This document shows, one piece after another, positions 1 through 64,000 of a stretch of 64,000 nt of DNA (positions are counted from its first letter, which is position 1; the number at the start of each line of letters is the position of its first letter). Both the position numbers and the translations under genes were made by a program. The stretch is from Leucosporidium creatinivorum (lineage: Eukaryota > Basidiomycota > Microbotryomycetes > Leucosporidiales > Leucosporidiaceae), in NCBI GenBank assembly GCA_001600635.1, contig BCKL01000036.1, positions 136,926 to 200,925 of the forward strand. The letters are read 5' to 3'. The notes under the pieces are model-generated. The model was not told where the DNA came from. It saw nothing but the letters and a program-made list of their open reading frames with translations, and did no database searches.

Positions 1-262
1 AAGCTCGACGGGCTTCTCGCGGTGAAGGAGCGTGTCAAGCTGGCTAAAGTGTTGCCGAAGCTGGTCAGGAGCAGTCAGTGAAGCGCTGGCGTGTACAACT
101 ACGGAGAGCTTAGTATGATGGGATTTGTCTTTATGTTGCTATTACGTTGTGTCCTCGTGCTCGTCGGCCGAGATGCTTCGCCGAAAGTTTTGCGAGCTTC
201 GTCGAATGCGTCAATGATGGTCTTTGCGCTCCGACACACTATAATGCTAGCTCTAGCCACGT
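1..262. other. Left edge, no gene seen
   Basis: The stretch before the stop codon of RARW copy 1 has only short open frames that begin at non-ATG codons. I see no conserved protein, RNA gene or repeat in it. It is probably the 3' flank of RARW copy 1. Confidence 0.4.
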
Positions 263-1310
263 TCACTGACCCCACCGCGCCCTCAGCTCCCTCTCCGGCA
301 CACCCGAGCGCCGAGCTTGCCTCGCCGTCAACGAGGGGACGTGGGCTAGGCTGTGCTGCTCATGCTGAAACCCAAGATGGTCGAGCAGCCCTCCTAGAGT
401 CTCTTGATCCGCCTGGATCTGCCGATGAGCATGCTCCAACTGATGTTGGTGGAGGCGCGCTGTGAACCTCTGGGAGAGAGACCGAAAGCCGAGTTGGCGC
501 CGGCGAAGTCAGCTCAATTTCGCGAGAGTAGAAGAGCGCTATCACCTCTGTGAAACGGCGAGCGTAAAGCAAAACCTGTAGGCAGAGTGTGAGTCAGCTC
601 AGCAAGCTACGTCGGACGCAAGCTAACCGACCACGCTGCGAGTCCATGCCGAGCTCGTGTCCCAATCGCGCCAGCCGACCCAGAGGAGGGGCATGAAGCT
701 CTTGCGATCGATTGCTCCCTTCATCATCTTGTCCTCTGCCTCGCGCACGTAACGATGCATGAGGTCGGCTGGAAGTGACAAAAGCCAGATCAGCGAGAAG
801 CTCGGCGATGATTTGAGGAGGCGCTAGGAAGCGAAAGCAGCCGCCCAGACCGCCGGATCGAACATGAACTAGCAAGCTCAATTCAAAGGTCAGCTGTGGC
901 GAGTCGAAGCGAACGCTACCGAACCCACTCACCCGCAGGAAGGGGATGAAGGCGTTCTTCGGCGTGATGTCGGATTGATGGCCGAACGTCTTCATGAATG
1001 AGAAGTCACTGTCCCGGCCCNTGTGTCCCAGCGTGCGCCCNGNCCCTTCNTTGCTGAGCNTGTCCCTCTTCTTGTCNNCGCNCTTGAGTGAATCTTCCGC
1101 CCACTGCTTAACATGCGAAGGGCATTGGAAGAGAGCCGGCTGAGGTTCTTCCGGCAGCAAGCAGTGCACGACTGCTGTACTAACGTCAACCATGCGCTTC
1201 ACCATCTCTGGCGTGAGGCGACCGTCGGAACGAGGAGAGTGGACCGCTGTGAGTTGGTCGGCGGTGGCTTCCCCCGCCCACTGGGCGGCTTGCTCCTCGG
1301 TGATGGGCAT
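263..1310 (-). pseudogene. RARW family copy 1, probably decayed
   Basis: This gene belongs to the unrecognised RARW family. It starts at ATG 1310 (MPITEEQAAQWAG) and, by homology with copy 4, has five exons ending at the TGA at 263-265. The N-terminal part matches copy 4 almost base for base, including the ambiguous bases between 1021 and 1082. The C-terminal part (below about 720) is clearly diverged and its tail ends RARWGQ instead of RARWA. The 5' splice site after the second small exon (near 841) reads CT where copy 4 has GT, so correct splicing looks lost and the retained intron meets a stop. Function is unknown. I call it a likely pseudogene, but the assembly is ambiguous here, so a working gene cannot be excluded. 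Confidence 0.6.
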
Positions 1311-1470
1311 GATGTGGTGGCCGAGAGACGAATGGTGAGATTCGAGAGTTGGAGGGCCGAGAGAGCGAGAGAAGCGGAGCGACCAGGGAGGAAGGGCGCC
1401 GACACATCGCTCCGAGCTCTCGCCATCGGCTATGGGCCAGTGAGGAGGGCTATAGACTGCTGTACAGCAT
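263..1470 (-). repeat. Inverted repeat 1, left arm
   Basis: The reverse complement of this stretch matches 14818-15996. Near-identity covers about 720-1310, from the start codon through exon 1 into exon 3. The promoter side (1311-1470) keeps recognisable blocks but with insertions and deletions, and the 3' third is only moderately similar. The same pattern of N bases occurs in both arms. Confidence 0.85.
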
Positions 1471-1862
1471 CTCCGGCTTGGCGTACCGGTTTTTACAGCC
1501 GCATCGGTGATGTACCAATGATTCGGGGCGATAGACGACACTACAGACAAGGCTGAGGAGAGGGCAAGCTCACGGACCCGAAGCCATCGCTGAGGAGCGA
1601 GCTGCAACCTCACAGGAGCATGTGCGTGGCCCTGAAGTCGCAGAGCAAGCAAGAAGCAAGCTGAAGCAAGATCGTGCTGTAGCTAGAAAGCCTGTGCGAG
1701 GGACGCAATGAACGAGCCCCGAGGCAGCGCTGATTCGTCTTCGCCGAGCTTGAACTTCTCGCCTCTGCCGAGCCTGCTCTCAAGGCTCGTCGCGACTGAG
1801 AAGAAGTATGAACAGGTACTTGTTATTGTCTATCTACAGCTACTTGAGCATCTAACGACGCT
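1311..1862. other. Intergenic: RARW copy 1 promoter and ADH 3' flank
   Basis: About 550 bases lie between the start of RARW copy 1 and the stop of the alcohol dehydrogenase gene. The part next to RARW copy 1 resembles the copy 4 promoter. No other coding signal is seen. Confidence 0.5.
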
Positions 1863-3547
1863 CTACTGGTCGATATCCTGCCTCAGGACCTTGCGGTAGC
1901 GAACGGTGTTGTTCTTGACGCTATCGACTCCCTTGCCGACGTCCTTCATGCTGATCACCTCCTTCCAGGTCTTCACTCCCTTCTCGACAGCGAGGGCGAG
2001 CATCTCGTTGGCCTGCTTCTTGTTGCCGATGTGGGAGACCGAAAATTGAGCGGCGTTGCCGGCCATTGCCTGAGCCTGGAATTGGGGGACGGGGGCGTCG
2101 GGGAGACCGACGGAGTGGAGACGACCGTGAAGGGAGAGGATGGAGAAGAGGTCGGGCATGGAGAGTCCCTGCTCGCGTGGAAGGATCGCCGAGTCAGCTT
2201 CAAGCCTCGCGAAGGAGCGGAAGGGACAGGGAGAGAACGTACAGCGGCATCATCGACGGTACTCAAGACCATCTCGTACTCCATAGCGTGAGCCTTGGCC
2301 CAGTCCTTGTCCTTGGTCGAGACGTAGTGCTTAGCGCCCATGGCGATGGCGTCCTTCTCCTTGTCGGGAGAGTGGGAAATGGCGGTGACCTCGGCTCCGA
2401 GGGCAGCGGCGAACTGAATGGCAAAGTGGCCGAGTCCTCCGATTCCAATGATGGCGACCTTGGATCCCTCCTTGACGCCGTAGTTCTTGAGAGGAGCGTA
2501 GACGGTAAGTCCTCCGCAGAGCATGCTGTGGATGATGGGGGAGAGGGTCAGCAATTATTCTTCGCTCACCTCCAAGCTCGGCTCTTCTCCTCGCGCTCCC
2601 CTAGAGGCAGGCGAGAGTCAAGGGCGCCGAGCGCCAAAGCCGAGAAGCAAAAAGAGAACTCACGGAGCAGCATCCTCATCGCTCAATCCTTCGGGAAGGG
2701 CAAACACAAAGCGCTCGTGCACACGGATTCCAGTCGAGTATCCTCCGTGAGCGATATCGCCGTTCTCGTACCTTTGTAAGGGAAGGGAGGGTGAGCGCCG
2801 AGGACAACCAGGGAGAGCGAAAGCAGGGAATGGGACCTACTTGGCGTTGTACGTGTCTACTCCGCCGGTGACACAGTAGTTCTCGTTGTCCGAGTTGCAG
2901 TTGACGCAGTCGAAGCAGGCGCAGACTGGTGAGCGGAAGGAGCGGGCCGAGGGTGAGAGAGCGGCGAGATGTGGATGGGACGGGGGAGTGGGGTGTAACG
3001 AAGGGGGGAGAGCGAAGAGCGTCAGCTACAGAAAGTAGTGCATGAGTAGAGAGAAGCAACGAACCCTGAGCTCCGCATCCAGCGCGATCTCCGACCTTGA
3101 ACTCGGTGACCTTCTCACCGACGCGAACGACGGTTCCAGCGACCTCATGTCCCGAGATGAGAGGAAGCATAGGCTCTCCCCATCCACCTGTCGTCGAAGA
3201 ACCACACCAGGTCAGCTAGCTACTCGGCGACGAGGCAAAGAAGGCGGGAGAGAGGACATACCGGTAAGAGTGTGGACATCGGAGGAGCAGATACCGCAGA
3301 CGTTGACGTGGATGTCAATGTCGTAGGGTCCGAACTGCTTAGGCCTGTACAGAAAAGTCAATGTTTAGCTCGCGATCCTTCGTGAGGCGCCGAAGCGGCC
3401 CGGTCTCCACGCAGAGCATGGAGAGCAGGGAAAGCAGCGAGAGAAGGAGACGCACTGGAAATCAATGACCTCGAACTGGTTGTACTTCTCGGTGGAGTGG
3501 ATGGCGTAGCCCTTGAACTGAAGGTCCTTGGAGGTGGGGGTCGACAT
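1863..3547 (-). CDS. Zinc-type NADP-dependent alcohol dehydrogenase (ADH6/cinnamyl-alcohol type)
   Basis: This is a cytosolic medium-chain dehydrogenase that should reduce aldehydes to alcohols with NADPH. It starts at ATG 3547 (MSTPTSKDLQFKGYAIHS) and is spliced from about seven exons to the TAG at 1863-1865. Visible family marks are the catalytic zinc Cys in CGICSSDVH, the GHEVAG motif carrying the second and third ligands, a Cys-rich structural-zinc loop (CACFDCVNC...NYC), and the nucleotide-binding GIGGLGHFAIQ. The Ser after the second Rossmann strand (AISHSPDKE) fits NADP preference, as in yeast Adh6/Adh7. Predicted length is about 360 aa, normal for the family. No upstream partner gene suggests a pathway. 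Introns carry GT-AG borders and CTGAC branch sites. Confidence 0.93.
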
Positions 3548-3836
3548 GCTTGAAGGTGAGCTGGATGTGCTGGGAGTGATGAAGAGGTGCAAGGGGAATT
3601 CTCTGGTGAAGGAGAAAGATATGGTAAGAAGTCAAGAGCAGCCAGCCCTCTGCGAAACTCACATTCAACTCCAAAAAACTCCCGGCTCGGTCGACCGTCA
3701 TCGCAACCCGCTCCGCTCTCGCTGTCCGACATCATTTCTCGCGCTCCTTTCTCGTCGCTCCCTCGGATAAGCTGTAGATCGATACTTACATATAATCACT
3801 ACGCACTTCCCTTGCCCATCGCCGAACCAGACCGAC

Positions 3837-4929
3837 TTAGCCACGAGCCGACCAACCCTTCCCCTGCATCTCCCACCCTGGCTTCCCCTTAGGACTCCTC
3901 TCCTCCACCTCCATAGACTCGGACCTCGGTGCAGGACCCAACAACGGATTCCCCTGCTGCTGCTGAGGCTGCGAAGCGAGCGAAGCGAACGCCGAAGGGC
4001 GATAATGCAGATGAGGAGGGGGAGGGCCGTGGCCGTGGAAGGTGGGGTGGTGAAGCTGAGGCTGAGGCTGTGGCTTCGGCCACGAGGGAGCAGCGGCGTG
4101 GTTCTGGAAGTATGGGCGACCTGCTGGAGCGGGGCGGGGTCTGTAGGAAAGCCGCAGAAGGAGGTAAGCTCTTCGGCGCCGAGCAAAAGACGCGAACGGC
4201 GACGTACGCGACGGGGATCGGTTGGCCGTACTTGATTCTCTGCTGCTGTTGCTGCTGTGCTGTAGCAATACGAGCTCTGTCCATCTCCATCAGCAACCCG
4301 ACGCCAATCCTCAGGCGATCCACCTCGGCTTGCGACTCGAGGATTTGCGCTTGCTCGGCCGTTTCTCGGGCGAGGGAGGTAGGGGAAGGAGGCGCTTGGG
4401 CGTAGATGCACTGTGGTACGTTGAAGCCAGGTGAAGAGGTCCAGCAGTCAGCGAGGAGACAGCGAGTGATAGCGACAGCGAAACGCACGGGGAGACCGCG
4501 CATGCTGCAGCCCGAGCATGTAACGAATCGGTCGCAGCGTAGTTCTGTAAGGTGCCAACTCGGATCAGCTTCCTTCTCCTGCTCCGAGCCCAAGAGACGC
4601 CTGACTGAGAGATTGACAGCTGCTCGGCGCCGAATTCTAGTCAGCTCCGTAGCTCTACAACCCTACAGTCCTACAGACCCCGACACTCACCGCTCACAAG
4701 CCAACCTCCTCCCTTTCTTCGCCTGCTCCTCCTCCCTCTTCCTGAGCAGCTCCTCCGCATCAGGCGGGTCGCCATCGCTCTCTCCTCCCTCGTCCGAGCC
4801 CTCCTCTGCAGACGATTCTTGCTTCAATACAGGCGCCTTCTTGGTCTCCTTCTTGGGTGGTTTGGGCTTGGGCTTGCCCTTCTCTTTCGGGAGAGGTTTG
4901 CGCGGTCGGAGGGTGCGAGACGAGGGCAT
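3837..4929 (-). CDS. Small Zn(II)2Cys6 regulator with a zinc cluster split by a 14-nt microexon
   Basis: The gene starts at ATG 4929 (MPSSRTLRPRKPLPKEKGK), a basic, Lys/Pro-rich N terminus. Exon 1 (4691-4929) ends in LACER. A 14-nt exon (4606-4619) adds the second Cys, exon 3 (4489-4544) reads LRCDRFVTCSGCSMRGLP, and the next exon continues CIYAQAP. Joined, this gives C-x2-C-x6-C-x5-C-x2-C-x6-C, a complete Gal4-type zinc cluster. A helix-forming segment (LARETAEQAQILESQAEVD) and a Gln-run follow. The last exon is Pro/Gln-rich and ends GKGWSARG at 3837. Predicted size is about 270 aa, short for the class, with no large fungal-specific regulatory domain. It diverges from the membrane protein gene at 5172 across about 240 bases. 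Targets are unknown. The intron 2 donor (GTCAGG) is weak. Confidence 0.75.
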
Positions 4930-5171
4930 CGCTCGTGTGGTGGAGCTGCGGTGGGCTTCTGCTGGGCTGGTCGCTTGTGCGGGTGCTGGTAAAGAGCTAC
5001 AGAGGTGCCTTTGAGGTGCAGCTGACCGAAGGGGGAAAGAAGAAGGGAGAAAGGAGCGAGAGACTTCGGTCGGGCCTTCTCCGAGGGGGAGTGTCTGTTA
5101 TTCTGTGGCACATTCTGTAAGAGTCGCAGAGGTCAAAGAATCCACTGCCGTAGTACAGCAGAGCAGCAGCT

Positions 5172-6370
5172 ATGGCAGACGAGTGAGCTCATTTCGGCGT
5201 TCAGCTCGGCGCGCCTCGCTCCGGCCCTTTCGAGCGCGCTCGCTCACTCCTTCAACTCCAGCAGCAGCATCTCAGCGCCATGTCCAGAGCGACTAAGTAC
5301 AGCAGCAATCGTCGGCTTCAGTACGTCCCCATCTCCTCTCTTCCCTCTCCTTCCCATTCTCGGCGATCGCTTCCTCCTGCCTCCGAGTCCTCACCAGCGC
5401 GCTGACCTCTGCTCTTGCATCCACAACAGCCGTAGGAGCGATTTTGGGTATCGAGGCATTGACAGTCCTCTTCGTTTGGGGTCTCATCAAGCTCAGGCAG
5501 CGGATCGAGGGGTATTCGGAAGCTGGGCGTCGAGCGGGGAGGGCGAGGGAGAAGGAGAGGGAGAACGAGTACAGGATCTTAGAGGTGGAGGGAGACGAGG
5601 GAATGAGGCTGAATGAAGGAGTAGGTAAGCCCAGTAGCGCCGATGGAGGAGCAAGGAAGGGAGGAGCTGACCTCAAGCACAACCTTCGGCGCCGCCGCCG
5701 AACAGTTCCTCGCTTGTCTTCCGGTTCGCCCTCCTCCTTCCCTCTCCAGTCCACCATTTCAAGGCTCGACCGTTACCCAATCTTCTCCCCTACCTCACCT
5801 GCTCTCCCGCATCTCCCACAATCGCCCTCCTTGCCTCCGACGCCAGCGCCGAAGGAGACGACAACGCCGACGAGGCTTCCCTCGTTCTACTCCCCTGCTC
5901 GTACGCTTCCCTCTCTTCTCTCTCCACTTCTATCTCCTCGCTCTCCTGTCCGAAGCCCGACTCACCTCAAGCAAACCTACAGTGACGCAAGCCCTCTCCT
6001 CTCCGCCGGCGCCGAGATCCTCCCTTTACCCAGTTTACCCGACTTAGGGCTCTACGACCCTCCTCTTCTCCCTCCACCATTGTCCAGCACCCTGCGCTCC
6101 ACTCTCGAAAGAGCAGCCCCAGCCGCAGCTGCACCTCCGACAAGGGCTCCATCGCTCTTCTCTCGGCTCGGTCGATCTTTCGGAGCGGCTCCACGTCCTC
6201 CTGCTCCAGCAACGACGCTGGCGGGCCAGGAGGTGGAGGACAGACCGATCCCGAGAGTGGAGAGGAGCGAGACGCTGTTGCCGAGCTATACTCGACGACC
6301 TGAGGCTGCGACGAGCCCCGAGGTGGTCGACAGGCCGAGGCTTGAGTTGCGGGCTGAGGGAGTGGTGTAG
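5172..6370 (+). CDS. Small single-pass membrane protein, unknown function
   Basis: I chose ATG 5172 because only this start keeps the frame into the membrane segment. Exon 1 (ATG GCA GAC GA) is followed by an intron ending in a CAGCAGCAG tandem acceptor, a second exon (ISAPCPERLSTAAIVGF), an intron with a GTACGT donor, then the rest. One strong hydrophobic helix (VGAILGIEALTVLFVWGLI) is followed by positive charges (KLRQR) and a charged, possibly coiled stretch. The long C-terminal part is Ser/Pro-rich. It ends with LFSRLGRSFGAAPRPP and an acidic/basic tail closing at the TAG at 6370. A further intron near 5624-5704 keeps the same frame whether spliced or not. I do not recognise the family. 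The topology suggests a membrane-anchored protein with a disordered tail. Confidence 0.6.
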
Positions 6371-6586
6371 GTAGTAGAAGGGGAGGAAAAGGAGGGACCG
6401 AGCCCATGGCTTGGTGGGCCCTGTGCAACGTGACGAGCGAGCATGACGAGCAGGAAGCTGGGAGAGGTGAAAGCCGAGCTGAAATCCAGCCCAAAGCAGC
6501 GCCAGTGGTTCTTCTGCGCTGAGTGGGCTTGCTGGAGCGGGCGAGAAACGAGACGAAAGTTTGTTCAAGCATGTACATGATCTAGC

Positions 6587-7581
6587 TCAAGCCCACCTCG
6601 CCCTCAGCTCCTCCTCCGAGATTCCGTAGCGCCGAGCGGTCCTCGTCGACAATGAGGGAACGTGACGATGCGAGAGGCTGTGCTCGAAGGTATTGGTATT
6701 GAGCGAGGAGAGAAATGCATGCACATCTGGCCCGAGTGCTGCATTCTCCTGAGGGCGAAAGAGCTCCGGATTGGCCACCATCTGGTCCGAATGAGAGTGG
6801 AGGCAGTCAGCAATCGGCAGTCAGGTCGGCTGGTCATACTGTGGCGCACATAGTTGTACTTCTTTACATTGAGGAGGACCTGTCAAATCCACCGGGTAAG
6901 CTGAGGTTGCAAGATCGGAAACAGGACTTACCACCGCCCGAGTCCAAGCCGAGGTTTCCGGCAGATCCCAGTCGCACAATCCGACCCACAGCTCCGGAAT
7001 GACGTGCGCGCGTGAGGGTGCGTGCTGCTTCATGAAATCCACCGTCTCCTTGATGTATTCCTTCATCTTATGAGCTGCGAGAAGGGCCAGAGGGGAAGTT
7101 CGGCAATGAGGTCGATTCAGAGGCAATGCTGGACGCTGGAGAACGTACAAGCGTTGTGAGAGAACATGAGCTGTAGAGGATAAAGGTCAGCCTGCTGTTA
7201 CAAGCGACCTGTAGACTGTACACTCACCTGCCGGAAGGGATAGTGGTGGCAGTGGTTGCGGTCGCTCTCAGTCAGCGCGGCGCCGAATTTGCTCAGGAGC
7301 TGTCCGGTCTCCTCCACACGGAATTGTTCGTTCTCTATGCGGTGCGTCATGCTGTCGCAGTAGGCTACATGATCAGTGCACCAACCCAGCTCGTCCCAGG
7401 CAGGGGTGAATATCGGAGCTGAATGTCCGCCAGCTACGAAGAAGTGCACCACGTCTTTGCTCGCAGACAGCATGAAGTGAGCGAAGTCCGGTGTAAGGGG
7501 ACGAAAAATCCGTATCGTCGGACGGTGGTTGGCGGTGACTGGTCCAGCCTCCGACTCGCATTGCGCGTCGGTGAGGGTCAT
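6587..7581 (-). CDS. RARW family copy 2
   Basis: A diverged member of the unrecognised RARW family. Start ATG 7581 (MTLTDAQCESEAGPV) is chosen by alignment with the starts of the other copies. Exon 1 shows the shared core DVVHFFVAGGHSAPIF. Exon 2 is a 22-nt microexon (LMFSHNA). Exon 3 has WVGLCDWDLPETSAWTRAV, and exon 4 reads VLLNVKKYN. The last exon starts near 6781 and ends in the family tail (ARRYGISEEELRARWA) at TGA 6587. Exon order and intron positions match the other copies, although most of the protein has drifted. It lies between the small membrane-protein gene and ORC1. No known domain, signal peptide or membrane helix is visible. Confidence 0.7.
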
Positions 7582-8340
7582 ACTAGGGAGGATGGAGGGA
7601 AAGAGGAAGAAAGAGAAAGAAACGCAGAGAACAAGGCAGCAGTGCGTCCCGTCAAACCGGCAAAGCGCTCGCGGTCCGCTGAGAGCTCTCGGCGGAGTGC
7701 TCAATCGATCTCGGCGGTGGCGCCCACGGTCCGCTGAGCGCTACTTTAAAGCATGGGGCCGCGTTGTAGTGAGTAGAATCCTTAGTAACTCAGTGAAAGC
7801 TCTGAGCGCCTCTCCCTGGTTCAGCAGCGGCTCGATGACCCTCTTCACCCGTGGTCTCGACGAGCAGCGAGCGGTCGTGAAGAGCGGCAGAGGGGTCGGG
7901 GGACGCCTGATATCAGTCTTCCATCCACCCAGCTAAGTATCCGAAGCTCAGTCAATACTAGAAGCAGCAAAGAAACGAAGCTGAAGCAAGACGAAGGAAG
8001 GAGAAAGAGGATCGGCTGGGAAACGACGAGTGACTTTGGCCTCTCATCGTCTTCCGTCACTCACTGATCTGCTCATGTATAGGAGCAGATGTTCAGGCGT
8101 GATTTCCTGTTGTATAGATAGTCTGCTGCCGAGTAGCAGTCGACGAGCAGAAGGCCGAAGCGAACGCCGAGAAAGTTGCGAAAGCGGCTGAGTGCAGCGC
8201 AGGTTCAGGTTGCGCACCTTGCCTCGCTGATCTCCCGCTCTCACCACTCGCTCTCACTACTCGCCCTCCCCATTACTCGAAGCTAAGGATAATGACTTGC
8301 CCATTTAAGGCCCTCCTCCCAGCCTCACAACTAAGCGCAT
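7582..8340. other. Intergenic between RARW copy 2 and ORC1
   Basis: About 760 bases with several CGCCGA/TCGGCG words but no supported coding exon. The right end is the ORC1 3' flank. Confidence 0.45.
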
Positions 8341-11300
8341 CTAACTCTTCGGCACCCAGCTACCGACATCTTTATCCTCTCTGAAACACTCCCAGACTTC
8401 TCCCACACCGACGAGCATCCTCACCCGCTGGAAGTAGTCCCCTCGCTGCGATTCGGTGGTGAGCAGTTTTTGGGCGTGGAGGGAGGAGAGGAGGGAGAGG
8501 AGGGCCGTGTGCGAGGGTGGAGGGGAGAAGAGCGAGGTTTGGGAGAGGAAGGAGAGGTGGTAGGAGAGGACCTGTGTGGCGAGCAAAGGAAGGAGGGGTC
8601 AGCTCGGCGCGAGCAAAAGCGGGCGAGGGCGCTCACCTCGTCGACTTCAACCTCCTGCACTCCCCTTCTCCGGACCACGGCCGCCAGACTCAACATCAAC
8701 ACCTTCTCCATCAAGCTCAGCCCCTGCAGGAAGGCGTTCGAGCCGTAGTCGGTCATCTCGCGGTAGGTCGTCGAGGCGTCGTGGATGGTGCAGACGGCGG
8801 TAGTCGGTGGTGTGGTGGATGAGTTGCGTTGAGAGACGAGTTCGACCGTGCGCCTATGTATCGAGATTCGAGTTAGGTCAGCTCCAGTCGGCTTTCGAGA
8901 GACGAGAGGAAGAGAAAGCACCTAGCCACATCCAACGCCCTCCTCGCGTCACCCGCACCTGCAGCCACCTTCTTAGCAATGACCTCGATCGCCTTGTTGC
9001 CGAAGACCTTGTCCTTGAGTCCCTTGCCCGCTTGGTCGAGACGAGAGGTGATGATGGTGGAGAGCTCGTCCCATTTGTAGGGGATGAAGACGAGGCGGTT
9101 GGAGCCTGTTGCGCGAGTGGAGGGAGAAGAGACGACAGAGCGGATTAGGTGGGAGCGAGGGAGGGGGGGGAGAAGTGAGATGAAGGACGACGAACGAGTC
9201 AGCTTAGCTCGGCTCGGCTTTCTCACAACTGGCGAGGAGATGGGGTGCAGCAAGAGACGGGGTGCAGCTCGAAGACTCACCGAGACGACTACGGATCTTG
9301 CCGCTCAACTCCCTCTCGGGCAGGTCCATCGTGTTGGCTACGGCGATGACGATGAGCTTGGAGTGAGGCATGTGCGGCCAGTTGAAGAAGTTGTATACGA
9401 CGTCTTGCTTTTTAGTGATCATCTGGTCCAGCTCGTCGACGAGGACGACGCTGTGGCGGTGAAGGTGGTGGTAATAGGAGATGGGCGAGGAGCGAGCCGA
9501 GCGAGACAGAGATTCAACGAGGCAGGGAGGAAGGAGGAATGAGGAATGAGAAGAGGAGCAGCGATTAGGGGTCGGATTACTCTTCCTCCGAAGCATTGGA
9601 GCGAGTACTCACGTCGTGCCCCTCCCCACCCTCGGCTCACCAAACCACTTCTCCAAACTCCCCAACGCGACCCTCGGCGCCGCCTTCTTGCCCCCACTAA
9701 TCGCCTCCCATAGGACCGAGAACGCCGTAGCGGGCTCCGCGATCTTCATGCCGTTGATTTCGACGAAGTGGAAGGGTGGGATGTCCTGTATGGATGGATT
9801 GAGCGAGAGTCAGAGATGAGAAGCGAGCCAAGGGAGCGAGGGGAGGACGGACGGGATCGTTCTGTAGCTCGCGAACGACGCTGTGCACTGTAGCAGTCTT
9901 GCCGGTACCGGGTACTCCGTGGATATCTGTTCGAGTAGAACGCGAGCGAGAAGGTCAGCTCTGTCTTCCTCTCCGGGCCGAACTTCAATCTTCGCTCTCC
10001 TCCCTCGTCGCGAACAGAGCTCGAAGACTTACAGAGACAAGTCCCACTCCCACTGATGATCCCATCCCCCAAGATCCCACCGATCTCTTCCCTCTGCTTC
10101 TCCCTGCACGGCAAGAACTCGGGCGTCGCGGAAACGTGCAAAAGGGCCTGCGCCTGCTTGAAAGGAGGGAGCGTCTTGAAAGTGGCGGAGAGGGNGAAGG
10201 TGGGAGGGATGGAGCTATCGCGAGAGAATGGAAGAGGTCAGCGCACGCCGAGAAGCGAGAAGCGCGAGCCGGAGACGGCGAACTTGACCTCTTCGAACCG
10301 CTCGGCACGCTTCTTCCTATAGTTGCTCCGCTTCTGCTCAACGTTGCCCGCCCTCGATTTGGCGGCCGCAGTAAGCTTAGGTCGAACTCGCTTGGCTGGG
10401 GTCCCGTTCGTCGCCTTCTTGGCCGATTTGGAGGGAGTGAGCTGAGAGGGCGCTTTGCGCTTGACGTTCTTGGTCGGAGTGCGGAGGGGTTTGGAGGAGG
10501 TGGTCGAGCCAGCGTTGGATGAGGGGTCGTCGTCGTCTGAGCCGGAGGCCGAGCCCTCGGCGCCGTCGTCGCTGTCCTCGACGTCCGATGTGGGGTCCTG
10601 CGCAGTCGAGGAAGAGTTCAACGAGAAGTTCTGAGCGGAATAGGAAGCGACAGCACTCACGAAGGTCTCCTCGTCGTCATCCTCGTCGTCCGAGCTGCCG
10701 TTATCCGACTCGGCGTAGTTCCTGCCCTTCTTCCCCGCGCCGACCGTGCTCTTGCTCGCACTCGGCTTGGCCTTCTTCGGCTTCTTCTCCTTCTCCTTCT
10801 CCTTTCCCTTGCCATTGCCCTTCTTCTTGACAACGGAGACGACCTCTTCCTCCTCCTCGTCCATGATGGCCTCGACGTCCCAATCTCCATGCTTCATCCC
10901 TCGATCATACACATCTAAGTAATCGATCTCGCCGATGAACTCGGCTCCGGCGACAGGCTTGGCATCGTACACCTTCCTGACGAGGTAGCTCGGGATCGCA
11001 CCCTGCCGACGAGCATCGGCGGCGTTGGAGGGGAAGGGGTCCGAAGGAGTGAGGATGCAGGCGTGCGAGGTGATGGTGGAGACGGGGATGGAGTCGGTGT
11101 GTAGAGGAGTGCGATCGGCGACCGAGGTAGACGGCCGAGTGCGAGAGGAAGAGGGAGTCCAGGATTGGAGAGCTCGGGTTTCGTGGAGGTGAGTCGAGTC
11201 GGAGGTGTAGTAGAGTTCAAACTGTGGTAGAGACGTGTCAGATGTATCACTTGACAGGCTAAGAACATCAGAACTCACATCCTGCACCTCTTCACCCTCC

Positions 11301-11746
11301 TCTGGCCCCTCGTGGCCCCAAACCGCTCCCGGGCGCGCCAACCACCGTACTTTGGCGAGCATCTCCCCTTTAGCATCCTCATACAGTCCTACAATAATGG
11401 CGACCTTCTCCCCTACTCCCAGCCCATCATTCACCTGCCACGCTCCCTCGAGATCCACCCCTCGCGCTTTCCCCTTCTTGTCGCGCGCCGTCTTGCCGCC
11501 CGCTGCTCGCATGACGTGGTCGGGAGTCTTGAGCCATTCTTGACGGGTTTCTGCTGCTGCGCTGACGATGACGGCGTCGCCTGCGCCGAAGCGAGTGGGC
11601 TGCGAGGTGCTCGAAGCGACGCGGGTGAAGGCAGAGTGAGGGATGTCGTTGCTGAGCCCTTTGAGGCGGGAGGCGCGAGCAGGCGAAGCTGCAGTCGATG
11701 TTCTGGACGCAGAGGCAGCGGGCGCATCCGCCCACGAGTCGACCAT
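8341..11746 (-). CDS. ORC1: Origin recognition complex subunit 1
   Basis: ORC1 is the AAA+ subunit of the complex that marks replication origins and loads MCM in the nucleus. It starts at ATG 11746 (MVDSWADAPAASASRTS). The N-terminal half holds a BAH-type module (LEGAWQVNDGLGVGEKVAI, then AKVRWLARPGAVWG), followed by a long acidic/basic linker rich in Ser, Asp and Lys. The AAA+ core shows Walker A (GVPGTGKTATVHSV, near 9900), Walker B (VLVDELDQM, near 9430), and sensor-1 (VAVANTMDLPER). A C-terminal winged-helix part ends at the TAG at 8341. About eight exons give roughly 900 aa, normal for fungal Orc1. One N lies at 10195. It is flanked on both sides by RARW genes that point away from it. 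Confidence 0.95.
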
Positions 11747-12337
11747 TGTCGGCGAGCTCTGAGACGAGGTGAAAGGCGGAGAAAGAGAGACGCGTCGCTT
11801 GTCGAGAGGTGATGGAGTCGACTAGGAGCTCGAGTGCAGCAGAAAGTATAGAGCTGGTGTCTGCCTAGCTGCAGCTTCTCTCCGTTGCTTCGTGTCAGGT
11901 CGCTGCACCGTTTTGGCCAGTCTCGCTTTCGCCGAGCTTGGTGCGGGAGCGACAGCTCATCGACGGGGGATAGCAAAGTACAGGAGCATGGGAAGAGCCG
12001 GAGTAGAAGTCTGATCACTCCCTGGACAGGCACACTTACATTTCAGACGCTTGGACGAGGCTGCAGCTGACTTCTCGGCGATATTTTAGCTGTCTCCAGG
12101 GAAGGGGTCTTCGCTGCTCCCCTAGCGAGGTTCCCCTCTTTGTCAAGTACACCCGAGCTGTATACTTGTCCTCCAGTCCTGCTGTACCGCATGATTCTAT
12201 ACAGTGTGGTCTCGCCACGCCGAGTCCGAGGAGAGAGCACTGCTCGGCGTTGCATGGATCTTTGCCGTTCTGCTCCTTCTTCTTTCTCTTCCTCCGTCTT
12301 GCTGGTCTATCTTTCTCGCCCAGAGCTGCACACCAGC
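11747..12337. other. Divergent intergenic region between ORC1 and RARW copy 3
   Basis: About 590 bases separate two start codons that point away from each other, so this region should hold both promoters. I cannot point to a specific regulator site. Confidence 0.5.
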
Positions 12338-13380
12338 ATGCCTATCGACACAGCGCAAGCCGTTAAGTGGACCGGTCCGGAGACGGCCGACCAACGCGCA
12401 AAGCTGCCATCGCATCGCCCGGATGGTCGTCTGACAGTACCCATCGCAGAGCGCATGCTCTCCGTCTCGACGAGAGTAGCGCACTGCTTCGTGAAGGGTG
12501 GGGCACACTCGCCCATCCTGGAGCCTTCTCTGCAGGCGAGGATCTGGTGCCATCAGACCCTCAAGCGCGATGAAGCGAAGGCGGAGACAATCAAACCGCA
12601 TGGCACAAGTCATTTGGAACTCGCTCACCGAAAGGAGCTAGCGGACACGACCTTTAGCACAGGGTTCGGCCGAGCCGACGATATCACGAAAGGGAATGGA
12701 AGGATCCCCTTCTTGCGAGTGAGTAGCGTAGTTGACCATTTCTCAGACCTGCATCAAACTGACACCAAGGCCATAACAGCTGATGTTTGACCCAGAGACT
12801 TGTGCGCCGCGGTCCTAATCCCACCGCCAAACTCGGCGACGGCGCTGATATATCTCTTCTTACTTCAGCCGAAGACATGTACAAATACATCAACAAGGCG
12901 GTATACTGGATGATGAATGGGGGAACGAAGCGCAACAACTTCTTCCCTTTCCTTTACGCTGGCTGGCGTGATTGGAAGTCCAGCTCGGCTTGGACGCGAG
13001 GTGTGGTGAGTTTTGACCGCAAGACTGCATCACTCACGTTGCGCTGATCTCTAGCATACGCACGTTATTAGGTCCTGCTTTACGCAAGGGAGTACAGAGA
13101 GGTAATCGCGTCGCTGTCCATGCGCGAAATTCCCCTTCCGCGATCGCCGAGCTGAGGCTTCCCTTTGCAGAAGGTGGAGAAGGGCCACCAACATCACCTG
13201 GAGACACAGCAGCAGATCATGGATGAGCTTCTTGCTGATATCGGGTGCAGCCCCCAGCGCACTCCCGAGCAGCAGCATGAGCAGCACAGCATGGCTCATC
13301 GTCACGTCCCTTCGTTGTCGACGAGGCAGGCTCGGCGCTCGGGCGTGTCGGAGCAGGAGTTGAGGGCGAGGTGGGCTTGA
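12338..13380 (+). CDS. RARW family copy 3
   Basis: Member of the unrecognised RARW family with all splice sites intact. ATG 12338 gives MPIDTAQAVKWTGPETADQ. Exon 1 includes STRVAHCFVKGGAHSPI and ends IPFLR before GTGAGT. Exon 2 is a 22-nt microexon (LMFDPET). Exon 3 has AVYWMMNGG and WRDWKSSSAWTRGV, exon 4 is the 30-nt VLLYAREYRE, and exon 5 has a Gln/His/Glu-rich stretch. The tail (PSLSTRQARRSG, SEQELRARWA) ends at TGA 13380. Predicted length is about 250 aa. Conserved aromatic and charged positions suggest a folded intracellular protein, but no known domain is visible. Function is unknown. Confidence 0.8.
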
Positions 13381-14961
13381 GGGTGTCAAAGGTGTGGGAG
13401 GACAGTAAAACTGAGTTGATAGCTCCCATCTGGCGTCAACTACCCTGACCCGAGAACGAGCGAACGCCGCGAAGGCTGATAGCAGGCATCGCCGAGTCGG
13501 AACTTGGGAGCGCTGTCTCTGCTAGCCCTCTCACCCATCATTAACAGCAAGTGAGAGCAATGCTGGGACGCCTAGTGCAGCACAGCCATCCTTTATCGCG
13601 GTCTTGCTCTCTCCTAGTGTCCACCTAGACCGCTCGGCGCTTCCACATCTCTTCCCTCCCCCTCGAATCCCTCGCAACAAGTCCGTCAGCCCTACACCTG
13701 GCCAGCGCCCTCACTAACAGCAGCCTTCTCCTCTCTGCTGGCCTCCAACAGCTCAGCTAGCCTACTCAGTTGCCGCTTGGCCCGTCTTTGCTGGCTGGCC
13801 GTTGTCGCCGAGCTGACGAGTTGGGAGTTGAGGGTAGCAAATGAGGGGGCTCGGGATGATCTCGGAGGCAAGACGAGAATGGGTGGTAGCCGAGTACTAG
13901 ATGGTGGAGTTGTTGTAGGATGCGAGGGTGGAGAACCACGGCGGGAGGAGGAGCGGAAGCGAGCGACGAAGGGTTGAGCGGTCGAGGAGATGGTGGGAAG
14001 TGCTGGGAAAGGGCATGAGGCAGATCATGAGGTAAAGAAAGCTGTTCTTGATGCTTCCAGGTTCGACATCCGACTAGCTGAGGCCACCGCCGAAGCCTGA
14101 GAAGGGAGAGCCGAAGCGGTCCGTTCTGAGCTCTTTGTCGCCGCACTAGTCCTCTGCAGCACCTCGAAAGCCATCCTTATCCCTTCTTTGTCCCGCTCAA
14201 GCCTCGCGCCGCCGCTCTGTACCCTTTTGGCGCACTCCGCTCCTCGCCCATTTGCAACTCGCGCCTCGCCCCCAATGTCCCGCCTTCGACCTAGAGAGCA
14301 GCACCGAGTCCTCCTAATAGCTTTATTTGACAAGCGGTGCAATTCGTGCACGACGCAGCGAGTCCCAGCTAGACTCGAGACGAGAGAGCGGGTGAGCGGC
14401 AGCGGCGAAATGGCGATGGTGATGTGCAGGAAGGAGCTAGAGTGTGGAGAGGGAAGGTTGAGTCGCCGAATATGCTGTACTACTGTGCATTCGTGCTGTG
14501 AGTCGAGGCGTAGACGAGTCGTGATGTAGCAAAAGCGAGAAGAGCACGCGACTCGTTTCGCTCAAATTTGAGCGGGCTGGGAGAGGCCAAGGTGTTGGGG
14601 TTAGAGGTGTAGAAGGGAGCACAATAGCACGATAGCTCCCCCAGAGCAGCGCGAACGGTAATTTAACCCCTGACTGAGGCTACAGCTCACTTCTCGGCGA
14701 TAGCTGCGGGTCGGTGAGCTTGCCTTCGCCTCAGGCAGATCTATAGGCCTGCTCATCGCTCCGAGTCATCGGCGCATTGGCAGTGCAGCCTCACGAAGCG
14801 GTGCGCCAAGCTCGAATTGCTGTACAGCAGTCTATAGCCCTCCTCAGTTTCAACTCACAGCCGAGAGCTCGGAGCGAAGTGTCGGCGCCCTTGTCCGCCT
14901 CTCTCGCTCTCTCCTCCCTCCACCTCTCGAATCTCACAATTCGTCTCTCGGCCACCACACC
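13381..14961. other. Intergenic region between RARW copies 3 and 4
   Basis: About 1.6 kb. A minus-strand frame at 14351-14025 has some protein-like composition (MAFEVLQRTSAATKSSERT) but lacks a good start and clear splice partners, so I do not call a gene. The last 140 bases are the copy 4 promoter, similar to the copy 1 promoter. Confidence 0.4.
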
Positions 14962-15996
14962 ATGCCCATCACCGAGGAGCAAGCCGCCCAGTGGGCGGGG
15001 GAAGCCACCGCCGACCAACTCACAGCGGTCCACTCTCCTCGTTCCGACGGTCGCCTCACGCCAGAGATGGTGAAGCGCATGGTTGACGTTAGTACAGCAG
15101 TCGTGCACTGCTTGCTGCCGGAAGAACCTCAGCCGGCTCTCTTCCAATGCCCTTCGCATGCTAAGCAGTGGGCGGAAGATTCACTCAAGNGCGNNGACAA
15201 GAAGAGGGACANGCTCAGCAANGAAGGGNCNGGGCGCACGCTGGGACACANGGGCCGGGACAGTGACTTCTCATTCATGAAGACGTTCGGCCATCAATCC
15301 GACATCACGCCGAAGAACGCCTTCATCCCCTTCCTGCGGGTGAGTGGGTTCGGTAGCGTTCGCTTCGACTCGCCACAGCTGACCTTTGAATTGAGCTTGC
15401 TAGTTCATGTTCGATCCGGCGGTCTGGGCGGGTGCTTTCGCTTCCTAGCGCCTCCTCAAATCATCGCCGAGCTTCTCGCTGATCTGGCCTTTGTCACTTC
15501 CAGCCGACCTCATGCATCGTTACGTGCGCGAGGCAAAGGACAAGATGATGAAGGGAGCAATCGATAGTAAAAGCTTCGTGCCCCTCCTCTGGGTCGGCTC
15601 GCGCGATTGGGCGTCCAGCTCGGCTTGGACTCGCGGCGTGGTCAGTTTCAGGCTTGAGAGCTTCTTCGCTTGCTGGGCTAACTCTCTCTCTTTCCATACA
15701 GGTTCTGATTTATGCTCGCCGCTTTGAAGAGGTGACAGCTCTCTTCCCTTTTCGCAACAGCAAGCTGACTTCGCTAATTCGGATCTCGGTTTCTTTCGCA
15801 GAGGTTCACAGCACGCCTCCAGGTAGAGCGCGTGCATCGGCAGATCCAAGCGGACCAAGACAGCTTGGAAGGGCTGCTCGACCATCTTGGGTTGCAGCAC
15901 GAGCAGCACAGCTTAGCCCACGTCCCCTCGTTGACACCGAGGCAAGCTCGGCGCTCAGGCGTCACGGAGAGGGACTTGAGGGCGAGGTGGGCTTGA
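14818..15996 (+). repeat. Inverted repeat 1, right arm
   Basis: Mirror partner of 263-1470. Near-identity runs from the start codon at 14962 through about 15550 with the same N pattern (15190-15251), then similarity drops abruptly inside exon 3. The spacer between the arms is about 13.3 kb and contains ORC1 and two other RARW genes. Confidence 0.85.
14962..15996 (+). CDS. RARW family copy 4
   Basis: The reference member of the RARW family. Exon 1 (14962-15339) encodes MPITEEQAAQWAGEATADQ through VSTAVVHCLLPEE to NAFIPFLR, with several ambiguous bases in its middle. Exon 2 is a 28-nt microexon (FMFDPAVWA). Exon 3 has YVREAKDKMMKGAI and WVGSRDWASSSAWTRGV, exon 4 is VLIYARRFEE (30 nt), and exon 5 a likely coiled stretch (HRQIQADQDSLEGLLDHL). 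The tail (PSLTPRQARRSG, TERDLRARWA) stops at TGA 15994-15996. All introns have GT-AG ends. Function is unknown. It lies just upstream of the uL23 gene, on the same strand. Confidence 0.8.
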
Positions 15997-16657
15997 AGGG
16001 GTCGATGTATGAAGGTGCAAAGAGTACGCGTGGAGCTCGGACATGTAGAAAAGTAGCGAAAGCAGCCCTGCGGCGAACGAGAGGTCGGCGAGCGATTCTC
16101 GGTCGAGAAGGCTTGCAGCCAGTCGGACTTCTTGACTCCTCTCTTGAACGAGCTTGGAGTGCCGATCAGTACATCAGAGACTCATCGACCCTCGTAGCCG
16201 ACGTGGTAGGCCTCTAAAACATGCTGCAGCGGCTCAGTGCTCCTCGCCGAGAACAGCGCCGAACGAGGCTGTAGGGTCTTAGCGAGGTCGACACTTCAAC
16301 CAAATGGACTGTCAGTACACTCTACACTGCTGCGAGATGCATTGCACTTCACAAGAGCAAGTTTGAGAGATGTTTGTCTGGCTTGACCCCTATGCGCCGA
16401 GGGCAACTCTCTCCAACTCCGTCAACACTCTTGGCCAGCTGTCTTTTGCCCATCTCATCAATCGAACCATGTCCGCCCGTCAGTAACGCCTACAGATTAA
16501 CCCCAAGCCCCTACATACTGACCCTCTGCTCTCCTACACGCTCCCGCCACGCCCAACTCGAAAATTCGACTTCAACCAATTTCTCCCCTTCCCACGCCTT
16601 TCTACGCCTCTCTGCACCTCTCTACATCTCCCCAATCGACTCGCCTACACCTCTACT
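15997..16657. other. Upstream region of RPL25 with a degenerate exon-1 copy
   Basis: About 660 bases between RARW copy 4 and the uL23 start. The distal part is featureless. The proximal part is Cys/Thr-codon-like CT-rich leader DNA and contains the partial exon-1 copy at 16469-16509. Confidence 0.5.
16469..16509 (+). repeat. Degenerate tandem copy of RPL25 exon 1 (start-codon region)
   Basis: The 12 bases ATGTCCGCCCGT occur here and again at the true RPL25 start 189 bases downstream. The next 25-30 bases also align with small gaps (CTACAG, then CCCCAAG). Here the frame is MSARQ followed by a stop, so it would act as a five-codon upstream ORF if transcribed. Confidence 0.6.
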
Positions 16658-17422
16658 ATGTCCGCCCGTTCAACCACTACAGAGGCTAAGCCCCAAGATG
16701 TGAAGGCGAAGGTGGGCTTGCGCTTTGAAGACTGGGAAGCGGGAGCGGGCAGCAGGCTGTACTGGGAGGGGGAACCGCTGCCCGTTTGCTGCAGGAGGAG
16801 GGGGAAGTTATGCTCGACTACAGCAGGGCGCTGACCAGGTCGTCGTTATGCTCGTCTACAGGCCGCCAAGAAGGCTGCCCTCAAGGGTACTTCGGGAACT
16901 AAGCTCTCGAAGGTCCGCACCTCGGTCACCTTCCACCGGTGAGTTTTAGAGGTACAGCGGATTATGTAGGTCAACCCGCTGACTCCCGCCTTCCGCTACA
17001 ACAGCCCCAAGACCCTCGCCCTCCCCCGTGCCCCCCGCTACCAGCGCAAGTCGGTCGTCCATGCCCCTCGCATGGATGCCTACCGCACCATTGTGCACCC
17101 TCTCAACACCGAGTCGGCCATGAAGAAGATTGAGGACAACAACACCCTGGTGTTCATTGTCGACATGAAGGCCAACAAGAGGCAGATCAAGGATGCCGTC
17201 AAGAAGCTGTACGACGTCAAGGCCGAGAAGATCAACACCCTCATCCGCCCCGATGGAAGGAAGAAGGCGTTCGTTCGTTTGGAGAAGGATGTTGATGCCC
17301 TCGATGTCGCCAACAAGGTGCGCTTCGGAGTTGGTTCGGCGGCGCTGGGGAGGCAGCGGATCTCGCCGGTTGAGTGCCGTAGCTGACCTGTCGACTCCAT
17401 CGAACAGATTGGCTTCATTTAA
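16658..17422 (+). CDS. RPL25: Ribosomal protein uL23 (L25) of the large subunit
   Basis: uL23 binds 25S rRNA near the polypeptide exit tunnel and is a docking site for targeting factors. Start ATG 16658 ([18 protein letters not shown]) is followed by introns after exon 1, after TSVTFHR, and before the last four residues (IGFI). The conserved core is easy to see: [37 protein letters not shown], then [19 protein letters not shown] and [12 protein letters not shown]. About 152 aa, normal for the family. Introns interrupt the basic N-terminal extension, common in fungal ribosomal protein genes. A degenerate copy of exon 1 lies upstream and may influence start selection. Confidence 0.97.
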
Positions 17423-18364
17423 AGCATCGACGATTCATTTTGGTGCCCTTCGCCATCCGCTTTCCGTTCCCCCTCGACCCCGCTCGCTTTCGCCCTTTCC
17501 CCTTTCCCCTCAACCTACCGTCGTCTCATCACCCTCCTCCCTCCCTTTCAACGTCGTCCTCTCACTCGTTTCGACTACACCTCTTTGTACCAAACTCGAC
17601 CCACCCCTCCGACCGCTTCATGGATTCGCTCCCTCACTATTCGACTCGTTCGAACCGTGGATCCGTCGCTTGGAAGGAGGAGAGTCGGGGGAGAACGTGC
17701 TAGTCGAGTCGACCGATGGTGGTGTGGGAGTAGGAGTGATTGATGATTCGTTCGGTGCGGTCGAGTAAGGAGAGAACGGGGCCTTGATTGAGTGGGAGGA
17801 GAGTGGAGGTTTGGGAGGTGGTGACGGAGGGATGGGCTTGTGCGGTCGGGCAATCCGATTGGATGAGTTTCTCGGTAGTTTGTCGCCCCGGCTGAGGAGA
17901 GCGGCGTGGCGAGGGAGAGGCGCGAACGGAGCTCGGCGAAGGAGCGGTGCTGTTTCGTACGCTTGCGCTGGCGTTGTGCCTCGCTCTGCGGTTCTCGTGG
18001 CTCTTCAGATACCTCAGCGGAACCCGCCGCGCGCAACTGCGAGCCTCTCGCTCGCCCGACGACCTCCCTCACCGAAGCTAAGAGAGCAGATCGCTCGACG
18101 TTCGCTTCGCTCGTTCACGAGTGCTCCTCGGCTCGACTAGGCGACAATCAGAGCGCACAACTTTGTTTGAGAGTCCTCGCTTCACAGATAGCAGATTCCC
18201 ATTCGCCTCGAGGTTGGGCACAAGGTCAACCGAACTGGCAAAGAGCGCTCCGCCGAGAGCTGCCAGCGGGGCGCAGGGCTGAGGCTCTGAGCAGTGCAAA
18301 AGACGACACTTCGTCGCTTCTCCTCCGCCTCTTTCTTTCACACTTCTTCTCTCACCTCTCTTAC
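17423..18364. other. Intergenic between RPL25 and RARW copy 5
   Basis: About 940 bases. Open frames here are long only because of Pro/Ser/Arg-rich low-complexity composition, and none shows conserved motifs or good splice borders. The first part is the RPL25 3' flank and the last part the copy 5 promoter. Confidence 0.4.
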
Positions 18365-19418
18365 ATGCCGACAACAGGCATCAGCCGGGACGACGCTCAT
18401 ACTTGGGGCGGGACCGAATCCGCCAATTCTCTGTTCCCCATCCCCGCCGAGCGCTTCACTAGGGGCAACTTTACACCCATCCTGGACTTCACAACCGCGG
18501 TGGTTCACTGCTTTGTCACAGGTGGATCAAGCCAACCCATCATTCCTGCTTCTATAAACGGACGTCTCAACGTGGAGCGGTGTGAGGAGGTGCTGGTGCG
18601 CAATGCGGAGAGACGGGCTAAGTACCCGACGACACAGGACAAAAGGAAGCTGCAGAAGGTGGTGTTCAGACGTCATGAGGAGGAAGTCACTTTTCGCCGG
18701 ACTCTCGGCGCCTTGGAGGGGATTCCAAAGCGAGGGACCGGCGCATACGCCTTCACTAGGGTGTGTGATTCCTCCCTTTGGGTCCTTTACACGCAAAGAA
18801 GCTCACTTTCTCTCGCACGCTCTAGCTTATGTTCGACCCCCGGCTTTGTAAGCCAATGTAAGGCGATGATCCCTCGGCGCTCGGCGCTAACCCCCGATGG
18901 CTTTGCCTCGACTTCTTTAGCTGAGAGGATGTATGACTACGTCGAAAAGGCAGTGACAACTATGATGCACTCGGGGGTCCAGGGAGGCTTCCGCAAGGAG
19001 CTCGTTGTTGGCTGCAGAGATTGGCACTCGCCGACTATCACGGCGTGGGCAAGAGGAAAGGTGACTTGGATAGAGCTGGGACTCGGGTCCTCCCGCTGGT
19101 GCTGACTCCCCCGATCTGACACATTAGATACTACTGTGCGCTAAGGAGTACAACAAGGTGCCCTATTATCCTACGTTCTGCGCCTCGAATCTCTCTCCGA
19201 CGAAGCCTGTGAGCTGACTTGCTTCCTTTCAGCTGCCTGAAGTTATCGAGTACCACCACCACCAGCAGAGGGCGCAATACCTTGAAGACTTTCTGTCTCT
19301 GCCAACTGACGGGGTCATAGAATATGACGGGCTTCATCAACACGTTCCCTCGTTGTCGCCGAGGCAGGCTCGGCGCTCGGGCATGTCGGAGGAGGAGCTG
19401 AGGGCGAGGTGGGCTTGA
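18365..19418 (+). CDS. RARW family copy 5
   Basis: Diverged RARW member with an intact five-exon structure. ATG 18365 (MPTTGISRDDAHTWGG) leads into FTTAVVHCFVTGGSSQPII. Exon 1 ends at AYAFTR. Exon 2 is a 22-nt microexon (LMFDPRL). Exon 3 has AVTTMMHSG and VGCRDWHSPTITAWARGK, exon 4 ILLCAKEYNK, and exon 5 a His/Gln-rich run. The tail (PSLSPRQARRSG, SEEELRARWA) ends at TGA 19418. The N terminus differs greatly from copies 1 and 4, while the tail is nearly unchanged. It is convergent with the regulator gene at 19700-22217. Function is unknown. Confidence 0.75.
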
Positions 19419-19699
19419 ACCAAAACATGGTCATAGCTACAACATATATCAGATGCCTGTCCAGCTCGATCACAGTACAGTAGGCTGGAAGCGAAACGAT
19501 GATCGATCACCGACTGAATAACCCTAGCTTCGGCTGCTGAGCCGCTCTCTAGCTCAAGCTGCGGTCGCTCACAGAGGGTAACAAAAAGCCTGATATAATT
19601 TTACAAGCTACCTGCTGTGCTACTCCCGAGCCGCTCGCCCTCTACTGGTTCACTGCCTTGGCCGACCGAGCCCGCCGAGCACTAGAGACTAGCCAGCTC

Positions 19700-22217
19700 T
19701 CAACGCACCAGACCAACAAAAGCTACATCCACCATGGACTTGGCGATCGTGGCCTTGCGGTCTTCTTCAATTTTCTACGAGCAAGGCAAAGTGTCAGGTT
19801 TTCTCTAAGACAGCTCGTCGCTTGCGCCGAGCTCACCTCGACGAAGCCCGAGTGCATGGATCCTTTTGAGAGCGCAGACGGCGAGAGCAGACCCTCGCTG
19901 AGAATCTGGGATTGCTGGCAGACGGTTCCGTAGAGCTTTCCGATCCGTTCGAGAGCATCTCGCAGTCTGACAAGACGAGAGGGATCAGCTCGGCGCTCCT
20001 CTCGCGAGAAAATGAAGGAGCGAGAGTGCTTACCGAACGACATGATCCCTGGTCAAACCGAGATCGGCGAACGGGCTCGAAGGTTCGGCAGCGGAGACGA
20101 CGAGCTGCAGCCAATCGAAGTCGGGATCCATGTCGGCGAAGAGAGGCGCGACGTCCATCACTCGCGTAACGTTGTCGAGCCCTTGCTGTAGGGAACAGCT
20201 GGTCAGCGAAGTCCTCCAAGACAATAAGAGCAAGGACTGACCATCGCAGGGGACTCGATGAGCACCTTGACCGCCTCAACAAGGATGCGAGCGAAACGAT
20301 CCATCATCTCAGCGCAGAACTCGCTCTGCGCCCAAGCCTCGTTGACCCTCGCGATGGCTTCGATTGACGAGCAGACGTAGCTCGAGTACTCGTGAGAGCA
20401 TCTCGATTGGCCGTTGAGGACGTTTAGCCAAGTATGCTCGGCAAGACCGGGCAAGGCGGCAATCTGCTCGCGCTTGACCTTGCTGAAGGCGATGGTGGTG
20501 TTGAACAGCCCGGCGAGGTGAGCAAAGGATGTGTAGATGAAAACGGGAGGCTGCTGGGGACCTGTTGTGTGAATCCCGGGTCAGTGCGGGAGCGAGTCGA
20601 GAAGTCAGCTCGGCCGAGTCGGCGCAACTCACATTGCTGTCGGAGCTGAACAAGGCCGCGGAGGAGGTAAAGGTTGATGGCGCAGAGATGTAGATAGACG
20701 CAGTCGCAGTCCATCTCTCTGTTGTCCCACTCCTTGAGGATGAGTGAGTCGAGGTGCTTGGCCGACCTGAGCGCGACGCTCGGCGACCACGGGGTAACGC
20801 TCGAGATGTCGTGGTCCGAGCTGAGATAGGGGAGGTCAGCAAAAAGCTGAGGGACAAGATTGTGCCACCGACTCACAGTGTGCAGGTGGTATGCGAGCGC
20901 AGAGCGTACTGAGCGTCGAGGATTGCTGTATCGGGCACAGCATCATTCCAGCGCCATTGTGCTTCCCGCCGGAGGTTCTCCTGTAAGCGGGATAAACGGC
21001 GGCGAGTGCTGTCAGCTCCATCGCTCTCTCTCTCGCAGCATCTTCGTCGCGGCCTCCCGCGCCGCCGCGACCTTCCTCGCCACATCACTCACCTTGTTGC
21101 TGTAAGCAGCTATACGGATCAGATGTACATCCTTGACGAGTTGAGGTATCGCATGATGGTCTGGTGCGACGACTATGAGCACAGCGGAGAGGTCAGCGAG
21201 AAAGCTCGGCGCTCGATCAGGCCTCGGCGGAGGCGCTGAAAGTCTCGCTCGCACGAGAGCGAGCCGAAGAAAAACTTACCATGGGCCGTCTGTAGTAGAA
21301 ACGCAGCAGCTCGAGCTTGCTTGATCGTCGGCTTGCGCAAGGAAAGTAGACCGTTTCCTTCGGCGACGGCGATGGCTCGGTCGATGAGGGCGTGACAAGG
21401 TTCTTCTCGTCGTGCTCCTTGTTGCGGCGACGACGAAGCCGTAGAAGACGATCCCACGATGGCCTGCAGAAGCGACGGACGGTCAGCAATGCTCCTCCGG
21501 CGATAGTTGTTCCGCTCCACGGGCGAAAGCGAAGCTCGAGGAGCGGAAGTGAGCTCCGGGGCGAGGAGAGAGAGTCGATAACGTACAGAATGACTAGACC
21601 ATCTTGATCCGAATGCCGAGAAACACGCGTGGACGAGCTCGGCGGTGTCGGCGTGCTCCGAGAAGATGGGCGCTCGTCGCTGGTGGGTTTGCGAGTCGGA
21701 TCGGGCGACGGAGGAGGTAGCTGGAGTGCTGGAGGAGGTCGAGCGAGCATCCCGAGCGCCGATGGTGAGTGGGGATCCGCTGAAGAGGATCTCGCCGTCG
21801 CTGCCCTCGAAAGTGGTCGGCGCGAATTGGTAGGCGAGAGGATCCAGCCGACCTCCGGGACAGGTGTTACGAACGACAGCCCGAGCTGCTTGGACCAGGT
21901 GGTAGTGAAGCGCAACTGCCAGCTCGGACGTGAGGAGCCGAGAAGCCGGCGAATTGATAGTCGCAACTTGCAGCTCCGGTTTGACGAGTCCAAAGGCTTC
22001 CCTGTAGGTAGCGTGAGCTTGAGCTGCAGCATATTAGTAGACAGATATCGACTCGCCTAATCTCTGCCATCTTCGCACCCTTGGCGACCCTCGTGTGCTT
22101 CTGATGCACTGTCGGACCCGTGCATGCGACTCTCCTCTTCGCACAAGTGCGGCAGCCCTCCGGTGAGAGTCCCACACAGGCTATACGCCTTTGCCTACAC
22201 TGTGCGCAAGCAGGCAT
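19700..22217 (-). CDS. Zn(II)2Cys6 transcription factor, left-arm copy
   Basis: Start ATG 22217 (MPACAQCRQRRIACVGLS). The cluster is C-x2-C-x6-C-x7-C-x2-C-x6-C, the Gal4-type DNA-binding fold, followed directly by TVHQKHTRVAKGAKMAEIR, a basic linker. About ten exons follow. The regulatory part has helical segments such as YLHLCAINLYLLRGLVQL, LNGQSRCSHEYSSYVCSS and DPDFDWLQLVVSAAEPSS, in the style of the fungal-specific regulatory domain. It ends KSMVDVAFVGLVR at TGA 19700-19702. Intron positions match the right-arm copy at 56951-59464. It is convergent with RARW copy 5 (282 bases between stops), which hints at a long-standing pairing. Target genes are unknown. The reading frame looks intact. 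Confidence 0.82.
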
Positions 22218-23905
22218 CGTTGGTGATAGAGCTGAACGAGAAAGAGACGGAGGACAAGACGCTGTGCGCTTGCTGGCGCTGATCCTTTGCAAGTCACCAC
22301 GGAGACCGGGATATTCACCCGATCACACGTCTAGACGTACGCCTGAGTGTAAGTGCACTTCAACTCGGTGCCGACGTCGCGGCCTGCACCGAGTCGACCG
22401 AGACTACCCCTTTTCCTGAAGTGAGCTCTCGGCGATGCTCCCAGGAGCATTCTGTACTGAAGTAGAAGAGCGGCAGCGAAACGAAGTACGTGTAGCAAGA
22501 GTGCTGCATATGCTTTTGGAGCGTATCGGAGGCGCACGGGCTTGAAGTCGAGCTTCGGCGAAGGCTGAGGACCGAGGGGGAGGGGGTGGTGACCAGGAGG
22601 ACGTTGACGGCGGCGGGAGCGAGCTGGCGGAACAGATCAAAGTCTTCTCGTCGATCGAAGAGCACTGCTGTACGAGTGTAGGGTCAGTCTAACGCACTGG
22701 AGACGGCGTCGAATCGGGCTCGGCGCAAGAGAGAACGGCTGAAGCTCACCTCTGTCGCCTCAAATGGAGCTGGTCGATGCAGAGCAGCTCTCGAAACAGC
22801 TCAATGAGACTCGGGGAGACTGCTTCTATCCCGTCAATAGCCAGTAGATGCGCGAAAGACCTTCGACCGAGCCAGGAAGAGGCTGCCCAAGTCTCAGGTC
22901 AGCGAGAACGATCAGGGAAGCAGAAGGCAGCAGCTTACAGAGTGATAGAGCGAGCTCCAAGTCGCCGCCCAACAGCTACTACAACTCCTGAGTAGCTCGC
23001 CAACCTTTCCGCTGGCGGAGCTCGAAACACGCCGGTTTCCGTAGCGAGCTAAGGAGGGCAGCAGTCGTGTATTCGAGTAGAGCAGCAGCTCAGAGATCTT
23101 CTGTACCGAAGACGGGCGCCGAAAAGCGAGCAGGAAGACGTCGAAGGGAAAGAAGCGTCGCTCAACTTCTCAGCCCAAGTCGTTCGGCTCGGCGCTTGCC
23201 TTTCGGCCACATCTAACTCGTTTCCGCTTCTCGCCGACCACATATCGTACTACAGCTCCGAGGGAGTGCTCTGCGCCTTCGCACAGCGCTCTAACGCCCT
23301 ACACCGCCTTCACAACAGCTGAGCCTTGCTCAACTCGCTCGCTACTCTCACTCGCTTCCCTAGCTCGGCGGTCGATTGGTGCGGGCTCTACGAAGCTTCC
23401 AAACCTCACTATCAATCTGCTGCTCACCCTGCAACTCGCCTGCAGCGCCTGNACACGATCAGCGCTTGAAAAGACCGCGATTGGCATGCGTTGCGGCAGA
23501 GCGGGAGCGATCTTGGATCGGTACGAGTGGTGTAGCAGGAGCGTCGGATGAAGTTGAGTAGCGTAGGGTCTGAGGGCTGCAGGTCAGTCGACTTGGAAAG
23601 GCTGCAGAGCGGGAAGAGCAAGGGCGACTCGGAGCTAACTCGCTTTCTGCGTGCAGGTGCAGAAATCGAGCAGTAAATTCAAGGAACGGCGTCGATGTAT
23701 GCTCTCTCAGGCACGGGCGGCGTCGTCAACGGGCGAAAAGAGCAGTCTCGGTCGGCGCGGCAGCTCGGCGAAGGCGGTCAACTCTCGCGGCTCGCCAGAC
23801 TAGAGCTTCTCAGCTGCTCTTCTCCACCGACATACAACACTACGCTTTGCACGAGCTATCTACACCTCCACGACCACTGTCCCCTCCTCTCCCGCCCCTC
23901 GGGCC
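22218..23905. other. Region between regulator and orphan gene, left arm
   Basis: About 1.7 kb. It holds a degenerate exon pair (22560-22882) and a block almost identical to the right arm. A plus-strand frame ending near 23320 (YYSSEGVLCAFAQRSN) is open, but both copies lie in the near-identical block, so conservation is no evidence of coding. One N lies at 23452. Confidence 0.4.
22560..22882 (-). pseudogene. Degenerate exon pair of an unknown gene, left arm
   Basis: Two exon-like pieces on the minus strand are separated by a GT-AG intron with a CTGAC branch site. The first (22750-22882, 133 nt) reads FAHLLAIDGIEAVS and ELLCIDQLHLRRQ. The second reads VLFDRREDFDLFRQL and APAAVNVLLVTTPSPSV. 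The joined frames do not fit, and the right-arm counterpart has one base fewer in the first piece. I do not recognise the family. Confidence 0.4.
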
Positions 23906-24733
23906 TCAGCGCCTCTCCCCCTCCATCCCAGCGCTCCTCCTCCTCTCCATCGCCATCGTCTGATCCAACATCCTCCATCCCTGCGCCCGATACTGCAGCA
24001 CCACCTCAAAACTCTTGATGACGTTCACGAGGGCGTCGGAGCTCGATCGACGGCGGTGGGAGGGGAGGGGAGCGATGGGTCTCGGCGGTGGGGAGGAAGG
24101 AGGGGAGCGGTGGTCGGCGGCGGAGTAAGGGGGTGGCGAGGTCGTGCGTTGTAAGGTGGTTGNCTCGTGGGAGGTGGGCAGAGGCGGCGAGGAGGTGCAG
24201 CCTTTGCGGCGGAGAGGNTGAGGGGAGAAGGAGGGGCAGCCTCGGAGGTTGGACTCGGGGCGAGTGAGAGTCGGTGGAGGAAGGGATGCCTGCCGCTGGT
24301 CGCGAGAAGACGGCGCTTCATCCCCGTTCTGCTCCTCCTCTACCTGAGCATCCTCATCCGGCGTCATTCCGCCCTTCCCGTCTGCCTCTTCGCCCTCCTC
24401 CTCTACCTCAACCTCACTTCCCTCCCTCAGAGTCCTCGCCCTCTTCACTTCCCTCTCATCCCCACCCGCAGCAACCTCCTGCCCCTTCACCACCCACTGA
24501 GCCACGAGATGGTCATACAGCGCCGCGTAGACCTGAGGCGTCGGCCTCGAAGGAGGCGGACCATGGAGTTGAGGAGTGGGGGTCGAGTAGCCTCGAATAG
24601 GCGTTGGATGGTGGAGGGATGGGAGGGGGTAGGTGTGCGAGCGAGGAGGGACGGGATGCAGCATGGAGGGCGCGTTTTGCTGTTGTTGATGGGCGAGGGG
24701 AGCGGAAGGCAGCTGCGCCGAGGAGGGGTTCAT
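23906..24733 (-). CDS. Intronless orphan protein, left-arm copy
   Basis: A 275-codon uninterrupted frame from ATG 24733 (MNPSSAQLPSAPLAHQQQQ) to the stop at 23906, notable among intron-rich neighbours. The N-terminal third is Pro/Gln/His-rich. Then comes a conserved-looking helix (PQVYAALYDHLVAQWVVKG), an acidic stretch, a Ser/Pro/Arg-rich middle with two ambiguous bases (24164, 24219), and a C-terminal helix (ALVNVIKSFEVVLQYRAQ, then GWRMLDQTMAMERRRS). No known domain is visible. Same orientation as the regulator 1.7 kb downstream. The right-arm copy has the same length. Several substitutions lie in the first 110 residues and almost none after. A nuclear cofactor is possible but unproven. 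Confidence 0.65.
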   Translation of the reverse strand: MNPSSAQLPSAPLAHQQQQNAPSMLHPVPPRSHTYPLPSLHHPTPIRGYSTPTPQLHGPPPSRPTPQVYAALYDHLVAQWVVKGQEVAAGGDEREVKRARTLREGSEVEVEEEGEEADGKGGMTPDEDAQVEEEQNGDEAPSSRDQRQASLPPPTLTRPESNLRGCPSFSPXPLRRKGCTSSPPLPTSHEXTTLQRTTSPPPYSAADHRSPPSSPPPRPIAPLPSHRRRSSSDALVNVIKSFEVVLQYRAQGWRMLDQTMAMERRRSAGMEGERR

Positions 24734-27146
24734 CTCGCTGCCCTCGATGAGGGAAGGACTTGAGCGACCCGCTGTAGCTCGGTAGGTGATGCAAAGATGT
24801 GGCAGAAGGAGAACCGACGTCGCAAAGGAGCAAGAAGGACCCCACTACTGCCTCGTCGTTCTGAGCCCAAGGCCGAGGTCGCTGAACTTGGTCGTTTCTG
24901 CGCGCGAAACGGTCTCGCCTGCTCCCCTTCCCGGGCGATCTGCATTTACATGAGAATACGAAGCTGCAGGCTTGTTCCCTGACATGGACGGTTGCAGCTG
25001 CTTTGATCTGAGCGGGTCCCCAACCTGCCTCGGCGCACGCCTCGTCCGAGCGAGAGACGGCAGAGGAGCTCGCTGAAGGTGCAGAGCGACAGAGCTTCGC
25101 GTCGTGACGTATTTTCCATCTCGCTTTACCGACTCGCGTAAGCCTGGTTCAACCTCTGCATTAAGCACAAGTCAGCCTGGCCTTCCAGCTAGCAAATAAG
25201 GCCGAGATCGTCGCTCGTTTCTTTGGCTCTGCAAGAGCTCGGCTGCTTTGGCGGCGACTTCAGTACACAACGAGCCAAACGGTGAAGAGCGAGCAGATCC
25301 AGGAAACACTTGGTGACCTCAGCAGCTTGTGCTCATCGCAGGGTTCGAGCTTCGCCGAGCTCCGGCTCTCCCTCGTGTGGTAACGCCGAAGCGACTCTAC
25401 TGCGTCTAAGCTCACCTTTTTCTATCTCTAGGTCCACCAACATGGTGTTGAGGTGTTTTGCAGCGCAGCGGACTCCCAAGTAGAGTGGTAGCGAGCGTCG
25501 AACGTGCAGAAGCTCTATCGCCGAACCAGCGCTCTCTCTCTGCTTTCCCCCTTGCGCCTCTCTGCTTGCGGTAAGAGCATAGAAGTGTAACAGTATCTTG
25601 CTCTACAGTCACTGAGCTGTGCCATGACGCGTCAGCAAGTCGCCATGTACCGAGTGAGAGGCTCGCTAGCTCTTCGGCGCCGGCGCGGCCGAGGAGGTCA
25701 TGGGTCAAGAATCGTGGTGTTCTAGCGGATGCACGCTATCCCCAAAACCAAGTTGTGTGTCCTGAGCATCCCGAAGCACCTCCAGCGACTAACGCCGCCA
25801 CTCAGCGCCGTACAAAGCCATCGCCGAACTTGCAACCCCTCGTAACGACTCGCTGCAACCTCGCACGGGTCACAGTTCATAGCGGTTGCCTCTCGGTAGC
25901 TATCTCGCATCGCCACTTCATCGTACAGCCCCTGAACCCTACAAAAGCTGGCCTCGAACCACACCTTCCGCCTGGGGCGGCAGGCCTGGACTGAAGAGGG
26001 AGGTGGGCGATTATCTTCCTGAGGGCTCTTCGAGAGCTGCAGGGCTTGCTGTAGGTCGTTTGGGGCTGTTGGAGTGCAGTATCATAAAGATGGAAGTGAG
26101 CTGCTGCTGCTGTAGAGAGCTGCAATACAGACAAGCCCGCCAGCGCTCGCCCTTTACGCCCCGAAGCCTGCTCGGTCTAGGCTCAGCGCCAGTCTATTGA
26201 GGTTCGCCTGGCGAGGGTCACAGCTAGCAGAGTATCGCGCTTTGCTCCTTACCATTCATTAGTAACTTGGCTTTTGTAGCCTTGCAGCTCTCAGCCTTCG
26301 CCCCGCCGACAAGAAGCAGCCAACCGCCTTCGCTTCTCTCTCTCCTCCCTCTCTCGTCCTCGTCTCGTCTCCCGCCTGTCGCCTCTTCGCCGGATCTTTG
26401 GGCGCGCGCAGGATCATCTCGAGATCGTTGCGTAGGAGCTACCTCGCCATCGGAGTACATCCCTACAGCCCTTCGTCTCTCTCTCACATCAATCGAACCT
26501 GGTAAGATTCTCGTTCTCGCAAGCCGTTTCGACCGCTGGCTGGAACTCCGACGGGAGGGACGATCACGGACGGTTTGAGCTGTTCGGATGCATCGGGAAG
26601 CGCTCGCTGGAGGCTCGGGATGTAGGGGAGTAGGCAAAAGCAAGTACACAAGGCTTCGTTCGCTCGTGCAGCGAGAGACGCGCGCGGGGGAGCGAACCTA
26701 GGGCGACTGGGCAGCAAGGGATGGGATGGTACAGGATGGGTGGGAAACGAAGCAGAGAGTATGGCGCTAATCTCTACTAAATCCCTACAGATCCTCCCGG
26801 CCACCTGCGGTACTCGAGATCAGCATCATCCACCCCGAGAGACTTCCCACGCTTCGCTCGCCTTTTCGCCAGGTGAGTGCTCCGACTTCCAGATCGACAT
26901 TGAGGGCTAATCCGCCTTATACTGCTGCAGTCCACGGGCAACCACGCCAACACTACGACGACCCTAGCCACCCGCCCGCCTACAGCTCGCGCGCCGGATT
27001 CGTTTTCTGCGCCGCGCTCCCCTCTTCGGCGCCCTCGGTCTATCTCGTCCGACGAGTTCCCATTCCCAGCAGCAGTCGACACTCCTCCTGCTCCCCTACA
27101 CCCGCATCCGACCACACAGCTCGCAGCGCCGCCAGCTTACTCGCGC
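24734..27146. other. Long gene-poor stretch before the histidine kinase
   Basis: The first 250 bases are the orphan gene's upstream region, still similar to the right arm up to about 24990. From about 25000 to 26200 I see nothing coding. From about 26270 to 27146 there are exon-like pieces with good splice sites (donor at 26874, acceptor at 26931) that probably form the 5' leader of the kinase gene. The frame upstream of ATG 27147 is open (SSDEFPFPAAVDTPP) without an in-frame ATG that I can connect. Confidence 0.45.
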
Positions 27147-30100
27147 ATGGCGCGGCCTCCTCCCTTCCTTCGGACTCGATCTAGTCCGACTCTTACACCA
27201 ACACCCTCACAGCAATCCCCATCTTCTTTGACCGACACCCTCCTCTCCAACCTCCCGCTCCCTCTTCTCATCTTTGAGCCCTCCCTTCGCCTCCACTCTA
27301 TCAACGCAGCCGGCCGAACAGCATTCGGCCTAGCAGAATCAGCCACTTTCGACAAGTCGTTCGGATCAGGAGGAGCAGAGCAGTTCTTCTGGACGAATGT
27401 TGGGATGGAAGGGGAGACGCCGGGGGACAGGGTCCGGAACGAGTTGAAGCGATTGGCGGGCATGCCAAGCGAATGGGGAGCAGGGGATGCGCTGGAGATG
27501 AAGAGCGCGTCTTCTGTGCGGTGGTGGTCCGAGGTTCGGGTGCAGTCGTTCACGCCCGAGTCGGAGCAGAGTAGGTCGAGGACCGGCAGCAAGGTCGACC
27601 TCACCGCCGAGGAGTTCGCGGGAGGCTCACCACCGTTAGCGGGCGCCACAACCTCGGGATCCAACACACCAACACGTCGCTACGGCAACGAGTGGTACTC
27701 GGTCCTCCTCCTTCGCCCGATCCCCGCTCCTCCTACTCGACCGCCTCCTCAGCACAGTCCTCCGCGCGCTTCCACCTCCTTGCTCGCTGCACCTCTGCGA
27801 CGACAAGGAAGCTCCTCGGATCGAACACCAACGCTACAAGCTACGGAGCGACTTGATCCCTTCGGTCTGTGGCCCGTCGAGGTGCAACCGGTGCGCATTG
27901 CCATGGTCGACATCGAGGAGGATCCTCCTTCTTCGACGGAGGGCGATTGGGCACACGCCATCCCTCCACCATCAGCTCTGTCGAAGGAGAACTCGGCAGC
28001 CGCTTCAGCGCAACGCGAGGCGACTCTGAACGGACGCCCTTTCCTCCCTCTTCGACTCTCTCACCTTCCCTCGCCTGGTACCCCTCCTCTCTCCACCGGC
28101 GGAACGGCCTCCTCGCGCTCGAGTAGAGGGTCGTTACTCTCCAACGGCACTTTCAGCAGCAGCGGCAGTAGCGCAGGGACGAGCGCGCATTCGACATCGA
28201 CGTCGCGCTCGGCTTTCTCTCCTTCGGTCGCGGCGGACTCGACACTCGCAGCGGTCACCGGCATGGGCATCTCGGTCTCGAGTGCAGGGATCCAACTCTC
28301 GCAGAGTCAGCCGCTCCTCACCGAGCTCCCTCAGCCTCAGCCTCACCTTCAACCCAAAGCGATCCTCAAGCGCGAGCCCTCCCCCCCTCGCCCGACCTCC
28401 CTCCCTCCTCCCTCTCCTCTACCTCCTACCACCCGACCCGACCCACCAGCACTCCTCAAATTCGCAGCCCTCTCCAATCTCCCCAAAACGGGCGTCATCG
28501 TCGCCGATGCGGACCTCACCTCCGGCTTCGTCAACGGCCTCGCTCGGGAGCTGCTCATGGGCATTCCCGTGCGAGTGCCCAAGCCCTCCTCGTCCTCTTC
28601 CGAGGAGACGTCATCAGCGCCCGAGAACTGGTGGACAACAGGCCAGTGGACCGCCGACGACCTCTGGTCCACTCTCTCCGGCTCGACCTCCACCGCCGAC
28701 TCGTCCTCCTCCTTCTTCCCCCTCGCTTCCTCCCATTCCGACCGCGCCAACCCCTTCGAAGCCAAGGACCTCATGCACGCCGCCATCATCGCTGCTGGCG
28801 AGGCCAAGCCCGTGCAGAAGAACAAGGGCACCGCGGGGAGTTCAATCCGCATTGGAAAGCCCCAGGAATCGAACCGCTACCGCGCTACGGTGGCAGCTAT
28901 CCTCGCCAGAAGCCTCATTTCGGCCGAGTCGAACGATAGCCAGGGAGCAGGAAGATGGGAAGCGGCTGCTCCCTCGGGCACCTTCTCCTCGGCGGCGGCG
29001 GGAGGGAACCCCTCCTTCGTCGGCGTCGGCACGAAGCAAGGTCGCAAGCCTTACAAGGTGTTCGACCACTCCTTCTCGCAGCGGATCATCGACCCCTTTG
29101 AGCCGTTGCTCGAGATTACGGCGCGGAAAGGGAAGGAGCCGGCGACTGTAGGAGGAGAGGACGACGGCGAGGACGACTCGGCCGCGTCGGGGATGATTGT
29201 CGGCGTGGAGGTCGAGGTGTGGGAAGCTGGATCGGGGGACGAGGGAGCGGAGGGGTCCTACATGACCAGCACCAGTTCCTCGACTCGGCGGAAGAGGGTC
29301 CGGAGACGACTGGTCGAGATTACCGCGGCGCCGATCTTTGCGCCTTCAGCTGGAGGAGGAGGGAAGCAGGAGCATCTGGGTGGGATGCTGTTGTTGAGAG
29401 ATGTGACGGATGATCGGGGCAGAGCGGCGCCGGGTTTTGCGCATGGCGCAAGTTTGAGGGAAGGGAGCAAGAGGAGGAAAAAGGCGGCGGGGGATGCTTA
29501 CTTTAAGCAGGTGAGTTGGTCAGAAAATTGTGCGGAGAGTAGAGCTGATCGCTCTCGGTCGACAGATCCTCGACCATATGCCGCAGATGGTGTGGACGAC
29601 GACCCCGCTCGGCTCCCACGACTTCTTCAACCAGGTGAGCTCACTTCTGTTGACCGACTCGACGCTCGCTGATCTCGACTCGCGCTCTCCCAGAACTGGT
29701 ACGACTTCACCGGACTCGAGCCCGAGCAGTCACTCGGCCTCGGCTGGCAGTCGCCTTTCCACGAGGGTGAGTTCCTCTTCCTCCTCGCCACTCAAGGAAG
29801 CTAACTCTTCGCATCACAGACGACATGCCAGGGGCTCTCAAGGCCTGGAGTCACTCGCTCGAGACTGGCGAGCCCTACTCGGTCGAGTACAGGTGTCGCC
29901 GAGGCGATGGGACTTGGCGATGGATGCTCGGTCGCGCGCTGCCATTGAGGTCGCTGACCGGCGAGATCGAGGCATGGTTCGGAACGTGAGTCCTCGCCAC
30001 TTCTGGGCTTTGTAGGAAGGCTCGCTGACGTATCGCTCGTTACAGCTGCACCGACGTCGAGGAGTTCATTCAGGTCCGTCTTCTCGCTCTCGCTGTCTCG

Positions 30101-32618
30101 CCTTCGCTCACCCTTCTACATCTCCACAGATCCGCTCCCAACTCGCCAAGACGCAAGAGCAAGTGACCGCCATCATCGAAGGCGCCGACGTCCTCATCTG
30201 GGCCATCGACCGCGACTGGAAAGTCACCTTCTTCTCGCACCCGACCTTCCTCGGCGAGGGCAAGGAGGTCGTCGGTCGCAACGTCAAGGATATCTGGCCT
30301 GAGAGCCCGCTTTACGCTAAGTGTCAGGAGATCATGGACGGTGTGGTGGTGAGTCAGGGAGCTTGTCGTCGCCGAAGCTCGCTGACCCGTTTCATTCTTT
30401 CGCAGCCTTCTGCTCGCATGGAGTGGATCCCGAGTCGGATGATGGGCGAGTCGTTCTACCGCTGCCTGGTATGTCGCTCTCCATCCCTCTTCGCCTCTTC
30501 GTTAACCGACCCAGCTTTCGTTACAGCTCACGCCCCTCACCGAGACTCGCGTGGACGGCACGGTCGACATCATCGGCGTCATCGTCGTCGCCACGGACGT
30601 GACGGATCTCAACAAGGCGCAAGAACGTCTCCGTCAATCGTACGAGGAGCGCACCACCCTCCAAGCGTCCGAAGCCGCCGCCAACGAGGCTTCGAGGCTC
30701 AAGACCGAATTTGTCGCCAACATCTCGCACGAGATTCGCACGCCCATCGCTGGTGTCATCAATATGGCAGAGCTGCTGTTGGACGACTCGACGTTGACGG
30801 AGGCGCATCGGGTCTCAATTGGCAAGATTATGCGCTCGGGAGAGATCCTCCTCGAGATGGTGGGCATGGTGCTCGACATGGTGAGTTCCGGCATCGTTCT
30901 CTTCGTCGCGAATAGGGCTGACATCCTAATCGACTATAGGGCAAAGTCGAAGCCGGCAAGCTGGACCTCGAGAACCGACCCTTCCTGCTCGAGGACATCA
31001 TCGCCGACGCTCGCATCTTCTCGGTCGCCGCTTCGAGGAAGAACCTCGCCTTCACCTGCGAGGCGGATGGCTCTCTCTTCACTGGTTCCGTCCTCGGCGA
31101 TATGCCGAGGTTGAGGCAGGTCATCGCCAACCTGCTGAGCAACGCCATCAAGGTGAGCGAGCGCGGTCTCTCGTTCGTCGAGCAGGGCGCTGACCTCGCT
31201 GATATCGATACAGTTCACCAAGGACGGATCCATCACCCTTCGTGTGCGCCAGGAGAGTCAAACTCGCAACGCCATCCGCGTGAGGTTCGAGGTCGAGGAC
31301 ACGGGAGTCGGCGTCAAGCAGGAGACGATCCCTCAGCTGTTCAAGCCTTTCCAGTGAGCTCTTCTCTCTCCATCTGCTGCTCGAGGATGTCAACTGATCT
31401 TGCTCACTCACCTACAGCCAAGCCGACGCCTCAACTGCTCGACAGTACGGCGGCACGGGACTCGGACTCTGCATCGCCAAGAACGTTCGTTCTTACCCTA
31501 GCCTCTCCCTCGTGTTACCCCGCTCACTCTCTCTTCGACCTCACAGCTCCTCGGTCTCATGGGCGGCACCATCTCCCTGGAATCGACCTTCGGCGTCGGC
31601 ACCAAGATGACCGTCATCCTCCCTCTCGAGAAGGCTCCCTTGACTCTCGTCGATATGCCTGCACCGGATCTGCCGCAGATGGACCTCGTCAGGGAGAATA
31701 CTTGGATCCTGGTCACTGGTGAGTTGAATGTCGAGAGATGCGCTCGAGCCTTCACTGACCGACCAACTTTCGCCGAGCAGACGACAACGAGCTCAACCGA
31801 GAGATCATCACCAAGACTCTCACGAAGAGTGAGTGCTCTACTCTCCTGCACCTTCGTCTGCGGTTGCTGACGCCTTCCCTGTCCCAGTGCGCTTCAACGT
31901 CGAGTCCGCCTCGGATGGTCTCGAAGCGATCGCCGCTGTCCACCGTCGTCACTTTAATCTCGTTCGTCTTTACCCTTCTCCCTTCACTTCCACCTGGCTG
32001 ACCACCCCTTCTCCCAACAGGTTCTCATGGACGGCCAAATGCACACGCTCGACGGCTACGAAGCGACCAAGCGCATCCGTCAATCCTCGGACCCCAAGAT
32101 CGCAGGGATGACCATCATTGCTCTCACTGCCTCAGCCATCCAAGGCGATAGGGAGCGTTGCATCGAGGCGGGCATGTCCGACTACCTCAGCAAGGTACGT
32201 TCGAGGTCTCGCCGAGCTGGAGATGACGACCGAGCTGACCTCGCTCTGTTGCATCGAACAGCCCGTCCGAGCCAAAGTCCTCGAAGCAATGATCCTCAAG
32301 CATCTCGCCTCCCCCATCTCCTCCACCTCCCCCTCCGGCTCCCGTCGTGGCTCCGGCTCAGCCTCCCTCACTCCCAGCTCTGAGACCGTCGCCATGATGG
32401 CCGCCATGGAGTTCTCTCCGGCCGACGTCGAGCGAGGAGAGCTAGGGAGGAGAAGGCCCAGTCATCCCAGTTACTCGACTGAGGCGGTGCCGATCCCCAT
32501 GCCGCCCTCGAGCACCAGCACGACGCCGACGCCGAAGCAGTCGACGGTGCCCAACTTTGAGCCTTCCTTCTCTACCTCCTCGGCCGCTGTTCTCAAGCCT
32601 CAATCGCCGAGCGCTTAG
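27147..32618 (+). CDS. Hybrid histidine kinase with PAS domains and a C-terminal receiver
   Basis: A two-component sensor: autophosphorylation on His, transfer to Asp in its own receiver, then presumably to an HPt protein and the HOG or similar pathway. The N-terminal part has PAS-like pieces ([35 protein letters not shown]) in a long Ser/Pro-rich region. A PAS with PAC follows ([16 protein letters not shown], then [17 protein letters not shown]), and another PAS ([17 protein letters not shown]). The His box is [16 protein letters not shown], with N box [15 protein letters not shown]1 DTGVG, F box LFKPF and G2 GGTGLGL. The receiver has the acidic pair (ILVTDDNELN), the phospho-acceptor Asp in VLMDGQM, and the Lys in YLSKPV. 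About twelve short introns give roughly 1,500 aa. No transmembrane segment is seen, so it is likely cytosolic. Start is the first in-frame ATG, and an upstream extension is possible. Confidence 0.93.
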
Positions 32619-33364
32619 CTCCCTCATTCCTCTCTACTTCCTTCTCTTCTTTTCTCATCTTAGCCTCCATCTCGTCCCCCTTCTCCCTCTGTTGCTACTC
32701 CCTAACCCCCCTCCTCCTCATCCTCATCTACACCCCACACTTATCTCGTGTCTCATCGTTGTAGCGAAAGACAATAGCTCGTTGCGTTTAGTTGCTCCCC
32801 GTTTGTGTACATACTGCAACCTATCATCGTCCATTGCAAGCTTTCGGAGTTCGGCGAGCGGAACAGCGAGTGAGGGGGTGCAATCGCGGCGAGCGGCAGC
32901 GGAGCTCGGCTTTTTGGTACTGAGGAGTACTGAGCAGCTTAGTATGTGAGCTGACGCCGCTGAAGGATCAGGTTCATACAGATCTTCGAGCTGACAAGGC
33001 AGCTCGGCGGTGGCGAGCGAGAGGGGTTCGGCGAAGATTTGGCTTCGTCTCGACGACCTCTGAGGGCTCGCGAGACGTCTGATGATAAGCAGAACACATT
33101 ATAACACCTTTCTACCACCCTGCAGCGCAATTTCGAATCTCCCCTGCGTCAGGCCCTCATGCTTCTCGAGCTTTGCCTGCTTGACTCCGACTTCAACCCT
33201 TTCTCGCCCGCATCTTCGCTCGACAACCCGGTACAGCAGAACTAGGACATCACTACGGATCCTACCGACCTACAGCCTACGCCTCTACGCTTCTCCTGCT
33301 CCTGAAGAGCGAGCACTAGCGTCCCCGCCTCTCTCTCTTCGCTCTCATCTCTGAGCGGCCCGAC
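32619..33364. other. Intergenic between histidine kinase and PQ-loop gene
   Basis: About 750 bases. The first 200 are pyrimidine-rich 3' flank. No coding exon or RNA gene is supported. Confidence 0.5.
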
Positions 33365-34973
33365 ATGCTCGCCCACTTGGCTACAGCAGCTCTGGAGACG
33401 TTGAAGCATCACTCGCATGCACCGCATCAGCCGGACCTCATCTACGATGGATTTCCCAGGCTTTCAGCCGCTGTCGGATGGGTTTCAATCGCCCTTTGGA
33501 TCATTGTAGGTCGACAATCAGCGTACTACTTCTCTCCCCGCCGTACTGACGTCATGATACGCTACAGGTGTACACTCCTCAGGTTCGCTCCTTCTCGTTG
33601 GGTACACGAAGCTGAGACGCCCTTTCGGTTTATTGACCTCTAGCTCGTTCGATCAGCTCTGGTTATGCGTCGCTAGTCAGAGTGGGGAAGGCCTGAGTTT
33701 GGTGTTCTTGTGCATTGTGAGTCGCGAGTTCGGGGTCTGCTCGGCGCTCGGGAGGAAGGGCAGGGAGGGGGCGGGTTGGGTTTGAGTGATGGCTGCAGAG
33801 GGAGGAGCAGCTGTAGACGATTGGAAGAACTGTGGGACAATGAAGAATAGACTACAGGTGCTGACCCTCTTCCTCCCTCGGTATCGCAGTGGCTCGCCGG
33901 TGATGCGACCAACCTGCTCGGCGCGCTGTGGCAAGGCCTCCTGCCCACCATGATCATCCTTGCCATCTACTACTCGTTGTGCGATATCATCCTGATCTTC
34001 CAGGTGAGCTTCTCCTCTCGTCTCGCCGTCGAGAACCTCTTCGGCTCGACTCGGCGCTGACCATCCGCCGAACCGCTCCCCCATCGCCCCCTCGAAAACT
34101 CAACCAGGTCTTCTACTACCGCCGCAAGCGCTCCCTCTACCCCGAGCTCTACTCCCCGCTCCTCACTTCCTCCTCCCTCCCCACTCCCCCCCTCCAACAC
34201 TCGGCCACCGAGCACGACCCCCTCCTCTCCTCCTTCTCGGCCCACGCGCCCCATTCCGCCTCCCTCACGCCCAAGATGAAGAGGTACCGCGATTTGGCGA
34301 GCTATGTCGGTGGTGCGGCGGTGGTGCTCGCGGTGGGAGCGATGGCTTGGTGGGCGAGTAAGGATGCGCCCGAGGGTAGGAGGGAGGAGGTGTGGGAGAC
34401 GAAGGCGCAGGTGGTGGGTTGGGTGAGCGCGTTCTTGTACCGTGAGGTGTTCCCCTTTCTTTCCTGCGTTTCTTTCCCAGCGTCGAGCCTGAACGAGCAA
34501 GAGCTGATCTTGCCGCTGGCATCCAACAGTCGGCTCCCGCCTCCCTCAAATCCAGAAGAACACGGAGACCAAGTGCGCAGGCCTATCGGTCCTCATGTTC
34601 TTGTTCGCCATGGCCGGTAATGTGACCTACGTCGCTGTACGTTCTTTCCTTCTCTCTCTTCAGCCGAGCTAAGCAGCGCTGACCAACTTGCCGTAACAGT
34701 CTATCCTCCTGACGAGCATGTCGCCTCAACACCTCTTGATCAACGCTTCCTGGCTCGTTGGGTCGGGAGGAACGATCCTCTTGGATTTGATCGTCATCTC
34801 GCAGGTGAGTTTTTACTTTCACCCTCTTGGCGAGGGGAGAGGAGGAGCGTGAAGAGTAGCGCTGACTCGTTGGCTTGGCCCTACAGTTCTGGTACTACTC
34901 CTCTGCCCGCAAGGCCGAGAGTAAGATTTTTGCCGACGATGAGGCTGGACGGTTGGAGGATGAGGAGGCTTAG
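33365..34973 (+). CDS. PQ-loop vacuolar amino-acid transporter (YPQ/SLC66 type)
   Basis: Seven-helix PQ-loop proteins export cationic amino acids from the vacuole or lysosome. ATG 33365 begins MLAHLATAALETLKHH. The first PQ motif (VYTPQ) sits on a 15-nt exon, followed after the next junction by SGEGLSLVFLCI and WLAGDATNLLGALWQG. A loop rich in Ser/Pro connects to later helices. The second PQ motif is GSRLPQIQKNTETKCAGLSV, followed by MFLFAMAGNVTYVAS and LVGSGGTILLDLIVISQ. The acidic C terminus (AGRLEDEEA) ends at TAG 34973. The splice path between 33590 and 33690 cannot be fixed: the frame needed for QSGEGLS does not join cleanly with the preceding exon, perhaps because of another microexon or a sequence error. 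Confidence 0.88.
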
Positions 34974-36330
34974 ACTGGTTCGCTTTTCGTTCGCCGAGGG
35001 AGTTCGTGAGAGGTGGAGGCGGTTTGCTCGATGTTCTAGACTGTTGCGAGTGGTTGCTGGTTATACTATGATGAGACTTATCCTACAATTGACTCGACGA
35101 CCGAGGGGAGAAGAGGAGAGGTCGGCGCGGAGATATGATGGGCTTCTCTTCGCTAGCCAAGGAGGCAGATGAGTCGCTTCTTGCGGTCTTCATCATCGAT
35201 ATCATGACTCGAACGTCCTCGCCACCAAGCCAAGCCCTCAGAAGCCTCAGAAAAAAGCAGGGCTGTCGGCGCCGAGCAGGGCCTTCCCCTCGGTCTCGCT
35301 CTTTCGCTCTTTTGCGGGAGTAGCCAAGCTTGCTTGGACAGTAGAAAAGCGAGTCAATTGTGGAGATTTACATACCGAGACCTTGTAACTCATCAGCTGA
35401 TCTGGAGAAATGTCCAACAGCAAGGACTAAGCGCGCTGGCCAACCGCGAGCGAGTGAGCTCCCTCACCTCTCTCTCTCCTGCCTCTCGCTCGACTCTTGC
35501 TCGACTTCGTTACAGCAGGACCCTACAGCTTCCAGCTCTATCGACCTACAGCCTCACAGCTCTCACTCTCGACAGCCCCTCCAAGCCCTCTTTTAGCACC
35601 GGCCAAAGGCCCTCAACTCTTCTCGTCAAAGCGACGGGAAGGCTCAGCTAAGCAGCTTCTGAACCGGGTTTTAATACAGCAGAAAAGGTGAGTTGGGTGT
35701 TTCTCTACCAGGCCACAGCTATTCTGGTGTGCTACAGAAGGAGCGAGACGGAGAAAGCGCTTGTTTGTGGCGTCTGAGGCATGACGCGAGAAGGGAAGGC
35801 GACTGCTGGGGTACAGAGGACTGTAGGGGTGCATGAGGGCTAGGGGAGTGATGTGCTACAGAATTGACTTCTGTACAGCGCCACAGAACTGTCAGCAGGC
35901 GACGGACAGGCAGACGTCTCGGAGACGAGAGTGTGCTTGCTCAGCTAAGCTCAGAGGCAGTGTCCTCTCTGCGCCGAACACCGAGAAGGGCTGACAGGTG
36001 CTGAAGGAGATCACAGAACATTATGCTGACTCTCGCTTCTGTTCCCTACCATATCATAGCTTTCCCTCGCCTGCCCTCCGCGGCGCCAACAGCACCTCGT
36101 CCCCGCTCGTCAACACGACAGCGTCAGCTTCCCCTCGCTCTTCTCCCCCTTCGCCTTCGCAACTCGCGCCGAATCATGCTCATATAGAGTCACAAGACCC
36201 CTCCCCAATTACACGATCACAAGTCGCGACGCCTCCGCTAGCCCCGCCCATCACCCTCACCCTCCCTTCGCGCACTTCTTCGCCCTTCTTCGTCCCTCAC
36301 GCCGACCACACCACCGACCAGTCAAATACC
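34974..36330. other. Intergenic region with a TACAG-rich tract
   Basis: About 1.36 kb upstream of the protein kinase. Between 35509 and 35878 the word TACAG or its complement CTGTA occurs ten times. The frame upstream of ATG 36331 is open back to 35998 but has no ATG, so it may be untranslated leader or a spliced N-terminal extension. Confidence 0.45.
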
Positions 36331-38631
36331 ATGACGTCCGTCTCTACTCCCGACTCTTCGGCGCCTTCTTCTGCTCTCCCAACTCCCGGCACTTCGACCC
36401 CCGCCTCCGGCGCCTCTTCCATCAACGGCGACGTCTCGGCCTCTCAATCCGAAGCCGAGTCGACGGTGGACCCTCTCCCCACTTTCTCGTCCCTCGACCT
36501 CTCCCTCTCGCGAGACCAAGGAACCTTCCACAAAGGCCATGGAGCCGGCTCCGAGGCGCTCACCATGTCCGCTACGGCGCATTCGAACCACGGCGTCCTC
36601 GCGCCGAGGATCCTCTCCACCGCTAGCATCGGCAAGAGCGGAGGCGGCGCTCTGAGCCCCGAGAACCTCCCCCTCGCGCCCAAGGAGCTGCCCCTCCCTA
36701 CCATCGACTCTTCCCGCGAGTCGAGCATGCTCTCCACCCCCGAACCTCGTTCCACTCCCGAACCCACCGCGCCTTCTTCCACCCTCGCCACCCCCGGCGA
36801 ATCGCGCGCCGGAACTCCCGCCCTCCTCCCTACTGCCCAACCTCATCTCGCCACCGCCGCCGCCGCCAGCAGCACCATGGCGCCTCCTCCTCTTCCCGCC
36901 ACGCAAGCGCCCTTCAAACCTCCCCTCAAGGAGAAGAAGTCCGTCTTCGGCAAGCTGTTCGAGCGCAACAACGCCTCGTCGCAATCCCTCGCTCAGAGCT
37001 CGGGAGGTGAGAAGATGGAGCGTGGGGAATCGAGCGCTTCGGGCTCTGGAGCCAATGGCGGAGGAGCAGCGGCTAATGGTGGAGGAGCGGCGTTGGATCG
37101 GAAGGCCAGTAAGAAGGAGAAGGAGAAGGAGGCGAAGGAGGAGGAGAAGCGCGCGAGGAAGGAACAGAAGGAGAGGGAGAAGGAGGAGTCAAGGTTGTTG
37201 AGGGCGCCGAGCGAGGATCGGGGCTCGAAGGAGAGGAGCTCGAGTGCTGGAGGGTCGAGGCCGCGCTCGGGCAGTCATGGCGAGAAGCACGCCAAGGAGG
37301 GCGGCATGGGGCAGGCGTTGAACGACTTTATGCGGCACAAGGTGCAGCGCAAGAGCTCGCAGACGAGCAAGAAGAGCGATGATGGACGTTCGGAGCGGGG
37401 TGGGTCCGAGGCGGGGAGTGCGCACGGTGGGAGTACGAAGGGGAGGGACGACGATACCAAGAGCCGAGGAGGAGCCAGCAACGCCTCGTTGAGCAAGAAG
37501 TACGGCGTGTGCGAGAAGGTCGTCATCGGCAAGGGAGCTACCGCCGTCGTCAAGCTGGCGCACAAGTGGGATCGCTCGACCGAGAGGCTGTATGCTGTTA
37601 AGGTGAGTCCTTGTCTTGGTACGAGTCGGGACGAGCGGGAGCTGACTTGAGCTGTTTGCACCGAGCAGGAGTTCCGCAAGCGTCGCAAGAACGAGACTGA
37701 GAAGGAGTACGTTAAGAAGCTCACCTCCGAGTTCTGCATCTCGTCGACCCTGCACCAGTATGTCGTGGCTTCTCTCGCGTCGTCAAGCCTCGCAAGCTGA
37801 CCTTCTCCCGTTCGCCCTTCCCCCTCCCTTCTCGCTCGCCTTCTACCATCAAAAGCCACAACATCGTCGAGACGGTCGATCTCGTCCAAGACGAGCAGAA
37901 CCACTGGTGCGAGGTGATGGAGTACTGCCCCGGAGGCGACCTCTACGCCGCCATCAAAAAGGGCGACATGGCCGCGCCCGAGATCAACTCGTACTTCAAG
38001 CAGATCCTCGCCGGCGTCGCTTACCTCCACTCGATGGGAGTCGCCCATCGCGATATCAAGCCCGAGAACCTCCTCCTCGACGCCAAGGGTCATGTCAAGA
38101 TTACCGACTTTGGCGTTAGCGATGTGTTCAGGATGTGCTGGGAGAAGACGACGCATTTGTCCAAGGGATTGTGCGGGTCGGAGCCGTATATCGCTCCCGA
38201 GCAGTTTGAGCAGAAGGGTGAGCTGTCTTCCCTCGCCTTGTCGTCGAGTCGTCGTCGCCGAAGCTGACTCGTTTCTCATTCTCGCAGAGTACGACGCCCG
38301 TCTCGTCGACGTCTGGGCCTGCGCCGTCGTCTTCTACTGCATGCATTTCCAAGAACTCCCCTGGCGCGTCGCCAAGCCCTCGGACCCCTCCTTCGGCCCC
38401 TACCTCCAACTCTACTCGCAATCCTCCTCGCCTCCTCCTTTATCCAACCTCGTCCCCCGCGAGTGCAGAAACATCATCAAGAGGATGTTGGACCCGGATC
38501 CGAGGACCAGGGCGACGACGGAGCAGATCCTCAAGGACCCGTGGTTCGATGCCATCAAGGTCATTCCCGCCCTCGAGGGCATCTTGCCCGTACCGCCGGC
38601 GACGGGCCTTCCTCCTGCTGCCTTGCCATAG
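36331..38631 (+). CDS. Ser/Thr protein kinase of the HAL4/SAT4 (NPR1-like) family
   Basis: Fungal-specific kinases of this family regulate plasma-membrane K+ and nutrient transporters. ATG 36331 ([17 protein letters not shown]) opens a Ser/Thr/Pro-rich N terminus of about 390 residues with a Lys/Glu-rich coiled stretch near 37100-37190. The kinase domain begins [19 protein letters not shown], with the ATP Lys in YAVKEFRKR. The catalytic loop is [12 protein letters not shown], the metal site DFGVSDVF, and the activation segment [14 protein letters not shown]. The last part ([20 protein letters not shown]) is also typical. Three introns interrupt the kinase domain. Predicted length is about 685 aa. 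The permease gene downstream is convergent and is the sort of target this family controls elsewhere, though adjacency alone proves nothing. Confidence 0.92.
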
Positions 38632-39715
38632 TACCTCGCCTCCCTCTTCCTTCCTCGCATTCTTTGCATCCTCTTCACGACCCATATCTCGACTCGCCTC
38701 GCCTCGTCGACCCACCCACCAGCCCTTTCTTCGCACTCGCTGTTCTTCCTTCCCCTCTGTAGCTCTCCCCTCACCATCTCTCCGTTCTTTCTCACACGAT
38801 CCGTCAGATACAGTGCTATTCCCTCCCTTCCCTTCCATCTCTTTTCTTTCCCCCCCTTCGTTTGTGTTTACCCCCCTCCCTTTTCCCCTTCGCCGAGCCG
38901 TTGCGGCGTTCCCTCCCTTTTTTTTGAAGTGATTCTGAGTTTCTGTTCCCTATAATGACGGAATGAAGCTTTTCTGGTTTGAGTGTATAACGACCAGGAG
39001 ATTTGAGAGAGTGAGAGAGCGAGAGGTGCAAGTTCCGCTCACACGAGTTGCCGTGAGACTCCACACCTGACGCGCTACAGAGAATGTGCTTTCTGAGCGG
39101 ACCGACTGGCTGCTCAGCGAAGAGTCGGCGCCGTCGGACTCGCGGGGGAAGGGGAGCCGTCGGCAGCTCGTCGCCACTGCTGTTGGCCGCTTAATGGCGT
39201 TGTCAACAGATCGCATGAACAGTAGGACAATTTCTAACCAGGCCAAGCTCACCGGCACAAGCGATCACTGCTCAAGCCTCAAGCGAGACCTTCACCGAGC
39301 AGCGGCGGAGCGCGGCGCTCGCTACCCGCCGTCGCTGGTTTTCTGCAAGCAGGTGAGGGTTGCTTCTCACTGCAGCCTGTACCCGGAGCTGCCCCACGTT
39401 ACACCGCATGCTTCCGCCGTAGGAATCCCTTTCCTACTTCGGCGTCCGCTGTCGCCTGGCTTTTCTGGCGTTAGAGGCAAAGTCCTCTGATAGCCTCAGA
39501 CGAACGCTTACTCACTTTACTCGCTCTTACTCGCAGCTGGCATTAATCGACGTGCATCTCAGCCGCGTCTACAAGCAGCAGGCTGAGTCGGCGATCTCGA
39601 AGGTGGAGGGTGCAAGTGCGAACTAAGCTTGCCAAATAGAGAGGAGACCCATATAATACTACACAACCGTCTACCGGCGTCCCATGCGACGCTTTTGACC
39701 AACCGAGATACTCCT
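38632..39715. other. Convergent intergenic region between kinase and permease
   Basis: About 1.1 kb between two stop codons. The first 300 bases are strongly pyrimidine-rich (kinase 3' flank). A plus-strand frame at 39086-39490 lacks conserved features. No gene is called. Confidence 0.45.
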
Positions 39716-42471
39716 CTACATAAGCCAAGCCCAGAACTTCTGAATGGCGTTCTTGGGCTTCTTGTGCGAGTTGTCCTCCTCCTCGTCGCGGGATCCACTG
39801 AACAGATCGGCCTCAAGGTGAGGAACGAGGCTCCAATTTTTGGAGTAGAGGGAATATCCGACGTAGAGGATGGGGGCAAAGATGATGGGGAAGTAGGCTG
39901 TGGGAAGGAGGGGGAGAAGGAGGGCGACAGGGTCAGCGAAAGGCCCCGAGATGTCCCAATTCAAAACATGGTACAAGACACTCACAAGTGATAAATGTGG
40001 CTTTGTCAAACGAATATCCCTCAGAACCGATGCCGGCGAAGACCTCCCATCCGTTGAAGAAGAGGATGATGCAGACGAAGATGAGCGAGTACCAGGTGAG
40101 GTAGGGCTGGAGGGGAGCCTTGTAGGCGAGGGTGTTGCGGTCGACGCCCTGGAGACGCATGGACTTGTGGAAGCGGAGGTAGGTCCAGCAGATTCCCTAC
40201 AGAGCGCGGAGGAGGAAAGTCAGCGCGGAGTCCGAGATTGTCGCCGAGCAGCGCTGCGAGCGCTCTGTTAGGCGGCTTTGCTCGCCGCAGCTGTACGAGT
40301 TGTAACGAGAAATGTAGAACTTACACCCCAGGTCATAAGACCGCAGACGGAGGTCATGTTGGCGAACCAGTTGAAGACGGTTCCAGCGCCAGAGGCTCCA
40401 ACGGACATGAACGAGAGGAAGCTGTAGGGCGTTAGAAGCGCGAGTCAGCAGCGAGTTCTGGTAAAGTCGTCGCAGAGCAATAAGGGCCGCCGAAAGCGGG
40501 TGGATCGCGCTCAGGGTAAGGGCTCGGCGAAGACTCACGAGAAAGCGACACCGACGGCGACACAGATGTAGGGAAGGCCGTAGCGGTTGACCTTGCGGAG
40601 GAACTTGGGAGCGTTGCCGTTGAGAGCAAGTCCGTAGAGGGCGCGAGACGAGGTGTAGAGATCCGAGGAGGCGGCAGACCAGGCCGAGGTCAAGAGGCAG
40701 GCGTTGATGATGGAGGGAAGGGCGGGGATACCGGCGTTTTGGATGGCGATGACGAAGGGGGAGGAGGCAGCAGTTCCGGAGCCGAGCTTGAGGCGGGTGT
40801 CGTTGGAGGCGACGAGGAGACCGATGATGAACTGTGAGAGCGCCGAACAAGTCAGATCTCGGCTCCTGAAGGTCGCAGAAGGGTGCGGAAAGACCCACAG
40901 TGCCCATAATATAGAAGAGGAGAATTCGGATGTACCTAAACGAGCGTAAACGAGAGGGGAGCGAGATAGGACGTCAGCAAGAAGCAGGAGAGTGAGTCGA
41001 GCACCCTCGCCGAAGGGGTTCGGGTCCGAAGTCAGGAAGAAGCAGACGTACACCCTCTTGATAGCCTTGGGCAAGTTCTTCTTGGGGTTCTTGGCCTCTC
41101 CAGCAGCGATGGCGACGATCTGTGGCGGGATGGAGCGGCGAAGTCAGCTTCGGCGCTCGGTGCTCGGCGAAGGCTTCCAGGGGCCCAAACTCACCTCAGT
41201 TCCAATGTAGGAGAAGGCAGCCTGGTTGAGGACAGCCCAGAAACCAAGGAATTGTCCTAGTGCAGTGCAGAAGATTAGCAAAGCGTCTCGAAATCAGGCG
41301 CCGAAGTAGTCGGAAACTCACCCTTGGCTCCCTGGATGCCGAGGTGCTGAACGAAGGGTCCGGGGTTGTTCCAGTAACGGAATCCGATGCGGGAGCCATC
41401 GGCGTTCTTCTTGGTGTCGAGGATGATACCGAGGAAGATCAGGCCGACAATGGTGATGACCTTGATGATAGCGAACCCTGCGAAGTGCGAAAGCCGTGGT
41501 CAGCGAGTGCTCCTGGTGAGCTGGCAAGGCGAGGTGATGGTGACCTACAGAACTCGCACTCTCCGTACACCTTCGTTCCTCCAAAGTTGATGGCGACGGC
41601 GACAACGAGGCAGATAGCGATCCAGACTCCGGGGTTGATGTCCTTCGACCAGTATCCGATGAGAACGGCGGCAGCGTTGAGCTCAGCAGGCAGCACGATA
41701 GTCCAGTTGTACCAGTAGTTCCATCCCATACTGCGAGGATGAAGAGGAATCGGAAGGGAAGGCGAGAATGGAGAGGAAACCAGTCAGCCAAGCTGTTCGC
41801 CGAAGGATAGTCTTGCTCCGTTCTAGCTGTACTCGAGCGACCTAGAGCACTGCAGAGCTGCTGTTGACGTTGAAAAAGAATTGTACAACTCACGTGAACG
41901 AGAGAGCGGGCGAGACGAAGCGTTGGGCAAGGGTGATGTGTCCTCCGGGGATGGGAAGGTGGGCAATCATCTCTCCTAGGGCAACCATGACCGAGAAGCA
42001 AATGGATCCGACAGCGGCGAATCCAAGGAGGAGTCCGAGAGGTCCACCGTGGCGAACTGTGAGCATGGAGGAGCGAGATCAGCATCGCCGAAAGGAGCGC
42101 GAGGGGCAACGCCGAGGGAAAGCAACTCACGTCCATTGGCGGTTCCAAGAAAGAGTCCAGTGCCAATAACTCCTCCCTGTGAAGTGAAGAAGAGTGGCGA
42201 AGGTCAGCTCATGGATAAAGAGAGCGAACAACACGCGGCGTAGCAGGGGCGGGACTGAGCGGATCGTGGGAGACGTCGCCGAGAAGACACCTGGGAGCAA
42301 AGGGAGGGATGCACGTACAATAGAAATCATCTGCACATGCCTGGACTTGAGCTGACGTTGAAGAGGAGCCTCTCCTCCAAGGTCAATGCCATCTCCGCGA
42401 GTGGCTACCTCGACCGAGCCCTTCTCAGGGTCCGAGGTGTAGTGTGGCTTGGGGTCGTACTCGGTGCTCAT
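39716..42471 (-). CDS. Amino-acid permease of the fungal YAT family
   Basis: A proton-coupled plasma-membrane amino-acid importer of the APC superfamily. ATG 42471 (MSTEYDPKPHYTSDPEKGS) gives a cytosolic N terminus, then the helix-1 substrate motif GGVIGTGLFLGTANG split by an intron. Further marks are ICFSVMVALGEMIAHLPIPG, MGWNYWYNWTIVLPAELN, FLGFWAVLNQAAFSYIGTE and AIAAGEAKNPKKNLPKAI. Then come SAWSAASSDLYTSSRALYG and LALNGNAPKFLRKVNRYGLP. Twelve hydrophobic segments are visible across about twelve exons. The C terminus is charged and ends AIQKFWAWLM at the TAG at 39716. Length is about 550 aa, normal. Substrate range cannot be read from sequence. Confidence 0.94.
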
Positions 42472-44076
42472 GGGGGGCCTTGAAGTGAAGTGGATGAGTG
42501 AAGTGAGGGAAAGGGAAGCAACCTGCAAGAGCAGCGAGAAAGGCCTCTTTGAGGGGCGGGCGCTATCAAGGGATCGGTCGGGGCCCTCGAGGCCCAACTT
42601 TTTCCTTTTTGTCTCAGAGACCAAACGGGAACAGAAGAGCCTGGGCAATCGGGAGGCGCTTGAAGCTGTTGAAAAAAGCTGCTTGCTGTCGTGTTGGGCT
42701 GGTGGCAACGCCGCCGAGCAGCAGTGGCGCCAAGCTACCCCTCCCTTTGCTCGGTCGAACCAGCTCACTCCCTGCCCTGCTCGTAAAGCCCAATCTTGAT
42801 ACTCGAGCGTATCCTAACCGGGGCCACAGACGCGGACATTTCAGTACCCGAGCTATAGCGCACCCCTTCGGTGAACGTCGGCCAGAAGCTGGAGAGGTTC
42901 GAATCGCGAGCTCACGAGGCTTGCAGCCGGCGAGGCCCCGCATCCCTGATACGTTTTTATGCACGGAATGCCTTGCATGACCTCGCGGTCCGCAGGAATC
43001 TGCCTACAGCGACGGCTCCCCCTCTCCCGCGAGTCCGACGGCGCCGAGCAGCTCGGTATGCAGATAGGCGAGAAGGGCCTCACTATCCCGAGCAGATGAG
43101 GGGGAGGGCGGCCAGAGCTGGGGTATAACGAGAAGGGCGCCGAACGGTGCACGAGCCAGTCCGCAAGAAGCCGAGATGGGAGGTCAGAAGGCCCGTGAAG
43201 GGCGAGCCCGAACGCCGTCGGCGCCAGCAGAGGTCACGACTCCCGGTGGGGCTGTTGTGCTGCACATCATGGATTTGGAGAGCAGGTCAGCAGACTGTTG
43301 TACGCTTGAATCGTCGCCCTGCTCTGTACTGAAGTGCATCACGTCGTAAAATGGCGAGCGACCGAGCTCGTAGAGCTCCAGCTGCTCGGCGACTAGCCTC
43401 TAGCTAGGCCAAGGCAAGAAGCAGAGCATAATGGCTCACGTCTCCAGCTTTTGGAAGCTACAAAGCTCCGTGAGAGCTGCCTCTGTAGCCCACCAGCACT
43501 CGACGGCGACGACAGATTGTCCCCCTCCTCGCCACCCCCTTCGCCGAGCTGCACTCTAACAGCTGCTCCTATAGCCTGAACTTGAGAGAGAGATACTCAC
43601 CAGTTCACCTCGTTACATTCCTTCACATCCCTGTAACTACATGGCGGTCCATCGCCCTCCTGGATGCCTCCTCTCCTGCCCCTGCCCCTCACGAAAGCCC
43701 GAAGCCGTTCGGCGGCTCCAGAAAGGTCGAAGGATGGTCAAGAGCGAAGTCGAAGGCGAAGGTAGCACAAAGAAAGCGAATGCAGAGAGCTCCGAGGTGT
43801 TGGACGAGCAAGATGGCGACTAGGCAAGAGTCAAAGAAGCGACCGCATGCTTTCGCCGCGAGGTCAAGATTTGGCCGGCGGCCGACCAAAGAGTTCGACT
43901 CGGCGCTAAGGCTGCCTTGATAGACGATAGGCCGTCTCGACCGCGCTGTCGTTCTGTAGCTGCGCGGATCTTCGTCTGCTCCTCCCCGACCCGCCGGTAG
44001 ATCCTCCGCCTTCTCTTTACTCGAGCCCTTCGCCGAAGTGCTGAGGTAACGAGGTCCTCCGCTTCGCCTGAAGTCA
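42472..44076. other. Intergenic region upstream of the permease
   Basis: About 1.6 kb. It contains the permease promoter. Short frames such as 43641-43823 (plus) and 43820-44077 (minus) lack conserved features. GGTTCGAATC at 42896 looks like a tRNA T-loop, but no cloverleaf forms around it. Confidence 0.4.
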
Positions 44077-44469
44077 TCCAGCCAGCGAGAGGAGGATGCG
44101 AATCACAAGCAAGTCCCAGCCTTTGCCCAGCGCAAGAGTCCCCTCGACTGCAGCTCCGCCGAGCGTGCCAAGATGCGGAGCCGAAGCGAGCGCGGCGGCC
44201 AAGTCGACCGAGAAAGTGTGAGCGGCGACCCAGAGGCGATAGTGAAGTGCCGTAAACGCCTCGAGCGAGCCGATAACGATGGAAGCGTAATACAGTACAA
44301 CAGGACGTCGGCGAAGAGTTCGGGGCCGGTCTGCGAGGGGCAAGGGAGATTAATGAGGCTCGGAGAGACTCTTCATCAGCGAGAGACAGACTTACCTACA
44401 TTCCGAAAGCTCGTACAACAGAACAGCAGCGCCTTAGCTCCCTCAATCCTCACCGAGCAGCTCGTCCAT
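44077..44469 (-). CDS. Possible small membrane protein downstream of APC11
   Basis: ATG 44469 (MDELL) followed by a GT-AG intron and [11 protein letters not shown] could start a small gene right after the APC11 stop. The last part reads [32 protein letters not shown] and [14 protein letters not shown], which is hydrophobic and protein-like, but the frames of the two parts do not join cleanly. I do not recognise it. It may be a real gene with a further small exon, or chance. Confidence 0.3.
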
Positions 44470-44475
44470 CCGACC

Positions 44476-45002
44476 TCACGCGGCAACTCTTGCAGCTCGT
44501 TGCGGCGCAGGAGGAGCTTCGGGTGGGGGTGCAGCAGCTCCGGCGGTTACTGTGGGTAGCAGGCGAGTCAGCAGAAGCTCCGGAGAAGAGCGAGAGCGGA
44601 ACAAACGTACCCCAAGGCCTGCGATCCATGGGACACTGCTGCTTTGACGACTCGGTGTCCAACCACTTGATGATGCAGTGCATGTGAAAGACGTGCGTGC
44701 ATTCGCCCCAGACTGTTGGATCGAGTACAGCCTCATTAGCTCAGCTCTCAGCTCGACGCGCTCGAAACGGACTCACTCAGCGGGCACTCGTCGCCTGGAG
44801 TTTTGCAGTCGGGACAGCAGCCATCGTATGCCACCCTACAGATTCCGCATACGTCGTCGTCGTCATCGTCGTCCTCTTCTTCCTCCTCTTCCTCGCCCTC
44901 AGCAGCTGGTTGAGTGTTGGCGGGCTGCTGCTGCTGTAGGCCAGCTTTCAGATTCCAGCGCCACAGTGCGATCGCGTGATAGTTGTTGATGGTGATCTTC
45001 AT
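44476..45002 (-). CDS. APC11: Anaphase-promoting complex RING-H2 subunit Apc11
   Basis: Apc11 is the catalytic RING subunit of the APC/C ubiquitin ligase, which drives anaphase and mitotic exit in the nucleus. ATG 45002 gives [19 protein letters not shown], then an unusual insertion with a long Glu/Asp run, then [24 protein letters not shown], and after an intron [17 protein letters not shown] and CPMDRRPW. These match Apc11 rather than Rbx1, including the extra GCCPDC zinc loop. The last RING ligand position is Asp (CPMD), as in Rbx1, where Apc11 of animals has Cys. A second intron leads to a short Ala/Pro-rich C-terminal extension ending RAARVAA at TGA 44476. Three exons give about 140 aa, longer than the usual 84-165. 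Confidence 0.93.
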
Positions 45003-45430
45003 CCCTGGCGCCCCAGCGAGCGAGTCGAAGTGAAGACGAGCAAAGTGGCGGAGGAGAAGAGGCGGCGCTGCGGGACTCGAGGGGGCTAGCGAGAAGTCAG
45101 CGAGATGGGCTACAGAGTCGAAGGGAGGCGGAAGAGTAGCAAATTAACATTGCTCAACACCTCTAAATGCTCACGCATCCTCCCGCAGGTTGATTCCTCG
45201 CGAAGCGTCTGCGCCGAGCTCGCTCTCGACGACCCAGCGCAAGGCATACTGCATAGATTCAAAGCTAATGAAGATAGTACTAAAGCAATCGTCTCTGATA
45301 AGGCTCCACTCCCTCAATCCCCTCCAGCACCCACCGAGCTACACCGATGCTGCCCGCCATCGCCGAGCTCATCGAGTCCTCGTCTCAAACACGTCCCTCC
45401 CATCCTTTCATTCCTGCAGACCAGCTGCTA
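45003..45430. other. Intergenic between APC11 and the Zn2Cys6 gene
   Basis: About 430 bases. The right part is the 3' flank of the regulator gene and the left part the APC11 promoter. Nothing else is seen. Confidence 0.5.
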
Positions 45431-47212
45431 TCACCAGAACATCCTACTCGCCGAGTCTGCAAGTCCAACAGGCGCCGAATTGGCCCGCTTCCTTCGCTTC
45501 GGCGCCGAGTCGACCGGCAACGAGTGGGTGACCGCAGGAGCTGGGAGGAGTCGAGGGATTGTGGGATACGAAGGGTAGAGCTGAGATGTGTGAGAAGGGT
45601 CGGTGTCTTGAGTAGCGATGGTCGTAGGCGAGTGAGGGCGTTTCTCGCCTTGCCTCGGAGCGAGCGGACGAGGATCCTCTCGGAAGGAAGAAGGTCGACT
45701 CTTCTGCACCCTCTCCGGCGCACCGAACGAGTCGAGACTCGACTCGACAGGCTCATGCTTCGGTTGAAGGAGTGGCGACTCCTCGCCGGCGTAGAGGACT
45801 TCAACCGTCGCGTCGCTGCCTCGGCGATGGATGATGTTCTCGGGGTCGGCTTGCGGCTTGGGGACGGGCTGAGGCTTGGGAGGGGAAGGGGGAGGCGGAC
45901 GAGCGAATGGAGGGAAGGCCTTCTGGAATGTAGCGGGAGAAGGAAGTCTGTAGGGGAGGGGCCTGGAACACGCTGGGCGGGTTCGTCGAGGAGGGGGAGC
46001 GGCGGGAGCGGGACCAGGGGCAGGCGGAGGAGGTGCGTGAAGAAGTGGGCGGGAAGTGAGAGTGGCATAGGAGGCCGAGTAGTAGCTTTGAGGTGGTGTT
46101 TGGTAGTGCTGAACAGGAGGAGGAGGAGGAGGAGCCTGAGGTCGAGATTGCACGGAGGCGATTCGGTGAGGAGGGTGTTGCGTGCCGGAGGAAGCTTGCG
46201 GGTAGTAGTGCTGGTTGGGAGCTTTCGACGTCGCATGGAGAAGATGCTCCATTGACGAGGGCATCGACTGGGGCGTCTGACGCGGCCTGGGAGCGTATTT
46301 GCGAGCCGAGGTGACGAGCGGAGGAGGGGCGAGAGGATCCGAAGGGCGCGTTCTTTGGGCGACGTGAACGGCGTAACGCTTCTCCGCTTCGAGTCGAAGG
46401 TTGATGGCGTCCGGCTCCCAGAGACCCAGCGCGGTGGTGAGCGAGCTCATGTGGCTGCGAAGGCGCTTGATCTCTTGTTGGTTCCGCTCGAGCGCCGAAA
46501 GGCCGCTGGAAATGGGTGAAAGGTCAGTTCGGGCTTCCAACGGTAGATAGACAAGCTTACACAGTCTCCGCGTGCTCGGTAGGAGGATGTCCAGTGTAGG
46601 AGCAGACCTCTCCGCGAGTGTGACCTGCGAAGGGAAGCTGCCGAATTCAGCCGGAGCTCGGCCGGGGGGAGCGACTCGGAGCGAGAGAAGTTAAAACTCA
46701 CAGTTGGAGCAACCTCCGATGACCCTATCGCACTTGAGCTTCCTGACCCTACAAAACTCACACGATGTGACCCTCGTCCAATCCCTCAGAGCCCCAGCTG
46801 CAAGGTCGCCCTTCGGCTGAGCTCTCCTCGGCGGCTCGGCCCTCGCCATCGATCTCTGCGCTTCTTCCTTCTTGTACCTCTCTCCCTCCACCTTCGCTCG
46901 CTCCCATGCATATCTCATATCGTCCTCCTGCTTCTGCCGAATCGCCCGCTCCCACGCTCGCTGCCCTTGCTCCGCCTCCCACTCTTGCTGCTGCCTCGCC
47001 GCCGCTTCCGCCTCTCGCTCCGCCCTCCCTTCCTCCCATTTCTGCAACGCATTTTTCTCTCCCTCGGTCATGTCCTCCACCTCTGGCGAGTCCTCTGACC
47101 ATTCCGGGCTCGTCAAGGTCGACTCGTCCTCGGGATTGGCTTCGGCGGAGGAGTGAGCGTTCGAGTTGTGCCCTTGCCTTGGCTGGCTCTCGTGTTCTAG
47201 GCGAGAATCCAT
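45431..47212 (-). CDS. Zn(II)2Cys6 transcription factor with N-terminal coiled coil
   Basis: ATG 47212 (MDSRLEHESQPRQGHNSN) opens an acidic segment and then a long Glu/Arg/Gln-rich coiled coil (about residues 50-125). The zinc cluster (CEFCRVRKLKCDRVIGGC, then SNCHTRGEVC) is C-x2-C-x6-C-x6-C-x2-C-x6-C and is split by an intron after the fifth Cys region. It is followed by a second helix (NQQEIKRLRSHMSSLTTALG) that may mediate dimerisation. The remaining 300 residues are Pro/Gln/Tyr-rich and disordered, ending in a basic patch and LADSASRMFW at 45431. Three exons give about 545 aa. Having the cluster in the middle of the protein rather than at the N terminus is somewhat unusual. Targets are unknown. 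Confidence 0.88.
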
Positions 47213-48538
47213 CGTGTACGAGTACAGAGCGGAAGAGAGAAAGCGTCCGGTTCGATGTGACGGTGTCCGTGGAGAGACAGGCTCGAGCTCGAAAGGGGGC
47301 CGGGAGGGAAGGGAAGCGGAAGGGGAGTTGTAGGCGAAAAGGCGAGTGTGCTGGAGTGCTGTAGGTGAGCCGTTAATCTAGATATCCTCTCCGGCGAACT
47401 GGACGAAGCGGGCGAGTCGAACGAGCTCAGACGAGTGAATGGCAGGAGGAAGAGAGGCGAGCGTGGCCAATTCCGCTCCTGAAGGGTCAGCTGTGCAGAG
47501 GATGAGCGATGGCTCTTGTGTCAGCTCATCCGCTGTACTGGTCCAGATCTAGTTTGAGGGTACAGTAGAAGGAGAGAATGTTGCTACAGACCTCCCAGCG
47601 AGCACCGAGACGAGCGCCGAGGGCCGGAAGGGGGCCAGCGCATGCTGAGCCCGTTGAGGGCGACCAGTTGGTCAGTAAAGCGTGGGAACTCCGCCCTTTC
47701 GCTGAACTGAAAGCTCAAAGGGAACTGTGTAGCTCTAAAGCCATCATTCGCCGCTCTTGAGCGTTGGAACAGCTCGGAGATCTGGAAAGCCGGGCGAGCG
47801 CTGCTTTCCCTCTCGCCTCGTCTTTGCGCTCTGCTCTTGACTACTATGCTTCACTGCGACAGCTTCAATGCTCTACAGAACGACTACTGATCTCCTACTG
47901 CTCTGCGAAAGGTTCTCAGCGACCGGAACCGGCTCGAATAAGGATGGGCGAGAACTCGCCCGCTGCAGGGCTGTGGGAGGCTCAAAGGAGGGGAAAGGCA
48001 GGCTTGAGGGGCCTCCGAGAGGGGGCCCAGAGAGACGAAGGAGGCCCAGGGATCTCCAGCTGTATCGCAACAGGCTCATGCCGCTCCGCAGATGAAGATT
48101 CTGTGGGGGGGAGAGGTCACTCGCTCAGATTCGATTCAGAGGCCCCACTTGCAGCGTTCCGTGGGGCCTCGCCTGCCAGTGGTTCCAGCAGTGGAAGCGT
48201 ACAGATGAGCGCAGTGAGGAGGGCGTCGGAGAGGGGAGCAAGCTCGGCGGTATAGGGTGAGCTTTGGTCTACTCTCGGCGCGATTCGTTCTGTAGCTCAC
48301 TAGTCTTCTACAGCTCGGCCAATAGATGCCACGCAACGGGTTGATCGAGACCCGGCCCCCCACAGGAAGTTGATGCTCCGCCGGGGTCGCCCAGGCCCCT
48401 CCAGGCAGCACTTTTGTCGCTCGCTCTCTCTCCCTTCTCCTTCTTCTCCATCACATCAAGCAGCTCTCGCACACCTTCTACACTACTCGAGCTTCCTTCT
48501 CCACCACCTACGCTACTCCCCCTCCCCTCTACCTCATA
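47213..48538. other. Divergent intergenic region between regulator and sugar transporter
   Basis: About 1.3 kb between divergent starts. Its position suggests promoters for both genes. Plus-strand frames at 47764-48255 and 48370-48615 lack conserved features. No gene is called. Confidence 0.45.
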
Positions 48539-50909
48539 ATGAAGCCCTTCAGCGCTCCATGGGGCAGCTCGCTCACTGGAATCCCATTGGTGGCCGTATC
48601 GACCGTCGTGAGTGACCTGCAGGGTTCTTCTTAGGCGTCGCCTCAGCCAAAGCTAATCTTCTCTTCGCTCATAGGGATGTGCTGCCGGCTTCCTCCTCTT
48701 CGGGTGAGCTTCCATCGCCGACGAGCAGCGGCGACAACCCCGCCGCGCCGGGCTATTCTGGCTTGTGCTGACCTTGTCACCACGCAGATACGACCAGGGT
48801 GTTGCTAATGGTGAGTTTCTTCTCTCTACAGCTTTCTTGATCTCAGCTGATCTCCTTCTTTCTTTCCCTAGCGCTCACTCAGAACGCCGAGTTCAAGGTC
48901 CGATTCGCCTCCCTCTTCACAAATTCGTCTCTTCTTGGAGCTACTCTCGGCATGTTCGTCATTGGAGCCTTCGCTGGAGCCATGGCCAACTTCGCCATCG
49001 GCAACAAGCTCGGTCGTCGCCCCATGATCTTCTTCGGCGCCATCGGAACCCTAATTGGAGCTGCCCTGCAGACTGGTGAGTCCCGCTGGCGACTTGTCGG
49101 TATGCAAGCGTTTGCTCTACTCGTACTAGAAGTGTAGCAGACGCCTGCATACCGCCCTCGATCCCATTGAGGACAGGAAACTGACCGAGCCTTCCCCTCC
49201 CTCCCCTCCCCACCCCTCTCCTCCCCTCGGCCCCTCTACATGCCACTACACCTCATACAGGATCTATTGACCTAACAATGTTCATCATCTCGCGTCTTAT
49301 CAACGGATTCGCCGTCGGAATCCTCACTTCCATCGTCCCCGTCTACGTCGCCGAGATCTCTAAGGCTTCCATTCGCGGCATGATGATGAGCTTGGAGCTC
49401 GTCTTCTGCGCCTCAGGTTTAATGACGGCGTTCTGGGTTACATAGTAGGCTTTTCCATCATCTCTTGCACGGCCAGAGCGATCTCGCTGACTCGTCTCGC
49501 TCGTGAAGTGGCTTCGCCAAAACCCCCGGAGCCCTCGGCTGGCGCATGCCCCTCGCCATCCAGGCCATCCTCATCCTCATCACCCTCGTCTGCCTTCTCT
49601 TCACTCCCGAGAGTCCTCGCTACCTCATCGAGGTCGGTCGCAAGGAGGAGGGCTTCGAGATCATCCGCCGTTTCCATGGAGAGGAGTACGCCGTCGCCGC
49701 CATGGTCGAGATTGAGCAGGCCATCGCTCTTGAGCACGCTACTGCTATCAAGGGATGGTCCTCTGCTTTCGCCAATAACGGACAAGGTGAGTGTCGCTCG
49801 GCTCGGCGAGGGACTCGGAGCTGATCTCGCCCGCTCTACAGCTTTCCGCTACCGCACCACCCTCTCGATCGGTGTCAACATTATGCAGCAGGCAACCGGT
49901 GTCAACATGGCTACCTACTACGCCGGAACCATCTTCATCGACGCCATCAAGATGGAGCCCTCCAAGGCCTCGCTCGCTCTCGGTGGACTCGGAATCGCTG
50001 GACTCGCCGCCACAGCCTTCGGATGCTTCTTCCTCATCGACCGCATCGGCCGTGTCCGCACCCTCATGCTCGGATCCTTCCTCCAAGCCGTGGGCATGTG
50101 CCTCCTCGCAGGTGGAATCGCTCACATCGAGATGAAGTCGGCTGGATACCCCGCCGCTCTCGGTCTCTACCTCTTCATCTGCGCTTTCTCGATGACTTGG
50201 CTTCCTGTTGGATGGTCGTACGCTTCTGAGAGTGAGTTGACTCCCGCTGCTCGGGCCGACGACGGTGGCTGACTCTCGGCGCTCTCTCAGTCTCGGCTCT
50301 TGCCGTTCGTTCGCAAGCTGCTGCCCTCGGTGCTGCCGCTCAGTACATCTTCAAGTGAGTGGTGCTCCCTATTGACATGATCCGGAACTGTTGCTGACTC
50401 TCTCTTCCTTCTCCAGCGTGAGTTCTCGACGTCTTGTCCGCCTTGCCTGCCTTCGCCGAGACCGTAGACTGACCCTCTGCTTCCTCCATACAGTTCCTCA
50501 TCGTCGAGATCACTCCCATCGGAATCGATGTGAGTGCAGCTGGTCACGAACAGCTACGGAGCCATGCTGACCTCGAGCTTCCCCTTCCTCAGAACATCGG
50601 ATGGAAGTTCTACATCCCCTTCGCCATCATCAACGCCGCTCTCATCCCCATCCTTTACGTGCGTCTTGACACTCGATCGTCTTGCATCGAACCCAAAGCT
50701 GACCTTCACCCGTCCTGCACCGACAGTTCTTCTTCCCCGAAGTCTCCAACCTCTCCCTCGAGGAGGTCGACGGCCTCTTCCAGAACGGCAAGGTCACCAT
50801 GCGTCGCTCCCCCCACGAGCGCGCCGCCATTTCCTACTCGGCCGAGGACTCGGCTCGTCACGCCGACAAGTCGGGCGCCGAGAAGGGATCGTTCGTCGAG
50901 AACGCTTAG
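48539..50909 (+). CDS. MFS sugar (hexose-type) transporter with a one-nucleotide exon
   Basis: A 12-helix plasma-membrane sugar porter. ATG 48539 (MKPFSAPWGSSLTGIPLVA) is followed by several tiny exons (GCAAGFLLF, YDQGVAN). Family marks are GNKLGRRPMIFFGAIGT, SRLINGFAVGILTSIVPVY, AEISKASIRG, PESPRYLIEVGRKEEG, QQATGVNMATYYAGT, DRIGRVRT and WLPVGWSYASEI. After QYIF the Asn codon is completed by a single base (50417) lying between two introns of 62 and 76 nt, which restores the frame to FLIVEITPIGI. The C terminus is FPEVSNLSLEEVDGLF followed by a hydrophilic tail ending at TAG 50909. It has PEV where many relatives have PETKG. About 500 aa. The substrate cannot be named from sequence. Confidence 0.93.
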
Positions 50910-51522
50910 TTTCATCGCGCATCAACAAGGTCAATGGCTTATAGTAACTGGTGTAGATTTAAAGGGTATACTGTCATCTGAACGTATCGGATCATCACGG
51001 CTCGGCGGCAGAGGTGCGAGGAGGGATGAGTTCGGCTGCTCGGCGATGGTTTCGGGCTCGCTGCTTCACTTCCTCGGGCTTCGCGCCCTTCGCTGCGCGG
51101 CTTCAAGACTGTGGTTGAAATGACTGGCTTCGCTGCGCAAGCTTCGGCTGCTAGAACGCCCTCCTTCACTGGCAACGGCCACCGAAGCGAGCGCCGAACG
51201 CCACTCATGGACCCGTTACGCCCTCTCTCAGCGGTTCCAGTGAGCTCTGGACGGTGCGAAGAGACTTATCAAGCTCGCACAAGCACGGTCAGTCGCTTTG
51301 AAGAGGTCGAGATGTGAGACCCCTCTCCTCAACCGAGCCGCTCGTCTGTCGTCACAGCTTGACCTCCTCTAAATCGCTTGCTTCGCCAGCAACTTCGATA
51401 CAGCATCAGGTGAGCTTCCAAACAGCTACAGATGCAGACTAACTGTAGCACTGTAGGCCCGGTCTCGTACGATTACAGCTTGCTAACCCGCCTCTGTCTC
51501 TCGTCTCGCAGCTCACGATCCC
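50910..51522. other. Intergenic between sugar transporter and Tag1-like gene
   Basis: About 610 bases. A likely 5'UTR intron ends with TCTCGCAG just before ATG 51523. The rest shows no coding signal. Confidence 0.5.
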
Positions 51523-53856
51523 ATGGCCTTTTCGACGGCCGACAAGGGCAAAGGCCGAGCGCCGGAAGCTGCAGCACATCAAGCAGACTCTGATACAGCC
51601 CCTCTGCTACCGCCCGACTCGCCCAAACCTTCGACTCACACCTCTTCGACGACGCCTCAGCGCAAGAACCGCCTGCGCCACGGACGAGGCCCTCTCATCC
51701 GCGATTCGGACGACGAAGGGTCCATAGGATCAGAGTCGAGTCGTCGCCCTCGCTCTCGGTCCAACTCGCTGCTGTACAACGCTCGTCGAAGTGGCGCAGC
51801 GACGACGACTCAGATCCTGTGCACCTTGCTCGGGGTCTTCTTCGTCACGCTCCTCCTCGCTCTCGCCCTCCTACACCTCTGGATCGGCCATATCATCTCG
51901 GAGCAAGGCAACCATGGCGACATCGAGGAGATGGCGCAGCGCGGAGTCCTCTTTGCGGGGCCATCCGCGGTTCGCTTCGTCGACAGCAGCAAGGAGGGAA
52001 GCAACGCCATGGTCGTCGAGTTAGATGGCATGGCCGGAGTAGATGTCAGGAAGGCGCTGGATTGGGAGAGCAAGGACGATGGGGGATGGCTTCGTCGCGC
52101 CGAGGGACGGATCGCCAGGTGGGGAGTTCGCCAGCTGGGCTCCGCCAGCGTTGGAGTGCAGCGGGCCATGCTCTTCGACGCTCACGAGGATATCGAGAAT
52201 GCTCGCCAGCTCGTCGTCGTCGAGGACGTCGCCCCGATTCGCCTCCCCCTCTCCTACCCCAGCAAGGTCGACCCTCTACCTCGAATGGAGCCCTTCACCC
52301 TTCGCATTCCCATCTCGTTCCCTACGCCCGAAGCTCTAGCTGAGGTCGCCAAGCAGGCTTGGAAGGACCGAGCTTACCGCGCTCGCGTCGAGGTGGAGGA
52401 GGTCGTCGTCAAGCTCGGCGGCGCCGAGGCCAGAGGACTGGTCGGATCGCTCGTGAGGAAGTTGGGAGGAGTGACTGCTGGAGCCCGAGTGTCTCGCGAG
52501 ATGCATGGCAAGGGTGAGTCTATCGCACCTTAGTTTGACTCTCTTGGAGCTGACCCGAGCTTTCTCGCAGTCCCCAACCTCCCAGGCGCATCCGACCCTT
52601 CTTCCCTCGTCAACCTCACCTCCTACTCCATCTTCGAGACCCGCTCGCCTTCCTCTCCCAACACGACCGTCATCGGTCTCTCTGCCAAGGCCGAGCTCAG
52701 CAACCCCCTCTCACCTCTCGTCGAAGCCGGTCGACTTCCCTCCTTCGCCTACGGCATGCCATTCCGCATCCCCGTCGCCGTCTACCTCCCTCTCCCGAGC
52801 CCCAACATTCCTCCAGCGTTCCGCCATCGCAAGGAGAACGCAACCACTCCCGAACCGCCTTCCTCCGTCCTCCTCGCCAAGCTCTCCACTTCGCCCTTCT
52901 CCTTCCCCCTCGAAGCCAAGACCGCTCCTCTCTCCATCGCGGGCTACCTCATCCCTGCCGGCAACCTCACCCACGCTCGCGGCACCGAGCCTCCCCCTCT
53001 CGCCGGCGCTCTGAGTCGGTTCGTCAAGCGCTACCTCGCCGGCAAAAAGAACAAGGTCCTCGTGCGCTACGATCCCGAGCCAGAGGACAAGAAGGACATC
53101 CCTCCGGCAGTCGTCGCCGACGTTCTCGACGGCGTCGACATCCCCATCGAGTTCCCCGGCAGCGAGAGCCACGAGGAGCTATTCAAGAACCTCAAGATCG
53201 AGGACATGAAGATTAAGCTCGCCGGGATGGTATCGACGCCGCTGAGCATGATGGGATTCGCGACGGGCGAGGATCCAGAAGGCGACTTGCTCTGCTCGGG
53301 CAAGGTCGTCGGCGAGGTCAACCTCCCAGCCGAGTTTGCTCAGCTCGTCAAGAGCCTGGACGTCGGCGCCATCTGGCCTGATGTCTTCGTCTACGATGGA
53401 GCTCTACCCCGTGACGTCAAGCTAGAGAAGAGGAGCTTCGACAACCAGCAACTCGCCTTTAACTCCCCCGGCTCGGAGGACTCGCCCATCATCCCCTCTT
53501 CCTACCCTCCCAACCCCACTCCCGCCTCCGCCTTCGCCCGTCTCCGACCCTACTCCATCATCCCCGCCACCACGACCCATTTCCCCGGCAACAGCACTCA
53601 CAACGCCACGACCATCATCTCGGCGACCTTTGTCGACGCGCCTCTGTACCTCCTCCCTGGCCGCTCGGACGTCTTCCGTCGCTTCGTGGGGAAGATCATT
53701 TTTGGGCAACCGGGGTCGAAGGTCAAGGCGGGAGTGAGGGGAGTGACGGAGGTGCAGGTTGGGCTGGGCGGATGGGGACAGGTTGGAGTCGAGGATATGC
53801 CGATTGAGGGAGAGTTTTGGGTCGGTGCTGGAGGCGTTGAGAGCTTGTTGGGCTGA
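51523..53856 (+). CDS. Single-pass membrane protein resembling vacuolar Tag1-type proteins
   Basis: ATG 51523 (MAFSTADKGKGRAPEAAAHQ) begins a cytosolic, Ser/Arg-rich N terminus with an acidic patch (RDSDDEGS). One strong membrane helix follows (TTTQILCTLLGVFFVTLLLA, then LALLHLWIGHII) at about residues 90-125. The large C-terminal part has repeated beta-rich modules (FTLRIPISFPTPEALAEVA; SPLVEAGRLPSFAYGMPFRI; IWPDVFVYDGALPRDVKLEK; VDAPLYLLPGRSDVFRRFVG) like the LEA-like lumenal domains of fungal DUF3712/Tag1-type proteins. A single intron near 52514 keeps the frame, and several N-glycosylation sequons occur after it. About 758 aa, ending ESLLG at TGA 53856. The family call is from overall pattern, so the role (vacuole, autophagy control) is tentative. 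Confidence 0.7.
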
Positions 53857-54557
53857 AAGTCGAGTAGTTTGTAGAATAGCGTCGTGCTTGCTTGTCTGTA
53901 TCCACTACTTTCACATTTTCGCGCCTCGTCGAGCTGAGTGAGAGCGGAGTCTCTCGGCGAAGCTTTCCCGGCGTCGACTGTTGCGGAAAGTGGGTATATT
54001 CGCCAAGACCTATACACAACACAAGGAGCAGTCTTAAACATGTCTTCCGTCTCTCAGCACCCTCAAGATGCAACCGCAGAGCGAGAGGGGGAGCAGGGCA
54101 GGCGCGACGGTCTCGGCCTCCGCAACGGCCGAGGCTTGGTGATGTCTTGATGCAGATTCGGTCTCGGCGGTCGGCCCTCCTTGCCGTACGGGATCAGATG
54201 CACAATCCGCTCAACATGTCCCATCACGCTGCAGCTCGCGCTGGGTCAGGCCAAATCGAGGCTTTGCGCCGAGGTGAGCCTCGACAAGCTCGGTAGATGA
54301 TGCACTGATGCCGTGGAGCAAGCCATCGCGCGCCTGGAGCTTTTTTGTTTGGGTAACACAGATCGCCCACGGCAGGGAAAGCAGGCGAGACCAGCGATGA
54401 GGCAGGATCAGCGACCTCGGCCTGGAGCTGAGAACGACGAGAGCAGCGAGGGCCTTCTCGTTCGTTCGCGACGTCGGTTGTCCTTCTACCATATCTTGCA
54501 CCGTCTACCGAGCTACAGCAGGCCACCAAAGTTCTTCGTCACTTCTCGCCGCCCTCG
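53857..54557. other. Intergenic at the inner edge of the right arm
   Basis: About 700 bases. A short frame at 54040-54150 (MSSVSQHPQDATAEREGEQG) and the segment after about 54330 resemble, with gaps, the region upstream of the left orphan gene. No complete gene is supported. Confidence 0.4.
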
Positions 54558-55385
54558 ATGAACCCCTCCTCGGCGCAGCTGCCTTCCGCTCCCCTCGCCC
54601 ATCAACAACAGCAAGACGCGCCCTCCATGCTCGACCCACCGTTCCCCCAGAGCTCTCACACCTACCCACTCCCCTCCCTCCACCATCCAACGCCTATCCG
54701 AGGCTACTCGACCCCCGCTCCTCAACTCCATGCTCCGCCTCCTTCGCGGCCGACGCCTCAGGTCTACGCGGCGCTGTATGACCATCTGGTGGCTCAATGG
54801 GTGGTGAAAGGGCAGGAGGTTGCTGCGGGTGGGGATGTGAGGGAAGTGAAGAGGGCGAGGACTCTGAGGGAGGGAAGTGAGGTTGAGTTAGAGGAGGGCG
54901 AAGAGGCAGACGGGAAGGGCGGAATGACACCGGATGAGGATGCTCAGGTAGAGGAGGAGCAGAACGGGGATGAAGCGCCGTCTTCTCGCGACCAGCGGCA
55001 GGCATCCCTTCCTCCACCGACTCTCACTCGCCCCGAGTCCAACCTCCGAGGCTGCCCCTCCTTCTCCCCTCANCCTCTCCGCCGCAAAGGCTGCACCTCC
55101 TCGCCGCCTCTGCCCACCTCCCACGAGNCAACCACCTTACAACGCACGACCTCGCCACCCCCTTACTCCGCCGCCGACCACCGCTCCCCTCCTTCCTCCC
55201 CACCGCCGAGACCCATCGCTCCCCTCCCCTCCCACCGCCGTCGATCGAGCTCCGACGCCCTCGTGAACGTCATCAAGAGCTTTGAGGTCGTGCTGCAGTA
55301 TCGGGCGCAGGGATGGAGGATGTTGGATCAGACGATGGCGATGGAGAGGAGGAGGAGCGCTGGGATGGAGGGGGAGAGGCGCTGA
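54558..55385 (+). CDS. Intronless orphan protein, right-arm copy
   Basis: A 275-codon frame from ATG 54558 (MNPSSAQLPSAPLAHQQQQ) to TGA 55385, the partner of the left-arm gene. About ten substitutions and small in-frame length changes lie in the first 110 residues (for example SMLDPPFPQSSHT against SMLHPVPPRSHT). From the acidic stretch onward the two proteins look the same. Both keep equal length and frame although they differ at the N terminus, which is mild evidence for a real protein. It contains the helix QVYAALYDHLVAQWVVKG and a C-terminal helix. No known domain is visible. Two N bases fall inside it. Confidence 0.65.
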   Translation: MNPSSAQLPSAPLAHQQQQDAPSMLDPPFPQSSHTYPLPSLHHPTPIRGYSTPAPQLHAPPPSRPTPQVYAALYDHLVAQWVVKGQEVAAGGDVREVKRARTLREGSEVELEEGEEADGKGGMTPDEDAQVEEEQNGDEAPSSRDQRQASLPPPTLTRPESNLRGCPSFSPXPLRRKGCTSSPPLPTSHEXTTLQRTTSPPPYSAADHRSPPSSPPPRPIAPLPSHRRRSSSDALVNVIKSFEVVLQYRAQGWRMLDQTMAMERRRSAGMEGERR

Positions 55386-56950
55386 GGCCCGAGGGGCGGG
55401 AGAGGAGGGGACAGTGGTCGTGGAGGTGTAGATAGCTCGTGCAAAGCGTAGTGTTGTATGTCGGTGGAGAAGAGCAGCTGAGAAGCTCTAGTCTGGCGAG
55501 CCGCGAGAGTTGACCACCTTCGCCGAGCTGCCGCGCCGACCGAGACTGCTCTTTTCGCCCGTTGACGACGCCGCCCGTGCCTGAGAGAGCATACATCGAC
55601 GCCGTTCCTTGAATTAACTGCTCGATTTCTGCACCTGCACGCAGAAAGCGAGTTAGCTCCGAGTCGCCCTTGCTCTTCCCGCTCTGCAGCCTTTCCAAGT
55701 CGACTGACCTGCAGCCCTCAGACCCTACGCTACTCAACTTCATCCGACGCTCCTGCTACACCACTCGTACCGATCCAAGATCGCTCCCGCTCTGCCGCAA
55801 CGCATGCCAATCGCGGTCTTTTCAAGCGCTGATCGTGTNCAGGCGCTGCAGGCGAGTTGCAGGGTGAGCAGCAGATTGATAGTGAGGTTTGGAAGCTTCG
55901 TAGAGCCCGCACCAATCGACCGCCGAGCTAGGGAAGCGAGTGAGAGTAGCGAGCGAGTTGAGCAAGGCTCAGCTGTTGTGAAGGCGGTGTAGGGCGTTAG
56001 AGCGCTGTGCGAAGGCGCAGAGCACTCCCTCGGAGCTGTAGTACGATATGTGGTCGGCGAGAAGCGGAAACGAGTNAGATGTGGCCGAAAGGCAAGCGCC
56101 GAGCCGAACGACTTGGGCTGAGAAGTTGAGGGACGCTTCTTGCCCTTCGACGTCTTCCTGCTCGCTTTTCGGCGCCTGTCTTCGGTGCAAAAGATCTCTG
56201 AGCTGCTGCCCTACTGAGCTACACGACTGCTGCCCTCCTTAGCTCGCTACGGAAACCGGCGTGTTTCGAGCTCCGCCAGCGGAAAGGTTGGCGAGCTACT
56301 CAGGAGTTTTAGTTGCTGTTGGGCGACTTGGAGCTCGCTCTATCACTCTGTAAGCTGCTGCCTTCTGCTTCCCTGATCGTTCTCGCTGACCTGAGACTTG
56401 GGCAGCCTCTTCCTGGCTCGGACGAGGTCTCTCGCGCATCTACTGGCTATTGACGGGGCAAGAGCAGACTCTCTGAGTGTCCATAAGCTGCCTTGGAAGC
56501 TGCTCTGCATCGACCAGCACCATCTGAGGGATCAGAGGTGAGCTTCAGCCGTTCTCTCTTGCGCCGAACCCGATCCGACGCCGTCTACAGTGCGTTAGAC
56601 TGACCCTACACTCGTACAGCAGTGCTCTTCGATCGACGAGAAGACCTTGATCTGTTCCGCCAGCTCGCTCCCGCCGCCGTCAACATCCTCTTGGTCGCCA
56701 CCCCCTCCCCCTCGGTCGTCAGCCTTCGCCGAAGCTCAGCTCCGCAGCAGCCCAGGTGCGCCGAGTCCGGTCGTTTCGAAGGATCGACACTCCCTTCCTC
56801 ACACACCAGCGCATGATAAGTAATCATGGACGGACAGGAGACGTCTTCGGTTCGTTCGCCCAGCGCCGAGCTCCGCTGAGCGCGATTCCGGCTCCAGGAC
56901 TCGCAGACGACCTTGAACTTCGCCTCTTGGCTTCGTTCGATTCATCAACA
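55386..56950. other. Region between orphan and regulator, right arm
   Basis: About 1.57 kb, near-identical to the left arm up to about 56130 and diverging after about 56430. It contains the degenerate exon pair at 56406-56740. A minus-strand frame ending at 55969 (HISYYSSEGVLCAFAQ) mirrors the left arm. One N lies at 56076 that has no N partner on the left. Confidence 0.4.
56406..56740 (+). pseudogene. Degenerate exon pair of an unknown gene, right arm
   Basis: Counterpart of 22560-22882. The first piece (56406-56537, 132 nt) reads AHLLAIDGARADSLS and KLLCIDQHHLRDQ. After a GT-AG intron the second reads VLFDRREDLDLFRQL and APAAVNILLVATPSPSV. Conserved residues between the arms (LLCIDQ, VLFDRRED, LFRQLAPAAVN) suggest a once-coding gene, but the frames do not join. 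Confidence 0.4.
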
Positions 56951-59464
56951 ATGCGTGCTTGTGCTCAGTGCCGGCACAGGCGGATAGCCTGTATCGAGCT
57001 CACCTCGGACGGTTGCCGAACCTGCACGAAGAGGCGAGTCCAGTGTACGGGACCGACGATGCATCAGAAGCACACGAGGGTCGCCAAGGGAGCAAAGATG
57101 GCTGAGATCAGGTGAGTTGCCGTTTGCTACACCTCTGCTAGTCCGCCGAGCTCACCCACGCTATTCGCAGGCAGACTTTCGGGAGCATTGAACCGAAACT
57201 GGAGGTGGCGACGATCAACTCTCCAACATCTCTCCTCGTCACGACAGAGCTAGCAGCAGCTCTTCACTACCACCTCGTCCAAGCGGCTCGAACAGCTGCC
57301 CGCAACACCACGCCCGGCACTCGCTTGGATCCGCTCGCCTACCAGCTCGCTCCGACCACTTTCCGCCGAGAGGAGGTCGAGATCCTCTTCAGCGACTGTC
57401 CACTTCTCGCCAAGAGAAGGGCCAACCCCCTCCTGCTTTCGAGCCCCCAAGCCGCCCCTTCCGACGACCGACTCATTTCTAACGCCGTCCAGCGACAAGC
57501 GCCCATCTTCTCGGAGCACGCCGACACCGCCGAGCTCGTCCACGCGTGTTTCTCGGCATTCGGATCAAGATGGTCTAGTCATTCTGTACGTTATTGACTC
57601 TCTCTCCTCGCCCCGGAGCTCACTTCCGCTCCTCGAGCTTCGCTTTCGCCCGTCGAGCGGAACAACTGTCGCCGGAAGAGCAGTGCTGACCGTCCTTCGC
57701 TTCTACAGGCCATCGTCGGATCCTCTTCCACGGCATCCTCTTCGCAGCAGGGTGCGGAAAGGGAAGGGCCATGTCACGCCCTCATCGACAGAGCCATCGC
57801 CGTCGCCGAAGGACAGGGCCTGCTATCCTCCAAGAAGCCGACGATCAAGCAAGCTCGAGCTGCCGCTTTCCTTCTTCAAACGGCACATGGTGAGCTTGAT
57901 TCATTCTCTCGGGTGTGTGTACGAGGCTTTCAGCGACTCGACTGGGCCTCGTGAGTCGTCGAGCCTCGAGCTTTCGCTGATGTCTTCTCGCTCGCAGTCG
58001 TCGCGCCAAATCATCATGCACTACCTCAAATCGTCAGGGACGTTCAACGAATACGTCTCGCAGCCTACAGCAACAAGGTGAGTGACAGGTTCGAGCTTCA
58101 CACGACGGGGCTGCGCCGAGCTCGGCTGAGTGTCGGGTCGAGGTCAGATCGGGATCTTGCCGTACAATACCCTCGGGCTTACTCCTTCATTCTTCCGCAG
58201 GAGAACCTGACGCGAGAAGTACAATGGAGCTGGAACACCCCTGTACCCGACACCGCAATACTCGACGCTCAGTTCGCTCTTCGCTCGCATTCCTCCTGCA
58301 CACTGTGAGTCGGTCGCTTAGTCTTCCCTCTCGTCTTTACACTGAATTCTCTTCTTTCAGCTCGGACGACGACATCTCGAGCACCTCGGCGTGGTCGCCG
58401 AGCGTCGCGCTCAAGTCTGCCGAGTATCTCCAATCGCTCATTCCGAAGGCGTGGAACAATAGGGAGATGGACCCCGAGTCCTTGTACCTACATCTCTGCG
58501 CCGTCAATCTCTACCTTCTCCGCTCTCTCGTCCTACTTCGACAAGATTGTAAGCTGCGCCGAGCTGATATCGTGATCCGCCCGCACTGACTCCCGATCCT
58601 TGCAACAGGTCACCAACAACCGCCCATCTTCATCTACTCGTCTTTCACGCATCTTGCCGAGATCTTTGACATCACCATCACTCTCTTCAAAGTCAAGCGC
58701 AAGCAGATCGCCGCCTCCACCGCTCTACTCGAGAGCGGATGGCTCGACATGCTCAACGGCCAGTCGAGGTGCTCCCTCGAGTACGCCAGCCATGTTTGCT
58801 CGTCGATCCAAGCCATCGCCAGGGCAAATGAAGCTTGGGGACAGAGTGGCTTCTGCGCCGAGTTGAGCGACCGGTTCGCCAGGATCCTTCTTCGGGCCGT
58901 CAAGCATCTGATCGAGTCGTCTGCGCTGGTCAGTATTTGAAAGCTATCTTGGAGCAAGTCGCTCATCCCTCGTCTCTATAGCAAGAGCTCGACGATGTAG
59001 CGCGCGTGATGGACGTCGCGCCCCTCGTCGCGACTTGGCTCCCGACTTTGACTGGCTGTCGCTGGTCGTCTCAGCGGCTAGCCCTTCAAGTTCGTTTGCC
59101 GACCTCGGTCTCACCATTGGTCACATCACTCGGTGAGCGCTTTTCCTCGCCCGAGACAAAGCCGAATCAACGAGCTGATCCTGTGTCCGTCCAATAGGCT
59201 GCAAAGTGCTCTCGAACGGATAGGCCAGCTCTACGGGATTGTGTCTCAGCAGTCCGAGAAGCTCAGTGAGGGTTTGGTGTCGCTGTTGGATGTTTCTCGT
59301 GGACCCCACCTTCCCGGCTTCATCGAGGTGAGTTCGGCCGAGCCGCCTCGTCGTCTGACAGGCGATCTGACTTTCTTATGTGCCTACAGGAGGTGCAAGA
59401 TGACCAGAGGGATACTTTCGCCAAGCTGATGGTAGAAGTAACACTAGAGGACCTGGAAACTTGA
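56951..59464 (+). pseudogene. Zn(II)2Cys6 transcription factor, right-arm copy with a frameshift
   Basis: ATG 56951 (MRACAQCRHRRIACIELTS) gives the same C-x2-C-x6-C-x7-C-x2-C-x6-C cluster as the left-arm gene, then TMHQKHTRVAKGAKMAEIR. About ten exons share intron positions with the left copy. Segments such as YLHLCAVNLYLLRSLVLL and LNGQSRCSLEYASHVCSS align well. Near 59032, in an exon reading DVAPLVA, one base is missing relative to the left copy. The neighbouring frame continues exactly as PDFDWLSLVVSAASPSS, homologous to the left PDFDWLQLVVSAAEPSS. Unless this is a sequencing error, the last 120 residues are lost. The final exon still encodes DTFAKLMVEVTLEDLET. I class it as a probable recent pseudogene. 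Confidence 0.6.
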
Positions 59465-59740
59465 TGCTGCTCGTGTTTCGGTGCTCGGCGCGGATGGTTG
59501 TCGATGGTGGAGCAGGTGGCGAGCTTAAGAGTGGACAGCGCGAATTAGTGGTCTTGTAGCTCTCCAGCCTTGTCTGACTGTGAGACCTTCACACGAGTGC
59601 CCGAGAGGAGCCGACGGAGCGAGCGCCGAGCTCCGACTCTCAGCAGCCGCAGGGACAAGGCCGAGGACGCTGGCTTCCAGCTTTCTGCAACGGCCACGGT
59701 AAACAATGCAGTCTCAACTCCAGCTCAACTGAAACCCAAG

Positions 59741-60767
59741 TCAAGCCCACCTCGCCCTCAGCTCGCCCTCTGATACGCCCGAGCGCCGAGCCTGCCTCGG
59801 CGTCAAAGAGGGAAGATGAGTCATGCTCAGCTGCTGCTGCTGGCGCTGGTGCTCGTCGACGTCCAGATCGTACGCCAAAATGTTTGCAATCAGATCCTGT
59901 TGTTGCTGGTGATGTTGGCGCCCGCTCTCGATGGTCTGTCGGCGAGGCGGAGTTAGCTCGGCGCTTGCAAGGAAGCAGCAAGGTGAAGATGACCCTTCGG
60001 TAACGCTTAGCATAAAGAAGAACCTACATAAAGCAGTTTGTTAGCATCAACACAAGGCTATCACCGCCGAAGGGTATCTCACCACGGCTCGAGTCCACGC
60101 CGAGCTGGACTCCCAGTCTCGCAAGCCGACCCAGAGGATAGGGTAGAAGCCCCCTTGACCTTTTCCGTGATCCATCATCCAATCGACAGCTACATTGACG
60201 AAGTTGCGCATCTCAACAGCTGGGAGTGGGGGATAAGAGCGTCAGCGTCGGAAGCGAGATAGCTCGGGCCTCGGGGATGAGAAGGGACGAAGAGAAGCAG
60301 CCCACAACATGCAGGGTCGAACATGAGCTGTATGACGTGGCGGTCGGTGAGTCACTGAATTCGCAAGAGGAGGGGTGACAACTCACCCGTAAGAAGGGGA
60401 TTTTAGCGTTGTATTGAGAGATGTCGCGCGCGTAGCGAAATCCCTTCAGGAAGGGCGTATCATGCGACTTGTTGAGGTGTGCTCTGCCTGGGTGCCTTGG
60501 CAGCGTCTCCCTGAGGGTCTTCCTCTTGCCCTCATCATTGTCCAGGACCAGACGACACCACGATACGGGCTGGCCTTCGCAGCGGAGAATCGCCGAGTGG
60601 CCGCCGCCCCCGACAAAGCAGCGCGCGATTGCTGTACTGACGTCGAGCATGTGCATCAGCATCTCCGGGGTGAGGCGCTCGTCGATGCGAGGCGACGGAT
60701 AATCCGTGAGCTGATCAGCTGTCGCCGAGCCGGCCCATTGAGCGGCTTCCTCCCTGGTAATGGGCAT
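59741..60767 (-). CDS. RARW family copy 6
   Basis: Right-arm RARW gene, intact. ATG 60767 gives MPITREEAAQWAGSATADQ, closer to copies 1 and 4 than to its mirror partner copy 5. Exon 1 has VSTAIARCFVGGGGHSAI and ends IPFLR. Exon 2 is a 19-nt microexon (LMFDPA). Exon 3 has AVDWMMDHG and WVGLRDWESSSAWTRAV, exon 4 VLLYAKRYRR, and exon 5 a Gln-rich stretch. The tail (PSLTPRQARRSG, SEGELRARWA) ends at TGA 59741-59743. It converges on the regulator gene with 277 bases between stops, as in the left arm (282). Function is unknown. Confidence 0.8.
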
Positions 60768-61574
60768 GTCGGTGTTGTAGAGAGCGTTAGACGATAAACC
60801 GAGTGAGGCAGCGGAAGAGAAGCAGCGCGAGAAGGGAGTCACCGAGAAGCAGTGTTCTCCGCGGCGGGAGCACAGCAGAGAGGCGTAAGCAGCAGTGCAA
60901 CGATGCAGGCTCGCAGGGCTGTCTGCTGGACGAAGTCCGCCTAGACATAGACTCGGAACAGCTGAAGACGAGCAGATCTCGGCAAGGAGCAGGAGCGAGA
61001 CGGAAGGAGAGAAAGCGAGCCGCTCGCTCAATTCGCCTCTTCATCTCTCGCCCTTCGTTTCGCCGCTTCAGCTCGCCCGTTGCGCTCCAAGCGCTCTCGG
61101 ATTCAGCTACAGGACTATACCAAGCGCTCCCTGCTCCCTCAACTTCCCTGCACCTCCCTTTCCCCGACTTGAAAAGCGAAGCTCGACTCGCCTCTCGCTT
61201 CCTCCTTCTCTCTCGTCTCGCTGGGCTTCCTAGGAGCGCTGTGCTAGCAGCAGTAGCAGCAAAGGTGAGTTCTGAGTACCGTGGGCTGGTTGGAGAGGAG
61301 CCAGGATTAGGATTGGGTGCAGAACGACAGCTAGAGCCTGTCCCTCTGGCTGCTCTCTCTGCTGCTGGAAGAAATTGGGCATGCACCTATCTCAAAGCTC
61401 TCTCAGCGGAGTCTAGCTGTATTTATGGCTACGTGGGTAGGTCTCCGACCCAGCTATCGAGGTGCACAACCGCCGAGCCGGGCGAGAACGAGAGCAGGCA
61501 ACAACGGGCCGACGCGCTGGAGCTGGAGCTCTTGAGCTGACAGACATCTGGCACACAGTCCTTCTAGCACAGTC
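60768..61574. other. Divergent region between RARW copy 6 and MSH5
   Basis: About 800 bases between divergent start codons, expected to hold both promoters. Long frames here are low-complexity and lack conserved motifs. Confidence 0.45.
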
Positions 61575-64000
61575 ATGTCCATATTCCCCGGCTCCATCAG
61601 CAACCCCGGGGTCAGCAATCGCGGCTCTTCGCACTCGGCCGAGCACTCACCCTCTCTCGGCGTCGCTCAAACCCACACTCCCACTCCTCAATACTCTCCT
61701 CCACCCGATGACTACCTTCGCAAAGTCCACTGGGGCTCGCCCGAGTTCTTCTCGCAAGCTCAGTCGCAGGAGGGGGGGCAAGCAGCGCCGACCGAGGCAG
61801 AGGGGGAGGCCGCCTCGCAAGCTCAGAGCCAGCAAGAAGAGGAAGAGGAGGAAGGCTGGAACGGTCAAGGGGGTGAGAGTGTGTTGGCAGTCACGGCGAT
61901 GAAGGGTCTGGTCGGTTGCTGCTACTATGATGGGCAGGCAGGCAAGCTTTACTTTCTGGAGGATCAGCGCGACTCGGCTTCGTGGGATTTGACCAACATC
62001 GGTGAGCCCTCCCTGATCTCTAGTAGCTTTTGATGCTAGCTGACGCACACCTCTGTCCTTAGTCCTCGTGCAACTGCTCCCCTCGACCGTCCTCACCTCC
62101 GCCAACGCCGACTCCAACTTCCTCGCCTCGCTCGAAGCGACTCTCCACTCGCTCCCCATCACCAACGCCTCCTCCTCCTCCTCGAGGAACACCACTTCCG
62201 ACGCCGACCCCTCTGTTCATCTCGAGTACCGCCCAGCCCGCGAGTTCTACGCCGGTCAAGGGCGCAACGCTCTCACTCAACTGCACGTCGTCGAGGGAGG
62301 GATGTACGACGCCGAGGAGAAGGCTGCTTTGGGCGACGAGGCGGCTGGGGAGAGCTCTGGTGATGAAAGTGAGATGAGGAGTGGGAGTGGAGGGAGGAGG
62401 GATGCCTATGAGTTTGGGAGGAGGAAGGGAAGGAGAGGAGCGGAGAGGGCGGGGGAGTTTCAGGGTGATAGGGCGAGGAGGAATGGCGTTCTGAGGTTGG
62501 AGAGCTTTTTGAATGGCTTGGACGCTAGTCCTTTGACGGCGAGTATCTCTCTCTCGGCGTGGAAGGAGGAGGAAAGCTGACCGGGATTTGATCTGACAGC
62601 TCGGTTGCGCTGGGGCTCTGCTCGCTCACATCTCGAGGTCGATGAGCTGTGCTGGAGAGCTCGAGGTGCGGGAAGGACTTGCTGTTGCGGGAATCGAGCT
62701 CATGCACCTGTATGTGGCGATGAAGGTCTCTCAAAGCGGCGCCGAGCTCATCTCCCGTCTTGACGCTGCAGGGACAAGGTCATGCACATCAATTCGGACG
62801 CTCTTGCGTAGGGCTCAGCTCTGTCCTTGGACACCAGCAAGCGATCGGTGCTCACACACTCTCCTCACAGCTCCCTCCAGATTTTCAACGACGAATCTCA
62901 CGCCTCGATGCACTCGGCGAAGACGAAGGAAGGCCTATCGCTCTTCGGCAAGCTACTCCTGACTCCCGCCCGGCTCAACAGCACTTAATAATACGTTTTG
63001 ACCTCTCCAGGCATCCTCAACCTCGCTCGTACGCCACTCGGTCGTCTCCTCATGCGCAACTGGTTCCTTCGCCCTTCGCTCGACCTCGACGTGATTGAAA
63101 ATCGTCAAGGTGCTGTCGAGTGCTTCCTTCGCTCCGAGAACCGTGGGTCGCCTCCTGATGTCCTATCTTCCCGTTGAGTCCCTCGCTCACACTCTCCTCT
63201 TACAACTCAACAGAGCACGTCGCCGACGCTATCCAAGCCAACTTTCGCACGGTCAAGAACGCTCCCAGGAAGATTAGAACGCTCGCGAATGGTCGAGGAG
63301 GGATTCCCGAGTGGCAGACGGTGTGGCAGGTAAGCCGTTGAGCCTCGACGCGGACAAGCGAGTAGCTGAGCGCCGACTCCCCATCGCCGAAGTTTCTCTA
63401 CAGCGCCATCATGATCCGAGATGCTGCGCTGAGCTTGGTGTATCGTCGTGGAGTTGATGTGGTGGAGAAGGTGAGCTTGGGTTTTGCCAGATCGTCTCAG
63501 AGGCTCACGCGTCGTCGCTGCAGCTCCTCGCCACCTTCGACGCCGACGAGTTCAAGGCGCTGGGCAACATGATGAACGACGTCGTGCGTCTCGCCCCATC
63601 ACCTTGAACTTTGCGTGAAGCTGAGGACCTTCGCCCACAGATCGACTGGGAGGAGTCGAGCAATGCCGGCCGAGTCAGTGTCAAGTCGGGGATCGACCAC
63701 GAGCTCGACGAGCTACGCAGGTCTTACGCTGGTCTCCCTTCGCTGCTGGTGAGCTTGCTGGAACGTTTCTGAGGCTGTTCCCGCCTTGTTGACGTGCTCG
63801 CTGCTCTGCTGCAGTCCCGTGTCGCGAAAGAGATCGGCGCCGAGATCCCGCCTGGCTTCTCCCCGACGCTCTCCGTCGTTTACTTCCCTCAGCTCGGCTA
63901 CCTCATCAACGTCCCCTACTCTGATGGAGTTACCGATCCCGAGCGCTGCGAAGCCATCGGCTGGGAGTTTCAGGCGAGTCGGAGCGTGGGTGAGGGACAG
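61575..64000 (+). CDS. MSH5: Meiotic MutS homologue Msh5, 5' part, cut by the window edge
   Basis: Msh5 pairs with Msh4 to stabilise crossover intermediates in meiosis. ATG 61575 (MSIFPGSISNPGVSNRGSS) opens a disordered acidic N terminus. The MutS connector region follows (GLVGCCYYDGQAGKLYFLED; LVQLLPSTVLTSANADSNF). Then come LGCAGALLAHISRSM and the lever start MHINSDALASLQIFNDESHA with KTKEGLSLFGILNLARTPLG and RLLMRNWFLRPSLDLDVI, which are typical for Msh5. The exon boundary at 62947 uses a GC donor. The junction near 62536 is not fully resolved. The gene runs off the right edge before the ATPase domain. Its presence suggests a sexually competent lineage. Confidence 0.9.

Follow-up and report, generated by a model that had tools for sequence, protein, structure and literature searches.

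The window carries six related genes. It is the 64,000-nucleotide stretch of Leucosporidium creatinivorum DNA that was analysed, and five of the genes fall within about 19 kb, as the first-pass annotation had claimed. The genes and their exons are as follows:

263-1310, minus strand: copy c1, exons 1310-933, 868-841, 768-632, 575-546 and 469-263
6587-7581, minus strand: copy c2, exons 7581-7228, 7170-7149, 7074-6932, 6879-6850 and 6781-6587
12338-13380, plus strand: copy c3, exons 12338-12718, 12780-12801, 12869-13005, 13072-13101 and 13171-13380
14962-15996, plus strand: copy c4, exons 14962-15339, 15404-15431, 15504-15640, 15702-15731 and 15802-15996
18365-19418, plus strand: copy c5, exons 18365-18760, 18826-18847, 18921-19060, 19128-19157 and 19233-19418
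59741-60767, minus strand: copy c6, exons 60767-60387, 60327-60309, 60219-60083, 60023-59994 and 59935-59741

The common five-exon layout at these positions, which had been proposed from a first reading, was borne out when the sequence was read and spliced. Joined at the homologous junctions, the exons of all six copies gave proteins of 247 to 259 residues with no internal stop. Intron phases were 0/1/0/0 and exon 4 was 30 nt long in every copy. GT was present at the start of 23 of the 24 introns and AG at the end of all 24, and a CTRAY branch point was found in 19 of the 24, compared to 4.2 expected after shuffling; c1 and c4 are near-copies, and the 24 introns are therefore not 24 independent cases. 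With the c1/c4 pair set aside, kinship of the copies went beyond chance, with tblastn E values down to 7e-28 (c3 with c6). Frames, phases, splice sites, branch points and homology thus confirmed a multicopy protein-coding family, and the common intron places supported the earlier view that it was duplicated as genomic DNA. Most likely, this is a real fungal protein-coding family that spread long ago in that way. No seventh copy was found in the window, all tblastn matches with E < 0.01 being inside the six loci. One candidate at 36977-37045, matched by the last 25 codons only (tblastn E 0.84 to 4.2), was rejected; the stretch is arginine-rich and of low complexity.

Gene content, short introns with branch points and a G+C content of 59% show that the window is fungal. 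When 20 open reading frame pieces were compared with Pfam, eight matched at E up to 0.01 (the piece at 10241-11821 only below the curated cut-off) and 12 gave no match; eight longer open reading frames were without a Pfam match, and no Rfam family or tRNA was detected when the window was scanned for them. The genes recognised included a Zn2Cys6 cluster (E 2.7e-5), a eukaryotic uL23/L25 ribosomal protein and a His-kinase A domain; amino-acid and sugar permeases, a zinc dehydrogenase and a protein kinase were also present. The description of the neighbours as housekeeping genes was appropriate for uL23 but not for the permeases or the Zn2Cys6 regulator, and the genes are an ordinary mix.

A large inverted duplication was also observed in the window. 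Positions 22550-24885 match 56737-54408 at 95%, and in a second part 19826-22226 match 59338-56942 at 73%. Copies c5 (from 18365) and c6 (to 60767) are located at its matching outer ends, and the arms (18365-24885 and 54408-60767) carry the Zn2Cys6 gene and one gene without an assigned identity. The spacer of approximately 29.5 kb between the arms could, in principle, invert. Between 21519-21674 and 57653-57498 there was 1 mismatch in 156 bases, within a region that is 71% identical, a result reached by none of 1000 shuffles; the tract 22830-24619/56457-54675 had 28 mismatches in 1779. Both the 156-base island and this tract appear conversion-like, and both are outside the family. The N bases at 23452, 24163 and 24218 pair with those at 55839, 55128 and 55073. 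In total, 22 of the 24 N bases in the window form 11 pairs, the members of each occupying positions that align exactly between paralogues, the remaining two being at 10195 and 56076; these pairs mark reads that map to both paralogous copies.

The encoded proteins are most likely soluble, about 29 kDa in size and, where modelled, mostly helical, each combining a variable body with a constant tail. No membrane-like segment was detected in any of the six (highest 19-residue hydropathy 0.86 to 1.14), and hydropathy analysis of the same proteins did not find a hydrophobic N terminus. Folds were predicted with AlphaFold for single exons rather than for the whole spliced protein, so that fold matches cover exons 1 and 5, and both models were weak: mean pLDDT was 61.3 and pTM 0.27 for exon 5 alone, and 57.6 and 0.48, respectively, for exon 1 alone. 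In the low-confidence model of the tail, two short helices were placed around a Gly turn. The motifs quoted in the first-pass annotation stood as consensus sequences but not as strict patterns. VVHCFVxGG was exact in one of the six copies (c5). LMFDP was present in three (c3, c5 and c6), with FMFDP in c1 and c4 and LMFSH in c2. SExELRARWA was present in four (c2, c3, c5 and c6), with TERDLRARWA in c4 and PERELRARWG in c1.

Two further observations were made on the genes. Exon 2 (12780-12801 in c3, for example) has methionine as its second codon in every copy; this residue is a possible internal start, although its conservation may have other reasons. The sequence GCCGAGAGCT occurs four times in the window, compared to 0.76 expected, and none of 100 shuffles reached four; it was chosen by eye after the flanks had been viewed, and the count is therefore no fair test. 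Three sites (7684-7693, minus strand; 14860-14869, plus strand; 18252-18261, plus strand) lie approximately 93 to 104 bases before the start of c2, c4 and c5. The fourth (22424-22433, minus strand) is on the strand of the Zn2Cys6 gene, 5' of the open reading frame piece of that gene. GCCGAGAGCT may be a shared promoter element.

Copies c1 and c4 share a near-identical tract, the two sides of which are:

707-1333, minus strand: c1 side, 619 compared bases with 5 mismatches
14939-15565, plus strand: c4 side, 619 compared bases with 5 mismatches

This tract begins 23 bases ahead of the start codon and ends within exon 3. Homology between the two copies as a whole begins approximately 300 bases ahead of the start and reaches the last tail codons; in the rest of this region there were 140 mismatches in 685 bases, and overall identity around the tract was 80%. 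The tract score was reached by none of 1000 shuffles. To judge from the alignment, the tract has the signature of gene conversion. Intron 2 of c1 is the only one of the 24 introns without a GT donor at the homologous junction. Neither internal GT of exon 2 keeps the frame, read-through into intron 2 meets a stop after 14 codons, and the last codons of the gene are changed (..RARWGQ). Because there is no frame-keeping donor and read-through is soon terminated, c1 is probably disabled; intact copies exist. With regard to disabled copies, which had been named as a check on the family, one of the six in the window is thus probably disabled.

Comparison of silent sites along the genes set the last 25 codons apart from the rest. 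In c3 this piece is:

13303-13377, plus strand: 25-codon tail of c3; the same piece ends the other five copies and is alike at silent sites

The dS values and the codon-agreement counts exclude alignment gaps and codons with N. With the c1-c4 pair left out, dS was at least 1.03 in exon 1 (14 of 14 pairs; two undefined), at least 0.90 in exons 2 and 3, and at least 0.93 in exons 4 and 5 before the tail (four undefined). All 15 pairs gave dS values of 0.18 to 0.74 over the last 25 codons, and tail dN (0.06 to 0.23) was lowered together with dS. Since silent sites in the bodies are saturated, the bodies are old, apart from c1 and c4. This result opposes a recent expansion, which had been thought probable on first reading; the young-looking parts are the tail and the c1/c4 tract.

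Codon usage was compared at positions where the amino acids agree, the c1-c4 pair again being left out. The same codon was used in 203 of 264 comparisons in the tail, compared to 418 of 908 in the body; for the 57 body columns that are conserved in at least five copies, the proportion was 221 of 484. Fisher p-values treat sequence pairs as independent and were set aside in favour of a permutation of columns. With columns as units (23 in the tail, 119 in the body), mean agreement was 0.74 in the tail compared to 0.46 in the body (p = 3.5e-4). The same-codon fraction of the tail was 0.769, compared to 0.332 expected for independent draws from the codon usage of the window, and the largest value in 500 simulations of that usage was 0.428. 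Arginine codons illustrate the effect: AGG is used in all six copies at two tail positions, and two further positions have CGG and CGC, respectively, in all six, while the commonest arginine codon in the window is CGC (186 of 563; AGG, 119). The 260-base 3' flanks showed no match among the copies; one c2/c5 alignment extends approximately 25 bases beyond the stop codon. Because dN in the tail falls along with dS, constraint on the amino acids alone is insufficient, and either exchange between copies or constraint at the DNA level is needed.

To what extent exchange could be distinguished from constraint was examined with trees and branch-length models. The best tail and body trees had the same topology, and support was weak: bootstrap values were 51, 62 and 78 for the tail and 55, 57 and 100 for the body, and the topologies not rejected numbered 45 of 105 and 12 of 105, respectively. 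There is consequently no topological conflict to prove exchange, and an argument from differing nearest neighbours in tail and body was dropped. The tail tree was about five times shorter than that of the body (0.66 compared to 3.28), and for c5 the tail branch was near zero, whereas its body branch measured 0.90. When the tail was compared with the part of the body outside the c1/c4 tract, unlinked branch lengths fitted better than proportional ones (logL -1478.1 vs -1490.9, 8 extra parameters, p = 0.0012). AICc favoured unlinked lengths (3018.1 vs 3024.8), whereas BIC favoured proportional lengths (3096.1 vs 3116.2).

The earlier remark that no named family could be recognised held within the Pfam, NCBIfam, PDB, viral and prokaryote contig searches, and no clear match to a known domain family was found among the curated models of Pfam and NCBIfam. 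None of the six members matched Pfam at E up to 10, and four tail peptides and one exon 3-5 piece gave no match in Pfam-A, in searches whose HMMER filters discard most weak matches. The sole NCBIfam match, from one of the six members to a transporter model at E 0.15, was short of the curated cut-off in a library that was built for prokaryotes. Among PDB sequences, the best E values were 0.16 for the family profile and 4.5 for exon 5. Foldseek searches with the low-confidence single-exon models gave no match for exon 5 and 22 for exon 1, the best at E 2.9. A protein profile identified no relative among 45 pattern-matching stretches of viral contigs, in which the exact tail DNA also had no match, nor was there a relative among 49 pattern-matching stretches of prokaryote contigs. 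Literature searches for the strings ELRARWA and LRARWA gave no paper, a result that does not imply absence from print; a word search within PMC12093110 showed nothing on this family. The family is therefore unrecognised in the sense that it is absent from the libraries searched (Pfam, NCBIfam, PDB, viral and prokaryote).

Fungal genomes hold lineage-specific "hypothetical protein" families that are, like the present one, multicopy, fast-changing and without a curated domain; unlike in those unnamed families, silent-site likeness here is confined to the last 25 codons. The proteins encoded by wtf genes are membrane proteins. In the present family membrane-type segments are absent and it is the 3' end of the coding sequence that stays constant. 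The likeness to wtf is one of behaviour, and no match in sequence would be expected. According to two papers, the wtf genes of Schizosaccharomyces are small multi-exon genes in many copies, some of them dead, with nonallelic gene conversion, a poison start in exon 2, and stretches of the gene that are conserved next to others that diverge (PMC9562144, PMC11497594). The variable MSG genes of Pneumocystis likewise share one short, nearly invariant DNA piece, the CRJE, which is 24 bp long, is thought to act in recombination and is located at the 5' end of surface-protein genes that lack introns and measure approximately 3 kb (PMC2743713). The piece described here differs in being 75 nt long and at the 3' end, in genes of about 1 kb with four introns and no hydrophobic N terminus. 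Membership in wtf or Pneumocystis MSG was not supported.

Several other explanations were weighed against these data. The tail could be under constraint not only in its amino acids but also at the DNA or RNA level, with a regulatory or pairing element in the final 75 bases of coding sequence, and exchange would then be unneeded. The shared best topology with a fivefold shorter tail tree, and a likeness that stops near the stop codon and leaves the 260-base 3' flanks without a match, agree with such constraint. It is opposed by the near-zero tail branch of c5, by third codon positions that vary in 12 of the 25 tail codons, and by the failure to find a conserved RNA fold: none of 22 predicted pairs had changed on both sides, and five of the six tails folded no better than shuffles (z -0.88 to 0.99), c3 alone, with a z of -2.20, folding better than most. 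A conserved RNA hairpin in the tail was rejected on these folding results, and constraint at the DNA or RNA level was considered possible, at roughly one chance in four. Exchange was ranked above it, not by much. A separate doubt concerns the c1/c4 tract, since merged reads may overstate its identity and make it in part an assembly artefact. Each of the 8 N bases in c1 is aligned with one of the 8 in c4, a sign of reads mapping to both copies, and 3 N at 23.4-24.2 kb pair with 3 at 55.0-55.9 kb. Five called differences remain in the tract, however, and even with the 8 N counted as differences it is still far from the 20% divergence outside; an artefact of this sort is unlikely, though assembly may have sharpened the tract.

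The two remaining explanations concern the nature of the family as a whole. A family of selfish killers or meiotic drivers resembling wtf, in which a short product would start in exon 2, would fit the clustered multi-exon copies, the conversion tract, the one probably dead copy and the exon 2 methionine common to all six; the lack of membrane-type hydrophobic segments in all six proteins, the lack of a Pfam sequence match and the lack of any support for drive or a second promoter make this reading very improbable. Still harder to credit is that the genes represent the coding portion of an ancient mobile element and the copies its scattered insertions. Although the copies are on both strands and at unequal distances, common ends were not found, the 260-base 3' flanks are without a match, and long 5' flank homology is limited to c1-c4, with three short matches of 22 to 27 bases besides. 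None of the six members matches Pfam, and c5 and c6 adjoin one inverted segmental duplication rather than insertion sites.

The explanation we put forward, tentatively and at somewhat less than even odds, is a family with a diverging body and a constant docking tail that is kept by selection on the protein together with short ectopic exchanges. The last 25 residues would dock on one fixed partner, a role that is a guess, and the body would diverge to meet changing partners; likeness of the tail would be maintained both by protein selection and by short ectopic exchanges between copies. Exchange within the family is supported by the conversion-like tract seen in c1 and c4. A more doubtful proposal is that the last 75 coding bases are a 3' homology anchor, through which copies recombine so that old, divergent bodies are joined to a common end that is homogenised continually.

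Should the family turn out to be widespread, or to be listed already as a hypothetical-protein family in fungal proteome sets, it would be an ordinary orphan family. If the anchor reading is true, it would represent a body-swapping device in soluble fungal proteins, the mirror of the Pneumocystis MSG 5' junction element. Homogenisation of the tail by exchange would make it a case of compact concerted evolution, limited to 75 coding bases in a gene that is otherwise saturated. Since the libraries searched do not contain it, the family also offers a clean target for studies of function in a fungus.
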